DNA of 64,000 nt, taken from positions 372,001 to 436,000 of the forward strand of contig WBVU01000005.1 in assembly GCA_009192285.1 (NCBI GenBank). Reading direction: 5' to 3'. Each line of letters begins with the position of its first letter. The stretch's first letter is position 1. The notes below the pieces were generated by a model that saw only the letters and a list, made by a program, of their open reading frames with translations, did no database searches and had not been told where the DNA came from. Positions 1 to 64,000 of this stretch are shown piece by piece. The DNA is from Morchella semilibera (lineage: Eukaryota > Ascomycota > Pezizomycetes > Pezizales > Morchellaceae). Position numbers and translations under genes: made by a program.

Positions 1-1737
1 GCACCGGAGGCATTTATTTTCTTTTGCCCATTGGTCCTTCTCTGCTTGGGTGGCTCCTAAGCTACCAGTAGCTGGGCGAGGTTTGTGCGGGGAGTCCTCT
101 CGTTCCTTTCTACGGGGACGGGACTCGTCGCGCTCCTTCTTCCGGTGGCGAGGCTTCTGGCGTTTGGACTCTTGGTGCTTAGGTTCTCGAGTTTCTTGGG
201 GCCGTGCTGGTTCCCTTCCACGCAGAATTTTCTGGCGGGCTCTGACCTCAGCATCCTTTCTTCCCACTCTTCGAACCCATGCTAACCAATCTGGAAATTC
301 AGATGGTTCTTCAATCGCAGCAGATAGTCTTTGTTCCAACGTGGAGTTTATTCCTGTTAGAATCATGGACTTCATGACGATTGGGCCAACTCGAGCGTCC
401 CACTCAAGGTTTTGCATCTCGTTGATGTAATCGTCGATAGGACCGGTTTGACGGAGATTATCCATCTTCTGCTTGGCCTGTTCTTGACTGGTGCGATTAC
501 CATACTGGATGCGGAGTTCCTGTTTAAAGCGTTCCCAAGTACCGAGCCTAGGTTCTACACTAAGCCTTTCCTTAAAGTTGCGCCAGAAACTTGCTGCACT
601 CCCGGTGAATTCCAGGGATGCCCAAAGGATTCGAGTCTTGTCATCCCATGTGACTCGGGGTTGAAGGTCCATTAGTATCTCCATACGATCGATCCAATGG
701 CGGACGTCTTCGTCAGGTTTCCCAGAGAAGGGGATCTTGGCCTGCTTGGGTGTCTCTCCCTTGCGATGGCTGTAGGATACCGGTGACTGCGTTTCTGCTC
801 GTCGGTGGTGCCTATCTCTTCTTCTCTTTCGTCTCCTATCATCATCGGAGGAACTGGATGAGTCCGATGAACTTGGACTGTCATCCCTTCTGTGCCTTCT
901 TCTTCCTCTTCCGCCACCATTTCCTCCACCATTTCCTATCGCTCCCTTCTCCAGTACAGGCTCCTCCTCCCTCCTACGTTTACCGTGGGATCTTCTGGAG
1001 GGTGGAGACGGGGATTTACTCCTCCTCCTGTTGGCTGGGGGTGGGGGTGGCGGTGCCCTTCCTTCTCCTGGGGAATCGTTCTCAGACTCAACCCGTGGCT
1101 GCTTCCCCTTAAATGCTTTCAGGGCTTCCCTTAGCATTTTCCTCAACTCTGGCTGGACGGTATCGACAGTAGGGGTAGGCGCTTTGGGTAGTGGGGCTAC
1201 CTGAGCTGCTGCAACAGTGGCTGCCAGCCCTTCTGGCAAGTCCAGGTTTTTCTCCGCTTGCTGAGCCTGTATGTAGGCTGCTAGCTCCTGGGTTCGTTGC
1301 CGTTGTTGCTCATGTTCAAGGGCCATCTGTCTAAACCTTAACTCAGTTTCCGTTTGCTGGTTTTGTGCATAGGCCTGAAACTGGTTGGCTAAGGTGCCAA
1401 GAGCGGCGGTTATCTGCCCTTGGTGTCCTTCTACTTCCCGGAACTTCCCTTGTAATTCTCCCACCAGTTGTTGTCCGCGTTGGACTACCTGGACGTGCTG
1501 GTGTTCCCGTGCCCTGGCTTCTGCTTGGATTGCCTCGCCTGTCTGAGCTGCGAGACCTCTCATGCCCTGGACGAGTACCTCGGTCCTGAGGGGTCGTGGG
1601 GTCTCCTGCTCGTAGGACAGCTCGCCGATTGAGGAGGTGCTCGCGTAGCTGGCGTCGCTCATATCCCCATCCGAACCAGAGCGCCTCACTGTAATAGTGG
1701 CTTGCCTGGTTGGAGTTTCGAAGGGGTTGAGGTCCAT
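1..1737 (-). CDS. gag: Gag polyprotein of LTR retrotransposon (partial, 3' end missing)
   Basis: One frame is open from the ATG at 1737 (MDLNPFETP...) to the window edge, 579 codons. The N-terminal third is a Gln/Glu-rich predicted coiled coil (about 1240-1560). A Pro/Arg/Ser-rich linker follows (about 780-1200). Then comes a capsid-type Retrotrans_gag segment beginning at IPFSGKPDEDVRHWIDRME (about 690-740) with the typical W..F...L pattern, and a second basic Lys/Arg/Glu tract (about 60-260). At the very edge WAKENKCLRC starts a CCHC zinc knuckle. Gag forms the cytoplasmic particle that packages element RNA. No stop or frameshift is visible, so this copy may be young. The frame is closed upstream by a TAG at 1819-1821, which supports the 1737 start. 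Confidence 0.85.
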   Translation of the reverse strand, partial: MDLNPFETPTRQATITVRRSGSDGDMSDASYASTSSIGELSYEQETPRPLRTEVLVQGMRGLAAQTGEAIQAEARAREHQHVQVVQRGQQLVGELQGKFREVEGHQGQITAALGTLANQFQAYAQNQQTETELRFRQMALEHEQQRQRTQELAAYIQAQQAEKNLDLPEGLAATVAAAQVAPLPKAPTPTVDTVQPELRKMLREALKAFKGKQPRVESENDSPGEGRAPPPPPPANRRRSKSPSPPSRRSHGKRRREEEPVLEKGAIGNGGGNGGGRGRRRHRRDDSPSSSDSSSSSDDDRRRKRRRDRHHRRAETQSPVSYSHRKGETPKQAKIPFSGKPDEDVRHWIDRMEILMDLQPRVTWDDKTRILWASLEFTGSAASFWRNFKERLSVEPRLGTWERFKQELRIQYGNRTSQEQAKQKMDNLRQTGPIDDYINEMQNLEWDARVGPIVMKSMILTGINSTLEQRLSAAIEEPSEFPDWLAWVRRVGRKDAEVRARQKILRGREPARPQETREPKHQESKRQKPRHRKKERDESRPRRKEREDSPHKPRPATGSLGATQAEKDQWAKENKCLRC

Positions 1738-2469
1738 GCTGGCGGAGCTGCGGGTAATCCTTCTCGGGTCTCGTTTGCGAACCTTCTTCGGGGCTTTGGC
1801 TTTGAGGGGGGCTGGGTTCTATAGCTCGGTGGCGGGGGTATCCCTGGCTCTGCTGGCTATTGTGGGATGAGCCTGGGCCATGGCGGTGTCTCTGTCGCGG
1901 ACCACAATGGCTTCCGCCATGTTGTGGTCTTCCTGCGAGGTTAACGCTAGTGGGAGGGACATCTTTGAAGAATTCGATGGGTAGGTCGGGGGTGTTGATG
2001 CACCAAGGTAGAGGAGTAAACCAAGGTACCGAGTGCGCTAAGCCGTGAGAGTTTTGGCGAAGCGTTATGAGGATGGAGGGGGTGAGGTTGGGCTCAAGGA
2101 TATTCTCCTTGAAGGTGGCGATGGTGCGAGCTTCTGCGAAGAAGCCTTGGTGTTGGAGGTAGCCGCAGTAGAGATGTTCTGCGCTGCCTCGAGGGACCAG
2201 AAAGGAGGTTTCACAGGGGAAGCGAAGCATGTACCAACTTCTCTTGATCACTACTTCTTATACCGAGTGCCCGTGTACTATCCGTACCTAGCAATCACAC
2301 AAGGTAATCGAAGTGTTGTCTTGAGAAAGTAGTAGGCTTCGCTTATAGTAAAAGCAGAGTTGGACAAAGAGTCCAGAGGTTTTCTCTGATTGCGACGTGG
2401 AGGCGGAGGTACCAGTAGATGGCTCTCTCCACAGTCATAGGGTATGCGACCGGATAAGGTACAATATAG
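1738..2469 (-). other. Leader between LTR and gag
   Basis: About 730 bases separate the LTR from the gag start. A 302-codon alternative frame crosses it (2251 to 1343) but overlaps gag in another phase, has no recognisable domain and is rich in Arg/Pro/Ser, as expected from an out-of-frame reading of gag. I regard it as untranslated leader, perhaps with packaging signals. An intron or an upstream frame cannot be excluded. Confidence 0.45.
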
Positions 2470-2862
2470 TGTAAAGGGATATCTCAGAAGTCACTAAGAT
2501 ATGGCTAATGCTAAGCGATAGTTCTGTAGCTTTTAAACTTGTAATATTGTAGACCGGATTCCGTTCGCTTGAGAGGATGATGATTCCCCTAAGACGACGG
2601 GAATCCTACTAGCTATTTATACATGAAGAACCCCCTTTAAACCCGTTAACTCCTCCAATAGCAAATCTCTCGCAATGCCTCCGCTACTGCTCCGACGTTC
2701 CACGAGGTGGGGTATCCAGGGGTCCACTCATAGGGTGTGGTAGTGGTTGCCGAGTTGTAACCGAACCCCACTTCTGGGCGTACGTCACTCTTCCCTCGTG
2801 CCGTCATACTAGGACAATCCCATTGTACTACTAGTACCGCACTTCCAGGCAATCCTGTAACA
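2470..2862 (-). repeat. 5' LTR (393 bp)
   Basis: The LTR begins TG and ends CA in either orientation (TGTAAAGGG...CCTGTAACA on the plus strand). It aligns end to end with the solo LTR at 14533-14924, with about 29 differences by eye. Read leftward it contains a TATAAATA box (plus-strand complement at about 2614-2621), which probably drives transcription of the element towards gag. Confidence 0.9.
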
Positions 2863-2873
2863 CTGTGTATATA

Positions 2874-3115
2874 CATGTACCCCGGGGGTCCTCAAAGTGA
2901 AGCAAGGACAGTAAAGAACCACAATTTCGGAGCTATTGGCCGCTATGCCCAAATTTGGAGATGCGTGTGATCCGTTAGATCGGATTGGATCAGACAGGGC
3001 TATGGAGTAGCTGGAAACAAAAATGGGGAAATTTAACTGGGTCTAACTTTGATGGTAGTCGCAACAATAGTGTATTGAGGTTGTTGCATCACTTTCAGGA
3101 CCCCGGGGGTACATG
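2874..3115. mobile_element. TIR element (MITE), 242 bp, TA-flanked
   Basis: Inverted repeats of about 33 bases, beginning CATGTACCCC at 2874 and ending GGGGTACATG at 3115, bracket about 180 bases without an ORF. A TA lies on each side (2872-2873, 3116-3117), as in Tc1/mariner insertions. It starts only 11 bases from the LTR end. The termini resemble those of the element at 26381-26587. Confidence 0.75.
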
Positions 3116-3281
3116 TATCTTTATTAGGTGCGTGGTCTTGGCAAAGGACAGTGTATACTTTCAGCTATGACATCATAGAAGACAAAGATCAGGCATCCCC
3201 CGCTCATTCCTCTTTGGCTCCTCCATCATATCAATCCCCCCCCGCCTGAGATCTTTTCTCACGCTCAGACATACACAAACA

Positions 3282-5013
3282 ATGCCACCCAAGCGTCCAC
3301 CTCCCTCCATAGATATAGGTCTCGTGCCTCCCGCCTCCGCCGCTGGCCCTCCCCCCGCCGCTGGCCCTCCCCCCGCCAAACGCCGCCAACTCAAAATCCC
3401 GACTCCCAGCATCCCCACCCCTCCATCCCTCTTTTTCACCATCCCCTACCCACCTCTTCTCCCCGCGTCCCCCGATGACCCCCCTTCCAGCAATGAGCAG
3501 TTTACAGATTTCCTACACGCCCAGGCCGCCACCCTGCCCCCCAGCACCCAGATCCTCTACACTGCCGCGCTAGCCAACCTCGAACCAGACAACACTCCAG
3601 AACTCACAGGAGGAATGCGCGCGTCGCTAAAAGCCGCCGTCACTGCTTTTACGGTGCATCAACCTTCACCAGCCGCAGATCAGGATCCGGGCGAGGAGCA
3701 CGAGCAATTGGGATTTCTGAGAAGGCTGGCCGCAGGGGATGTAAGGAACAAGGAGTTGGTGGACTGGGCGGACACAGTTACAGCTGCCCTCCTGTCATTT
3801 AGCACTACCCGCGGTGCTGCAGCTCCCCCGTCTGCCTCCTCCGCCTCCTCCACAACACCTACGCGTCCACGTGCGACACCTACACCTGAGATGCACAGCA
3901 GCGCCCACCACAACACCACTGGCTGCTCCTCGGCCATCCGTAATAAAATCCTCGAGCGTGACAGTCACGCGTGCGTGGTCACAGGCGTTCGCGATGCTAT
4001 TATACTCGAGGTTGCGCATATCATCCCCCCCAGCGTACGCAGGGAGACTGCCGCTTCCCGGGGGCTGCTGGGGATCTTTATGGGGGCCGAGCGACTTGAG
4101 GCATTGAGGACGGCTACGCTACAGCGCGCCGGATGCGCGAGTGTAGGGGAGGTTGCCAACCGCATGGTGCTGAATGTGTCGGTACACAGGTACTTTGATC
4201 GGGGGAGTGTGGAGATTTTGCCGGTTGTGGGGTCGGGTGATTGGGGTGTGGGGCGGGGGTATGATCCGAGTATTGTGAGCAGTGTAGGTCGCCCTCACTC
4301 CGATTATTTCTAGCACGCGACACCCATCCCCCCCCCTTCCAGGCGGACATAGCTAACCACTCCCCCAGTATGACATAAGCATCCACTACCCCGGCTCCGC
4401 TGCTCTGCCTCTAGCCAGGTACATTTATTCTACCCCAGCCCCTGGTACTCAAACCGGGCAACAACTGTTGTCCAGCGCGCTGCTGACTCCCGGCACAACA
4501 ATCACGCTCACGACCTCCGATCCTGCGACAATGCCACTGCCGCATCCGTTGCTACTGCAGCTGCATGCGGTCTGCGGGCGCATCAGGCGCCTCAGGGCTG
4601 CGGCTGGGTGGCCGGTGCTGCCACCGGGGGATGGGTCGGATGGAGGCATGCAATGGGGGGAGGAAGAGGAGATGCCGTGGGAGGAGGAAGAGGGTGGCAT
4701 TGGGGGGGGAGGTGGGGAGGGGGAGATCGCGGCGACGAGGTTCACAATGGAGCTGCCGGAAGAAGGTATCCGGGATTGGGTTCGGGGGTGCTCCCTGGGG
4801 CCGTTGGATGGGGATTCTGGTGTTGAGCCCGGGGCGGACGCCGGGGGGGATAACGGGCGGAGGTTTGGGGATGGGATGGAGCAGCTGGAGGAGGGACCGG
4901 ATGACGGAGAGAGGCCAAGGAAGGTGGCGGATGTGATGGAGGAGATGGGGATGAGGGAGGAGGAGCGGCGGAGGTTAGTGAGCGGGTGGGGAGGGAGGGG
5001 GCTGGGAATGTAA
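3282..5013 (+). CDS. HNH endonuclease-domain protein, two exons
   Basis: Exons 3282-4274 and 4369-5013 (545 aa). The intron has a GTGAGC donor, an AGCTAAC branch point and a CAG acceptor, and joins in phase 0. Residues 1-70 are Pro-rich and disordered. Residues 70-175 form a helical region. An HNH_2-type domain follows, with Cys231 (CVVTG), His246 (EVAHIIP), Asn298 and His302 (LNVSVHRYFD). Exon 2 reads YDISIHYPGS, continuing the fold, and then a Glu/Gly-rich acidic tail. HNH domains cut DNA with one metal ion; many fungal members are uncharacterised and I infer only a nuclease-like role. Reading through the intron would stop at 4313 and lose the C-terminal third. It converges on the gene at 5597-7819. 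Confidence 0.8.
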
Positions 5014-5596
5014 TGGTACCTTTTTTCTTCTTTTTTTTTCACTTTCCCTTTTTTTTTCTGTATGGATTGGAGGGCTTTAGGTAATGCTTGGGGCCTCTGG
5101 GGTACGAGGTTTCATCTTCTCTCCCCCCCCCCCTTCTTTTCAAACTGTTTGGGGGCAGACCCGTTTTATTCACCCATCTCCTCTTTTCCCTTTTAGCTGT
5201 CTCTTTACACCCGAGAGCAGCATCTATTCCTGTGATACCAGCATACTGGGCTTTTTCTATAATTCTATGGGCTGGCCTTATAATAACTAAACCGCTATAG
5301 CCGCAATAGTATATATCACCCCCCGTAAACTCTGCACATGAACAAGGAAAGACGGATAATCAGCAACCCCCCCCCCCCCACATATCCCCAAACACTAATT
5401 GCCGCGGTTCTTTCTCCCACTGTGTGACTGCCAACACCCACAAACTCGCCAATTCTAATGCCCTGCGGTGTCATTTGGGGACAACGACGGAACTGTTTGA
5501 ATAACGAACGGGTGGTTTTTGGCAGCGGAAACAGCCGCCCAGGGACCTAAAGCTAAAGCCAAAGAATACAAATCACTCCTCCACTAAACCCACCCA
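5014..5596. other. Intergenic space between convergent genes
   Basis: Homopolymer-rich 3' flanks (runs of T, C and A near 5025-5380) lie between the two convergent stop codons. No ORF of substance or repeat copy was seen. It presumably holds both polyadenylation regions. Confidence 0.4.
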
Positions 5597-7819
5597 TTAT
5601 AAGACATCACGGTCCTTACGCTCTACCTCCCATACCCTTGCCCTCTCAATCACCCTTTCCACAATCCCCTTCACCCTCACCGCACCCCTCATCACCTCCA
5701 CCACGGCTCTCCACTGATTCCACTGCATCGGCACAGCCCTCTCTTTTCCCTTTACCAGCACCGCTACCCCCCCTTCTCCCAGCATATGCATTGTCCACAC
5801 CTTCATCCTCCACCCTACACATAGCACTCCTACTACCTGCAAGCCCTCCCTTGGCATGCCCTCCATTAAACTATTCAGCATCCCTCTTAAACCCCTGAAT
5901 AGCTTTATCTCATCATTTAGCTCCCTGGGCCTCCGCGCGCCACGGCTAACTTCAATAGCACCCAGGTCGTAAACGCGCCCGTCCGCCAGCAGGCAACGCA
6001 ACACCCCGTCGTAGCGGTAGTCCAGACCCTTCACCGCGCTCTTGACGTCAGCCCGCGACACTGACAGCCCGGGGATGGTATGTAGGCAGCGATCCAGTAG
6101 CGGAGTCCACAGGGATGAGAACCAACTACTGCGGAGCTCCGTAAGCCACTTACAGGATGTGTAGCTGGTAAGGAGCCCAATTCTGTGTTGTTGTCAGTTC
6201 GTTTACTCTACTTTTATTCTTCTCCTCCTTTCCCACTTCACTTTGGGGAAGGAAACCCGGGGGGGGGGAGGGTATACATCGAGGACGCAGCGCTATTCGC
6301 ATACAGAGCAGTGGCGTGGCGGCGCTCATCAAATGCCTCCCCCGGCGGGCGTGACGGCGACTCGATTATGTCGTAGAGCTCGGCTATAGTCCTCGGATTC
6401 TGTCACATCTTAGCACGACATTCCCACGCGACAGGCAGAGAGAAGAAGTTTTCTTACATCTGGGAACCGTCCAACCGCGTACTCAAACGCCGCATCCCTC
6501 TCCGGCAGCGTGGGCCCCCATCCTGCGACCTCCTCCATTTCATGAGACGTGAGCCATCCGCATATGGCCGGATCTGAGAGGTCGATGATCCATTGAAGGA
6601 TCGGGTTATTTCGCAACCAGGGGCTGGAAGCAGGGACGGCGCGCACCTTGTAGTATATGATGTCTTCAAGAATGCGGCCGCTGGCGAAGGTGTGTTTGTG
6701 GGATGGCGTGAGAGAGAGGTACACATCGATGAAGGTGGAGTCGTCGGGGAATGGGGAGGGGGAGGATTCGTCGGAGTCGGTGGGGACATTGGTGGGGGTG
6801 CGGATGAGACTGCCCATGGAGGATGGGTTCGATTCTTCGTGTGTTTGGGCGCTGTCCTGGAAATGGTTAGGATAAATAAAAGCGGATAGTTTATAATAAC
6901 TCACTATAGCTTCCTCCCCACCCTCTTGCTCAGTCCCCGCCTCCATCTCACCAGTCCAGTCACTTCCATTCTCGTGGTCCTGCAACTCTGTAGCCTCCCC
7001 CACATTTAGCATTGGTAGCTTCTGCGGCCTCACATCCTCACTCTCCGTCCTCCTCTTCGTCCCTTCCCCTTCAACCTTCAGCCCCCGACTCCCACCCATC
7101 AAAGCTAGCTTACCAGAGGCCTCTTCTGTTTTCACCCTGCGCGCCGGGGTGATATCCCCATGCACGATCGTCTGCGGCGGCACTGACGCTGACGACGCTG
7201 AACTTGATGATCCTGCAACCCGGCCACCTGTCTGCTAGTAGGCACAAATATTAACCCACGAGCACGGTACCCCAGCAAAACGGAACACCAGCGCGGAGTA
7301 TAGGATAGGAAAAGCGTATTTGGGAATTGTACGATAGATAGACACATGCGTCCCCCCATTTTGTGCAAATCAGGCGTTGGACATTGCCAAGGACCCACCC
7401 AACCCCCGGGCCCAACACCAGGCACAGCCAGGGAGGACAGTCGATGTGGGTAACGGCTTGGCCGTTAAACTCAACAGCGAGGGGAAAGTAGAAGGGGGGA
7501 TTGGGGAGTGGAGAAGGGGGGAAGGAGGGGTGCCTTACATCTCAGATCCCGCCTTATCCAACAGCATACCCGCCTTTACCTTACGAGCGCTTGATTCCAG
7601 CGGCGAGCCTTCAATGATAGATAGGTTCTTCCTCCAACGCAAGTCGATTGAGTCGGACAGGAAAGTGCCGAAGCTGGTGACATGGTATGCTACAAAGGAG
7701 TTGTATGACCATTCTTCAGACGGACGCACGAAGTAGGTTGTGCAGTAGGCTTTTACTTGCCCCTTGGTGAAGTTCGTCTCTTGTGGGGATGGGGGCGGGG
7801 GTTGTCGTGATCTCGGCAT
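5597..7819 (-). CDS. Multi-exon fungal protein with restriction-endonuclease-like C-terminal motif
   Basis: Proposed exons, read leftward: from the ATG at 7819 to about 7539-7570; about 7220 or 7230 to 6905; 6856-6460; 6399-6278; about 6183 (or slightly lower) to 5597. The intron 6904-6857 (48 nt, GTGAGT...CTAACC...CAG) and the intron 6459-6400 (GTAAGA...CAG) are clear. The first junction and the one between exons 4 and 5 do not give a unique in-phase solution. Exon 2 is a Ser/Glu-rich linker and exon 3 is folded (DVYLSLTPSHKHTFASGRIL). The last exon holds YRYDGVLR, then YDLGAIEVSRGAR and a Lys/Leu-rich helix. This order (D...IEV) recalls PD-(D/E)XK-like domains of fungal proteins, by pattern only. 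It could be a slightly decayed gene. It converges on the HNH gene. Confidence 0.55.
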
Positions 7820-9397
7820 GGTGTTTTGATAGTTATTGGTGGGCTGGTAGATCCGTAGAATCGTGAAGGAGAGGAGGGGGAAGGAGAGGAGGGGGGGAGG
7901 GGCTGGCTTAGGGAGGGGGATCTTGGCAATCTACTGTGCACTCAATTTGTGGAAGAAAGTGGACAGGGCTGCTCCTAACCTGTGTGTGTGTGCGTGTGTG
8001 TCTCAGCTTTACTTTTTGTGCGCGGGGGGTTCGCTGCTTGTCGATGCTTGACAGGATACGATATAATCTTCAGGCTTGGATTTGGCGGCTTATTAATAGT
8101 CTTGTAAGATTGTTGTATTGCTGTTCTCTTTTGCTACCTACCGAACAGCGAAGGCAGCTGATAGAGTATATATACACGTAGGTTGTGTCATCTGGTTTCG
8201 GGCAGCTTTGCAACTTTCCAAACAAAGAAGATATCGGATGGAGGTGTGGGCGCAACAAGGAAGAACACCCACATCCCTTGAATTTGCTGTTGTCGTCTTT
8301 GTTTGGTTTTGGTAGTCCATCGCCAACCTTTACTATACATACGCGCTATCAGAGTTAAGCAGGAGCCCACACCATTTCCACAAACACAAAGAATTAGAAA
8401 CTATCTGGAGGTACATATGCAGAGAAACATAACTCGCCAGGTCGGTTGGCGGATGGCTACATGTACTGGGTAGTTCCTCTGCTCATTGTTGTGGTAGACG
8501 AATCTGTATCGTACCGGCATAGATCCCCGGTCTCGCTTCCGCTGCATGCTGCATACGCAGCGATCCGCAGCCCACGGGATCACCCCTGCAGGTCCCGATC
8601 GCAACGGCCCCGATCTAGCCACCTATGCTGCCAAGCCGATCACGTGTCACTCGCTAAGCGCCAAGCGCCACACACTGGGCTTACTTAATTAGCCACCCGC
8701 CAAGACTCGCTTCCCAACTATTTCTCATGAAGCGCCCCGCGCCGGGGCCTGGGGTCCGGGGCTGCAGTTTGGGAGCTGTATGTAGATCCATTGAGCTTAC
8801 CCGACTTGGACATATAGGCCCAAATAGGCACTTACTGGTGTGACATTCATTTGGCTCCCCACCAAAAATCCAACTTTGAGAAATTGAAGAACTCCACCAC
8901 AACGAAAGATAAAATTTATCTGACTCTGTTAGGTTGTAGAGAAGAAGCAGTTCTATCATCCAAGAGAGGGAAAAATAATTTAGGCTGTGGTTGGGAAAGT
9001 CATTAGCGGTTGAAGTTGACACTCGAAAGTAGTCCGGTTACAGGTGCCTCTAACCATATACAGATCCGGTGAGAAGGGGGGAAGACGCCCTCTTCTCACC
9101 AGGGTTATCTTTTCCTCTACGATTTATTGCAATGCTTTATATGATTCTCTGGTTCTTGTTTCCGGACTGTAGCCCTACTTTTCTCCTTTTCTACTTTGCG
9201 CTAGTAATTTTTTAATCCGCCTAACTCATCTCTTTCCCCGCCCGGCACCAGCGACCGGAACCCCCCGCGCCCAGTCTGGGTGCACTAATGGGGTCAACAG
9301 AGGGGACTACCATGGGCACGGAGGCAATCCGGGCTTAATTGTGGGTAAGGGAATATGTATTAAATAATCATTAGCCCTATAGAAGGTGGTGATTAAT
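7820..9397. other. Intergenic, no supported gene
   Basis: Short ORFs on both strands have neither introns nor recognisable domains. A G/A-rich run (7860-7920) and a TG-rich stretch (7978-8000) lie near the 5' end of the leftward gene, possibly in its promoter. Confidence 0.4.
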
Positions 9398-9542
9398 CAT
9401 CCTTCCGTCTGTCAGTAAACGCTGCAGCTGCCCCCCCAAGAAAAAACAAATTTGGTGTGGCTTTACTAACAGATCCCGTTGTTCCCCTATACAAATATAA
9501 TCCCTCTATTATAGGGGGCAGCAATCGACAGAAGAAGGGATA
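9398..9542 (-). mobile_element. MITE of the CTGTCA family, copy 1
   Basis: The ends are inverted repeats built around CTGTCAGTAAACGCTG and CTGTCGATTGCTG followed by C runs. The core (complement of AGTAAAGCCACACCAAATTT) is shared with copies at 50453-50613 and 53418-53580, in the opposite orientation. No ORF. Target duplication not resolved. Confidence 0.7.
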
Positions 9543-10167
9543 GAGCCCGTCGGCTCTGGACCAAAAAAAAAAGAAAAAAACCGGGGGGGGGGGGGGCAGC
9601 CGGATGTCCCTCGCCGTCTACATCCGAGCTCCGAATAAGAGCGCACACCCGTTGATCAGGCACCCCTTCAAGTTCCGGGAGGAGCCACGCAGCTTTGGAT
9701 ACCGGTGCTACTACCCCTGTACATTTCATAGGAGGAATCTTGTTGTAGCTTAGGGGCTGCGCCATCCATACGCACTTGGTGCGTTGAAGAAGTGAGGGAG
9801 GGAAAAAAGAGTAGGCCGGTGGGTGGTGGGATTTATAGAATTGAGCACAAATAAGACGGTTTATGTACCCATAAAAGCCAGTCACGATTGTTTGCGCCGG
9901 GCATATTATCCGAGCCAGTTTAGCTGACTGTGCTCCGAGGCAATGGCATATCATAACAAATCGAGTGATGTCTCATGTCTTACATATGCGATAGTTATCT
10001 GCTTATGAACTGGTGTCTCTGGCATGCTCCACAACGGGCTGTGGCAACTAGCCCCATTCTTAAGGGAACCTATTACCGAATCACAAATTGATGCCGGAGA
10101 ATGGTAGCGGACGGTGAAAGATCACAAACAATAGCTATGTCGCTGATAGATACTGGATACTCTTGGG
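9543..10167. other. Intergenic with A/G homopolymer tract
   Basis: An A-rich run followed by a run of about 14 G lies at 9561-9597. A 155-codon leftward frame crosses it (9954 to 9487) but includes the homopolymer and the MITE, so I do not call it a gene. Confidence 0.4.
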
Positions 10168-10169
10168 TA

Positions 10170-10406
10170 TGGTGCGGTAAATGTGTCAATAGTAATATTG
10201 TTAACGGTGGTGAATTATTTTACCACCGGTTGTATAGACGCTGAATCTCAGTTCTTGTTGGAGGTTTCCAACCGGTGGTGGAGTGCCTGCCACCAGTGGT
10301 TAAATTCCCCACCGGCGGATAATTGGGCTCATATATAAATAATGGAATTATTTTCACCACCGGTGGTACCGTTGGTAAAATTACTTTTGACACATTTGCC
10401 GCTCCA
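10170..10406. mobile_element. TIR element (MITE), 237 bp, TA-flanked
   Basis: The termini TGGTGCGGTAAATGTGTCAA (left) and TGGAGCGGCAAATGTGTCAA (right, complement) match at 18 of 20 positions, and the similarity extends inward as AGTAATNTT. TA is present at 10168-10169 and 10407-10408. The interior is filled with short ACCACCGGTGGT-like palindromes, so the single strand would fold extensively. No ORF. Confidence 0.85.
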
Positions 10407-10408
10407 TA

Positions 10409-10989
10409 CTCCTGGCTGGCTATCGCCGGGATCCTGCCGGGGGTTCTAAAAACAAAAAATACTACCTAGATTGCTTTATCAAACTCTATAGATAGGTCTA
10501 AAGGGTCGGGAATAACCTAAGTCCCCTCCTACGACTCGCTGGTTGCAAAAAAGCAGCGGGTGTATCTAGTACCTCGTCTGCTAGAGCACCATGACACTGC
10601 GGCATTACTATAGTATATTGGCAAAGATTCCGATTTGGTTCAGGGGTTTTTACGGCATACCTATTAAAACCCCTTTTTGCTACCGTACCCAAGTCATCAA
10701 TAACTAACGGAACTTTTAGAATCCATCATATTTTGCCGGTCGTGGGATCTCACGGGAAGATTTAACCCGTTATCTTATGCTTAGGTGTAGGTACAACACC
10801 TACAAGGTGAGGGGCCCGGAACTCCGTTGCGACCCCTGCCGATGACAATGCAGTTTCATAATCATGCATGATCGCGTCTTCCGAGCTCGCGAAACGTGCG
10901 GGGTAGCGCCAGAATACCAGATACACCCACCACCCGTCAGCACCAGAGACCTCCGTCTTTCTATCGCTAGCAGCAGTACCTATAATACG
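10409..10989. other. Upstream region of the ULD gene
   Basis: No gene is supported. The frame of the next gene is open back to an ATG at 10864, but the conserved start MSFGIGIGD is at 10990; the 42 residues between are likely 5' UTR. Confidence 0.4.
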
Positions 10990-12417
10990 ATGTCGTTTGG
11001 TATTGGGATTGGCGACATTTGCCTGGTGATTCGGGGTGCATGGAGAGGCTGGGATGCCATCGCCTCATACTCCCAGGACAGTGGCTCGGTGCGAGAGGAG
11101 TTGGCCCTCTGGAGGCCAGCGTTGGAGAAGCTTTCAGAAAGACTTGCAAGTCAGGCTCTCTCGCCTGAGGCTGCTGCGATGGCCCAATATCAAATGGCGC
11201 AATGCTATCAGCTCCTGGATAAGATAGACAAACACCTCAACGGGGGCTCCCGAAAGGGCACAAGACGTGCAAAATGGGCACTGTGTGATAGAGGCAGAGT
11301 TATGGAATATATGGAGGCCGCCAACCGAAGAATGAGAAGCTTGGAGACAATGATTATAATGTGGGTCTTCTTTGTATAAAGGGATAGGCTTGGTGATTGA
11401 CAGTTAGCTGTATAGGGAAATGGCCACAGAGAGACGGGTGATTCTTACTCATACAGACAACATACCTTTAACAATGCCAGTAAACACCCAGGAAAATGCT
11501 ATTCAACTAGTGGACGCGATGGATGAGGAATGGAAGATACCAATGCAGATTTATAGGAGCTGGGAAGTATGTTTAGACAAGTGGTCAATCGATATTAGAA
11601 GCTAACGTTTTCCTCGTGATCAGGCTCTCCACACACTACTAATGCTAAAGTTCGAAGGCGCAAAAGGGGCTACTTGGGTCCGAGCTAGGAAGTATCACAT
11701 CACGGATGAGATATCAAGGTTAAAGCTTAGTAGGGCGAACTGGGAAGAAAGCTTAAAACCTGGCATGAAAATCTCAATGGCCGTGGTACTTCAGAGAGAG
11801 AATGAGTACAGCCGGCTACACAAATGCCCCAGGTGTAATCACCCGCATCCAGGGACTACAAGTGACCAACTTGAGCGTGTTAGATGGTATGATTGACTAA
11901 GCTATGGATCCATGAGCACTAAGCTCACGATTGCAAATAAAATATATATAGCGCTCAATGTCGAACATTTTTCGAGGTCTCCTCCAGGCACCGCATCACC
12001 GATTTGGATGATAACGACCATGATGTTACGACACCTCCAAATCACCCCAACGGACTGTATGATCAAATCGGACCACAAAAAGCCCCCGTTATTGACACAG
12101 AGGATATAAATTTCTTTCGTCGTTTGCATTTATCTTTGTACGAGTCAGAGAAATTCGCGTCTATGAACGAATTATGGTATGTTTCTTGTGATAGTCAATT
12201 CGTAGGCATTGTTGATAACCGGGCCCGGCATAGGGATACGATATGTGTGCAGCCAGGTTTCAGTAGCGGTGAGCTAGACATGGATCTGCTCACGAGCGAG
12301 CTTCGGAGCGTGGCCAAGTGTTCAGAGACAGGAGTTGTCATACGACGGCGTGATATGCTAAGGATACTTGCCGGTTGGCTACCAACAGTAAACCGCAGCG
12401 ACAATAACCATATTTAG
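10990..12417 (+). CDS. Fungal STAND-type N-terminal / ubiquitin-like (ULD) domain protein
   Basis: Four exons fit perfectly: 10990-11360, 11416-11566, 11624-11886 and 11988-12417 (404 aa). All three introns start GT and end AG, and the second is textbook (GTATGT...GCTAAC...CAG). The N-terminus MSFGIGIGDICLVIRGAWRG followed by an amphipathic helical domain (residues 1-120) is the pattern of the N-terminal domain on fungal STAND/NLR-like proteins. Residues about 130-225 match the fungal ubiquitin-like domain (ULD_2): NIPLTMPV, IYRSWEALHTLL, RYHITDEI-like, GMKISMAVVLQ, then a CPRCNHPHPG knuckle. The C-terminal 160 residues are not recognised. Such proteins are thought to act as adaptors in signalling; the role here is inferred. 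No transmembrane segment seen. Confidence 0.85.
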
Positions 12418-14527
12418 AGAATTAAAAGCACTATGAAATCTGATCGTAGAATTTCACTCTACTGCCTTCAACTAACATGTTTATGGGAAAAGCGGCAAAC
12501 TGAAGGAACAGCAGGGAAGTGGAAGGACCAGCGGAATACTCCTTCCCCAATTTCCCTATGGGCCACAACTACCACTTGGGTTATTACGGTGAGCTTCTTG
12601 GTCTATGCACCCAAGCGGAATAGCTGCCCCTGATCACCCCGTGACCATCCGTTACCGCAATGTGTTGTTTTTGCTTGGGAAGATCTCATGTCTACATGAA
12701 GTGCTTCCACCTCCAGTGCATATGTTTGCTAACCAACAGCTAGTAGTTGGCTATTTCTACCTATGGCTACCTCAATTGCACATCTCACAACACCGGCGCA
12801 ACCCTCGCCACTGCTAGCCTGGCATCCCTGGATACATCCCCCACCCCCACCCTCACCCATTCCCCACACTCCCCAACCCCCACTGTACTACCTCTGCTTA
12901 TATCATCCAATTTAATTCAATAAGTCCAATTCCCCAAAGTCTGCCGAATGGGGTGTGAGCTTCTGTTTCATGGATTTTGGCTATTTCTGGCCAGGGATAA
13001 TCTACGTAACGATTGCTTAAAAGGGGTAGACTATGCCTACTAATAGTAATTTTGATCTCATTCGCACGGCCAATTTTTCGAGTTTTGGCGGTAGGTAAAT
13101 TGCGTAGGTGCGTAGGTCAGGCTTTCTAGATGTCTCTAGTAAACGTTTGGCGAGTATGCATGGTATATGTGCGCTACCACGTGTCCAAGTCAAATCTTTC
13201 ATAGTATTCGTGGGTATTCCTCCAACTTGCCGTATCTGGAAATCCAATCCAATAGTAGCAAGCCAAAGGATCTAATCATATGAGCCATAACGACGCCCAA
13301 AAGCCTAGATCGAACCAGTCGGTACTCCTTTTACCACTATTCTTTGTTTCTACCTATCGACCTTCCCACTGTATTTGTCTAACCTCGGTAGCGGGGGTAA
13401 GATTTCGCCATAAACTACGGGCTACATGCGTGTGAGCTGTAAACTTGGACTATATCTTAACACATAACCCATGTCCCATAATCATTTGCACGGCCGCCAC
13501 AAATGCCCCTAGAGATGGTACAACCGACAGTGAAAATAAAATATTCCTTTGTCCGCCTATGTTTGCAGACGGTAGGACCGCTATAAGTCCTCTGGAAAGT
13601 GTACCAGAAGCCGTAGTCGTTCCCTCAGTTGTAGGGAGTTGTAATAAGTCAGGAATAAGTTTGATAACTAGGATAATGACCCGCAAGGTGTTGCTGATCA
13701 CCTGTGATGAAATGATCCATAACCACTGTGATGTGGTGCTTTGGCGGCCACTAAAATTGGAGAAGAGGTTGATGGTGATGCTGGTGCTGCTAAGGTGAGA
13801 GGTGCAATAAAGAGAACTATGCCGTAAAATCGTGTGAGTATAGCTCAATGTCAAAATTCGCGGGACAACAGCAAAGACACACCAAAATATGGACTTTGTG
13901 CGACACTTCCTAGGCACCACCGTCAATTGATAGACTTTGGGACTTGGGATATAGGTGCAAAAGGTATTGAGGAGTTCCATATCAAGGTACCTTGCTTTAC
14001 TTCCAATTCTTTGTGGTGTAGCAAGCTCTTGAAGTTCTAATTTCCACCAAGAGGTGGTCTGGCAAGAACATCAACAGACCACCCACAAAATATTGTCACC
14101 CACAACGATTCCATTCTTGGTTTTAGTTCTGATTTAGACTCTACGGATGGTTCAGTAGACAGTGATAAATCACCCCCGACTAGTATACATTGTTGAAATC
14201 CGGGTAAACCTTTGAAAGACGTTTTCGATGATTTTGGGCGGCGTGCGCTTGAGCTGTTCCAGTGGAGCTACGTCCGGGACAACTGGCCAATTTTCCTCCC
14301 CCTCCTCGAGCCCCTCCAGGACAGGCCCCGCAACAACCGTGCTCTCTCCCCCCACCGAGCTACTGGAGTCGTCACTGTAATTTGAACTAGATACATACAG
14401 GTGTATGATGGCTCTAATAGTGTGGTGCGAGGACTGAAAGGATATGCAGCATAGCCAAACTTATCTATCTCCGATACGTTCTTCGTATAGGTGCATAGAA
14501 AACCTGGAGAATAACCGCGAGTTATTT
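12418..14527. other. Intergenic, no supported gene
   Basis: Several ORFs of 60-176 codons are present, the longest leftward at 13980-13450 (Ser/Thr/Ile-rich). None has a domain I recognise, a coherent intron or a clear codon signature. Some may be remnants of decayed elements. Confidence 0.4.
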
Positions 14528-14929
14528 GGTGGTGTAAAGGGATATCTCAGAAGTTACTAAGATATGGCTAATGCTAAGCGATAGTTCTGTAGCTTTTAAA
14601 CTTGTAATATTGTAGACCGGATTCCGTTCGCTTGAGAGGATGATGCTTCCCCTAACACGACGGGAATCCTACTAACTATTTATACATAAAGATCCCCCTT
14701 AAACCCACTAACTCCTCCAATAGCAAATCTCCCGCAATGCCTCCGCTACTGCTCCGACTTCCTACGAGGTGGGGTAACCAAGGGTCCACCCAAGAGGTGT
14801 GGTAGTGGTTGCCAAGCTATAACCGAACCCCGCTTCTGGGTGTACGTCACTCTTCCATCGCGCCGTCGTACCAGGACAATACCATTGTACTACTAGTACC
14901 GCACTTCCAAGCAATCCTGTAACAGGTGG
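14528..14929 (-). mobile_element. Solo LTR with 5-bp target duplication
   Basis: A single LTR at 14533-14924 (392 bp, TG...CA) is flanked on both sides by GGTGG (14528-14532 and 14925-14929). It is the same family and, on the plus strand, the same sense as the LTR at 2470-2862. There is no internal element sequence beside it, so a complete element was lost by LTR-LTR recombination. The TATAAATA motif is conserved. Confidence 0.93.
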
Positions 14930-17100
14930 TGTTGCGGTTGCGGGATGTCTCCGTACGGCGCCCGTTGGGAAATCCTTTGAATAACGGAGATACGTCGAAG
15001 TACAACTGAACCGTTAGCAGCCCATAGCACTGTCCAGGGCCTCCATCCCCTGGATCGAGTGCAACAGACCCGCCAAGCGACATCCCTATCATTGCCCTAA
15101 GTCGCTGAAGAAATGGACGCCGAGGGAACGGAATATATCCTGTATCCCATTCAGTCCTTAGAACCCAGATGGCAATCCACTTTCTGCAAAGTCAGAAGAT
15201 CCGAACATATACACCAGTGGAGTCAGATACAATGTATCCAAAACGCAGGTCAGTTTGCTCGGAATCAATTCACATGACATATTCATGATCAGCTTAGGCG
15301 AATAATGAAGTGACAATGATCGCCTAGGAGCGTGCCGAGGCTTGGTAGTCCGACCGTAAGGACGTCAATATGAGTGTCGGCTGGGGCGGATTAGCGTGGT
15401 ATTCTGTTTGATAGGGGGCGCATGTGCCCTGGTGCTGGGGATAGCTGGTCGGGGGTCTCGCCAAAGCCTAACCCAGATTTGGAGGTTTGTAGTATCAAAT
15501 TGTATGATGGGAGGAAGTGAAGAAGGTCTCGAGACAGGTCTCGGGATAGCCTGTCCCGCGCCCACGATCACTAGTATTACCAGGATATGATTTCCCGGAT
15601 CTGCCAACATCCGTTTCGCCGCTTAGTTGCTTAAAGGCTAGTGAAAAGAGCAATAACCAACCATGTTTTAGCTGGTGGATTGATTAACTGAATGCGGCGT
15701 TCCGGCTTTCATTACGCTGTTGATTACCGACAATCTTTGGTGGATGTTAGGGTTAGGGGTTGTCCTTCTCGGAGCCAGCACCCACCCGGCGTTGCTGATC
15801 GCGAATCACCCAGGTCTTTCTTTCTCTCCCTAACTGGGAGGATCTGCATATGTAAGCACGGTGGTGTCAGTTGGGTATTCATAGTATGGCAGTCCAGTAC
15901 CTCCTCCTGACGATAGAATGGCCATGGTCTATCACTCACCGCCAAGACCACCTAGGTGCTCTCTTTCTTTTTATTTAGTTCACTAATTGCAAGACCACTT
16001 GCGGTTTCCGGCCACCGAACACCTCGTTTAACTCATTAGTTGTATCCTGCTACCCACTGCCCCACGTAGTGGCAATGACAGCTTCTAGTTTCCGCAACGA
16101 ATACAGGAATAGTGTCCGGTCGTGGAGTCAGCTGGTACCAGGTGTAACAGTCATGCTATCGGCGGACAAAATCACGCCGGATGTTTCTCAGGTCCGGACT
16201 GGGAACGGTACCCGCAGGCTCGGCCGAAGTGGTGGCAGCCCTCAATGTTCGTATCGGCTATCCGCCCCTAGGGGGCGCCTCATATCGGGGGTGGAGGGCA
16301 TACAGAATGTCTCCACGGAGGCGAACATGACTAGGTAGCTCTTGGTTCTGCACCCACGATCGGTATATCGATACCGAATCCATAAGTAAGATACCAGTGC
16401 AAGCGCATGTCGTGCTAGACATAGTTACTGTTAGCTTCTGGGACCCCTTAATAGTTGTAAGCCCCGCTCCTGGTTCAGGGATCCCCCGTTACTGCACACT
16501 GTATTCCGAACCTTACCTCTGGCAATAATCATTTGGAACATTCCTCGCCTGTTTCCCACCCTCAACCACTGCTTGCCTGACAACCACCAACACCCTCACT
16601 CCAGGAAGCCAACTGCGAATTGCATCTCCGGTAGCGCGCTACCAAACCCTCCCTCCAAAAAGGACCCATATCATGGGATATTGTGTATTCACCGGTAAAC
16701 CATCCGTGGATGAGCTTCGCAACTAACTGTAGTAATCTTGAGAGAGTCCGACAAGTTTTACGGATACAGAAGGAAACCTTTTTAGCTCTTGACACTATGC
16801 TAATAGAATCAATAATAAAAATCAATAAGCTCTCCTGTGCTAGGCTCAGGAGGTTCTTGCGAGCCAACACCCTCAAATCGTCCGCGGCACCCCCGAACGC
16901 GAATACCCTGAATCTTCTACGCCCCCAGTACCTGGGGACATATTAACCAGCGGTCAGAGTGCGCCCCGCCCTGGTTCCCGGCAGCACGGGGGGTAATTTG
17001 TGCAGCCTCTGGGTAGGGGTATGCGCTAAGGACCGAACTGTTGCCGTCGCGCCGGAGACAACGGGACGTGACAGAGGCGGGGTTCCGAGAATGCTGTTGC
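14930..17100. other. Intergenic, no supported gene
   Basis: Only short ORFs of 60-104 codons without recognisable domains. No clear element borders were found apart from the preceding solo LTR. Confidence 0.4.
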
Positions 17101-17114
17101 AGGGCGCCGCGGGC

Positions 17115-17170
17115 GGAAGAGAGGTGCAGCGCAGCTTGGACAAGCAAGGAGAGGGTAATGATGCGTATCT
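17115..17170. repeat. Dispersed repeat shared with 30690-30745
   Basis: The stretch around GAGGTGCAGCGCAGCTTGGA and the following GGAGAGGGTAATGATGCG is repeated with few changes at about 30693-30745. Both are followed by a G-rich tract and a GATGGTGGAGGA-type motif. Read leftward both encode a similar hydrophobic peptide (ITLSLLVQAALHL against INLSLLLQVALHL). It is a fragment of an unidentified repeat or gene family. Confidence 0.5.
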
Positions 17171-17175
17171 CGGGG

Positions 17176-17386
17176 TGGTGGTCGGGGGGTGGTCGGGGGG
17201 TGGTCGGGGCGGGGATGTGATGGTGGTGGAGGAGCGACGACGACAACGACGACGACGTTTGGGGGCGGCCCGGGAACTTATATCTTATCCGTACCCTAAT
17301 CGGGCGCATAAAGCTCAACGGGCAGGGTCGGGGTCGGGGTCTGGGTCCGTCGGGGTCGGGTCGGGGTCCGTCGGGGGTTGGTATGT
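17176..17386. repeat. G-rich imperfect tandem repeats
   Basis: Repeats of GGTCGGGGG occur at 17178-17210 and of GGGTCGGGGTC / GGGTCCGTC at about 17325-17383. Several runs of three or more G make a G-quadruplex on this strand plausible. Confidence 0.6.
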
Positions 17387-17487
17387 ATGTGTATACTACA
17401 TGCCAAGACCTACGTCATAAGGGAAGTTGATCTGATCTCGCTTATCTGAGGTACGAGAATAAAAGTGGAGCTGGAGTCGGAGTCCTA

Positions 17488-17630
17488 GGGTGCCGTCAAA
17501 TATACAAGGGTAAGATACTGGGTGTAAGAAACATTATAAACCAGTTATAGAGTAAACCAATGTCCAATTGAGAAGGAGTAAGATACGGTGGTAGGGTTAG
17601 GGTTATTAAGTAATAGAATGAAACAAGCTT
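17488..17630 (+). repeat. Dispersed repeat, copy 1, with telomere-like motif
   Basis: The sequence from GTCAAATATACAAGGGTAAG to TTATTAAGTAATA recurs at 46589-46725. It contains the internal direct repeat GTAAGATAC. GTAGGGTTAGGGTTATT at 17591-17607 holds two TTAGGG-type units absent from copy 2. Confidence 0.7.
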
Positions 17631-19829
17631 AGTGACTATGCCGCATCTCGAATAAGAAGTGAATTCTGCAAGTCTCAACCCAGGGGATAATGGAGGACAG
17701 GGACTGCCAATTGTGTACCTTGATTGCCGGGGGTACGGTCATCGGGCGACATGAGATATAATAGAGGCTTTGCACTGGATGCATCCAGCTTCCTTGTAGC
17801 TTGGCATTATATGGACCTTCGTTGATTTGGGGGGAGTCAGATGTTGCTTGCCACTCATCGGCATTACCAAGTCCTGGTGAGAAAAGAAACCCAAAGTGAC
17901 TTATCCTTACCATCAACGCTATTGCTAGATTTTTGAGGATTTTATACAAGGTATATCTGAATCTGAATGTTAGTATAAAAAAGCTCCCATCAAAAAAGAT
18001 CTCCATTTGGTGGTTCTACAAATTTTAGAAGGGTGGAGGTCTAATTTAGCGGTTTGCCCCCTCTCCTGGAGTCAAATGCAAGGCTGCATCTATAGTTCCT
18101 TGGTTAATTAATGCCAAGTGTGGCTGGAATGAATCCGGATCCCTCAGCGCAACGTCGTCTTTCTAGCTTCACTGCGCAACGTCTTCTTTCTGCGGTTGGA
18201 TATATATGTACTTTGGCTCTGGCCTTCTGTTCATAAAACGTTTCGTTCGAAGGCGCCACCTTCGATTCCATTTCGAACCTGATCCGACTCTGGCGCATTC
18301 CGAATGGTCACCGAACTCGACCCGTCCCCGTTAGAATGTCATGCAGGTACAGCTACAGCCTTTTTTTAAGCTTGATCACGGGGATGCTGGTGGTGTAATA
18401 CAGGTCTGTTGAAGTCATAGGAAGCTGCTGTTGGGAACCATGGCCGGTCGGAGAGTTGATGCTATGGATCAGGTGATTGTCGTCGGTCGTCGGGGGTGGT
18501 ACACAGCCTTCGGGGGTGTGAATCGGGATGCATCCTGCCACACCGACGACCCCACAATAGCAGTATCAAGAGAAGATTGGAGCGAAATAATAGCCAGAGG
18601 GGAAGCTATCATCAGGAAAGTATACTAGTGGGCGAAAGTAAACCACGTACATTTCAAGGACAAAAAAGTGGGTTTGTCCAGCCTAGGGGGGTGGGGGGGT
18701 GGGAAGATGCAGAAATTGAATGCCAGACAACAGTATAAAACCGGAAATGAGGAATTGAAGTGGCTATGAATATGGCTTGATAGCGGCCTTACCTTTAAAA
18801 ACCACGCCATAGAAAGGGCTGCGAGAGCGGCGCGTGCAGCTCAAAGCCCCAGGCATCTCATCTCTTACGCTATAATCTTAACATAATGTGTTTATTAATA
18901 TATCACCATTCCTAATTGGTAACGGGGATAGTATTAAACAATGTATATTGCGAGGTATTGACTTGCACTTGAAGCACATTTCCTGATTCATTTCTACATA
19001 TATAAATGCTTCATCTAGGGGGAAAATGGATGACTTTACAAGCACTATTTCTCCGCGTTTGGCAGTACTAAGGAAGTATAGATTTGTTTAGATTGGGGTC
19101 CTCGTGTCTGGCCCATATGAGTGATTTGTGTGCTCACCCTACTAAGTAGCTAGGTTGAGGCAGCATCGTTCCGGATCTTGGTTAGGTCTTCTTTACGTGG
19201 CTTTGGGGGCTCTCCGACGTTGGAGTGGCTGCTGGAGCTTAGCTTACATATAAGCAATAATGATTCTTTACCTCCCGGCATGAAGATCGCTCCATGGGGA
19301 GGATTGGCGCCGGTTCAATCTTATCGGCTTTGATAACTTAGCGGTTCGCCAACGCACTACGAAGCTGATCCATACTTCATAGTGCGACCACGGCATGAAG
19401 TGCACGAATAGGAAAACCGGTGTGAGTTTTCAACAAATAAATCCCTCAAGCTTAGAAATTTATAACTATCAATGAATTCATTTATAGCACTCAGACTCAT
19501 ATCATTTATTTAGGAACCCAGTAACAAAAACTCTCTTAACTCAGGACAAATGAAAGAAATTAGAACAAGTAACTGGGGGGTAAGCCTTCGAAATCACATC
19601 ACAGATAAAATATCGTGGCCTGAATCAGAAATAACCAACGAGAGGTTCAAACACGTACATGCTGGTCGTTGATATAATTTTGAAGTGCCGCCCAGGAAAA
19701 ACAACACCCGAGAATTATTCCGAACTCCACTGCAAGACTCCGGCCCCACACCCCCGCGGATTAGATACAACAGCAATAGTATTAGAAGGTGAGGCACGTT
19801 AAGGGGTTGTGGAGTTGTGGGGTCATAAT
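17631..19829. other. Intergenic downstream of the CHAT gene
   Basis: Short ORFs only. GCGCAACGTCGTCTTTCT and GCGCAACGTCTTCTTTCT form a local near-duplicate at 18148-18195. A G run lies at 18684-18703. Nothing else is supported. Confidence 0.4.
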
Positions 19830-22800
19830 TCAGGCTCCTGTATGAATAAAGCTTGCCCATAGTAATGGCTGCCTCCGGTTCTCATCTCGAAGCTTTTTCA
19901 CCGCTCTATGGAAAGCCAGGTTGACTTTCATATGTCCGTCATCGCCGCCTGTATCTTGCTCACTCCCTCCATCCGCGCTGTCAAATAAGAATTTATAAAA
20001 ATTGCAAGAGACCTGCAGAGGTGCTCGGTCAATAGTTTCCCAAAGTGTTGCAAGGACATGTGAGAATCCGGAAAGTAGGAACGCGGTCGAGATATGGGTT
20101 GATTCATCGGCAAGCGAATGTACATCATTTCTGGCGGTGGAGCAAGCCGGGATAAAGGCAATCTCTGCACTTTTGATGCTCATACTCGATACAGCCTCTA
20201 CAGTGAGCCTGTCGACAGTTTGCAGAGAACATTCTAATGTACGGTCGTTGCAGAGTAATAAATGACTATTCAGCGGGTTCTTAGGGTTGGATATTCCGTG
20301 GCAGGTGAAATGTACCGCATCGCAATGGGCGAGCTGTTCAAGGACCTCGGTGGCACAAGGTCGTTCCAAGATCGTAGTGGTCGCTCTGTTTTTCACAAAC
20401 TGACTAATCGTGTTAACCTCCTCATCTGCAGCGGTGAGAGGAGCATGTTTAGGTGTTTCTGGCATAGTAACGAGTAGAATCCTGGGCCTGGAGTGCCTGC
20501 TTGGCAAGCGGACCTTCTTGTCTCTTGCATATGAGAGGGCCTTAATTGTTGGAGTATATGAGGAGATAACCCGACACAGAGTGTTTTTCGTCGACCCTGG
20601 TGAATGGTCCCCGGCCGCATGAAAAGGCAACATACTCAAAGAGCCGACACCAACCCACCAGACTCTGGGTAGATTGATAGGGTCATCGCCCTCTATAGGG
20701 AGAAGACCCAGTTCTTCAAAAATCGGTCCTACAGCCACATCCCATAGCCAAAGTAGTAGTTCTTCCAGCCCCTTGTTCCTCGCTGGAAACGTACTGGCCT
20801 TCCCTTTCGTCAACTTTCGGGTTAATTTTCTTATATGATTGTAGATCTCCTCATGCTGGAATTGCGGGAGCGGTAGACTTTTAGTGGCGGAGTGTGTAAC
20901 GAGTATTGCATCGCTACGCAGGCTGCTAGAGTTGACAAAAATAATTGAACCCTCTCCTGCCATCTTCATTAGGTCCTCGACAAGAGGTGGCTCGAGAAAT
21001 CCCGCAAATCCTGGAAGCTCCCGAATAGTGCTGACCAACTCCTCAAACATCTCAATATCATTCTGTCTTTGTCGACCCGGGTTCCAACTAATTTTGTTTG
21101 CATCATCTATAATAACCTCTAGCGCGTTACTAGTAGGTCCTTGATAATCCCCGGGTGAGTCTATATTATTCCGAAGGATACTAAACCGTCTGTGGATATC
21201 CGGATATCGCTTCTCAAGGTCGGGGAAGCTGCTTCTATAGTCGATCGAGAGGCCTGTTGTGATCCCGCGTCCCAACTCAAGTAACCTAAGACAATGTGAT
21301 GGTTCTGATCCTACATGTAAGGCTATAGCGGTAGCAACCGTAGAGAGAGAACTAAAGCCAATGAGATTATATTGCTGGTCATCTCGTGTAATACGCCGCG
21401 GACTGATCTGTGGAAGTAACTTCACAGCATTTTCGTAAAGAGCACATGCCTCTTTTAGATCACCTAACGATTGATAGATTTCGGCAGCAGAACGGGCTGC
21501 TTCGACTCGTAGGCGTGGTGCCAATGTCCTACACCTCCAAGCCTTGAGGTTTATGTCAAGAGCGTAATCATACTCTTCAGCTGTAGAGCAATTTCCGAGA
21601 ATCAAGAGATCACCAAGCCCTTTCAAAACAGTGCTGCGAAGGTAGTGATCTGTGGGTAGCGTTTTCAATGCTTCCACGTCCAGGCTTCTAGCCTTCTCGA
21701 GATCTTGCTTGTCGGCTGTCTTCAGATATCTATCCTTCAGAGAGCTGGAAAGGCCGTACATCGTGAAAGCAATACGGTGGTGATCTTTTGGGGACGCTTC
21801 ATATGCTTCTTCTGCCCGCTGAACAGACTCATTGAGATCATCCAAAGACCCTCCTCGATAATACCTAATCGAGAGCTGCCGGCTCAAGCTGCCAAGAATC
21901 TCCATTCGACTTAGTGAATCCTTTGGTACAGCCTGAACCGCCTTCCGACACGACTCTATCGCCTTCTCTATGTCCTGTGAAGCTCCAAGCCGTTCGTATC
22001 TATCGCTCAGGTAGTAGGCAAGGTTGCTTAGGAAGATCGCTTGATATGGGTTGTCATCTGCTGCTTCCTTGACCGCCATTTCGCCTAATTCGATGCATTT
22101 CTGAAGGTCGTCAAATAATCCTAAATGCCGATATCTATCATGGATGTATATACTCAAATTCCCCAATATACCTCCTAGGTTACAGTGATCCCTTGGTGTT
22201 GCTTTCAACGCTAGTAGCATACGTTCAATAGAATCATCGAGATCCTTAGGATTCCCAAGTCGTTCAAATCTATCTCTCAGATAACAACCTAGGTCACTAA
22301 GCCTACCAGCCCAATTGAAATTCTCCTCCGGTGTTAACTCAATCGATTCCGTAAGTAATTTGATCGCTGACTCAAGATCTTCGTAGGCCCCAAGCCTATG
22401 GTATCTCAACCATAGACGGTTTGCAAGTCCACTTATCCAGTCTACTCGAGACGGATCATCAAGTTGTGTCTCTTCAATCGCTCGCTGACTGCACTCAATT
22501 GTTCTTTCGAGGTCCTTCAAATCCCCCAAACGTTCGTACCTATCGGCAAGGCGGTAGCCTAAATTATGCCACCGTGTTGCCCGAATGGGATGAGACTGAG
22601 GTGTTGTATCAAGCGCTTGCTCACTCCATTTGATAGCAGATTCAAGATCGCTGAATGTTCCTAGGCGTTGGTATTTGTATGCAAGGTAGTTGCCCAGATT
22701 ATTGAATCGAGTGGCGATGTTAGGGTCATTTTCTGGTGTTATCTCAACTGCCTGTTTCAGACATTGAATGGCTCGCTCGAGGTCGTCAATGTTCCCGCAT

Positions 22801-23717
22801 CGTTTGTATTTATCACCGAGATGACCTCCCAGAATTGTTAACATAGTGGCCCGATACTCATAGGCGGATGGTGCTGTGGAGAGTGCATCTTCGCTTATTG
22901 TGATAGCATCTTCTAAATCACCTAAAGCTCCTAAGCGCTTGTACCGCTCATTGAGCGACACCGTGAGATTGCTACGCATGATTGGTAGATGAATATAATC
23001 GGTCGCGGTCGATTCTACTGCCTCCTTCCTTCGTAGGATAGCTTCTGTGAGGTCCTCCATGGATCCTAATCGTTGATATCTGTGTGTAAGATAATTTCCC
23101 AGGTTATTGAGCATGACGGAACGCCCAGGGTAGTCATTTGGGGCTACCGCTAACGCCTCCTCTAAATGTGCGACCGCCATCCTAAGGTCCTCCAACCTTC
23201 CGAAGCGAAGATACCGAGATTCCAAATAGACACTCAGCCTACTCAATGATGCTGGGCGGTTGGGGTCTCCGATCGCAGTGTTTGCTACTGCCGTTTCAGC
23301 TTGAGAGATTGGAGTGTCAAACTCAGATCGCTCAACGTGGTCGTCTTCGGTTTGTGGTTTGCTTGGTTCCGCGTCTGGAGTGCCTTTATGTTGGTGGGTA
23401 GAAGTCTGTTCTTGCTTGTTTGAATCGGCTAATGCTGACGTTGTACTGGGGGCATCTGTTATGTCCGACCTTGCCTTTTTCATGTATGCCAAAAGGGACC
23501 CCAGCCCGGAGTGTGTAGGTGAGTCCATTTGTGTAGGTGAGTCCATAGCTCCTTCAGCTAACGCGATGGCGTTGTCTATAGTCTCAAGACTGCCAGTGGC
23601 CAAGAATTGACTATATATAGTACCAATTTTGGCCAGAGTGTCCGACCTGTTTCCAGTGGGGGCCTCTCCCGGGTCTTCAGCGAGGGCCCCCTCGCTATCG
23701 CTACAGTGTTGTTCCAT
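19830..23717 (-). CDS. TPR-CHAT caspase-like protease
   Basis: A single open frame of 1295 residues. About twelve TPR-like repeats of roughly 46 residues occupy residues 160-720, each carrying a version of Y.RLG...DLE.AI; a more irregular helical region follows (720-990). The C-terminal 300 residues are a CHAT domain: the motif VHFTCHG gives catalytic His1140, and FIPACSTA gives Cys1192, so the dyad is complete. The end (LAFHRAVKKLRD...WASFIHTG) is the usual CHAT terminus. CHAT enzymes belong to the caspase/separase clan and are activated through their repeat sensors; fungal ones are linked to cell-death and non-self responses. The N-terminal 150 residues are acidic and low in order. No introns, frameshift or signal peptide. 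The substrate is unknown. Confidence 0.95.
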   Translation of the reverse strand: MEQHCSDSEGALAEDPGEAPTGNRSDTLAKIGTIYSQFLATGSLETIDNAIALAEGAMDSPTQMDSPTHSGLGSLLAYMKKARSDITDAPSTTSALADSNKQEQTSTHQHKGTPDAEPSKPQTEDDHVERSEFDTPISQAETAVANTAIGDPNRPASLSRLSVYLESRYLRFGRLEDLRMAVAHLEEALAVAPNDYPGRSVMLNNLGNYLTHRYQRLGSMEDLTEAILRRKEAVESTATDYIHLPIMRSNLTVSLNERYKRLGALGDLEDAITISEDALSTAPSAYEYRATMLTILGGHLGDKYKRCGNIDDLERAIQCLKQAVEITPENDPNIATRFNNLGNYLAYKYQRLGTFSDLESAIKWSEQALDTTPQSHPIRATRWHNLGYRLADRYERLGDLKDLERTIECSQRAIEETQLDDPSRVDWISGLANRLWLRYHRLGAYEDLESAIKLLTESIELTPEENFNWAGRLSDLGCYLRDRFERLGNPKDLDDSIERMLLALKATPRDHCNLGGILGNLSIYIHDRYRHLGLFDDLQKCIELGEMAVKEAADDNPYQAIFLSNLAYYLSDRYERLGASQDIEKAIESCRKAVQAVPKDSLSRMEILGSLSRQLSIRYYRGGSLDDLNESVQRAEEAYEASPKDHHRIAFTMYGLSSSLKDRYLKTADKQDLEKARSLDVEALKTLPTDHYLRSTVLKGLGDLLILGNCSTAEEYDYALDINLKAWRCRTLAPRLRVEAARSAAEIYQSLGDLKEACALYENAVKLLPQISPRRITRDDQQYNLIGFSSLSTVATAIALHVGSEPSHCLRLLELGRGITTGLSIDYRSSFPDLEKRYPDIHRRFSILRNNIDSPGDYQGPTSNALEVIIDDANKISWNPGRQRQNDIEMFEELVSTIRELPGFAGFLEPPLVEDLMKMAGEGSIIFVNSSSLRSDAILVTHSATKSLPLPQFQHEEIYNHIRKLTRKLTKGKASTFPARNKGLEELLLWLWDVAVGPIFEELGLLPIEGDDPINLPRVWWVGVGSLSMLPFHAAGDHSPGSTKNTLCRVISSYTPTIKALSYARDKKVRLPSRHSRPRILLVTMPETPKHAPLTAADEEVNTISQFVKNRATTTILERPCATEVLEQLAHCDAVHFTCHGISNPKNPLNSHLLLCNDRTLECSLQTVDRLTVEAVSSMSIKSAEIAFIPACSTARNDVHSLADESTHISTAFLLSGFSHVLATLWETIDRAPLQVSCNFYKFLFDSADGGSEQDTGGDDGHMKVNLAFHRAVKKLRDENRRQPLLWASFIHTGA

Positions 23718-25067
23718 CGATCTATCGTGCTACTAGCCTTTAGTTAGCCATCCCTAATAGCACAGGTATTGCGGCCAGACCTTTCAGGTTCCACTTCGAT
23801 AGCTCCACCCAACTGAGACCCACTGACCCCTCGGGCGTATTTCTGGGTTGATCTTCCGAATGTAGGATTCTGCGCGCTCAGTGTATTCCTTTGTGTAAGT
23901 AACAGCTGTAAAGTCTTTGAGGACTATAAAACAATAGATTTGCCTGCAAACGTACGGTCGGTTGGCCGAATAGCCTATGTCAATCCAGTACCAGATGAAG
24001 CAAGAGAACTGTAGGTGTTGTGGTAACCTTATCGTTGTGAGGAGAAGAACCTTTTTCGTTAATAGAATATATATCTTCTCATGTCCAGAGATTCGGCATT
24101 TTATAGGTTTGGCAAGGCTGGCAATACAGTCAGTCTTCTAGCCATCAACAAACAGAAAATTCTCTGTTCCCAAGACTTCCAAGACATGCAAGTAGGATAT
24201 GATATAATATTTTTGACTGCAAGACCTCAAGATACGCATGGAGATATATTCGATCCTTACGCCAACGATTCCCCTCTCAGGGTACTTGTGAGCCCATATG
24301 CGGGTCATGAGGCTAACGCATGCAACATGATCTTGATTAATAATTTTCTTTTTCGTTACCCTTCGCACCCGTGGCTAAATGTTTCTAACAGAGATTGTCC
24401 GTTGCAACAAAAAATAATCGAGACAAAAAAGATCAGCACCGTGCTCGGACAAACGCTGTTTACAGCTGTGCTCTCATGGTTGCGCTTAGGAACCGTACTG
24501 GAAGCCTCTGTGGGCGGCGTTCAAAGTATCATACCTACTATCAGATCCTGATCTTTTTTATGTCGGTCCTTTTTTTCTGTTTGGCGTAAACTCTCTAATT
24601 TAGTATTGACGTATGACTACTCTCCCTGTTTCTGGAATTATTTTATGGGCTTAACCGTTTGGGCGAGGTATATATTTAGTGCCGATGGTTGAGCCTACAT
24701 CCTTCGCCTTATGCCGTGTCAGCAGGAGCCGGACGAAACAGGGTGGGCGTTCTTGTATCCCGCGCGGCGCATTCACATCAACATCGGCCGTTTGTATGAG
24801 CATCTCTACCAGGGGGTCAAAGTGCTAGGATGCGGCAATTGCCAGCGCATCTTCGAGTATTGTTCCCTTGGGTTCTACTAAGAGCCATCCCATAGCATCC
24901 TGATTCCAAACATGCCGGCCCCTAGAAGTTGAGATGGCTATGAAGCGATTTTGGACTAGAAAACTATCTCAGGGATGCAGAGTACAAACCGACCTACCTC
25001 TCTCGCTCGATTTCTATTTCTCTATCCCCCACTATCAAGCTTCGATCTACAGCCACTCACTACTTGG
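23718..25067. other. Intergenic upstream of the CHAT gene
   Basis: Contains the CHAT gene promoter region (no clear TATA box) and a 156-codon rightward ORF (24081-24551) without a recognisable domain, which I leave uncalled. A possible ankyrin remnant is listed separately. Confidence 0.4.
24705..24872 (-). pseudogene. Possible decayed ankyrin-repeat fragment
   Basis: Read leftward, the segment gives ILEDALAIAA, a stop, then LVEMLIQTADVDVNAPRG, which resembles the ankyrin consensus (VEMLL..GADVNA..G). It has a stop and no flanking repeats. Ankyrin genes are common in such genomes, so a fragment is plausible; the match is short. Confidence 0.3.
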
Positions 25068-25069
25068 TA

Positions 25070-25249
25070 TAGCGCGAGAAGGCATAGGGGGTGGGTGTGT
25101 AAACTTCAGAGGAACTTTTTTTTGTATGGGAATTAGACCGTTGAGCTAGGCACTAGTATGATTTTGGGAGTAGATCTCCCAATTTCTGTAGACTGATTGG
25201 CTACAAGCGCTGAAGTTTACACACCTACCCTCCATAGCTTCTCGAGCCA
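25070..25249. mobile_element. TIR element (MITE), 180 bp, TA-flanked
   Basis: The arms contain GGTGTGTAAACTTCAG (left, sense, within 25070-25113) and its complement near 25210-25225, preceded by GAGAAGGCATAGG and GAGAAGCTATGG respectively. TA is present at 25068-25069 and 25250-25251. No coding capacity. Confidence 0.75.
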
Positions 25250-25864
25250 TACACTGAAGAAGCACAAGGATATATGGGATGTAGCTCTACGACACGCACG
25301 CGACAAAGGTTCTCATTAGTGGAAAGATAGAGAGGGAAATGGGGATGCTGTAGGGTGTAACTGGCGCTCCCATCCCGACCTGGAAATATTAACTACTGTC
25401 AGTCATGATTGATTGATGGCATAGGTTATAAACCCATACTTATCCGATTATTCTAGCTAATTACGGAATTATATCTCCGGCCTTCAAAACCGAATTCCTT
25501 ACTCACATTGACCTTGTTTAAAATGAATCCAGTGATACATCGGTTTGAGCGTTAATAATAACACGATAGTTGGTGCGGTTTGACACTTTTTACTTGATGG
25601 TTGAACTGGGACAGGCTCCCACTCAAACCGATTCACAATGTAACAACATCAAGGCTAGAATTAACCAAATCCCGCATCAGATGATAACTGTAGATCACTC
25701 GAAATCAATATCTCCTCACAGGCACACTAAAACGACTATTTTAGGTTCTGCAGACCAAGTGTCCAGGAGACCAAATCGTCCGGAGATCTCCGCGTGAGTC
25801 AGTGAGACTAAACGATTGGATTCGTCGCCTCAAGTCTGATGGGAGGAAGAACGATTATTTGTTG

Positions 25865-25940
25865 GTCGTCTGGACCAATGGGTAACTGGTATTCCGGCCC
25901 CAGTTTATTTCTTTACTCCTGAGGCTCTGCGGTACTGGGC
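25865..25940 (-). repeat. Decayed end of a CCGCAGA-type TIR element
   Basis: Read leftward from TACCGCAGAGCCTCAGGAGT, the sequence follows the left end of the element at 38334-38507 for about 70 bases, including GGAATACCAGTTACCCATTGG. The other terminus was not found, so this copy is truncated or strongly diverged. Confidence 0.6.
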
Positions 25941-26110
25941 CTTCTGGGAAAATGGCGAGCCTTGCCCGATGGCGATTTGACTAACAAAAGTCATACATAG
26001 AAGTGCACTGAGCCCCTTTCCCTAGCTGGATATCAACTCTCTCTAGGACCAGGTCAGTTGTAAATCCGCCATCCTCCACCTACCAACCTCCGCCACGGTC
26101 CAAGAAAGTA

Positions 26111-26190
26111 CTACGGGGGTAGGGATAAGTCTCCAGAAGGCCATGGTTGCAACAGGCCATAGTTCTGGAGACTTACCCCTACACCCGTAG
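26111..26190. mobile_element. Fold-back element, 80 bp, TA-flanked
   Basis: The arms CTACGGGGGTAGGGATAAGT and CTACGGGTGTAGGGGTAAGT (second on the opposite strand) match except at two positions, and the pairing goes on through CTCCAGAA and, slightly offset, a GGCCATGG/CTATGGCC pair. The loop is TTGCAACA-like. TA at 26109-26110 and 26191-26192. Nearly the whole element is one hairpin. Confidence 0.8.
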
Positions 26191-26380
26191 TATAGTATTC
26201 CATGGTTTTACTACATCTGTAGACTTATATGACCTAACTCACTAATTATGGGTGACTAACTATGGTTATGGTTTAAGATGTCGCTCTTAATTAAGTCTAA
26301 TCAAATCAGATACTCGAGTTTTGTACTTGATTGTGGTTAGCTTATTCTGTACACTAATATTTACGTTCCATTAAAGGGGA

Positions 26381-26587
26381 TGTACCCAGGGTGTCGGAAA
26401 GTGGTGCACCTTCAGAGTCGCACGGGAACTAATTTTCGCAAAAGGCTAATTCTATGCAAATGTGAGTATGCTTCGTGATTATGTATGGTATGGTAGAGAG
26501 GTTTACGAATATTGTGTTATGTTGTGATAAAGCATCTGGTCGTTGCCTAGTCAAAATGTGCATTGCTTTCCAACACAGCCTGGGTAC
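26381..26587. mobile_element. TIR element related to that at 2874
   Basis: The termini TGTACCCAGGGTGTCGGAAA and TGTACCCAGGCTGTGTTGGA (the latter read on the opposite strand) are imperfect inverted repeats about 30 long. The AAAGTGGTGCA just inside is also found, as AAAGTGATGCA, in the element at 2874-3115. No ORF and no clear target duplication. Confidence 0.6.
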
Positions 26588-27451
26588 ATATTGATTACTT
26601 ATAATGAAGCCTTACGATTGAGTGCATTTAGATATCTTAACCTCTGCCCGGCGCCTATCTGTGATATAGGAGGACCACCTTAATCGGCAACCTGACCTGC
26701 TATATTCCGGAATGCTATTTATTTACTGTAGAATTTCACACTCCGTAATATTCTATGATCCAAAATTACTAAACTTCCGCCAGGAAGTGATTAAAGCATA
26801 CCAAAAGGAGGACAGACCGTTGTTGGTCAATGAATTAGAGTATTATTTATCGAAATGATATATATCTTATCAATCACTTTATAAAAGTAGTAAATAATGC
26901 GTGCGCGTCCCAAGGCTCAATATAACCTTTGTTATAGGTTGTGCTTTTCAGTGTGCTCTTGGGTTCCCGCAATATTTCCTAATCACAATTGATCGAAGCG
27001 GTTCTGATCGATCGTGGCCCTACCTTTTTAGATTCTTTGACTGTAGCGATCTTGCGCATGAGAGAAATGTTTGCCTTGTGACAACCCTAACCCACACATA
27101 ATGGTACAGCGGGTTGTGATATGTTCCGCCTTGCAGGTGCTGTAGTACAACGATGAAGTTGCTGAAATAGAGATCGAGTGGACCTAAGCAAATTTCTTTT
27201 CTGATCCCGTAAATCATATTCTCAAGGAGAAGTGTACGTAATTGAGCATTGGAGTGGAGGACCATTTGAGGCAAGTGCGGCTGAATAAACTATAAATCGA
27301 ATGTAGCAAAATATGATTTTATTTATAAAGGTGCTCGTTAGATGTGTAAAGTTGATCAGAGCGCGTTGATACCGATATCCTTTTTGCTCGCCTCCCCACC
27401 TAAGTCCTCCATATTTTGCGTTATAGTTCATTCGAATAGATCAAAGTCAAG
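26588..27451. other. Intergenic upstream of the 277-residue protein gene
   Basis: AT-rich, no supported gene except regulatory sequence close to 27330. Confidence 0.4.
27320..27331 (+). promoter_or_regulatory. TATA-like element
   Basis: ATTTATAAAGG lies about 120 bases before the ATG at 27452, a plausible position for a fungal core promoter with a short leader. Confidence 0.4.
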
Positions 27452-28285
27452 ATGTCGCTCGAAGCCCCTCCACTTCCAAACACCCACCCACTACAATCAC
27501 TTCGCCTTGGCTGCTTCACCCTCAACGTCGAGGATATCCATGAAAACACTCACGATCCCTTCGAGGGCCGGCCAACTGCAGCTGAGATTAATGTCAATGC
27601 CCACGAAAACTTCCGCGAAACTCAGATAGTATCTAAGCACACCGGAATCCGTGCTTTCCTAACAGACCTACTCTCGTTATCTAACGAGAGTTGGGGCAAA
27701 GGGTCCACGAAACTAGTCGCCCCCGTGCTAACCACATATAAACTCCGGAATAACCTTGTGTGGTTCGAGGAGGCATCCAGCAAGCCTGAAACACGTGCTT
27801 GGATGCTGAAGGCATTGAACAATCGTTACGATGTCTACCTTCTTGTCGGATTCTTTGTTCTTACAGATGCTAAGCTGTCCATAGCCAGGACCTCCTCCAC
27901 GCTCGGGGCAGCCGGGGGTGAGGCATCAGCGCTGCCGACAGGAATTGCAGCAATTGGAAACGTTATGACCTTGACAGGAGGTGTGAGAGGTACTAGGGAC
28001 TTTAGCCATGGTAGAATTAGTGTCTTGGATATACCAGGGGATCAGATATTTGGCATGTGGTACCGTAAAGTCAGATTTAAGTGGTCCTTTAGCAGGGAGG
28101 TCGGCGAACCATCATTGAGTGAGAAGACCCGATGGAAACCGTTCTGGGAGGCAAGGGGCTCCGGCGAAGAGGAGGAGGGGGAGGAGCAGGAGGAGGAGGA
28201 GGAACTCGAAGAGGACAGTGATTATGAAGAAGAGGGGGATGTCCTTGAAGTGGATCTCGAAGGAGAGGACTGCTGGGATCCGTAG
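27452..28285 (+). CDS. Uncharacterised fungal protein with YLLVGF motif and acidic tail
   Basis: A single exon of 277 residues. After a Pro-rich start comes LGCFTLNVEDIHE (19-31), a charged helical middle (60-125), then the hydrophobic strand VYLLVGFFVLTDAKLSIART (128-147), a Gly/Ala/Ser-rich stretch (151-180) and a second strand-rich part ending QIFGMWYRKVRFKW (198-211). Residues 238-277 are nearly all Glu/Asp. The order (long helix, YLVxG-type strand, Gly-rich segment, closing strand) is that of a widespread fungal family without assigned function. Its length and the layout are comparable with fungal gasdermins, but I cannot claim membership from sequence reading. No signal peptide. The next upstream gene is the CHAT protease, transcribed away from it, 3.7 kb off. 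Confidence 0.8.
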   Translation: MSLEAPPLPNTHPLQSLRLGCFTLNVEDIHENTHDPFEGRPTAAEINVNAHENFRETQIVSKHTGIRAFLTDLLSLSNESWGKGSTKLVAPVLTTYKLRNNLVWFEEASSKPETRAWMLKALNNRYDVYLLVGFFVLTDAKLSIARTSSTLGAAGGEASALPTGIAAIGNVMTLTGGVRGTRDFSHGRISVLDIPGDQIFGMWYRKVRFKWSFSREVGEPSLSEKTRWKPFWEARGSGEEEEGEEQEEEEELEEDSDYEEEGDVLEVDLEGEDCWDP

Positions 28286-29588
28286 CAGAAAAGACTGAGA
28301 ACTAGCAGAAGAAAGGAGGGTGGGGGGAATTCAGTCAGTACAGGGACTTAATAGAAAGATTACCTAGGTCCTACCACATACTAGAATGATTCACAATGTA
28401 GCGATAGGTGTTAGAGTTTCAAGCTATGTAGTTGGTGGACTCCAGCACAACCTCTGATAAACTTTTAGACTCCAATATTTAAACTCACACCTCTCCCGCC
28501 ATATAATATGTTTCTCTCTTAGTCCTATCGTCTCTCCGGTCAATTTCTGTCGCCTCGCCTTCTTTTATTCCTCTTCCCCTTACCTTATCGCTGCGGTTGG
28601 TCCTGGCATCGTTTGATAGCCATATCTCAGTTCCCGTCGCCTTTGATGTGCACATTCGTTGTATTCCATCCCTGGCTTTTGTCTTTTACTGTGCTATTAT
28701 CGGGACTCCGGGGCCTTGCCAGCTTTATGTACTGGTGGATATGCAGTATCAAGGCCTGGGCGTTCCGTAGGTAGGTAGCTCAGAACGTACATCACGGGGA
28801 AGTCGGATACCACGGTGAAGTCGGATGTCTCAGTGTACTCATCGTGTCTCACCTTTTTTTTCCCTTTGACGATCGAGACTAAAAGATAATAACTACGATA
28901 TAGTGATATAAATACATGAATACAAGAGCGGTACCTAATAATAAGAACTAAGGAAATAATGATATCAGCCATAACTAGCTATTCATTAATCTCAAATAAT
29001 GCCTGACTATGTTCCTACTATCTAATAATATCGACTAGGATTTTCTCACGTTCTTAGATGTCTTTCCCGCTTGCTAGGAATGATTCTGTTGTGGAAATCG
29101 GTATCGCCGAGCCTACGCCGAGAGATGCGCTGAGAGATGCGCCGAGAGTTCCGCACCAATCCTACTGGTTGGTGAGATATTAATATCATACAGAATCACT
29201 GAATGACGCGTCGGAGGTAGGGTTTAGTAGCGGGCTTTTCCGCTTTTCTGGTATTCCTCTCCGCTGTTTCCTTCTCTTTTTTCAGCAGACCTGCCACTTC
29301 CTTCTCTCCTGTTTCAGGGCCTTGTCCATCTCTTTCTTTTCTACGGAATTCTTCAACTTCAATATCCCCGCTCTAGTAATCAGTTGAGCTTTAGATAGAA
29401 AGCGTCTGTCAACCTCCAGTGCCCCTTTCCCTCCATACTTGACCCCAGTGTTTCCAGTGGGTCATCCGTTCTCCCCAGCAAACCGGTCTGCTGGAGCCGT
29501 TGTTGAAACAGTTTGGCTCGGTTTTGAGGTTTCCAATATTTAGCTTGGGCCGTACGTCGTTCTGGAAAGCCAGTTGGAACCAGTTTAA
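28286..29588. other. Intergenic, no supported gene
   Basis: Pyrimidine-rich stretches at 28500-28590 and 29240-29350 are present. A small local repeat of GCCGAGAGATGCGCTGAGAG type lies at about 29114-29150. No gene. Confidence 0.4.
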
Positions 29589-30233
29589 TGAATCGCCGCG
29601 CCGCGCCTGTACGCACACCTGCGGATCGAGCCGCCAGGAAGCGGGCTCGGCCAGTCGCCACTCCTACCCATCCTCCCGCCGGAGCAACGCCCACCACCCC
29701 ATCCCCCGGGCGGGCCCCCTCCCTGGCCACGCATGGCCGACCCTAGTTGGTGCGTGAGCTCACGGTGCTGGCGAGCCGCACCAGACTCATGACGCAGAGC
29801 TGGGTTGGGCTTGCTTTGGTGCTACCCGCGGCAGAGCTGTGCTCGATCCAATGGGAGGGGAGGCATCTCTGTGACCATGAGGGCGTGGTGAGTTGAAGAG
29901 CTCAGGTTCTGCACGGGGTAGGGCTCGATGGACATCAAGGGCAAGGATCTATCCGGTGTGCGCAGGGTCACCGGCAGTTCGAGAGCGCGGGAGTCGGTGG
30001 AGCTCTTGAATGGGCGCGAGACGTCGACGCGCCACCTCCGGAACCTGCGCGGGAGGTTTATGAAGTACTTGGGTCCCCTCGCCCCTAGCCAGCAACTACC
30101 ACTGCCGCCATACATTCCCGTAATCGACGCAGTTGCTCGGAGTGGAGCTGCGCTGAGTACGCTGGTCCTCGGACATGGTAGTTGGGGTGGGTCTACGCTC
30201 GCCGAGAGAACGGCTCCTTGGGATAAGCTCTAA
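29589..30233 (+). other. GC-rich, possibly coding or decayed block
   Basis: Composition rises sharply relative to both sides. Rightward frames give an Arg/Ala/Pro-rich peptide beginning MNRRAAPVRTPADRAARKR (29589) and a 101-codon frame from 29928. A leftward frame of 116 codons overlaps. No domain is recognised and no single frame spans the block. It may be a fragment of an old gene or retroelement gag. Confidence 0.3.
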
Positions 30234-33200
30234 TAACTGTTAGTATCTTATCACACGAGGAACTAGAGCTAGTTACCTGGTAGCTAGCATGGAATCACTA
30301 AAATTTAAACATTGTCCCCGTTCTCTATACGCTTGAAGGCATCTCTGCTCGGGGTCTGCACCGGGGGTTCATAATCGCCACCCCCGCACCTGGGCCCATC
30401 TAGCCCTCAAGCAGAGTTGACTTGTCAACTTCCTTCTCCTTCCTTTTAGCTACGTTCTTTCTCCACATGTAATGAGACTCAACAGTTAGTGAGGGTAAAT
30501 TTCCTGTAACCTCGCGTTCAGAAGCTATTTCTCCGTTGTCGTCGGCAACATCGTGTGCGTTTCCCTGGTAGTTCTAGGAAGGAATAGAGCCGCAGACGGT
30601 GCTTTCACCCCCGGAGATCTCTATGTTATGATAGCGCTCCCTGTAATTGTACTTTCCATCCACGAACTCGAACGCAGATAGCGAGGTGAGTATATGTTGC
30701 TAAGGTGCAGCGCCACTTGGAGAAGCAGGGAGAGGTTAATGACGCGAGTCTCGAGGGTGTTCGGGACGGGGTGATGATGGAGGAATGGTGACGAGGACCT
30801 TTGGGGGTGGATCCGGGCGCCTTGGTGGTGGATCCGGGCGCGTTGGTGACGGAGGTGGGGGGGGGGTTCCGCAGCCTATGAGAAGATCCCTGTCCGTATA
30901 TACCGCACCCCTCAATTGTCCCCACACACCCCTAACCCATACATAACCTCCCCGCAAAATGCCCGACACTTGCGCACTTATCCAAGCCCCTAGCCAAATT
31001 TCGGGCGGGAGACATACGGCAAGTCCCGACCGTATGTCGGGATTGTAATGAAACAGTCGGAGTATGACAACCATGTCCGGTTCTCACCATACATACAAAA
31101 ATAAAGTTTCCTGGGCGCCACACAATATAAGTATGTAGATACAGTCCCGACTATTGGCTTGAAGGACCACCGTCGCCCCGTGGGCGAGTTTACAGTATTT
31201 ACGCGCCTAAGTGAGATGGGGTTAGGGTTGCGGCGTGGAACAAGCGTATTCACAGAGCTAGGGGGGCGGCATTCAATCCCCCAAGGAAAATTCGGATGAG
31301 ATTACTATGGGGTTTAGTGATATGTGTGGAGTTGGACTGGCGTTGGGGCAGGTGTGGTGTACATACCAATATTGCCAATGCCTCACTCTTACCTCCGGTT
31401 CTAGCCTCCTATTGACAGGAATACCCGAGTAGTGATCCCACCCCTCCTTTTGGTACCCTACCGCGACTGTATCTAATCTAATTAAGACTATATTCATCTA
31501 GTCTGGTACCTATTCCTACTGGCTGCTCATACCTCGCCTGCTACAGTAGGGTCTTGAATAATATCTGTCGGAAAAAATGCCGACACTCTCCATTTCCTAT
31601 GCGGGACCGCGGAATATGATATCAGGCTCTGAATTGTGATATCGGGCCCTGAAGTGTGATATCGGGCTCCAAACTGCGACCCCGCAGCCCGAAATCAGAT
31701 GCCGAAATATGATATCGGGGTCATGATACCCCTGATTTTCACGCGTGGGGCTAAAAGGGGCCTTCGTTCTCATGTTGGAAGCTAAAAAAAATCTATTTTG
31801 TATGTGAACCGAGCCCCGACATGACGCAGCTATCCTAGATGGCCAAAATTCACCAAATCCCGTACTGGATAGCAAATTGGTTTTGCAGGTAGAAAAATAG
31901 AATATCAAAGGATTTCGTACGGGATAGCAAGGCATCCAGCGTATTGGCTCTTGAAAGTTGTTTGAGTTGCATCACTTCATTTTTATGTACTAGGTCTCGG
32001 AAACCAAATATGTCCTATGACGATACCAAGGGTAAGACATCACCGAGTATAGCCAAATGTTACTAGATAGGGTGCTAATACGTGAAATAAGTCCCTTGAT
32101 GTCATTCCCGGACCTTTTACAGCAATACCAGTAGGTAGTGCATTAGGTTCAATGAGTGAGTATCTGAGACACTCCACGGGTACATGATGAGAAACGGATA
32201 CATGGTGAAATACGTTATACTATTCGATCCAGAACTGACAATACCATACCTTCGGATTAAGAGGTAGAGCGATCTATCCGTTGTAGACGAACTGTCAATT
32301 CCTAGGCGTCTCTTTAGGTTTCAAAAACATAATTCTGTCTATTCACCGGTGCTCGGTCGCAACCGGCTGCCTGCATTCCACAATACCCAATGCTCCGAAA
32401 ATATGATGTTCAGTATTATGGCTTCTCGTGCCCGAGCTAAGACCTGAACCATACCTTCTTACCCAACCTAGTCTCCCAACGCAAGCAGGCCAAGGAACCG
32501 CAAAGCGAGATATACCAGCCAGGTACCTCCAAAAGGCATAGCCAGGTTGCACCAGAATACTTCATCCTTCTGATATTTATACATTAGCTAGAGTTCCGGC
32601 TCAGCTCTTATCTTGGGATCACAGTACGGCAATCTCTCTCGGCGGTCGTGGGCTTGGATCCTAGGGCGGCTAGACCAAGCCAAGATACATCCTAAGCCCG
32701 AGTTGTTACACAAACGCCCGCCCCTGTAACTACATCTACCGTTCGTCAAGGCAGGCTTGCACCTACCCCTCGGCACCCAGCATAATCTGTTACGAGCTGC
32801 ACGTAATTTGTACGAGACTGCCATTAATTACCCCTGCAGGTTTCTACAATAAAGAGATCCACGGGGCCCACGGGGCACTATTGTTGTTATACCCGCAAAG
32901 CAGTTTAGATCATTACCCCGAGATTACCAAAGGCTAAGTAAGTAGTAGGGTATTCCTAGTTGCGCGTTCTCCAGCTCACCCTAGCGGGAAGAGAAGAGGG
33001 ACTACAAAGACAGCCGCAGCCCAGTCTCTTTTGATAGAACAACACATCTGATCCCCACTCACCTAGGAATAAAAGAGTCTTCTCAAAGCAGTTCCTGGAG
33101 CTCTTGAGTATCTATCACGAGTTCCACTGTAACCGCAATCTTGGAGCCAGAAACAGCTGGCGAATCACTGGCAATCACTCGGCAGGTCTAGCTTAGAAAC

Positions 33201-34346
33201 CCTAACCCTGATATTGAGGTGCTGGTATTTTCCGCCGTAGTTCTGTTATCGCCTGCCGTGGTTCTATGGGATTTGAGCTTGACTTTGAGAAATCCTTTTA
33301 CTGCGTTGCGGGTTATAGTACTTATATCGTGGTTGCTAGAATAGATAAAAAATATCAGTTAGCCACACCCTTTCAAGCGTCGTCATCAGACGATCCGGAG
33401 CTCGGCATCTCCCTACTAGGACTGCAAGTCTCCTCTAATTAAACCGTAACGTATCAGCCACGCCATTAATTCTTCCCTTTTTTTTTTTACAAGAAAAGGA
33501 TAGTTTCTAGCATATCCGGGGGAGCCGGGGTGAGATGATGAGTCTTGCTTGACCACTCGTAAATGTTCAATCTCCCTTTTGGCCTATAAGAAAATTAAAA
33601 CCCCATATCCTGCCCCCCACAGTTTCCTGTGTTTTGTTCTCTGGAGTAGCGCTCTCTCCTCACGGATGACTATAATACCTACGCTCAACCGTATCATAGT
33701 AACCTCGAGTTCCTCCTCTTTTTTTCATAAACGATATATTCTATCTACATCCGCACTATATTCTATCGGACTGTAATCCGTGGTTATTGTGTGCATAGTA
33801 GCTTGCGCCCTCAAGAATAGTTGTTCTTTCTCACCCTTAATCCTGGTGGGTTCGTCGTTAATCATCCCTTCCTCAAGTTGTAAGGAATGTATATATCTGT
33901 CTTTAATCTCAGGTAGGCCCTTATAAACCCCCTGTTGGCGACGCCCTGCAGCTACCCCTGTCTATGCGCTGAACTACCCGAGATACGCGCTGCTATCCCA
34001 GAGCGGAAATCTAGAACTGTTGGGAGTGTGTTCAGGTGGCTTAGTTCCTTCAAGCCAGTGACCTTGTGACCTTAAATAGTGCAAAGAACCTGAACAGCTG
34101 ATTATATTGTATCAAGGGCTGTCTCTGTCTTCCATTTCACAGAATTTGAACGGAAATTATGCATAGTTTTAATATCACCTAGGTCTCTTCCCTGATTATA
34201 GAAGACTATAGCATCCCTAAAGTAGATATTTGCCTTCAGAGGGCTTTGCCGGGGTGGGCGCCGCGGTGTCCCCGAAATGACCTCGCGTCTACCACTACTG
34301 CATGGAACTCCTAACCACCGTTCGACATGTGGGTAATAAATGTAGG
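30234..34346. other. Long intergenic tract, no supported gene
   Basis: Contains the dispersed repeat at 30693-30745 (partner 17115-17170), a hairpin GACATACGG...CCGTATGTC at about 31010-31037, single telomere-like motifs near 31224 and 33200, and the tandem repeat listed at 31618. All ORFs are short and without domains. Confidence 0.4.
31618..31677 (+). repeat. Three 20-bp tandem repeats
   Basis: Three consecutive units begin GATATCAGG, GATATCGGG and GATATCGGG. Single related units (GATATCGGGG) occur just downstream near 31711. Exact 20-base spacing between the units. Confidence 0.8.
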
Positions 34347-34348
34347 TA

Positions 34349-34447
34349 CAGCGGTGGGTAATAGGTCATCGGAGGGAACTCCACCAGAACGCGCGTTTGC
34401 AGGCAAAATTCTGGTTAGGTCATCCGATGACTTATTACCTACCACTA
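34349..34447. mobile_element. MITE of CAGYGGTRGGTAATA family, copy 1, TA-flanked
   Basis: The termini CAGCGGTGGGTAATAGGTCA and, on the opposite strand, TAGTGGTAGGTAATAAGTCA flank a short centre with GCGCGTTTGCAGGCAA. TA at 34347-34348 and 34448-34449. A second copy lies at 46936-47018. Confidence 0.8.
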
Positions 34448-34449
34448 TA

Positions 34450-36544
34450 GTCCATCACGATTGATAACACTCCATTGCTAATCCCTTTCCCCGCATATGT
34501 TTTGTTGAGTCAATCCATTTCGCTTAGAATAGATAATGCAGCCATTCACCAGATGAATTATCGCTTAATCTATAAGTTTACCGGTCATACGCTATCACTC
34601 GGTACATATCTCTTACATACCCATGCATGTCTTGGTATATGGATCCTAATAGCTTCCAAATTACCACCAGCTCCGGATACATAGCACTACCTCTTGATAG
34701 GAAGGACAACACCCGTTGACCCCCTAGGCCCGCACATGAAATTTCTAGCACTGAACGTCTCGTGATCTACTAGTGATAGTAAATGACGCTGACTATCCCG
34801 GAACGGCCAAGCACCTTAGCGCAGCCAAGCATTTCCCAACCCCCATTTTTCGACGGAGATTAACAGGAGGCCAGCACTCCGCTAGCTCCAGGGGGGGGGG
34901 TATAAATATCCAATTGGCTAAGTTTGATCTTGTCAATTACGATGTCGGGTATGATTCATAATCTGTATTTGCATGTCCTAAGACTGGGGCCAAGCCTCAG
35001 GATTTCAAGCCTGGGGTGAAAAGAGAGGAGGTGAAGAGGGTCCCACTCCGCTTGTCTCGTCCCCTTTGTGCCTGCAGTGGTAACACGGCCTAAGGAGCGC
35101 CGTCAGGGGTGTGCCAAGAGCCAGAATCGCTAAGAAGAGGAGAGAAAACCTAGCGGGATCGGGAAGAAAATAAGATCGATATATCATGTAATAACGCCTA
35201 TTAAGTGGTACGTATACATTTATGCAGGGCTACTGCCTCCTCTTCGACCTCTCCCCCCCCCCCCGCGGCCCCAGAACTCCGAGAATGGAAGCATCGACCA
35301 GTACTATTCTATATATATGCTCTAGCCAAATGTATACGGACTCAGGCACTACAGTAGCCATCCTTGGGAACGCTTATTCAATGCCCCCCGGCCACCGCCT
35401 AGCTTAGCTAAGTACATGTACCGCCATAGAATGTACCCGTGACGTAAGTAGATGACTCTATACGAATAATATAGCACGCAGATTATAAACACGTATACGT
35501 ACACGTGCCTTGGTCAGACCATAAGCCAGGTGGCTGCCTAACCCCTCACAATCCCCCCAACACGACCCCTTCTTCTCCTCCGACAGTACTCTCTCCAGCA
35601 CTCGTCCGTCGTGCTGACACGTTATTCAACACATAGACCCAGTATCTCCATAATGAAGCTCACCCCGCCTAGCGGGATAGAGCAAAAACCTACCAGCCAG
35701 CCATAGAAGCCAGCCCCCTTCCCCGTCGCCAGAAGACGCCACCATGCTTGGAACCCATCAACGTTCCCCCTCATCCGCCCTTCTCTGCCCCTCTTGTAGC
35801 GATGTGAAGATTATGTTGAAGCGACCCCCTCTCCTCCATCATCAGGCCTAAGGAGCGTTCTCAAAACAGTCATCGTGTTCGGAACACATAAAGGTCCCTC
35901 CTCATCCGCATCCCGCTGATCCTACTAGTTATATAAGACTGGTATATATTGGGCTGCCACGGGTAGTATGGCAACCCATCGCGGCGCTATTAAAGTCGCT
36001 CCCAAGACAGTGACTCGCGCTGTCTTCACTCTCTAAGGAGTGAAGATATCCACTCTACTACCACTCTCATGAGGGTAAAATCGGATCCGTGGGAACCCTA
36101 GTAAAGGGTTTCTGCTAATTCCCCGCTGTGTTAGTAAATAGGACGGCTAGTAGTCTGGAAGAGGGACCCGACAGCTCTACCTAAGCCGGCGCTTTGGCTA
36201 CGCCAATCTACGCTACAGAGCATGTAGAACCATCGTTCCGGTTGATGATAAAACCCGCCATCAGCGATACCATCCATCCCCCCCGATATTCCCCGGAACA
36301 TCGACATATGGAACCGCTTGCTTCGCCGGTACGCTACCCCCGCCCCCCTAAATAATGCCGAAATAAGCCTTTTGCGCAACAGCTACCACAGTAACCGACT
36401 AATACTCAAACCCCTAGTGGACAGCTCAAATGCGGTGGCTCCTATGGGGGGCGCCTGCGACGACGATACAGGGGAATGGCATTTGCGTACTCCCCATTTC
36501 GGGAGTTGTAATGATGCCGCCTAGGCTAGTCGTTCAAGACAATA
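34450..36544. other. Intergenic, no supported gene
   Basis: Homopolymer C/G runs (34891-34901, 35253-35265) and short ORFs only. No recognisable domains. Confidence 0.4.
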
Positions 36545-36671
36545 GAGCGTTTTGGCAACACCCAAAATTTCAAATTTTGAGCTCAAATTAGCTCTTGGCG
36601 GTCTATCCACACCAAAAACCGGTCGCCAAGACCTAAAAATTTAGACTCAGAAGTTGGTTGCCAAAACGCTC
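36545..36671. mobile_element. TIR element (MITE), 127 bp, TA-flanked
   Basis: The ends GAGCGTTTTGGCAACA (left) and GAGCGTTTTGGCAACC (right, complement) differ at one base. TA at 36543-36544 and 36672-36673. A second smaller inverted repeat, CTCTTGGCG with CGCCAAGA, sits inside. Confidence 0.8.
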
Positions 36672-36673
36672 TA

Positions 36674-38235
36674 ATGGAGTCTTTTAGCCACCGACGCACA
36701 AAAATCTATCTATTCACAAGACTTCCAAGACAAGCAAATTGAATGCTGAAATCGGCCAATTCACTACTTGACCCGTGCTTGGTCTGTGCTACAGTGTCTA
36801 GCTATTTTGGGTGATCACATGATATGGAATTCTGAGGGAAAACTCTGTTGCGGCCATTGGTAATTGTCCCCGTTAGGCCCTGATAATCTACAAAGCAAGT
36901 ACAGCAAGACCCGATAGTGGCATAGCCTTGATAGTAACATACTTCCGGCAGTTCCCAAGGAATTAACTGAGGAAAATCCAGCAAACCCATTAATAGCATA
37001 TGCTTAGATTCATGTTTGGAAATAGGTATGCTACCGAGAAATCCACTATCCCCGCGTCGCCAAATCTTAATTCCGAGTAAGGAAAAGTATGTATGTGCCG
37101 TAGATATTGGATTAATTCGCTAGCGTTGTTGCCCTTTGGCACACCAAAAGTACAGCACTTTGAGTACATTTTTCGTGCAAACAACGCTAGCGAGTTTTTC
37201 GAGTACCTACCTACAGTATCTACTCGAGTCCGTGAAGTCCGATCCGCCAGCCCACCTTAGTTCGGACTTACCGCATACAGCTCGAGATTTAACGGGATTA
37301 CACACCCACACTGGGTATTTATTCTCGAAAAAGAAAACGATTGAGCCTTCATCCAGTAGACTGATCCTAGCCTAGACGGGGGAGAGGGGTCGGCATTAAG
37401 GCCCAGGGCTGCGCTATGAGGGATAAGATGACCGAGATGGTAAACTCTATTTACTGATCTGTCAAAAGGGTGGTTGGGCGAGTAACCTTTGCGCTACACC
37501 ACTCATATTAATCCTCAGTCATATTACCGTCGCTCGGGTCCAGGGAGCTGTTCCTAGGGGGATCAATATTCGAACCAATGACGATATGTTTAGTTGTTGA
37601 CTCCATTACCTAATATCCTTCGAGCCTATAATTCTGTGGACGGCGGTGATCGTTCGAATGGGAGCCCACGAGATATCAACTCAGTTTTCTGATAAGGCTA
37701 GAAGACTGCGAATTAGAGATCCCCAGCGAGAAGGGTACCCCTGTTGTGAATACAGAATTTGAGTGGTTGGCACTTCATACATCAGCCGACTGTGATGGGC
37801 TACATAGAGATAATCGATGGAGGTGAAGAGAAGGCACAGGACAAGATATAGACTGAAGTCTGCCGATGAATGCGACCGCAAGGAAATCAGTCCGAAGATA
37901 ATAGAAACCGCTTAGGCATAACTGTGAAGCTGGATATTAAATTTTAAAGTAGGAAACAGCTTCTCAAGGCAACTAATAACGCCTTACCAAGACCATTTAA
38001 TTATTCTAGAACTCGGTATATATTTGAATCTCTCTTATTACTTCCTTCGAGCAGGTGAAAAGGGGTGGAAGATTCGAGTTACTTTCGCACTAATCGATAG
38101 GCACGATTGGTGGAAGCCTCTAAAGCTCAATTTGAAATTTTTTTATGATCCATGGGTGGGGCAGGTTGCAGCTGGTCCCTAACGCCCGGGGATCGCCGAA
38201 TGGTACTACAACGTCAAACTACGTAAAATGGCCTA
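36674..38235. other. Intergenic, no supported gene
   Basis: Apart from the hairpin at 37118-37192 I see nothing but short ORFs. Confidence 0.35.
37118..37192. repeat. Inverted repeat (fold-back), 75 bp
   Basis: CGCTAGCGTTGTT at 37118-37130 is exactly repeated in reverse orientation at 37180-37192, with weaker pairing inside. Probably another small fold-back element; flanking duplication not clear. Confidence 0.6.
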
Positions 38236-38520
38236 TTGCAACGGACTATCCGTAGGGTATAGGACTATCGCATGGGAGGACGAAATTGTCAAATTCGAAA
38301 CCTGCCAGGCGATAGTCCCGTACTCTACCGATACCGCAGAATCTCAGGAATAACGAATCGGACTGGGCTGGAATACCACTTACCTATTGGTCAAGACAGC
38401 TAAAAGTTACGCTTTGGCTTTGTCAGATTGAGGCTCAACAGGCATTTGACCAATCCAAAGTCTAATATTCCAGTCCAGTTCGATTCGTTATTCCTGAGAT
38501 TCTGCGGTAGTCCGTTGCAA
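38236..38520. mobile_element. Older TIR element split by a nested insertion
   Basis: The left arm 38236-38275 (TTGCAACGGACTATCCGTAG onwards) matches a right arm that is broken in two: the outer part 38508-38520 and the inner part ending at 38333. Removing 38334-38507 and one TA rejoins the arm, giving about 35 of 40 matching positions. This shows which element came first. Confidence 0.8.
38334..38507. mobile_element. TIR element (MITE), 174 bp, nested, TA-flanked
   Basis: The termini are nearly perfect inverted repeats of about 45 bases starting CCGCAGAATCTCAGGAATAA. TA at 38332-38333 and 38508-38509. It sits inside the right arm of the element at 38236-38520. A diverged partial relative is at 25865-25940. 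Confidence 0.9.
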
Positions 38521-38564
38521 CAGACAACCATGCCCTATTCTACAGCTTTTCAAAAGCGACGGTA

Positions 38565-38794
38565 GAGTCGCTCACGGGTATGTGGTGACCACGGGTACGT
38601 GGGGATCTTTCTGTCTCAACATGGTGAGTACCAAAATCAATTTGCAAAAATTCATAATTCAAGACCATGAACCACCCAAGCCTCATACGCTATTTCGCAT
38701 TTACTTGTTTTTATAAGTTTAGCTGTCCTGTGGAAGGAAAAAAAGTAAGAATATTCCCACGCACCCGTGGTCGCCACATACCCGTGAGCGACTC
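38565..38794. mobile_element. TIR element (MITE), 230 bp, TA-flanked
   Basis: Arms of about 40 bases begin GAGTCGCTCACGGGTATGTG on both strands, followed by (G/C)(T/G)GACCACGGGT. TA at 38563-38564 and 38795-38796. The internal sequence is AT-rich without a gene. It lies 45 bases from the nested pair. Confidence 0.9.
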
Positions 38795-38796
38795 TA

Positions 38797-39979
38797 ACAG
38801 TAGAGCCCGTCACCCCTCCCCGGTTGCCCATGGGGTCGATCGATCTAGCGGACAGCTGTCACACAGCTATAGACACAGTTTCAGACCCCTTTCCTACGCC
38901 ATACCACCGCTAGACCCGGTTCATCTAACACAACCAAGTGACACCTGGTGCTAATCAGGGTTGGGCTGCATCGCCAAAGAGACGAGGTAAGGAAGTATTG
39001 TGGGTGTCAAAAATAACCTCGCAACCAAATTTTAAACGTACCACCCTTGAGCGCGTATTAAAGCCTTGGGCTATATAACTATCGAGGATCATAGAATTGA
39101 AATTCCTTCCCTTATTCCTCTTATGGTTGTGGTGTAAGGCGATATTTAAGTTACATTCTGATATTTTGGTTACAACGGAGATTTCCGGTTATTTTTGGCA
39201 ACTAGCAATATAACCCCTAATTGGAGAGCGTGGGCTAAATTTACATAGAGTCTATCTATCGCAGCGGGGCCTCATTTACCCCGCCTGGTTTCCTCGCTCT
39301 TCCTGCTCCTCGAGAACGCGCACGATGCACATGTGGTCCACTTGCAAAGGCCCGGCGCTTGATGAGAGCTCCCCTGTGTAACAGCGACACAGCTCTCCAC
39401 TAGGAGGTGTAGAGCTTAGACGTGGTATATGACTTGGAGGGATCTGAGTGGTTTTCCGAGGGCTAGGAGCATATAAGTACACATTTTCGGCGGTAGTAGC
39501 CACCTAGGTCAAATGACCACTGAGGTGCGCATGAAATCCGAGGATTGATAGGGGTGCAGTGCCTGCATGTAGGCTAAAACTGTTAATGAACCGAATGTAG
39601 ATGATTTTCTGACTTCGCATTTCCTCAATCCCATTACGTCATTGAAATCGGGATCATGCTGTTATATGCCGTACCCTAAAATCTCCGCCTTCGTAACACA
39701 GACACAACTATGCAGCAATAAAGGATTTGCTGGCTATTGCACTTCAATTTCGATGGTATACTAATCATGTAGGGTACCACGCTTCTTCCATTATCGGGTT
39801 ACGATGCGAGGTTGATTAATCTGATTGTGGGAGATTAATATAGCAAGTCCTGTCCAGCGTTTTCGTCGGAAGAAATCAGAAAATACTCGTCCGACCCTGT
39901 TTTACCAATTCTTCTAACTCCCGGAGCTGCATATAAGTCGATACCCTTCATGGTTTGTTCAATCCCCGGAAATTGATTA
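38797..39979. other. Intergenic upstream of the patatin gene
   Basis: No gene is supported. A TATA-like GCATATAAGT at about 39929-39938 could serve the gene starting near 39980. Confidence 0.4.
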
Positions 39980-42900
39980 ATGTTCGGACCTGATACATGG
40001 CAGACGGAATTCTATGCACTGCCAAAGCCCTGCCTCGGCTCTGGAATCGATATTTCTCTGGACCTCCGGGTCTTTACAACGAACGATTGCAATTCTCATG
40101 TTGCAATTAGCGGTTGTGAAGAAAGCTCGTTGCATGGGTCCAACTGGCAGAAACACCTCCCTCGAGCCGAGCACACCCCTGAACATCAGGCGTGGCGCAG
40201 ACAAGGTCAGGCCTGCATGAGCCGGGTTTTTCGCTGCGAGATGAATCCAGATATACCCAGAGAACCCCATCCGGGAGCTAAGGAGGCTAGATGGTGCTTT
40301 ATTCGCCATAGAAATAATGGGCCACACGGGAGAACGGAGAACGGTTGGATACTCAACGTGACTAACCGGTTCGAAACACTTATGCAGGGAAATAGAGAGC
40401 GAGGGACCTCAGAGCAATTGCCAAGTCTCGTGTCGTTTATGGGGGGTATGGGTGCGGGAAAATCAACAATGATAAGGGCACTGATTATGCTATGCTCAAC
40501 CCACGAGGAGGAAGAGGAGAAGGCCTTTGATATCCCAGTCTCAGGGCCTGCTGAGCATAAGCGGTGTCCCAGAAACCCCATCCACTCTGGAATACATCTA
40601 TATAGGGACCCAGCGACATCTGAGTCGACGGTTCCCATCATCTTTGCCGAATGTGAAGGATTTAACGCCGGCGCCGCACCTCCGACCTTAGCGTGTGATG
40701 ATACCCGTCGTGATGAGGATTTGTTGGATACAATTCTCATAACTCCATCCTTATACAGTTATACTGGATCCACACCTGAGAACCTGTATTCACGCTTTCT
40801 TTGTTCGTTCAGCGATGTTGTCTGCCTGGTGCCGGCCAAGCTTGAAGACTTAGCGAAAGACATTGCGAGTTTGCTACTATCGATGGCCCGTGGTCACGGT
40901 GCCCCTTTCAATCGTGAGAAAACGAGCACCCTCATCATTGTTATTAATGCACTCCCATACGAGCATGATCCCGCCAGTATGGGTGAAGTTGAACTGCGCC
41001 AGACAATCTTCGCGGGGGTCCCCAAGGTCTGGGAGTGCTCGGAGGAATTAAAGCGTACTCGACAGGAGTCCTATACAGCACTCGGTGGATCGGAGAAACA
41101 GATTACCAATACAGAGGACTTCATACTACATTACTTCCGGAGTGTTAGCGTCTGTTACATACCACCGAAACAGCACGGTCACCTCAACCTATTGCACGCC
41201 CCATTTGACGCACTAAGGTGCAGGATTGTGGGCGATGTTAAGCAAGCGGTAGAAGATAGAGCGATAGCTTGGAAACAGTTCAGGACAAGAGACCTGACAC
41301 GAATTTTTAGCCAGGCATTCAAACATTTCGCCACCAGTTCTGCACCCTTGAATCTCTACCAATCAAGTCGACAGGATATGCCACAGGAGGAGATTATGAC
41401 TGAACATATAACGAACTTGCTACGACATTGTACGAGAGATGGAGGGACGGAAATGACTGAAAGCTTCCCAAAGATCGTTGCCTCAAGTATTGTGAGTAAC
41501 TGTCTTCACGGAACAGGTCTTGGTAACTACCCCGTTACATTCCTTGAATTAAGTTGGAATCGGCTTGCTAATATAGCTGCCAAGTTTTGGATCCTCATCT
41601 ACTCTGGGAACATGGATATGAGCAAAAGTGCTTCACAGCGATCCAAGACTATTATGAAGACGCAGTCTGCCACTATAGGCAGGGTGATGACCGCTGCACC
41701 ATAAGAATTTCCGTTCACGGCGACCAGTATCTTAAGGGCCGAGACGGAAAGAATATCAGTGATGGTACTCATAAGTTTGTTCACCCATGTATAGAGGCTG
41801 ATACTGGTGACCTGGAACGCCACTACACTAGTGTGACAGAGAAGATAAGAGAGCAATTTTATAAGCTGTATCTTGAACTCTGCAGAGATGGAAATGCAAC
41901 TCAATGGCCTTCTGCGGAGGATATTACCACAAATCGAAAGGAAGTCTTGGGTAGCTTAGGGGAGCTCTGGGTCGGCGTCAGCAGCTATAAGACATGCTTC
42001 TCATGCCTCTCCTCCGTGCCGGATCATGTTCTTCCTTGCGGTCATGCTCAGTGTGAAAATTGTGTGTTGGACTTTGGAGAACATTCCGAGACGAAGGAAG
42101 CAGAAATAGTCTTGCGGGGATGTGTATTCTGCCCTCGCCTGCGGGAGGAGCACCTAATTCAAACGAAAGTCATAGGTGCTGGGGTGAGGGTGCTTACACT
42201 CGATGGTGGGGGAGTACGAGGCATATTGGAACTGGAGATCCTGAGCAAGATTCGAGAAAGAATTGGGTTAGATCTGGCACTTTATGATCTCTTTGACCTT
42301 GTGGTTGGCACAAGTACTGGTATGTAATCTCATCCGTAAACAGCCTCACGCTGGGTCTTGCTAAATATAATCTTGTGAATAGGGGGCATCATCGCCCTTG
42401 GATTATTTTGTCAAGGAGAGGAGTTAGGGTCCATGATTCAAAAGTTTAAAGATATATCAAAACGCACCTTTAAGTATACTAGGGGCCCGACAACATCCCC
42501 AGCGCAACTAATATCTCGGAGCCTGTACACAAAATCTGCTTTTATCATGACAAGGGTTTGGAATAGTATTTATTATACTGGTCCTCTTAGGGCAGGGCTG
42601 CAGGAGGTTCTTGGGAAAGATTTCAGTCCTTTCGGACATGTAGTCCGTACCAAAGTACAGCGGCCAACTAGGGTAGCGGTTATAACGGTGAAGGATGAGG
42701 GGACTCAAGCCACTGCAATTGCCAACTATAACCGTCCAGCTCTAGGTAAAGTCCCTGAGCCTGACTGAACTTGGTGATGGCACTAAACTGGACAGATCAA
42801 GAGGATTTTGAGCGTGCGGAGAGCGAGGAAGGGGAAATAAAAACATGGGAGGCGTAAGATAATCCTCAGCTTGAGGCGATTACTAGGCTGACCCCTTAGA

Positions 42901-43857
42901 AATAGGGGCCTATGCACTGCGGCTGCTCCTTTCTATTTCTCACCTTTCAAAAAGGTATCCCAAGGGACGACAACCAGATATTTTGACGGCGGTCTAAAGC
43001 ACAACAACCCGATCTTCTGGGCATCCGATGAGTGCAGAAAGATATGGTACAACTCTCGCCCCAAGGATCCAGATATCCTCGTATCTGTGGGTACAGGATT
43101 GTTCCCCGATCATCAGCGGAAACTACCTGATGGATTCCAAAGCCACCAGGTAACGGCAATAGCAAACAGCTTTTTCGAGAATCTCAGTGGTGAGAAGATC
43201 TGGGAAAAGTTTCAAAGGGATGAAAGGTACAACGCTGAGATTCATCACCGAATTAATGTTCGATTCGAAGGTAGATGCTGCGCACTCGACGAGTACAAAG
43301 AAATGGAGAGATTGGTACAGGAGTTCAACGCAAATTTTGAGGGTATTTGTCCATCAACAGAGCAGAGCCAGGCATACTCCCCTAGGATACTTCGAGACTC
43401 GGTGGACCGGGTATCGTACCTTCTCATCGCGAAGCTGTTTTTCTTTCAGCCAACGAAAATTACAGTAGATCGCCGCAATCACCGAGACATCCACACAGCA
43501 CAAGGCAAGATACTTTGTCGTTTAAGACAAGGCACCAACGCGTTGAAAGTTCTAGTCAGTCGGATTGAGATGTTCAAATTATGTGAAAACCCTACGCACG
43601 GTGGATCGATGTCTTCTGCATCAATTACTGGACGCTGCCTTGCAAACGTCGCATATGCAACTCGACAAGGAACGAGGTTTGAAATACCCTTTTCAATCAT
43701 GACAACAGATACCAAGAGCAAATACAGCATAATTCTTAGTTTAAAGCGGTATTCAAAATCTTCTCTTCGTCTGGAAATGCCAATAAGTGGTTTTCCATGC
43801 GAATTTGATGGTACGTCTATTTTCAGTTTCGGCATAGAGTGGTCCGGCGGAAGCTGA
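39980..43857 (+). pseudogene. P-loop GTPase - RING - patatin phospholipase gene with one frame break
   Basis: Exons: 39980-42319 (broken), 42383-42745, 42796-42853 and 42906-43857. The three introns (63, 50 and 52 nt) join in phase. A P-loop GMGAGKST (residues 156-163), then IIFAECEGF and TLIIVINAL, suggest a GTPase-like domain. At about 41995-42130 a RING-like module follows (CFSCL...CGHAQCENC...CVFC). The patatin domain has DGGGVRG (about 42203), the Ser motif GTSTGG (split by intron 1) and the Asp motif YFDGGLKHNNP (about 42979), so Ser and Asp of the lipase dyad are present. Between residue 536 and the next part the frame moves by one at TTTT (41585-41588); one extra T would restore it. 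Either a sequencing slip or a young pseudogene. The patatin part acts on membrane lipids; the start codon is uncertain. Confidence 0.85.
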
Positions 43858-44120
43858 TTTATGACTGACTTACATGTGACTTCTCTTCAAAGATTTTAGG
43901 TGGGCGATAGAGGAACAGCGGAGGAGACGCCGCAGAGGGTAGCTCTAGATCTAAGATTTAGGGGTCGAGGATATCATGCATAGCAGATAACCTGATCTTT
44001 CTTAGTAGATGGTATGATAGATTGTACACAATAATGAATGATGGTTCATGATTTATCCTTGCATGTTACTATACATACAGAAACACTTAAATATATGGGG
44101 GGGGGGGGGTGCAGATGACG
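43858..44120. other. 3' flank of the patatin gene
   Basis: Short non-coding flank ending in a run of about 12 G at 44098-44110, before the minisatellite region. Confidence 0.4.
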
Positions 44121-44450
44121 TATAGAGATGAAGCAGCTGGGATGAAGGCGTGGAGATGAAGGCGTAGATATAGAGGTGTGAAGATGAAGCCGTAGAGATG
44201 AAGGTGCTTGGTTCCGTGCTCGTTTGGATTCGCTGAACCCGCTGCTTAATTCACCGGTTAGCTCATGTCTAGATGATGATAGGATGCTCGGTTACAGCGG
44301 GGGGTGTAGACGAAGGCGTAGAGATGAAGGTGTAGAGATGAAGCCGTAGATGAAGCCGTAGAAATGTAGATGAAGGTGTAGAGATGAAGATGATGTAGAG
44401 GCGGAGGTGTAGGGTGGATGTGTGGAGGTGGGGGTGTAGACGGAAGGCGT
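44121..44450 (+). repeat. Minisatellite, GTAGAGATGAAG type, block 1
   Basis: Two arrays (about 44121-44208 and 44304-44443) of imperfect 12-18 base units built on GTAGAGATGAAGG(C/T). They are followed by ACGGAAGGCGTGCGTG. The same arrangement recurs at 45525-45815, so a larger unit was duplicated. Confidence 0.75.
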
Positions 44451-44472
44451 GCGTGCTTGTTATGCGCTGATT

Positions 44473-44491
44473 CCTAACCCTAACCCTAATC
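44473..44491 (+). repeat. Interstitial telomere-like motif
   Basis: CCTAACCCTAACCCTAAT has nearly three units of the TTAGGG complement. A second copy (CCTAACCCTAACCCTC) is at 45762-45777. Both follow a minisatellite and a GCGTGCGTG motif. Confidence 0.7.
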
Positions 44492-44852
44492 CTCAAAGGC
44501 TACGGATCTTACTAATCCCTATTTCTACATACAATTAATGTCGGTAAAGATGTATCTATAATAAAAGATAAATTATATAAATTATGAGGTGTAAGATCTA
44601 TGGTGGCGGACACGACAAGGGGGTCGGCAAAAGCAGAAGCACGCCAAATCTATCTCTTCACCACAAATCAATGATTTTTGAATTCAGCCATGGTATATAC
44701 TTCCTTAGGAGAATCAAAGTACGGTCTGCAAATCAAATTAGGTTGTGGTGTTGTTGAAAAAAATTTCAATTTTGTTAGGCAGGACAAAGTTTGTTACCCA
44801 TACAAATTTGTTAAAAGTTAAATCCTCACAAGGCGGATTTCATGCCCTGGAT

Positions 44853-44968
44853 CATATAAAAGCCTGCTATAACCCTTTTATCAAAATAGGGCTTAATCGA
44901 GCCTGGTCTGGAGATTGAACTGATATTTGGCACATACACTACCGCCCGTCCGCATATCTGTATGAGGA
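44853..44968 (+). repeat. Repeat inverted relative to 45864-45995
   Basis: The block runs from CATATAAAAGCCTG through ATATTTGGCACATA to ACCGCCCGTCCGCATATCTG. The same modules occur on the opposite strand at 45864-45995, but there the ACCGCCCGTCC module stands at the other side. The order is circularly permuted, as if both came from a tandem array. Confidence 0.75.
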
Positions 44969-45291
44969 TTAATTGACGCTCATGTAATCATCAATTAACC
45001 ATTATTTGATATTAACCCGTAAAACCTTTATAAGGTCCTTGAAACGCCCTGTTTGCCTTAAGGGTTATATGTATTCAGCCTTAGTATGTATGATAATGCC
45101 GATAAGAGGGTTATTTTATTCGGTGAAAAGTCTGGATACGCAGGTAGGCCAGTATTCACACCCCTTCTAGCATAGGTGAATTTCGCAAATTAAACTCTTG
45201 ATTATTTCTCTATTTAATATGCACATTTACTCTATACTAGCAACTTTTCCTACCTGCTTACCTGCCCGCCTGCCTGCCGTACCTGACTACA

Positions 45292-45510
45292 GTGCCTGCT
45301 TCATTCGCTACTAGATTCGGTACTGAATCCGTTGGATTGGGTGTTGGATTCACTGGATTCGCTACATTGGATGCTGAATTCGTTGGATTGGGTGCTCAAT
45401 TCGCTAGATTCGCTAGATTGGGTGCTGGATTTGCTGGATTGGGCGCTGAAGCCACTGGATTGGATGCTGGTCCCAATAGATTTGCCTGATTGGGTAATAG
45501 ATTCGCTGGA
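45292..45510. repeat. Minisatellite, GGATTGGGTGCTGAATTC type
   Basis: Imperfect units based on GCTGGATTGGGTGCTG and CTAGATTCGCTAGATTG. Rightward this reads as a Gly/Phe/Ala/Leu-rich repetitive peptide, leftward as Ser/Gln/Glu-rich. I treat both as side effects of the repeat. Confidence 0.65.
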
Positions 45511-45524
45511 TTCACTGCTTCCAC

Positions 45525-45815
45525 CGGGTAGCTCATGTCTGGACAATGATGTTCAATTGCAGCGGGGGTGGCGTAGATGAAGGCAGAGACATGAAGCCGT
45601 AGAGATGAAGCCGTAGAGGTGAGAATGAAGCCGTAGAGATGGAGGTGTAGAGGTGGAGATGGAGGTGTAGAGGTGGAGATGAAGGTGTAGAGGTGAAGGT
45701 GTAGAGGTGAAGGTGTGGAGGTATAGAGACGGAAGGCGTGCGTGTTTGATATCTGCTAAGTCCTAACCCTAACCCTCAAAAGCTTATGGATTTTCCTAAT
45801 CCCTATTTCTATATT
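45525..45815 (+). repeat. Minisatellite, GTAGAGATGAAG type, block 2 with telomere-like motif
   Basis: Array at about 45572-45738 with GTAGAGGTGAAGG(T) units, then ACGGAAGGCGTGCGTG, a CCTAACCCTAACCCTC motif (45762-45777) and TAATCCCTATTTCTA. This matches 44270-44530 step for step: a segmental duplication about 1.26 kb apart in the same orientation. Confidence 0.75.
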
Positions 45816-45863
45816 CACGTTTCTCCCCCAAAGACTATTAATTGAGCCCTATTCGGCCATAAT

Positions 45864-45995
45864 TATGTGCCAAATATCAGTATGATCTCCAAACCAGGCT
45901 CAATTAAGCCCTATTTTGATATGAGGGTTATACCAGGCTTTTATATGCTATCGAGCCCTTATTTAGTCTCATACAGATATGCGGACGGGCGGTAA
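45864..45995 (-). repeat. Inverted partner of 44853-44968
   Basis: Contains the complements of ATATTTGGCACATA, GGGCTTAATTGAGCCTGGTT, CATATAAAAGCCTGG and, at its far end, CCGCCCGTCCGCATATCTGT. See the entry at 44853. Confidence 0.75.
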
Positions 45996-46588
45996 AGTAT
46001 ATGCATGAGATGCATGTGAGACTCACTTTAAGGTTGGTCCGGCTGGGCCGTATCGGGGGTTAGAGCATGGGGCATAATCGAAGATGGACTGGGTTCTTCA
46101 GGTCTTATCACTTGGTACAGCTCTCTCCGTATGAGCGATAGGGTCTGTCATGGACCTTGAAGTATAATGTAGCCCCACAATGAGTTTTGGGGGGGTAGCG
46201 ATTTGTTTTGTACCTGGGTGCAAGCAAGTACTTCGTATATGAGTGCGAGTTTCAGAACCAATTCATGGCGGTCCCGTATAGAGAATAACACCCCCGACTA
46301 CAAACAACAAAAGAATAGACGAACCCAACATTTTAATACCAAGCAAGACAAAAAAAACCCTGAAGGTCCAAATCCGAAGCCCACAATTAACAGGGGGAAT
46401 TTACAGAGATTGAATTCGTAACCTACATACATGGCTAGTTATTGGCCCGGTAACAGGCCGCCGCCCGCTTTCAGATCCGAGGAGAGGAAGTGCAAGTGTC
46501 CTCCGTCCTGGCCATGATTGGTAGTAGAATTCCATCCCGAGGCACTATCTGATGCCTACCCTAGGAGTGTACTTAGCTATGCGATGTA

Positions 46589-46725
46589 GGGTCGCGTCAA
46601 ATATACAAGGGTAAGATACTGGGAGTAAGAAACACGGCTATAAACCCAGGTCCAGTTGAGAGGGAGTAAGATACTATAGCAGCGTTGGGCTATTAAGTAA
46701 TAACATAGGAAGAGGGTAGAAACAA
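46589..46725 (+). repeat. Dispersed repeat, copy 2
   Basis: Same family as 17488-17630: GCGTCAAATATACAAGGGTA...GAGGGAGTAAGATAC...TATTAAGTAATAA. It has several small gaps relative to copy 1 and lacks the telomere-like insertion. No ORF. Confidence 0.7.
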
Positions 46726-46854
46726 GTCCGTTCCCACCCCCAAAGGCATACAAAGGACGGTTTTTTGCCTATGCCATCCGGGTATCATGCAGTTATGAAT
46801 ACCAGTTTCCAACAGCTTGAGTAACTTGTCCTGTTTCAAACACGGCCTCTAGTA

Positions 46855-46933
46855 CTTGCCGAATTTTTAAGTTTAGGACGGTTGCCACACAACTTTTGGT
46901 TATATCTCGTCCTAAACTTAAAAATTTGGCAAG
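46855..46933. mobile_element. Fold-back MITE, CTTGCCGAA family, TA-flanked
   Basis: Arms CTTGCCGAATTTTTAAGTTT and CTTGCCAAATTTTTAAGTTT differ at one base, and pairing continues through AGGACG; the loop is about 27 bases. TA at 46853-46854 and 46934-46935. The right TA is also the left TA of the next element. Confidence 0.9.
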
Positions 46934-46935
46934 TA

Positions 46936-47018
46936 CAGCAGTGGGGGAACACCGCCAGAATGCGCGTTTGCAGGCAATATTATGGCTAGGCTATCCGATG
47001 ACATATTACCTACCACTG
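46936..47018. mobile_element. MITE of CAGYGGTRGGTAATA family, copy 2
   Basis: Same family as 34349-34447, sharing CCAGAATGCGCGTTTGCAGG and the right end with GATGACATATTACCTACCAC. The left arm is deleted internally (CAGCAGTGGG goes directly to GGAACACCGCC). TA at 46934-46935 and 47019-47020. Confidence 0.8.
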
Positions 47019-47346
47019 TACCTCACGGACCCTCATCCGATGACTCAAAGTCATCGGGAGTAGATGCATTGCCACCGTCTACGCCTCCTCCCCGGGCGGC
47101 TAGCTGGAGGACGGAAGCATGTCATGAAACATAATCGGTGGCCATGCTCCACAGCCACCATAATAGAGATTTAGCAAAAAGGTTAGGCGGGTATCTTTAC
47201 AACTTCAAAATACTCATGTTGAATTTTCTAGCAGCAACAGATATTGGTCGTTTGCTCTACAAACAGAACCAAGTAATCTCTAGTATCTTGTCAACATACT
47301 TCATTCGGTTTGAATAATTTAAAGTTCTTATTTCTGCTGTTGTGTA

Positions 47347-47434
47347 CTTGCTGAAGAATAAAGTATGGTTCCAACCCGAGCATCCCCGGCTACTGTCTGG
47401 CTCATCTTGAGACCATACTTTATTTTTCGGCAAG
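47347..47434. mobile_element. Fold-back MITE, CTTGCCGAA family, second member
   Basis: Arms CTTGCTGAAGAATAAAGTAT and CTTGCCGAAAAATAAAGTAT (opposite strand) match at 18 of 20 positions. TA at 47345-47346 and 47435-47436. Only the outermost nine bases are shared with the element at 46855, so the family is defined by its tips. Confidence 0.85.
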
Positions 47435-47830
47435 TATTTTCAAAGTGAAAGGGTGTTCCAGGCAGTGACACATGTACGTAACCGAGCAAAACTTGGTCAT
47501 CTCTCCCATGTTGGTTACGTGCATGCAAGTTTAAAGTGTCGTCTGCATTTTGTATCTACATGAAATGAAATGACATGGTTCGAAAAAAAAAAAGATGTGT
47601 CTTCTGGCCGGTGAATGACACATGCGGTCTTCCTGCCACCCCTCATCTGTGCCCCCTTCCATTACCATCCTCAGCTCTTTAAAACCCTCCCTTGCAGGCT
47701 TCTAGCTCCACACGAGTCCCTTTACAACTGCCACCGACAAAGTCCACAATACAGCACGGGCAAGCGATCACTGCATCTCGAATACATAAACCCCTTCGCC
47801 ACCTTCCGCAACTCCCAATTCAACCTTATC

Positions 47831-49374
47831 ATGGAGGAGGTCTCCCAAACACCGACCCTTCTTATTCTTCAGGCAAATATCTGGTCGGCTCTGGAGAAAA
47901 TTAAGGGATATGATATCAACGAAGCTACTAAATACCTCTTCCAAACACACGGGGTGTGTATTGGACATGCCCGTCCGAAACTAGCCATGGCGCAGAGACC
48001 CTTTGATCTACTCGTTCATCTGCAAATGATTCTGAGATTGCAGCAAGTTTACGTCCAATCTTGTACATATTCTCATATACTGGGCAGCGACAGCCAAGAT
48101 ACTTTAGACAAATTCAAACAAGAAAATCTCCTCAGCCCTATCTTGCTTCACGAGGTGTTGCGGCTTCTCGTTGAATTCCTTTTGCACTTGGCTGGGCCTG
48201 CGGGAGGACGACGCGGCCCATTGGCAGCGGATCCAAATACATGTATCTACTGGCAAGTTGTATGCACCATGCATGCAGCCATCCGAATCGCTTATCTACA
48301 CCCCCAGCGCACCGAATCGTCTCCCGAATTGATTGAAATTGCCGAATCAATTGACGTGATCTTGAAAGACCCTGGACTTTCAGAGGGAGCTTTGAGTGAG
48401 GAACGGATTGGCCTCATCGTCTGTGCGGAGCTCATTAAGAGGGCCCCGCATGCGCAGAGAAGCGAAAGTCCTTGGTTGCCCGACATCACCATACAGCTGG
48501 TAAGAAGATACAACTTTCACATAATCTCCTTTCTCCGCAAGAATTAATGAATCCCTTCTCACATGCCCATGCACTGTCACTCTTTTCTAACCTTGTGTTA
48601 TAGTACCCCCTGGACAATTCTGCTATTGTCGAGAAAGTTGACGAAGTGATAATGGAGTACCAAAATGATTGGCTGGACTCATACTGGACCGTTTACGACA
48701 TTCTTTGTGGAGTTAGCGGCGCCGTTTTACAGCACGGAGCACATAAGAGCACGAGCCAATGCGACTTCGACGCGATCTTGACAAAAATAACGGAGAGGCT
48801 CTCGGATCAGCGCGGCGTAGTTGCCGGCGGGGCACTCGATCCACAAGTTGGTCTGTCTTTGCAAAAGCTCTCTTCGTACGCAGTGTCATTGAGAGACCAG
48901 GTTCTGAGGCAGCAGGGTCGAGCCGGTAGTGCCGGCGGGCTTGCACAAACTCCAGAACAAGAACAGCTGGAATTAAACTCTCTCAAAACATTCCCTAGCA
49001 CGTTGATGAATTGGCAGAATACCGCAGTTCAGGGGACGGGGGACGTGAGCAGGGACGGAGCAGATGCATATGAGCCCGAGTCGAGCCGCCCGACCCCGGC
49101 ATCAGCAGCTACCCCGCGCCATCCAGAGTTAACCCGGCCGATTTCGGGGGACAGAACCGGATCCCAAACCGGATACCTTCCCCCTCCTCCGAGCGCCGGC
49201 GCAGAGTCCCTTGCTCGCCCTTCAACAGCCCATACTACCGCAGCGGCATCGGCCGCTTCGGGCACCGCAATGCTGCACAGCGCAAAGGGGGCCACAGAAG
49301 GCGCCCCAGGAGGCGCACGACGAGTACGCCGTGGGATCTCCAGCTGGTTCAGGCGCTTTTCCTGTTTTAGTTGA
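47831..49374 (+). CDS. Orphan two-exon protein, helical body and disordered tail
   Basis: Exons 47831-48499 and 48604-49374 (479 aa). The intron (104 nt; GTAAGA...TTCTAACC...TATAG) joins in phase 0. I start at MEEVSQTPTLLI; the frame is open upstream to 47615, but that part is Pro/His-rich and looks like a 5' UTR. Residues 1-350 are predicted mostly helical with many Leu (LLILQANIWSALEKIKGYD; LHEVLRLLVEFLLHLAGP). Residues 350-460 are rich in Pro, Ser, Thr, Ala. The last 17 residues, RVRRGISSWFRRFSCFS, are basic and amphipathic with a terminal Cys, suggesting membrane attachment, perhaps by lipidation. I do not recognise the family. No signal peptide. The gene is flanked by MITEs upstream. Confidence 0.75.
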
Positions 49375-50452
49375 ATATTCTTTCACTATTACGACATTTA
49401 CGATTCTCACGTTTAAAATTTCTTTTGTTTGTTACTTTCCCTGTGATCTTTGGGTCAAAAATAATGATGTATTTGACGGCGCCCCACGGGGTAAATGATT
49501 CTTATTTTTCACACATTATGTCTGATCCATGGAGCTAGGTGTCTCGGTTGTTTATTTTCTCCCTTGTTTTTTCTTTGTGGTTGATGTGTAGTCTTTTATT
49601 TTCTGTTCCTCTTGCAACCCCACTATCTTTACTTTCAACTATATATCTATATTTTATCACTTCTGTTTTGATATCAGTTGTTGTATTTGTTGAAGCTACA
49701 AAACATTGCATAAAATAGACAAGATGGCATAAAAAACCTCTGTGCCTCCTCAAAAAAAAACCCCCTTGTCCCCTTAAAGAAAAAATCAAACCCCGACTAA
49801 GCTAAGGGAAGGAACAAAGGAACGTATGGTAACGCCTGATCGGCTCCCCCACGAGATCCTGGCAGGACACCAACCAGACGCAGTGTGGCTATACAATCAA
49901 AACATTCCCTTAATTGGAGTGATTTTTTCACGCCTCAGCCTATTTTAAGTTGGTGCGTCCGTATCTGATAGACGGTCAGTACAGATTGTGGTAAAAGAAA
50001 ATAACCGCAGGGGCTAGAATCTATCAGTGATACCAAATATCACACATATTCCATCATATTTTCCAAACGGGCTAGTGCACTCGTTCAATCCGGACTGGCC
50101 GTACAAGGGACAGGCAAAACGAAACTTGTTGATATCGCAGAATGGACATTAGCAAACTTCAAGTTTTGAAATAGATACTTTGCAAAATTTATAATCACCA
50201 AATCCAACCTGACAACCCACTTGAGGTTCATCCCTACCATCAGTTAACCTCCGGAGAAGCTTAGCTCGGTAACGGACATGTAATGGATGGTGAGGTTGGT
50301 GAGGCGGTGGTGATGGGAATACTGCCGACGACAACTATATCGACGATACCAATGGCCATAGAGAGAACGGAATGTTAATAATGGTACCGATGTATCAGCG
50401 CCAAAGCTGAACTTGGCTTTAGCACGATTCTTGGTGGCGAAAAAGAGCTCGA
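49375..50452. other. Intergenic, no supported gene
   Basis: Polypyrimidine and homopolymer-rich 3' flank of the preceding gene; then AT-rich sequence with short ORFs only. Confidence 0.4.
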
Positions 50453-50613
50453 GGTATCCCGTAGTCTGTCAATGCTGGCCCCCCTATAATAGAGGAATTA
50501 AATTTGTATGGGAGTTCTATTATTCGATAAGGGGATAGCGGGATCTGTTAGTAAAGCCACACAAAATTTGCTTCTTCTGGGGGGGTCAGCATTTACTGAC
50601 AGACAAGGGATAC
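50453..50613 (+). mobile_element. MITE of the CTGTCA family, copy 2
   Basis: The ends are TATCCCGTAGTCTGTCAATG and, on the opposite strand, TATCCCTTGTCTGTCAGTAA, each followed by GCTG and a C run. The core GGGATCTGTTAGTAAAGCCA is shared with copy 1 (opposite strand) and partly with copy 3. Confidence 0.8.
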
Positions 50614-51016
50614 GTATCGAGCCTGAACTCATGAAAGGCAGCTACAAAACGAGCTCAGTGGGACTCGGCATGTGATAGACGATTACCCGAGCTGAAAGCT
50701 CTGGTCAACACAGCTCCTGCTAGAACACAACACATAGTCAAAGCAAGATCCATCCGAGAGTACGCAGTAGAATACTATCCACAACCTTCTTGAGGCTATG
50801 TTGGTTTCGTGGGTCTGGGGCTGTTCTTGTACCAGAGCATTGCACGTACATTCACAGCTGAAAAACACCTTTGCACATGGGCGCATTGATATTTTTAATT
50901 GATGATCTTCCGTTTCCAGAAGGAGAAAAGAAGGCAATAGGTGCATGGTGGTGGCGCGGCATGGAGCACGTGCACAGCCACCAAAAAGAAATTACAATTT
51001 GACGTTGTATGTAGTA

Positions 51017-51162
51017 CCGCAAACACTCGATAAATTCGCTATCGCTGCGCAGGGGTTCTTTGGTGAGAGAGCCTCAAGGGAGAGGATCGAGAGTACCTTC
51101 TCTCACCAAGAAATCCAACTGAACCCCTGCGCAACGATAGCGAATTTATCGAATATTTGCGG
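51017..51162. mobile_element. TIR element (MITE), 146 bp, TA-flanked
   Basis: Inverted repeats of about 44 bases with three or four differences begin CCGCAAACACTCGATAAATT on the left. Similar GGTGAGAGA motifs follow further in. TA at 51015-51016 and 51163-51164. No ORF. Confidence 0.9.
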
Positions 51163-51164
51163 TA

Positions 51165-53417
51165 CTACAATCTCATGCACATATCTAGATCTCGTATGCA
51201 CACTTTCCCAAATCCTGAAGATCACGACTTCATCCGCGGTACGCCACCGGAATCTCAGCTCTCGAAGAAATCCTATATATCTGGCGGGGGCAAGGATAAG
51301 CCCAATGCATATTGCTCGATATTGGGAGTTCATTAGATATCTGCAGGGACATTATAACGATAGCATACTCGCGCGTTAACTAAGTCGTCGGATATCGTTG
51401 CAGCCAAACGCTTATCAAAAAATTCCGACTTTTTAATTAACGACTTTTTAATTAGCCCTTACAATTGGAAACAAGGTATCTCTAGCTTAAGACACCGCTA
51501 GACCTCTGACGCATAGCAACCCTATTGATATATTGAAGATATAAAAATTGAAACAATTGCCACCAAATACGAGTCAGCCCAACGACATACATATCAATCC
51601 AGACACCGACAAGGCGTGGGGTTACTCAAGGTCGGGCTGCCTTATGTCAATGAGCTCACTCTCTTGTGTCGTCATAGCGTAATATTCTAATACCCTCTTT
51701 ACACCACCGCCCCAGATTTTTTTTACACGTCACCAGGCTACCCAACCACCCATTGACAAAGCCATTCCAGGATCATGAAGCTGAGCCCCTATAAGCGCCG
51801 GGCTCAGAGGGCCACCTCGCAGATAACATGTAGCTGGAAATCCCGGAGGTCAGACTTAGCCCATATCCGGCCTGCCTGTCATACAGCATTAGGACGTACG
51901 TCATCATTGATTCCGCTGGCCCCAAGGCACAATTATCACACCGCACTTGCAAGGCATCTACCCTACAGTCTAGGGCTGTGGTGAGTCAGGCTCCCCTTGT
52001 CCGCTAGCAGGATCTACCGCATGCTACTTACGCACCATACTTCCTTCCAACGATATTCATGATCGTAATTCCTAGTAGGGGTGGCTACTTGTCTTTCTTG
52101 AGTCACAATGCTAGTGAGCCTCTATCCTCTCGCCCCCCCCCCCTACGTCATATTACTGTTACTTTGAAAGTCTCAGGGGTGCATGCAGGGCACTGCCTCC
52201 AAAATCTCAATTATCCAGCCTTGCTGTCAGCCGCCGTTTTACCTGTATACCGCGCGATCGCCCTTGAAGAAGTTAAGTGTTTCTATATTCAAGTCTTGTA
52301 GCAGGAGGCTTTCCGCGGAGATTAAGGTAACATGTAGCAGGCCATTCTAGCTTCACACGAGATCACTCGTGGTCCAATTAGCTTGGGTACCTGGTTAACT
52401 GAGTAATGTATTAATTGAGTACATGTAGACGGACACCAAAACTCCGTATAGTTACAAGGCGACACCCTACATATCGTACTTTATTTAACATCAGTTATTC
52501 AAAGGGCAACACCTGTGCAGGTTTACAGATCCTTGGAATTCGCAGTTTCAATCTATGCGACCGCAAATAAAGTCTCACTTACATAGACCTCGCTCCGCGA
52601 GCTACGTGGCTTCTCCTCAGGCGCTGGCTCTCGTCTTCGCACATTTCTATATGTCCTAGCCCGCCAGGGGTTGTTAACATACCTTATGATGGAAAACGTC
52701 AATACAACGGCTGCAAGCATGCTCATCGAGGCTACGTAATTCTTTTATTTGCCCTTGATCTGACCCTGCCGAACATCTGACCCGTACCTTGCCTCGAGTG
52801 ATATGCCTCAGGACAGTCCCGCGGATATTCCAAGAAAGACTGATGAACCTCGACAGACTTTTCCCCTTGATTCCAGTCGAGTTGAGCTCTTGCGTTCTCA
52901 GAATCAGCACCTCTGAATGTGTTATTGTCTCAGAAAATTGCAACACACTTGAGCCGGAGGTTAATACCCGCTATTCCCTTGGATGAACAACTAGTTTTAC
53001 ACTTTGAAAAAGATAGCTTGAGGTGTCTCATAAGCCGCACCTCGTCTTGGGAATAGCCCTTCTATACTTCGCCTGAATATCAACTTTAACCTTAGGCTCA
53101 GACTCAAGTAGCTAATCCGTCACCTCATGTCACCGACCCCTCAGACGAGTGCTCGCTGTAGGGCAAAAGTACGTAAAGATACGCAAGATTCATAATCACG
53201 ACACAAGTCGGACGTTCCGCATTCTTATTTTTTCCCGAGCATTGCTGCTCGGACGAATGAATGGGTGAGGTTGATGGATAGCTAACGTGAAGTATTCCCC
53301 AGGCCGCCTTTATGCGTCGACAAGGATAGTTCTTCAACTTGCCCATAAAGCTAGTCGAAAGTGTGGAGTCCATGAACATCGGTATCTGCTACCAGGTGGT
53401 AAGTACTCCAAGCATAG
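51165..53417. other. Intergenic, no supported gene
   Basis: Short ORFs on both strands, none with domains or introns. A C run at 52131-52142. Nothing else noted. Confidence 0.4.
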
Positions 53418-53580
53418 TTACACAGCTGTCAATGATGCCGCCTCCCCCGGTGGTAGAAAGTCAAAATTTCCATGAGAAATCTAATATTTGGTAAGAGAGA
53501 TAATATATATTAACAAAGCCACACCAAATTTACATTTCCTTGGGGGGGGGGGGGGGCAACATTTGTTGACAGCTTAAGGG
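53418..53580 (+). mobile_element. MITE of the CTGTCA family, copy 3 (diverged)
   Basis: Left end CTGTCAATGATGCCGCCTCC at 53425, right end (opposite strand) CTGTCAACAAATGTTGCCCC. The core TTAACAAAGCCACACCAAAT corresponds to that of copies 1 and 2. A G run of about 15 precedes the right end. Confidence 0.75.
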
Positions 53581-55240
53581 AACAGACGAAACCGATTACC
53601 AGCCTACAATTGGTGGTGGTAGCACCTTTTGGAATTTAAATTTTCATGCGGACTCAAGGTATATATACATATGTACGTAAAGGTGAAAATTATACAGCAC
53701 TAATATATGCTCCCTGGTTCAAGCGCCATGTCACATCATTTAAATCCAGTAATATTACCACGGTGAGAGACTTTCCAGGACACCGTCTGATGTTAGTTTA
53801 AAGTTATATTGCCATGACGCAGGGCCCAGCAACCCTGACATATGAGGAGGTGCTAAAGTGGTATGTATGTGGCCGAGATCTAGGCATCATCCCTGTACGG
53901 GTATGATAGCCGAGTCTTGTGTACAAGGGTCTGGGATTTAGTGAATGAACGGATTCCCACCTGTCAACGCTTAATGCCAAAGCCTTGTACTACGCGTGTA
54001 CTTCAGGCGTAAGTGTGATTGCAATAGTTCTCACTGTCAACAGACCTACCCCTACACGCGTATTAAAGCTGCTAAATGTATCACAGATGATCACTACATG
54101 CAGTCCACAGCCTGTACATACTCGCCTACCGCAAAGGCTTGGGATGGTGCTCCGAACAATATTCACCCTCCTACGGTTTTAGTCTGCAGATTAGGGCCCG
54201 GGCATTAATAGTTTATCGCTGAGCTTCGGGTATAGGAGATCTATTGCCAAGACCAGCAAGGCCCCGCGCCGCTAAAAAACGAGAGGTATGGTTACAGAGC
54301 TCATGAACTTGGTCCAAGCGATAGCATTTGGGGGGCGTGGATGAGGGGGTTCTAATATGGCTGGGTTGGGGCTGTTTTGGGGGGATTAGGATTTTCATTT
54401 TAAAGAGTAGTCTAGTATGCTCGGTTTTGGTGACGCGACCCCACGCTCAATTGTATTTACAAATTATACCAAGTACCCAATCAACCTCAAGGAAGAACCC
54501 GCCCTTACCTCTTAATTATTATCAGGCCGGCGTTAATTATACACTCCACGGCACTAATGCATCCTCAGACCGAACTCCGATACCTTCTTTCGTCCCATGG
54601 CTCTATCGGTGATAGTTATGTGCTTACTTTATCAATATATATCACCATCTAGCCACCGCGAATCGATAATGAAACGAAACCCCTTGCTCCTCGGTGCCCT
54701 GAGTTAGAAATTTGCCTTTTAGCGCCAGCACTATGTTGGGTTACCATAGCCCTAGTCACTCCGTATCACCCACTCACTCTCTATCCTAGGAACACCGTTC
54801 TGCTGCGCGGTCACGTATTATTTTTTACCACTTTATATAATCTCTCCTAGTACCGATCAGACCTGCGCCATGGTCGTAGTCCTGCAGAATCTCGTTAATC
54901 CAACACCTGCCCAGAGCTCCACTCCAGCAGCAGCATGTAGCAGCTAAATGCAACGCGTCCTTCACGATCTATGCCCAGCGGCACAAAACTGCTCAAATCA
55001 CATGCATCGCCGTCCGGCGCGGAGATGCGGTTGTATCCGTTCTGCATTCTGCGTCTCGAGAGAGGCCTGATCTTTGTCGCGCAAAGATTTGGTGTAGTTG
55101 TGGTATGTATGTACTTGCCGGGGCACTCATGCCTGTGTATTGGGAGATGGGGCTTACAATACTGCAGTGGCTAGGAGCTGTCAGGTCAAAGAAACCCTAG
55201 AACCAGAGGGCTGAATCACCTTACAACCTCTCTATCTCGA
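53581..55240. other. Intergenic, no supported gene
   Basis: Mixed composition with short ORFs only; no recognisable repeats or genes. Confidence 0.4.
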
Positions 55241-56748
55241 GTGGATTATCGCGGAGATCGTATCGAATGCTCTTTAGGCGCCTGCCAAGCCTCGCCCCTC
55301 TCATCCACCGCGCTCAACGCCACCCCGCACTCCCCCACACCCATGTCGGCTCTCCGCTCACCCCCTCGATTCCTCCTAGCCGCTGCTTCGCCATCCACCA
55401 CCGATACTCCTACCTTATACTATACCATCACCCATAGTATTACTAGTGCTCTGACTATCTGCGCTGCTTTCGCGACGCGGGCCTGTTGACAAGCTCTACC
55501 ACTCTTGGACGAAGGCTCTTACTGCGCCTGAAAAGCCAGACGATGACGTGACCAACGGAGAAAGGCTACCTAACTGTACAGTGATAGTAATGGTCTACTG
55601 GTCCCTACATGGCTCCCGCAGGGCACGGGTGATACCGCTCCTCCTCCCGCTCTACTCCTCCGCCCATGGCGGCAGTCAACACCATCACCTTCTCCGCCAA
55701 CTGCTCCGTAAAACTCACCTTCCCCGACCCTAACCCGACCCCGACCCCATCCCCATCGCTGCCCACACCACCTCCAAACACCGCTCCACTATCCCACCCA
55801 CGCGCAAAGAGATACGCACCTGGCCTCCCCAATCACTTCACAATCTCCCACGTCTTGCGCCACATTTCCCAGAGATTGCGCCTTCTGAGCGGAAGGAACT
55901 GCAATGACACCTCCTATGCCTACTCCTTCAATGAGTAGACTGAGTGCGCGGTACCCTCGTGGCTGGTGCATCTGGGGAACTCAGACGTCGGAGTCCAGTT
56001 TATTAGGAGCTCAGGGGATGTCACCAGCGCAATAACAGCAGGTCCATCCTCAGTACATACTCCTACCCAGAGGTTACGCACACCATCCCTCGCGCTACTG
56101 GGAACCTGATCGGGGGCACATTCTGGTACCTGGTCGATATGTTTCTGGGTTCCGAGGGTGCGGGGAATTGAGAGCGCTTACTTTCGGGAGTGCCAACAGA
56201 CATACGGACATGCCTGTCAATACAATATGTTTGGCCTTACAGGAGTACGACTTGTTCAATAAGTACATGTGGGAGATTGTGCTGTTGCTACATAGGTTGT
56301 TGCACTATTGGGCATCGACGTGCGCTAGGGCAAGTCCAGAACCCCCCCCCCCCAAAAAAAAAAAAAGAAATTTCTCTAACCAGCTAACCCATTCCGTCGG
56401 TACAGTGCGAGTCGGCTTTGTTTCTGAAAAAGCTTATCGACCTCGTCGGCTACTATGGAGGATAGCATCCGAGCCGCCGGCGGAGCCGTAGACGGCCATC
56501 TCACGACGATGCGGACGCCCAACCTAGCGGATATTCTGTTTACACGTCTTCTACTACTACAGATACATGATGTGTTTGTGCGCATACTGTACCCCAAGGC
56601 GTCCTCTGGCTACCCGAGGAACGAGGGCAACGAGGCCAGCTCAGAGTGGGTCGGCGATGTAGTGGAGGTGGATAGATGGCCTGAGAGATTAACTAGCAAG
56701 CTGCGGGCCGTAGGGCAGTTGGGGGATGAGGACAGGGTGGGTGGGTGA
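55241..56748 (+). other. GC-rich block with several possible exons
   Basis: Rightward frames at 55241-55489 (82 codons), 55666-55938 (90 codons, TFSANCSVKLTF then Pro-rich) and 56455-56748 (97 codons, LADILFTRLLLLQIHDVFVR) have a more coding-like composition than their surroundings. I found no convincing splice sites to join them and recognise no domain. A run of C then A at 56341-56367 interrupts the block. It may be a decayed multi-exon gene. Confidence 0.3.
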
Positions 56749-57540
56749 GCGGCTGCAGTAGGGGCTTGTAGATAAATGTAGATGAAGTATTTAATTAGGA
56801 AATAACTAAAAATTTAATCTGTGAAATTTACGTACTTACCTATACGGATACTGGCCTACTTGCGCATTTGGATCTTTCAGCTAGTAAAATCATCATTATA
56901 TAAGGCTTCTCGCACGATATCATGCGATAAAAATATCAGACTAAGCCAAAGGTTAGCTTCAACAAGGCATGATGAAAGATATCATATGAGGTGCCAGATC
57001 AACCACATCTCCTGTTTAACTAAATCATATATCGAGCTCATAGAAATATGTGGACTAGCGGTAAGGTACCTAAAAATCGCCCAACCAAAGTTCTTTTGGG
57101 ACCCCTCTGGCAGTATCCCCTTTCCCTTTCATAGATACCATCACAATTGGTCGAAGGATATCTAAGTGGGATCTCCGGATGCTCATTGTTTTTATTCCTT
57201 ATTGCTTCTCTAATCTTTGGGTGGCCTGCGACATAGTTTCAACCCTGTGATTCTTTTCCCGGTGAAACACGGTAATTATAATGCATTGCTTCAGGCGATT
57301 ATTTTGGACTCTTTTGTATTTGACTGCAGGTACACTTCTTCGTAAATTGAATAATTCTAAATTAAATACTCTACTCAGCTCAGGGCAAGTCAATCCGTTT
57401 GACAAGTACTTAGCTAGGACCCATGCTACCACCAGTAAATGAGGCTCTGCTATGATGGGTTCATTATCCCAGCAGGCACCACTCAAGATGGTTCCTGCAT
57501 ATGATATTCGAATTCAGGCACAGAATACCTAGCCGAGCTG
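56749..57540. other. Intergenic, no supported gene
   Basis: AT-rich. A 114-codon frame (56821-57165) and a leftward 95-codon frame (57486-57199) have no recognisable domain. Confidence 0.4.
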
Positions 57541-57555
57541 TACAGTGCCCCCGGG

Positions 57556-57588
57556 TCTTTTGACGAAACGGGTCTTTTGACGAACCGA
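57556..57588 (+). repeat. Short direct repeat
   Basis: CGGGTCTTTTGACGAA occurs twice in direct succession. A similar local duplication, AGTGCCTTGTCCCATT, is at about 57828-57858. Confidence 0.7.
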
Positions 57589-57683
57589 GTATGTGGCGCC
57601 ACCACTCTATAATAAAAATAATAAATCATAATATAATACAATGCTATGCTTATAGGATCATAAGATTAGGGAAAATCAACCAA

Positions 57684-57768
57684 GTTCTTTGGCTCAGTTG
57701 GTAGAAGGTATTCTTGGCCCGGTACTTCTTCTATTAAATGGGTTGAGGTTCAAATTCCACTCAGTTTG
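57684..57768 (+). repeat. tRNA-like sequence, possible SINE head
   Basis: TTGGCTCAGTTGGTAGAAGG fits an A box (internal Pol III promoter) and GAGGTTCAAATTCCAC about 40 bases later fits a B box with one extra base. The arms do not close into a full tRNA cloverleaf (poor T-stem and no clean acceptor stem), so this is a tRNA pseudogene or the head of a SINE rather than a functional tRNA. Confidence 0.45.
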
Positions 57769-58004
57769 TAGGGTCCTCTCTGTATAGGCTCAGCGGCTAA
57801 GCTGCGAATGAACATTTTTAGAGAAATAGTGCCTTGTCCCATTAGTGCCTTGTCCCATGCATTAATTTCTGTGGCAGCAGGAATTTAAAAAATGCAATTT
57901 CTCTGCCACTGAGTGGTCTTTTGTCCCTCCGGTTTTGCTAATATATTTGGCATTCCGCATATTCAGCTGACTAAAAAAGATTGAATTTCTAATGCTCGGC
58001 TGTC

Positions 58005-58013
58005 TATATAAGG
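58005..58013 (+). promoter_or_regulatory. TATA box
   Basis: TATATAAGG is followed by a CT-rich stretch (58016-58050) and then the ATG at 58064, a standard fungal core promoter layout. Confidence 0.6.
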
Positions 58014-58063
58014 ACCCTCTACCCTCCTCCTTCTTCCCTCTTCATCTTGTTTGAGTAGTCAAA

Positions 58064-58519
58064 ATGGCCCATGAATATTTCAAAAAACTTGATGATCGTG
58101 TTGAGTTTTTCATCAAAAATGAAGTATTTAAGGACAAATATGATACTTTCAGCCGTGGATATCGTCATGGGGTTAAGCGTATTCTAAAGAGATGGGACGA
58201 TAGCCGAGCTGAACTTGAAACAATTCACGCTCACCTCAACTACATGGATCTTAAAGCACTAAAAACATCAAAGACCATCCCTTCACATGACGATCGCAAG
58301 ACTCCAAACTTCAAAGTCATACTTTCCTCACCAAATTCTGTTCAGTTTGTCGATAATAATGGAAATATTCTGGCCTACCGATTCCGCTTGCACAATCCTG
58401 AACTTGTCTACAATCTTTCCCTTACTGCCTCTCAACTTCCAAACCAAAAGTCTGCCGACACTGTTCGTGGACAGTTTAACCACCGCCATTACATTATATG
58501 GGTTTCATGGATACGCTAG
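58064..58519 (+). pseudogene. 5' fragment of a gene cut off beside a retrotransposon
   Basis: 151 codons from MAHEYFKKLDDRVEFFIKN. The second half (SVQFVDNNGNILAYRFRLHN, then an RG...NHRHYIIWVSW stretch) is the pattern seen in the middle of a family of fungal proteins that often accompanies transposable elements; that assignment is by memory of pattern only and I do not name the family. The frame ends shortly after VSW, where related proteins continue for more than 100 residues. The retrotransposon LTR starts within 90 bases, so insertion probably removed or displaced the rest. The promoter appears intact. Confidence 0.55.
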
Positions 58520-58605
58520 GGGTGGAAGGTTGGAAGGATTGGCAGGGCTGGGATTATTGTGCGTTGGGGGGATAGAGATGAGTCAGTATAGGTTCTATGG
58601 GTTTC

Positions 58606-58859
58606 TGTTACGCGAGGAAGTGAGTCATAGTTGGGATTACGCGAGGGTATGAGTCAGGTGGGGTAGCGGGGTGTCGGGTATATAAGGAAGGCTGTAAAGC
58701 CTGCTCCTGTACTTTCTTTCTTTTCCTTTCTTCTCTACGCAACGTCTTCTGTAATTAGTATTCAATATACTTTATAGTCTCTATTTCTTTAGTAACTATC
58801 GCTGCCTCTTTATTTCTCTCCCATACTTCCCTCGTACTTGGGTCGTATCGCTGTCGACA
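58606..58859 (+). repeat. Candidate 5' LTR of the chromovirus
   Basis: TG at 58606 and CA at 58858-58859 give TGTTACGCG...GTCGACA; the 3' LTR is not available to confirm the left border, which may lie up to 90 bases earlier. TATATAAGG at 58679-58687 is the probable promoter, followed by a CT-rich start region. A direct repeat TTACGCGAGG...GAGTCA is near the left end. A TGGAACGAAG at 58871 may be the primer site. Confidence 0.6.
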
Positions 58860-58939
58860 CCCGTGCCCTGTGGAACGAAGCTACAACGCCACCTCCTCCT
58901 TGAAATTACGTTGCGTCGTCATCCACACCGCACTCAACC

Positions 58940-60425
58940 ATGTCTACCCCTGCTCCCCCACCTCCTCCCCCAGCCACCATCGTGGATGGGGTCACCCTCG
59001 ATGGCAATTACCAAATCCCCCAAACCTTCGCAGACTTCGAAGCAGTAGAGGACCTACACTACCACTATATACATCTCCTAACCCTTATACGGGAAGGGGA
59101 TCGATGGAAGACGGAACGAGACGCTAGCCGAAACCTACATACCCAGACCAGACAAGAGTTGGCCACGGCAAGGGACCAACTTACTGCGTTGAACAACCAT
59201 ACAGATTCTCTGGAAGCTCAGGTTCACACCCTGGAATTCCAACTCGCCGCGGCCCGAGCTGCACCACCACCACCACCACCACATCAGCAAGACTTGATTT
59301 GTCTCCTGATGTCTCCTGAGCCTCAGGAGACTCAAAAAATATCCAGGAGTCTCAGGAGACTCTCAGGAGACCCGGGAGACTGCTGGGAGACTCCAGTCAC
59401 AAGTTGAGTTTGCTGATGCACCACCACCACCACCACCACCCCCGATGGTGCCTCCCCCACCAGCCAATGCCCCACCTACAGCCTTTCGTTCCGAGAAATT
59501 TCCTGACCCCCCTAAGTTCAACGGGGCTCGTCAGGAGCTACCCGGATTCCTAAACCTCCTTCGTACTAAACTCAGAGTAAACTACGACAGGTTCCTGAAC
59601 GAGGAGGCCAAGGTGTTCTATGCCGTTTCTCGGTTGGAGGGGAAGGCGTTGGACCAAGTTATCCCCATGGCCACCGGGGATGCTTCCCCGTTTGCTTCGG
59701 TCGCCACCTTCGTTACGTTCTTGGAAGCCTCCTTCGGGGACCCGGACCCCTGGGGTACCGTCAGGCGGAAGCTTCAGAGCCTCCGTCAGGGCAAAGGAGA
59801 CTTCGCCACCTACCTCACACAATTCTTGCGTATTATGGGCCAACTCGACTACAACGAGGAAGCCAAGAAGGACGCCCTAGAGAATGGGCTGTCTGATGAT
59901 CTTAAAGACGCGATGATTTATCAGGATACCACTACGGAGGGCTTCGATGCATATGTTAGAAGACTTATGACCATAGATAATCGGATTAGGGCTAGGAAAG
60001 ATGCCCACAAGGCCAATAGGAACCCTATGGGACAATTCGCCGCGCAACCCGCTCCCCCACACCCGTCGCATACTCCAGGAGGTCTCGTTCCAATAGACCT
60101 CTCAGCTCTTCAAGCCCGATCAACCACCCGTCCTCCGCCAGAAGAGCGATATACGTTTGCCCACGGCCGACGACAGACTACCGCCGCCGAAAAAAAATGG
60201 AGAATGGAGAATGGCCGCTATGCTTACTGCGCCGCTCCCGGCCGTGTGTTTGCTGATTGCCCCCAAGGTAACTGCCCTCGTGGCCCTCCTCAGACTATGA
60301 GAGGTGCCACTCTATCTGCCCCTCCGGCCGGTCCCATTGAGCCCCCTGCTTCTTCTTCTTCTTCTTCTTTTTCTTTTTCTTCTGTGGATGTTATTTCCTC
60401 TTCTGGTTTTTCGGGTTTTCAGTAG
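58940..60425 (+). pseudogene. gag: Gag of chromovirus, frame broken
   Basis: The first part (58940-59282, MSTPAPPPPPPATIVDGVTL...) contains a coiled coil (LEAQVHTLEFQLAAARA). After a 136-base insertion the frame resumes at about 59419 as poly-Pro and then the capsid domain (FPDPPKFNGARQELPGFLNLL, then FLEASFGDPDPWGTVRRKL). The zinc knuckle near 60222-60270 (YCAAPGRVFADC) has lost the first Cys and the His of CCHC. The tail is Ser-rich (SSSSSSFSFSS). The capsid part is well conserved, so decay is recent. Confidence 0.85.
59283..59418. mobile_element. Small insertion within the CAC repeat of gag
   Basis: CACCACCACC tracts lie on both sides (59265-59282 and about 59420-59440) and may be a target duplication. 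The insert begins CATCAGCAAGACTTGA and ends CAAGTTGAGTTTGCTGATG, an imperfect inverted pair. Between them is a cluster of CTCAGGAGACTC-like units. It shifts the frame of gag. Confidence 0.5.
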
Positions 60426-60427
60426 TC

Positions 60428-63400
60428 CCTGGTCAGTATTATGGCCCTCACCAGGGACCTTCAAAGGATTTTTCTTTATCTGCGTTTTCTATTTCTGGGT
60501 TTTCGGTTTCGGTTATGGCAGAAGAGGAACTAAATGGAGACCACTTAGTGGTAGCTTGTAACATTGCTCACAATAAGAACTCTATTTCCACTTATGCTAT
60601 GATTGATACTGGGGCCTCGGGATTTGCATTTATTGATGAAACCTTTGCGCGCCATCACCAACTCCCCCTTTTTCCTCTTAAAATTCCTCGTACACTTGAG
60701 GTGATCGATGGGAGACCTATCGCATCCGGACAAATTACCTCAATATGCCGTGTACCTTTAATTATCGGCTCTCACCAAGAACAAATTCCGCTCTTCGTTA
60801 CCAAGCTGGGACAGTACCCCCTGGTTCTTGGTATTCCTTGGCTATGACATCACGATGCCACTCTTAAATTTAAGAGCAATATAGTGGCCTTCGACTCAGA
60901 GTTCTGTAAAAAGAACTGTAATTCTACGACGACCTCCGATGTTATTCCCGGTATTAAACCTCCAACCTATATGATAGGCCCCGTTCCTTTTAGTCGCCTC
61001 GCCCGTCGCAAACAACTACAAATTTGCAGCATAACATTGTACGAAATCAAGAAAGCTCTTCAGGATGCTCCAAAGGATGGGTGGAAACAAAAAATCCCCG
61101 AACGCTATCATAATCGGTTGAATATGTTCGATGAAGCCTTCGCCCAGGATCTACCACCTCGACGCCCCTATGACCATAAGATACCCCTGAAGGAAGGATA
61201 GGAGCCCCCATTTGGTCCCCTCTATGGTATGTCCAGGGACGAGTTGCTTGCACTAAGGGACTATATCCGGGAAAATCTCTCCAAGGGGTTTATTCGTGCT
61301 AGTTCGTCTCCGGCTGGAGCTCCCGTATTATTTGTTAAAAAAGCCGATAGATCCCTTCGTCTCTGTATGGATTATCGAGGGTTAAACGAGTTGACGGTTA
61401 AAAACCGATATCCCTTACCCTTAATTCGAGAAACTTTGGACCGTCTTTCCAAGGCCAAATGGTATACAAAGTTGGATTTATGACAGGGATACAATCAAAT
61501 CCACATGGCTGAAGGGGAGGAGTGGAAGACGGCATTTAGGACCCGCTATGGTCATTTCGAGTATACCGTGATGCCATTTGGTCTCACCAATGCCCCCGCT
61601 ACCTTTCAACACTTTATTAACGATTGTCTCCGGGAACATTTGGATCAATTTTGTACTGCATATCTGGACGACATTCTGATATATAGCAATTCCCTCGAAG
61701 AACATGAACAATACGTCGAAATAATCTTGGAAGTGTTACAGAAAAATGGGATCTTGCTGAAACCAGAGAAATGCGAATTTCATACGCAAAGTACCACCTA
61801 CCTCAGATTGATTATTGAACCCAATGGCATCCGTATGGACCCTCATAAAGTATCAGCGGTACAAGAATGGACCACTCCTAAGTCCGTCAAGGATGTGCAG
61901 GCCTTCCTAGGCTTTGCCAATTTCTATCGTCGTTTTATTTTTAGATTCTCTAAACTCGCGGCCTCTCTTACTAAACTCACCAAGAAGAATGTGGTCTTTG
62001 GGTGGACTTCGCAAGCGGAAGTGGCGTTTCAAGCTCTAAAGGAAGCCTTTACTACCGCCCCTATTTTAATTCATTTCGACCCTGAAAAGCCAATTACCGT
62101 GGAAACAGACGCGTCGGACTTTGTAGCCGGTGGTATACTTTCCCAATATGATCAACAAGGGAAGTTACATCCTGTGGCATTCTTTTCCAAGAAACACACA
62201 CCCGCGGAATGTAATTATGAAATTTTCGACAAGGAACTATTGGCGATAATCAGATGTTTCGAAGAATGGAGGCCGGAGTTGGAAGGAGCGAAACATCCTA
62301 TTGAAGTTATTTCCGACCATAAAAATCTCGAATATTTTATGTCGACCAAGCAACTTAACAGGAGACAAGTAAGATGGGCTGAATATCCATCTCGCTTTAA
62401 CTTCGTGATTAAGTATAGACCTGGCAAGCAGAGCGGAAAACCGGATGCATTAACTAAGAGATCAGGAGATCTCCCTGAGGAAGGGGATGAAAGATTGCTG
62501 CATCAGAGTCAGACGGTTTTAAAAAGGGAAAATTTGGATCCTAAGCTAAGTTTATTAGCGGGTTCTTTGGCAAATGAACCCGCTGAAAAGAACGCCCTCC
62601 TATCGAAGTTATTTGACGAAGGATATTTAGCTGGCCCATTCCCACAAAAGATTCTGGACCTACGACAGACGGATACGAAACATTGCAAAGAAATATCCCT
62701 GGCAGAGTGTACTGAAGTGGATGGCCGCCTTGTCTATCGCGAAAGCATATATGTCCCCGACCATGCGCCGCTAAAGTTGGAGATTCTAAAACAATACCAA
62801 GATGCCCCCTCAGTAGGACATCCCGGCAGGGAAAAAACCTTTAAGCTGATTAGTAGGGACTACTATTGGCCAAATATGCGCGACTATATCGGCCAGTATA
62901 TTCGTAACTGCCATACCTGCCAGCGGAGTAAGCCAACGACACATGGGAAATTCGGGCTACTCCGAACACTGCCGATTCCAGAGGAACCCTGGAAAGAGAT
63001 CTCCATGGATTTTGTGACAAGCCTACCGGAGAGTGAAGGTTATGATGCCATACTGGTAGTCGTGGATCGATTAACAAAGATGCGCCACTTTCTACCCTGC
63101 AATACCACTGTCAACGCGGAAGAGTTAGCCAAATTATATTTACAACATGTTTGGAAACTACATGGGCTACCAATGTATATTACATCCGATAGAGGGACTC
63201 AGTTTACAGCCAAGTTTTGGAAATCCCTTTGTACTCAGCTTAAGGTCGAAGCTAGGATGTCGACGGCTTTTCACCCGGAAACGGACGGTCAAACAGAAAG
63301 ATTGAATGCAGTGATGGAACAATATCTCCGAGGATACGTATCCTATCAACAGGACGATTGGGTGAAATGGTTACCCATGGCCGAGTTCGCAGCCAACAAC

Positions 63401-64000
63401 CAAGTATCAGCGTCTACCAAAGCTACCCCATTCTTTGCCAATTACGGATACCACCCTCGATTTACTATGAACCTTCAGAAACCGGAGAGGACTCCGCCGA
63501 CCCTGGATGCCTACGATTTCGCAGGGAAGATGAAGGAGCTGCATGATTATTTACGAACCCAACTAAGGACGGCACAAGATCAACAAGAAAAGTCCGTGAA
63601 TGCAAAGCGCACTCCCGCCCCACGATATCGGATTGGGGACATGGTGTTTGTTTTGGCAAAAAATATTCGCACAGCACGAAAGTCACGGAAACTCGATTGG
63701 AAAAGGCTGGGACCCTTTCCCGTTCAGGAGATTATATCCCCCTATGCCTATCGCCTAAATCTTCCCCGTTCCATGAAGATGCATCCTGTCTTTCATGTTT
63801 CTTTACTTGACCTTGCCGCCGTCGATCCTGTAGCAGGTCAAATACCGCCGCCGCCTCCACCCGTTATCGTCGACCAGGAAGAAGAGTTTGAGGTCGAGGA
63901 AATTTTGGATTCGAGGTATCATGGAAAGCAAGGGCTCCAGTATTATGTTAAGTGGGCCGGATATACGGATCCTACATGGGAACCCGCGGAGTATCACGAT
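60428..64000 (+). pseudogene. pol: Pol of chromovirus (PR-RT-RH-IN-chromodomain), three stops, partial
   Basis: One frame, with stops at 60845-60847 (TGA), 61199-61201 (TAG) and 61481-61483 (TGA), then open to the edge. Protease: AMIDTGASGFAF (about 60595). Reverse transcriptase: [32 protein letters not shown] and the catalytic YLDDILIY (about 61660). RNase H: VETDASDFVAGG (about 62100). Integrase: an HHCC finger (VGHPGREKT...CHTCQRSK), then the DDE residues in SMDFVTSLPE, TSDRGTQF and ERLNAVMEQ. A chromodomain (EFEVEEILDSRYHGKQG...YVKWAGY) runs into the edge; it would direct integration to marked chromatin. Two of the three stops sit where Arg is conserved, consistent with CGA to TGA changes. 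Confidence 0.92.

Follow-up and report, generated by a model that had tools for sequence, protein, structure and literature searches.

Fungal gasdermins are activated by proteolysis, and the closest described arrangement to the one reported here is a two-gene cluster of Podospora anserina (Clave et al. 2022, via the available parts of PMC12881547 and PMC10197012). In that cluster a TPR-bearing CHAT protease lies beside a gasdermin, and for this one TPR-CHAT protease, activation of its clustered gasdermin has been demonstrated. In a second P. anserina system, as described in the same parts of these papers, a protease encoded at the same locus removes a C-terminal fragment of ~5 kDa from the gasdermin HET-Q1; unlike the morel CHAT protease and its neighboring gene, HET-Q2 is of the subtilisin-like serine type and is an idiomorph (PMC12881547, PMC10197012). 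RCD-1 of Neurospora crassa (8jyz, 8jyy) works through two incompatible alleles, and unlike the pair described below it has no protease partner in the descriptions available. Gasdermins located beside proteases are also found in bacteria (8sl0, 7n51, 7n52, 7n50), where, unlike the morel pair, they are anti-phage. Most fungal gasdermins adjoin S8 proteases, and whether fungi have defence islands is left open in the part of the survey available (PMC10197012).

The stretch of DNA analysed here (the window; 64,000 nucleotides of Morchella semilibera, C21:372001-436000) was compared with the whole assembly of 56,756,124 bases in 23 contigs. With a probability of roughly 0.8, the window holds one two-gene gasdermin-CHAT cell-death module that is activated by its protease, with the HNH, ULD and patatin genes as neighbors. 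The module is of a known kind, is newly recognized at this locus and belongs to a large, clumped set. Compared by description with the available account of the P. anserina cluster, the morel differs in having twelve such pairs, strongly acidic gasdermin tails and many pairs near contig ends.

Anatomy of the gasdermin-CHAT pair

The two genes are divergently oriented:

19830..23717, minus strand: TPR-CHAT protease gene, a single open frame of 1295 aa when counted from its first ATG
19836..20762 (C21:391836-392762), minus strand: CHAT (caspase-like) domain, aligned with 13 other CHAT domains
23718..27451, no strand: region between the two 5' ends, 3.7 kb
27452..28285, plus strand: gasdermin-like gene, 277 aa, one open frame
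28160..28282, plus strand: acidic C-terminal tail of the gasdermin-like protein, 41 aa with 25 Asp/Glu and no Lys/Arg, 4.78 kDa

The TPR-CHAT protease named in a preliminary description of this DNA was borne out. Its open frame, including the sequence before the first ATG (19830-23729, minus strand, 1299 aa), matches Pfam CHAT (E 1.5e-29; 103.8 bits vs a cut-off of 24), several TPR families and TPR-S (1.1e-7). The TPR repeats with the TPR-S stretch are followed by the CHAT domain at the C-terminus. In the alignment, both the His of VHFTCHG and the Cys of IPACSTA, which we take to be the catalytic residues of the CHAT protease, are intact. The 3.7-kb region between the genes may act as a promoter region common to both; an ORF within it (24066-24548, plus strand) has no Pfam match.

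The 277-aa protein has no match in the Pfam search of window ORFs and none in PADLOC at E 0.01. Its predicted structure has the gasdermin N-terminal fold, and on this model it looks like a gasdermin, a pore-forming cell-death protein. The best sequence match to a known fungal gasdermin is a weak one, to RCD-1-1 (E 0.031), and in structural alignment its identity to N. crassa RCD-1 is ~10%. The tail corresponds to residues 236-276 of the model, where pLDDT is below 50, and its mass fits the ~5 kDa of fungal gasdermin C-terminal segments. It is proposed to be an inhibitory fragment that is taken off by the protease; no cleavage motif was found. This gives the name gasdermin to a family of proteins that goes unrecognized by Pfam here.

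The pair suggests the following mechanism: i) the TPR-CHAT protein would be a sensor-protease that stays inactive as long as no trigger reaches its TPR part; ii) the activated CHAT protease would cleave the adjoining gasdermin just before the short acidic tail; iii) the freed basic body of ~26 kDa would insert into membranes; and iv) the inserted bodies would form pores and kill the compartment. We infer cleavage, pore formation and cell death from the Podospora precedent, and by that analogy the CHAT protease probably switches the gasdermin on. Where it could be checked, the anatomy of the pair agrees with the published mode of activation. Candidate triggers are non-self after hyphal fusion, a virus or a bacterium.

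Recurrence, decay and placement of the pairs

CHAT searches of the genome gave 20 places, which became 15 distinct loci once repeats were merged, the repeated loci of redundant contigs being counted once. The 277-residue family of the preliminary description also proved real: 18 places match the protein, including its own place and a duplicate on C22, and the family is counted at 17 loci. Twelve of the 15 CHAT loci have a gasdermin-family locus within 10 kb, and 12 of the 17 gasdermin-family loci, the window copy included, have a CHAT locus at that distance or less. Random placement gave 0.1 such neighbors on average and never more than two in 5000 trials; the two families thus occur together far beyond chance. 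The order is head to head in 11 of the 12 pairs, the exception being tail to tail (C5:20 kb). Three CHAT and five gasdermin-family loci are unpaired. One of the latter, a fragment on C16 (998 kb), is accompanied by an S8 protease at a distance of 4 kb in place of CHAT, in agreement with the S8 neighbors reported in the available part of PMC10197012.

The identity of aligned CHAT domains between pairs is 34-48%, with one pair at 68%. A Mantel correlation between partners (r 0.44, p 0.012, 10 pairs) was considered as a sign of strong co-evolution and rejected as not robust, p rising to 0.14-0.17 on removal of either member of the one pair that was recently duplicated (C1, C16:968). That the CHAT and gasdermin genes form one recurrent module, and that both have an immunity-type function, is well supported. 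Among the listed titles of papers that mention both gasdermin and Morchella, none concerns morel genes and no report of morel gasdermins was found. In two gasdermin-family frames (L069 on C17 and L077 at C16:1024 kb), read by eye, the acidic tail is followed by a terminal hydrophobic stretch, which may be a membrane anchor.

Several contigs of the assembly seem to be redundant. At least the first 1.15 Mb of C21 recurs in C22, and C9 recurs in C10; the differences between the copies compared are almost all indels. Of 14 locus pairs compared (12 from C21/C22, partly overlapping, and two from C9/C10), 11 are identical and three have a few differing positions, mostly indels. C22 was considered as a second strain for comparison and rejected, since it is almost without difference from the C21 region and looks like a second assembly copy. 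C13 seemingly repeats C12, sharing its first 100 bases and one NACHT place. About 4.8 Mb in C9/C10, C12/C13 and C21/C22 is taken as double-counted, so the genome could in truth be closer to 52 Mb than to 56.8 Mb.

Some of the pairs appear to be broken. CHAT copies look damaged in four of 12 pairs: by alignment, Arg replaces the catalytic His at C21:1021 and the Cys block is absent from the C6 copy, and the copies at C16:957 and C5:20 have frame changes. Gasdermin copies look damaged in four of 12 pairs as well, with frame changes at C21:1030, C16:950 and on C14 and an early stop within the tail on C6. Both partners are damaged in three pairs (p 0.067), which is suggestive of shared decay. Seven of the 12 pairs are free of lesions in the parts that were read, these being only the domain and its surroundings in the case of several CHAT genes. 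Some frame breaks may be assembly errors: a further C9/C10 pair, at an AP-1 gene, has 20 gaps in 3.2 kb that look like such an error, and single frame breaks are for this reason weak evidence.

The loci lie preferentially toward contig ends. Nine of 15 CHAT and 10 of 17 gasdermin loci are within 130 kb of an end, a zone that makes up 0.10 of the genome (p 4e-6 for CHAT, with pairs that are not independent and a distance picked after the positions were seen); at 50, 100, 200 and 300 kb the CHAT p values are 0.12, 0.0006, 0.0001 and 0.00007. Within the same 130 kb are three of 19 HNH, two of 12 patatin, none of five ULD, three of 19 NACHT and three of 10 S8 loci. Of the 40 contig ends read, 23 carry the 10-base telomere repeat (available part of PMC7014384) in two or more copies; no telomere array was read at the C16 end, where two of the nine end-near CHAT loci lie, nor a telomere repeat at the contig start 372 kb from the window. 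Modules and lone members, 20 in all, form eight pairs within 100 kb of each other, where random placement predicts 0.7 and placement that preserves distance to the end predicts 1.8 (p 0.001). Near its contig end, C16:950483-1025296 holds two CHAT, four gasdermin-family and one S8 locus in 75 kb, some of them damaged or partial.

The pair could instead be a functional unit for development, acting in programmed lysis or in spore or fruit-body processes and not in immunity or allorecognition. Set against it are the divergence between CHAT copies, the placement of nine of 15 near contig ends and the damaged copies, all of which, as indirect evidence, fit diversifying recognition better than housekeeping; we consider a developmental role unlikely.

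Neighboring genes and the question of an island

Three further genes of the window lie outside the module:

3282..5013, plus strand: HNH_2 nuclease-like gene, domain at 3972-4208, with an intron at 4284-4368 that is predicted only
10990..12417, plus strand: STAND-N-like, ULD_2 and AP-1/Pap1-type cysteine-rich gene, five predicted exons
40217..43857, plus strand: P-loop, RING-like and patatin phospholipase gene, several predicted exons

The HNH gene was recognized correctly in the preliminary description (HNH_2 in ORF 3171-4310, plus strand, E 1.2e-6); its protein has no PADLOC match at E 0.01. For the STAND-N/ULD gene, the ULD part stands (ULD_2 E 1.6e-18, with PAP1 at E 9.9e-9) and the STAND-N part is without a Pfam match, its N-terminal domain recurring at three further loci. 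Neither NACHT nor NB-ARC was found in the 416-aa model at E up to 1, and the gene does not classify as a fungal NLR (STAND). The 3' part of this gene (11952-12417, plus strand) encodes a copy of the cysteine-rich domain from the C-terminus of AP-1/Pap1, an oxidative-stress factor. It is 56% identical over 50 residues to a locus at C9:1810 kb, which by eye also has a bZIP-like stretch; in both, again by eye, a predicted intron falls inside the same Trp codon. At other ULD-type loci the match is confined to the N-terminal and ULD parts. The AP-1-type end has the appearance of captured exons and might serve as a redox or export sensor, or as a decoy.

The proposed GTPase-RING-patatin gene retains its patatin domain (42193-43014, plus strand, E 2.8e-18), and GGGVRG, GTSTG and DGG motifs can be seen in the gene by eye. 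The best E for the RING is 0.09, below the Pfam cut-off, and the GTPase amounts to a P-loop by eye; both names are readings of motifs. The patatin domain also matches PADLOC phospholipase effector models (E 3.9e-32), which we take to be CBASS effectors.

The description of the window as rich in transposable elements holds at its edges: among the ORFs given to Pfam, Ty3/Gypsy matches are found at both edges only (gag at 1-1818, minus strand; gag to pol at 59310-64000, plus strand). A direct repeat of ~390 bases, 90-95% identical (2469-2862 and 14532-14924, 12 kb apart), flanks the HNH and ULD genes; its copies are possibly solo LTRs or another repeat. Long coding-like regions at 5316-7819 (minus strand) and 47615-49371 (plus strand) have no Pfam match over the cut-off, and Rfam at gathering scores has no match in the window.

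It had been proposed that all five genes act together as an immunity island. The immunity-type function is retained for two of the five, the CHAT protease and the gasdermin. As a general feature the five-family island was rejected: its co-occurrence is not repeated elsewhere in the genome, and outside the window HNH, patatin and ULD loci are not linked to CHAT (within 64 kb, 1/18 HNH_2, 0/11 patatin and 0/4 ULD). Family counts come from six-frame searches made exon by exon and are lower bounds; of the 19 NACHT loci, four score under Pfam's cut-off. At 64 kb, HNH, patatin, ULD, NACHT and S8 loci form four cross-family pairs without the window (3.6 expected, p 0.47) and seven with it (3.9 expected, p 0.10).

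The patatin match to phospholipase effectors speaks for joint action, as does the richness of the contig's first 1.2 Mb, window left out, in other loci (6/62 vs 1.4 expected, p 0.002) and in CHAT (3/14 vs 0.3 expected, p 0.003). Non-CHAT loci are also in excess within 64 kb of CHAT, at 9/65 with the window (2.0 expected, p 0.0004) and 6/62 without it (1.9 expected, p 0.015). However, the count that includes the window is circular, because the families were chosen for being there, and the six loci outside it are three S8 (of 10), two NACHT (of 19) and one HNH, with no patatin or ULD. Joint action of all five is, in our judgment, quite improbable; no genome-wide link to the module was found for its neighbors, the HNH, ULD and patatin genes. 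For the question of fungal defence islands this gives a partial answer from one genome: gasdermin/CHAT modules clump, and HNH, patatin and ULD genes stay apart.

That adjacency merely reflects gene-dense or duplicated subtelomeres can practically be dismissed: an enrichment near contig ends is seen for CHAT as well as gasdermin loci, but pairs far from the ends (C21:392 kb, C21:1021 kb and one on C5 463 kb from its end) keep the same head-to-head order, and 12/15 pairing against 0.1 expected disfavors it.

Cell death and vegetative incompatibility in morels

According to the available part of PMC8940278, known het genes might not be what governs vegetative incompatibility in Morchella importuna. 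In that account the species has two HET-domain loci, which incompatibility did not follow; only two were found in the present genome also. Two linked M. importuna genes are reported there, of which one has a CorA-like domain and the other no known domain; more genes must exist (PMC8940278). Neither is described as gasdermin or CHAT in the part available, which counts against reading the module as the incompatibility system.

A wider proposal is that morels, in which HET-domain genes are nearly absent, run non-self or antiviral death mainly through diversified gasdermin-CHAT modules, each with its own TPR sensor, in true defence islands near chromosome ends such as the block at the end of C16, and that these modules underlie the unexplained vegetative incompatibility. 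We hold this proposal to be tentative and rather doubtful, and a link of the module to incompatibility would be an extrapolation. The pairs themselves, about a dozen in number and some of them broken, are good candidates for the means by which morels kill cells that are incompatible or infected, and with them morel genetics gains concrete cell-death genes to test.
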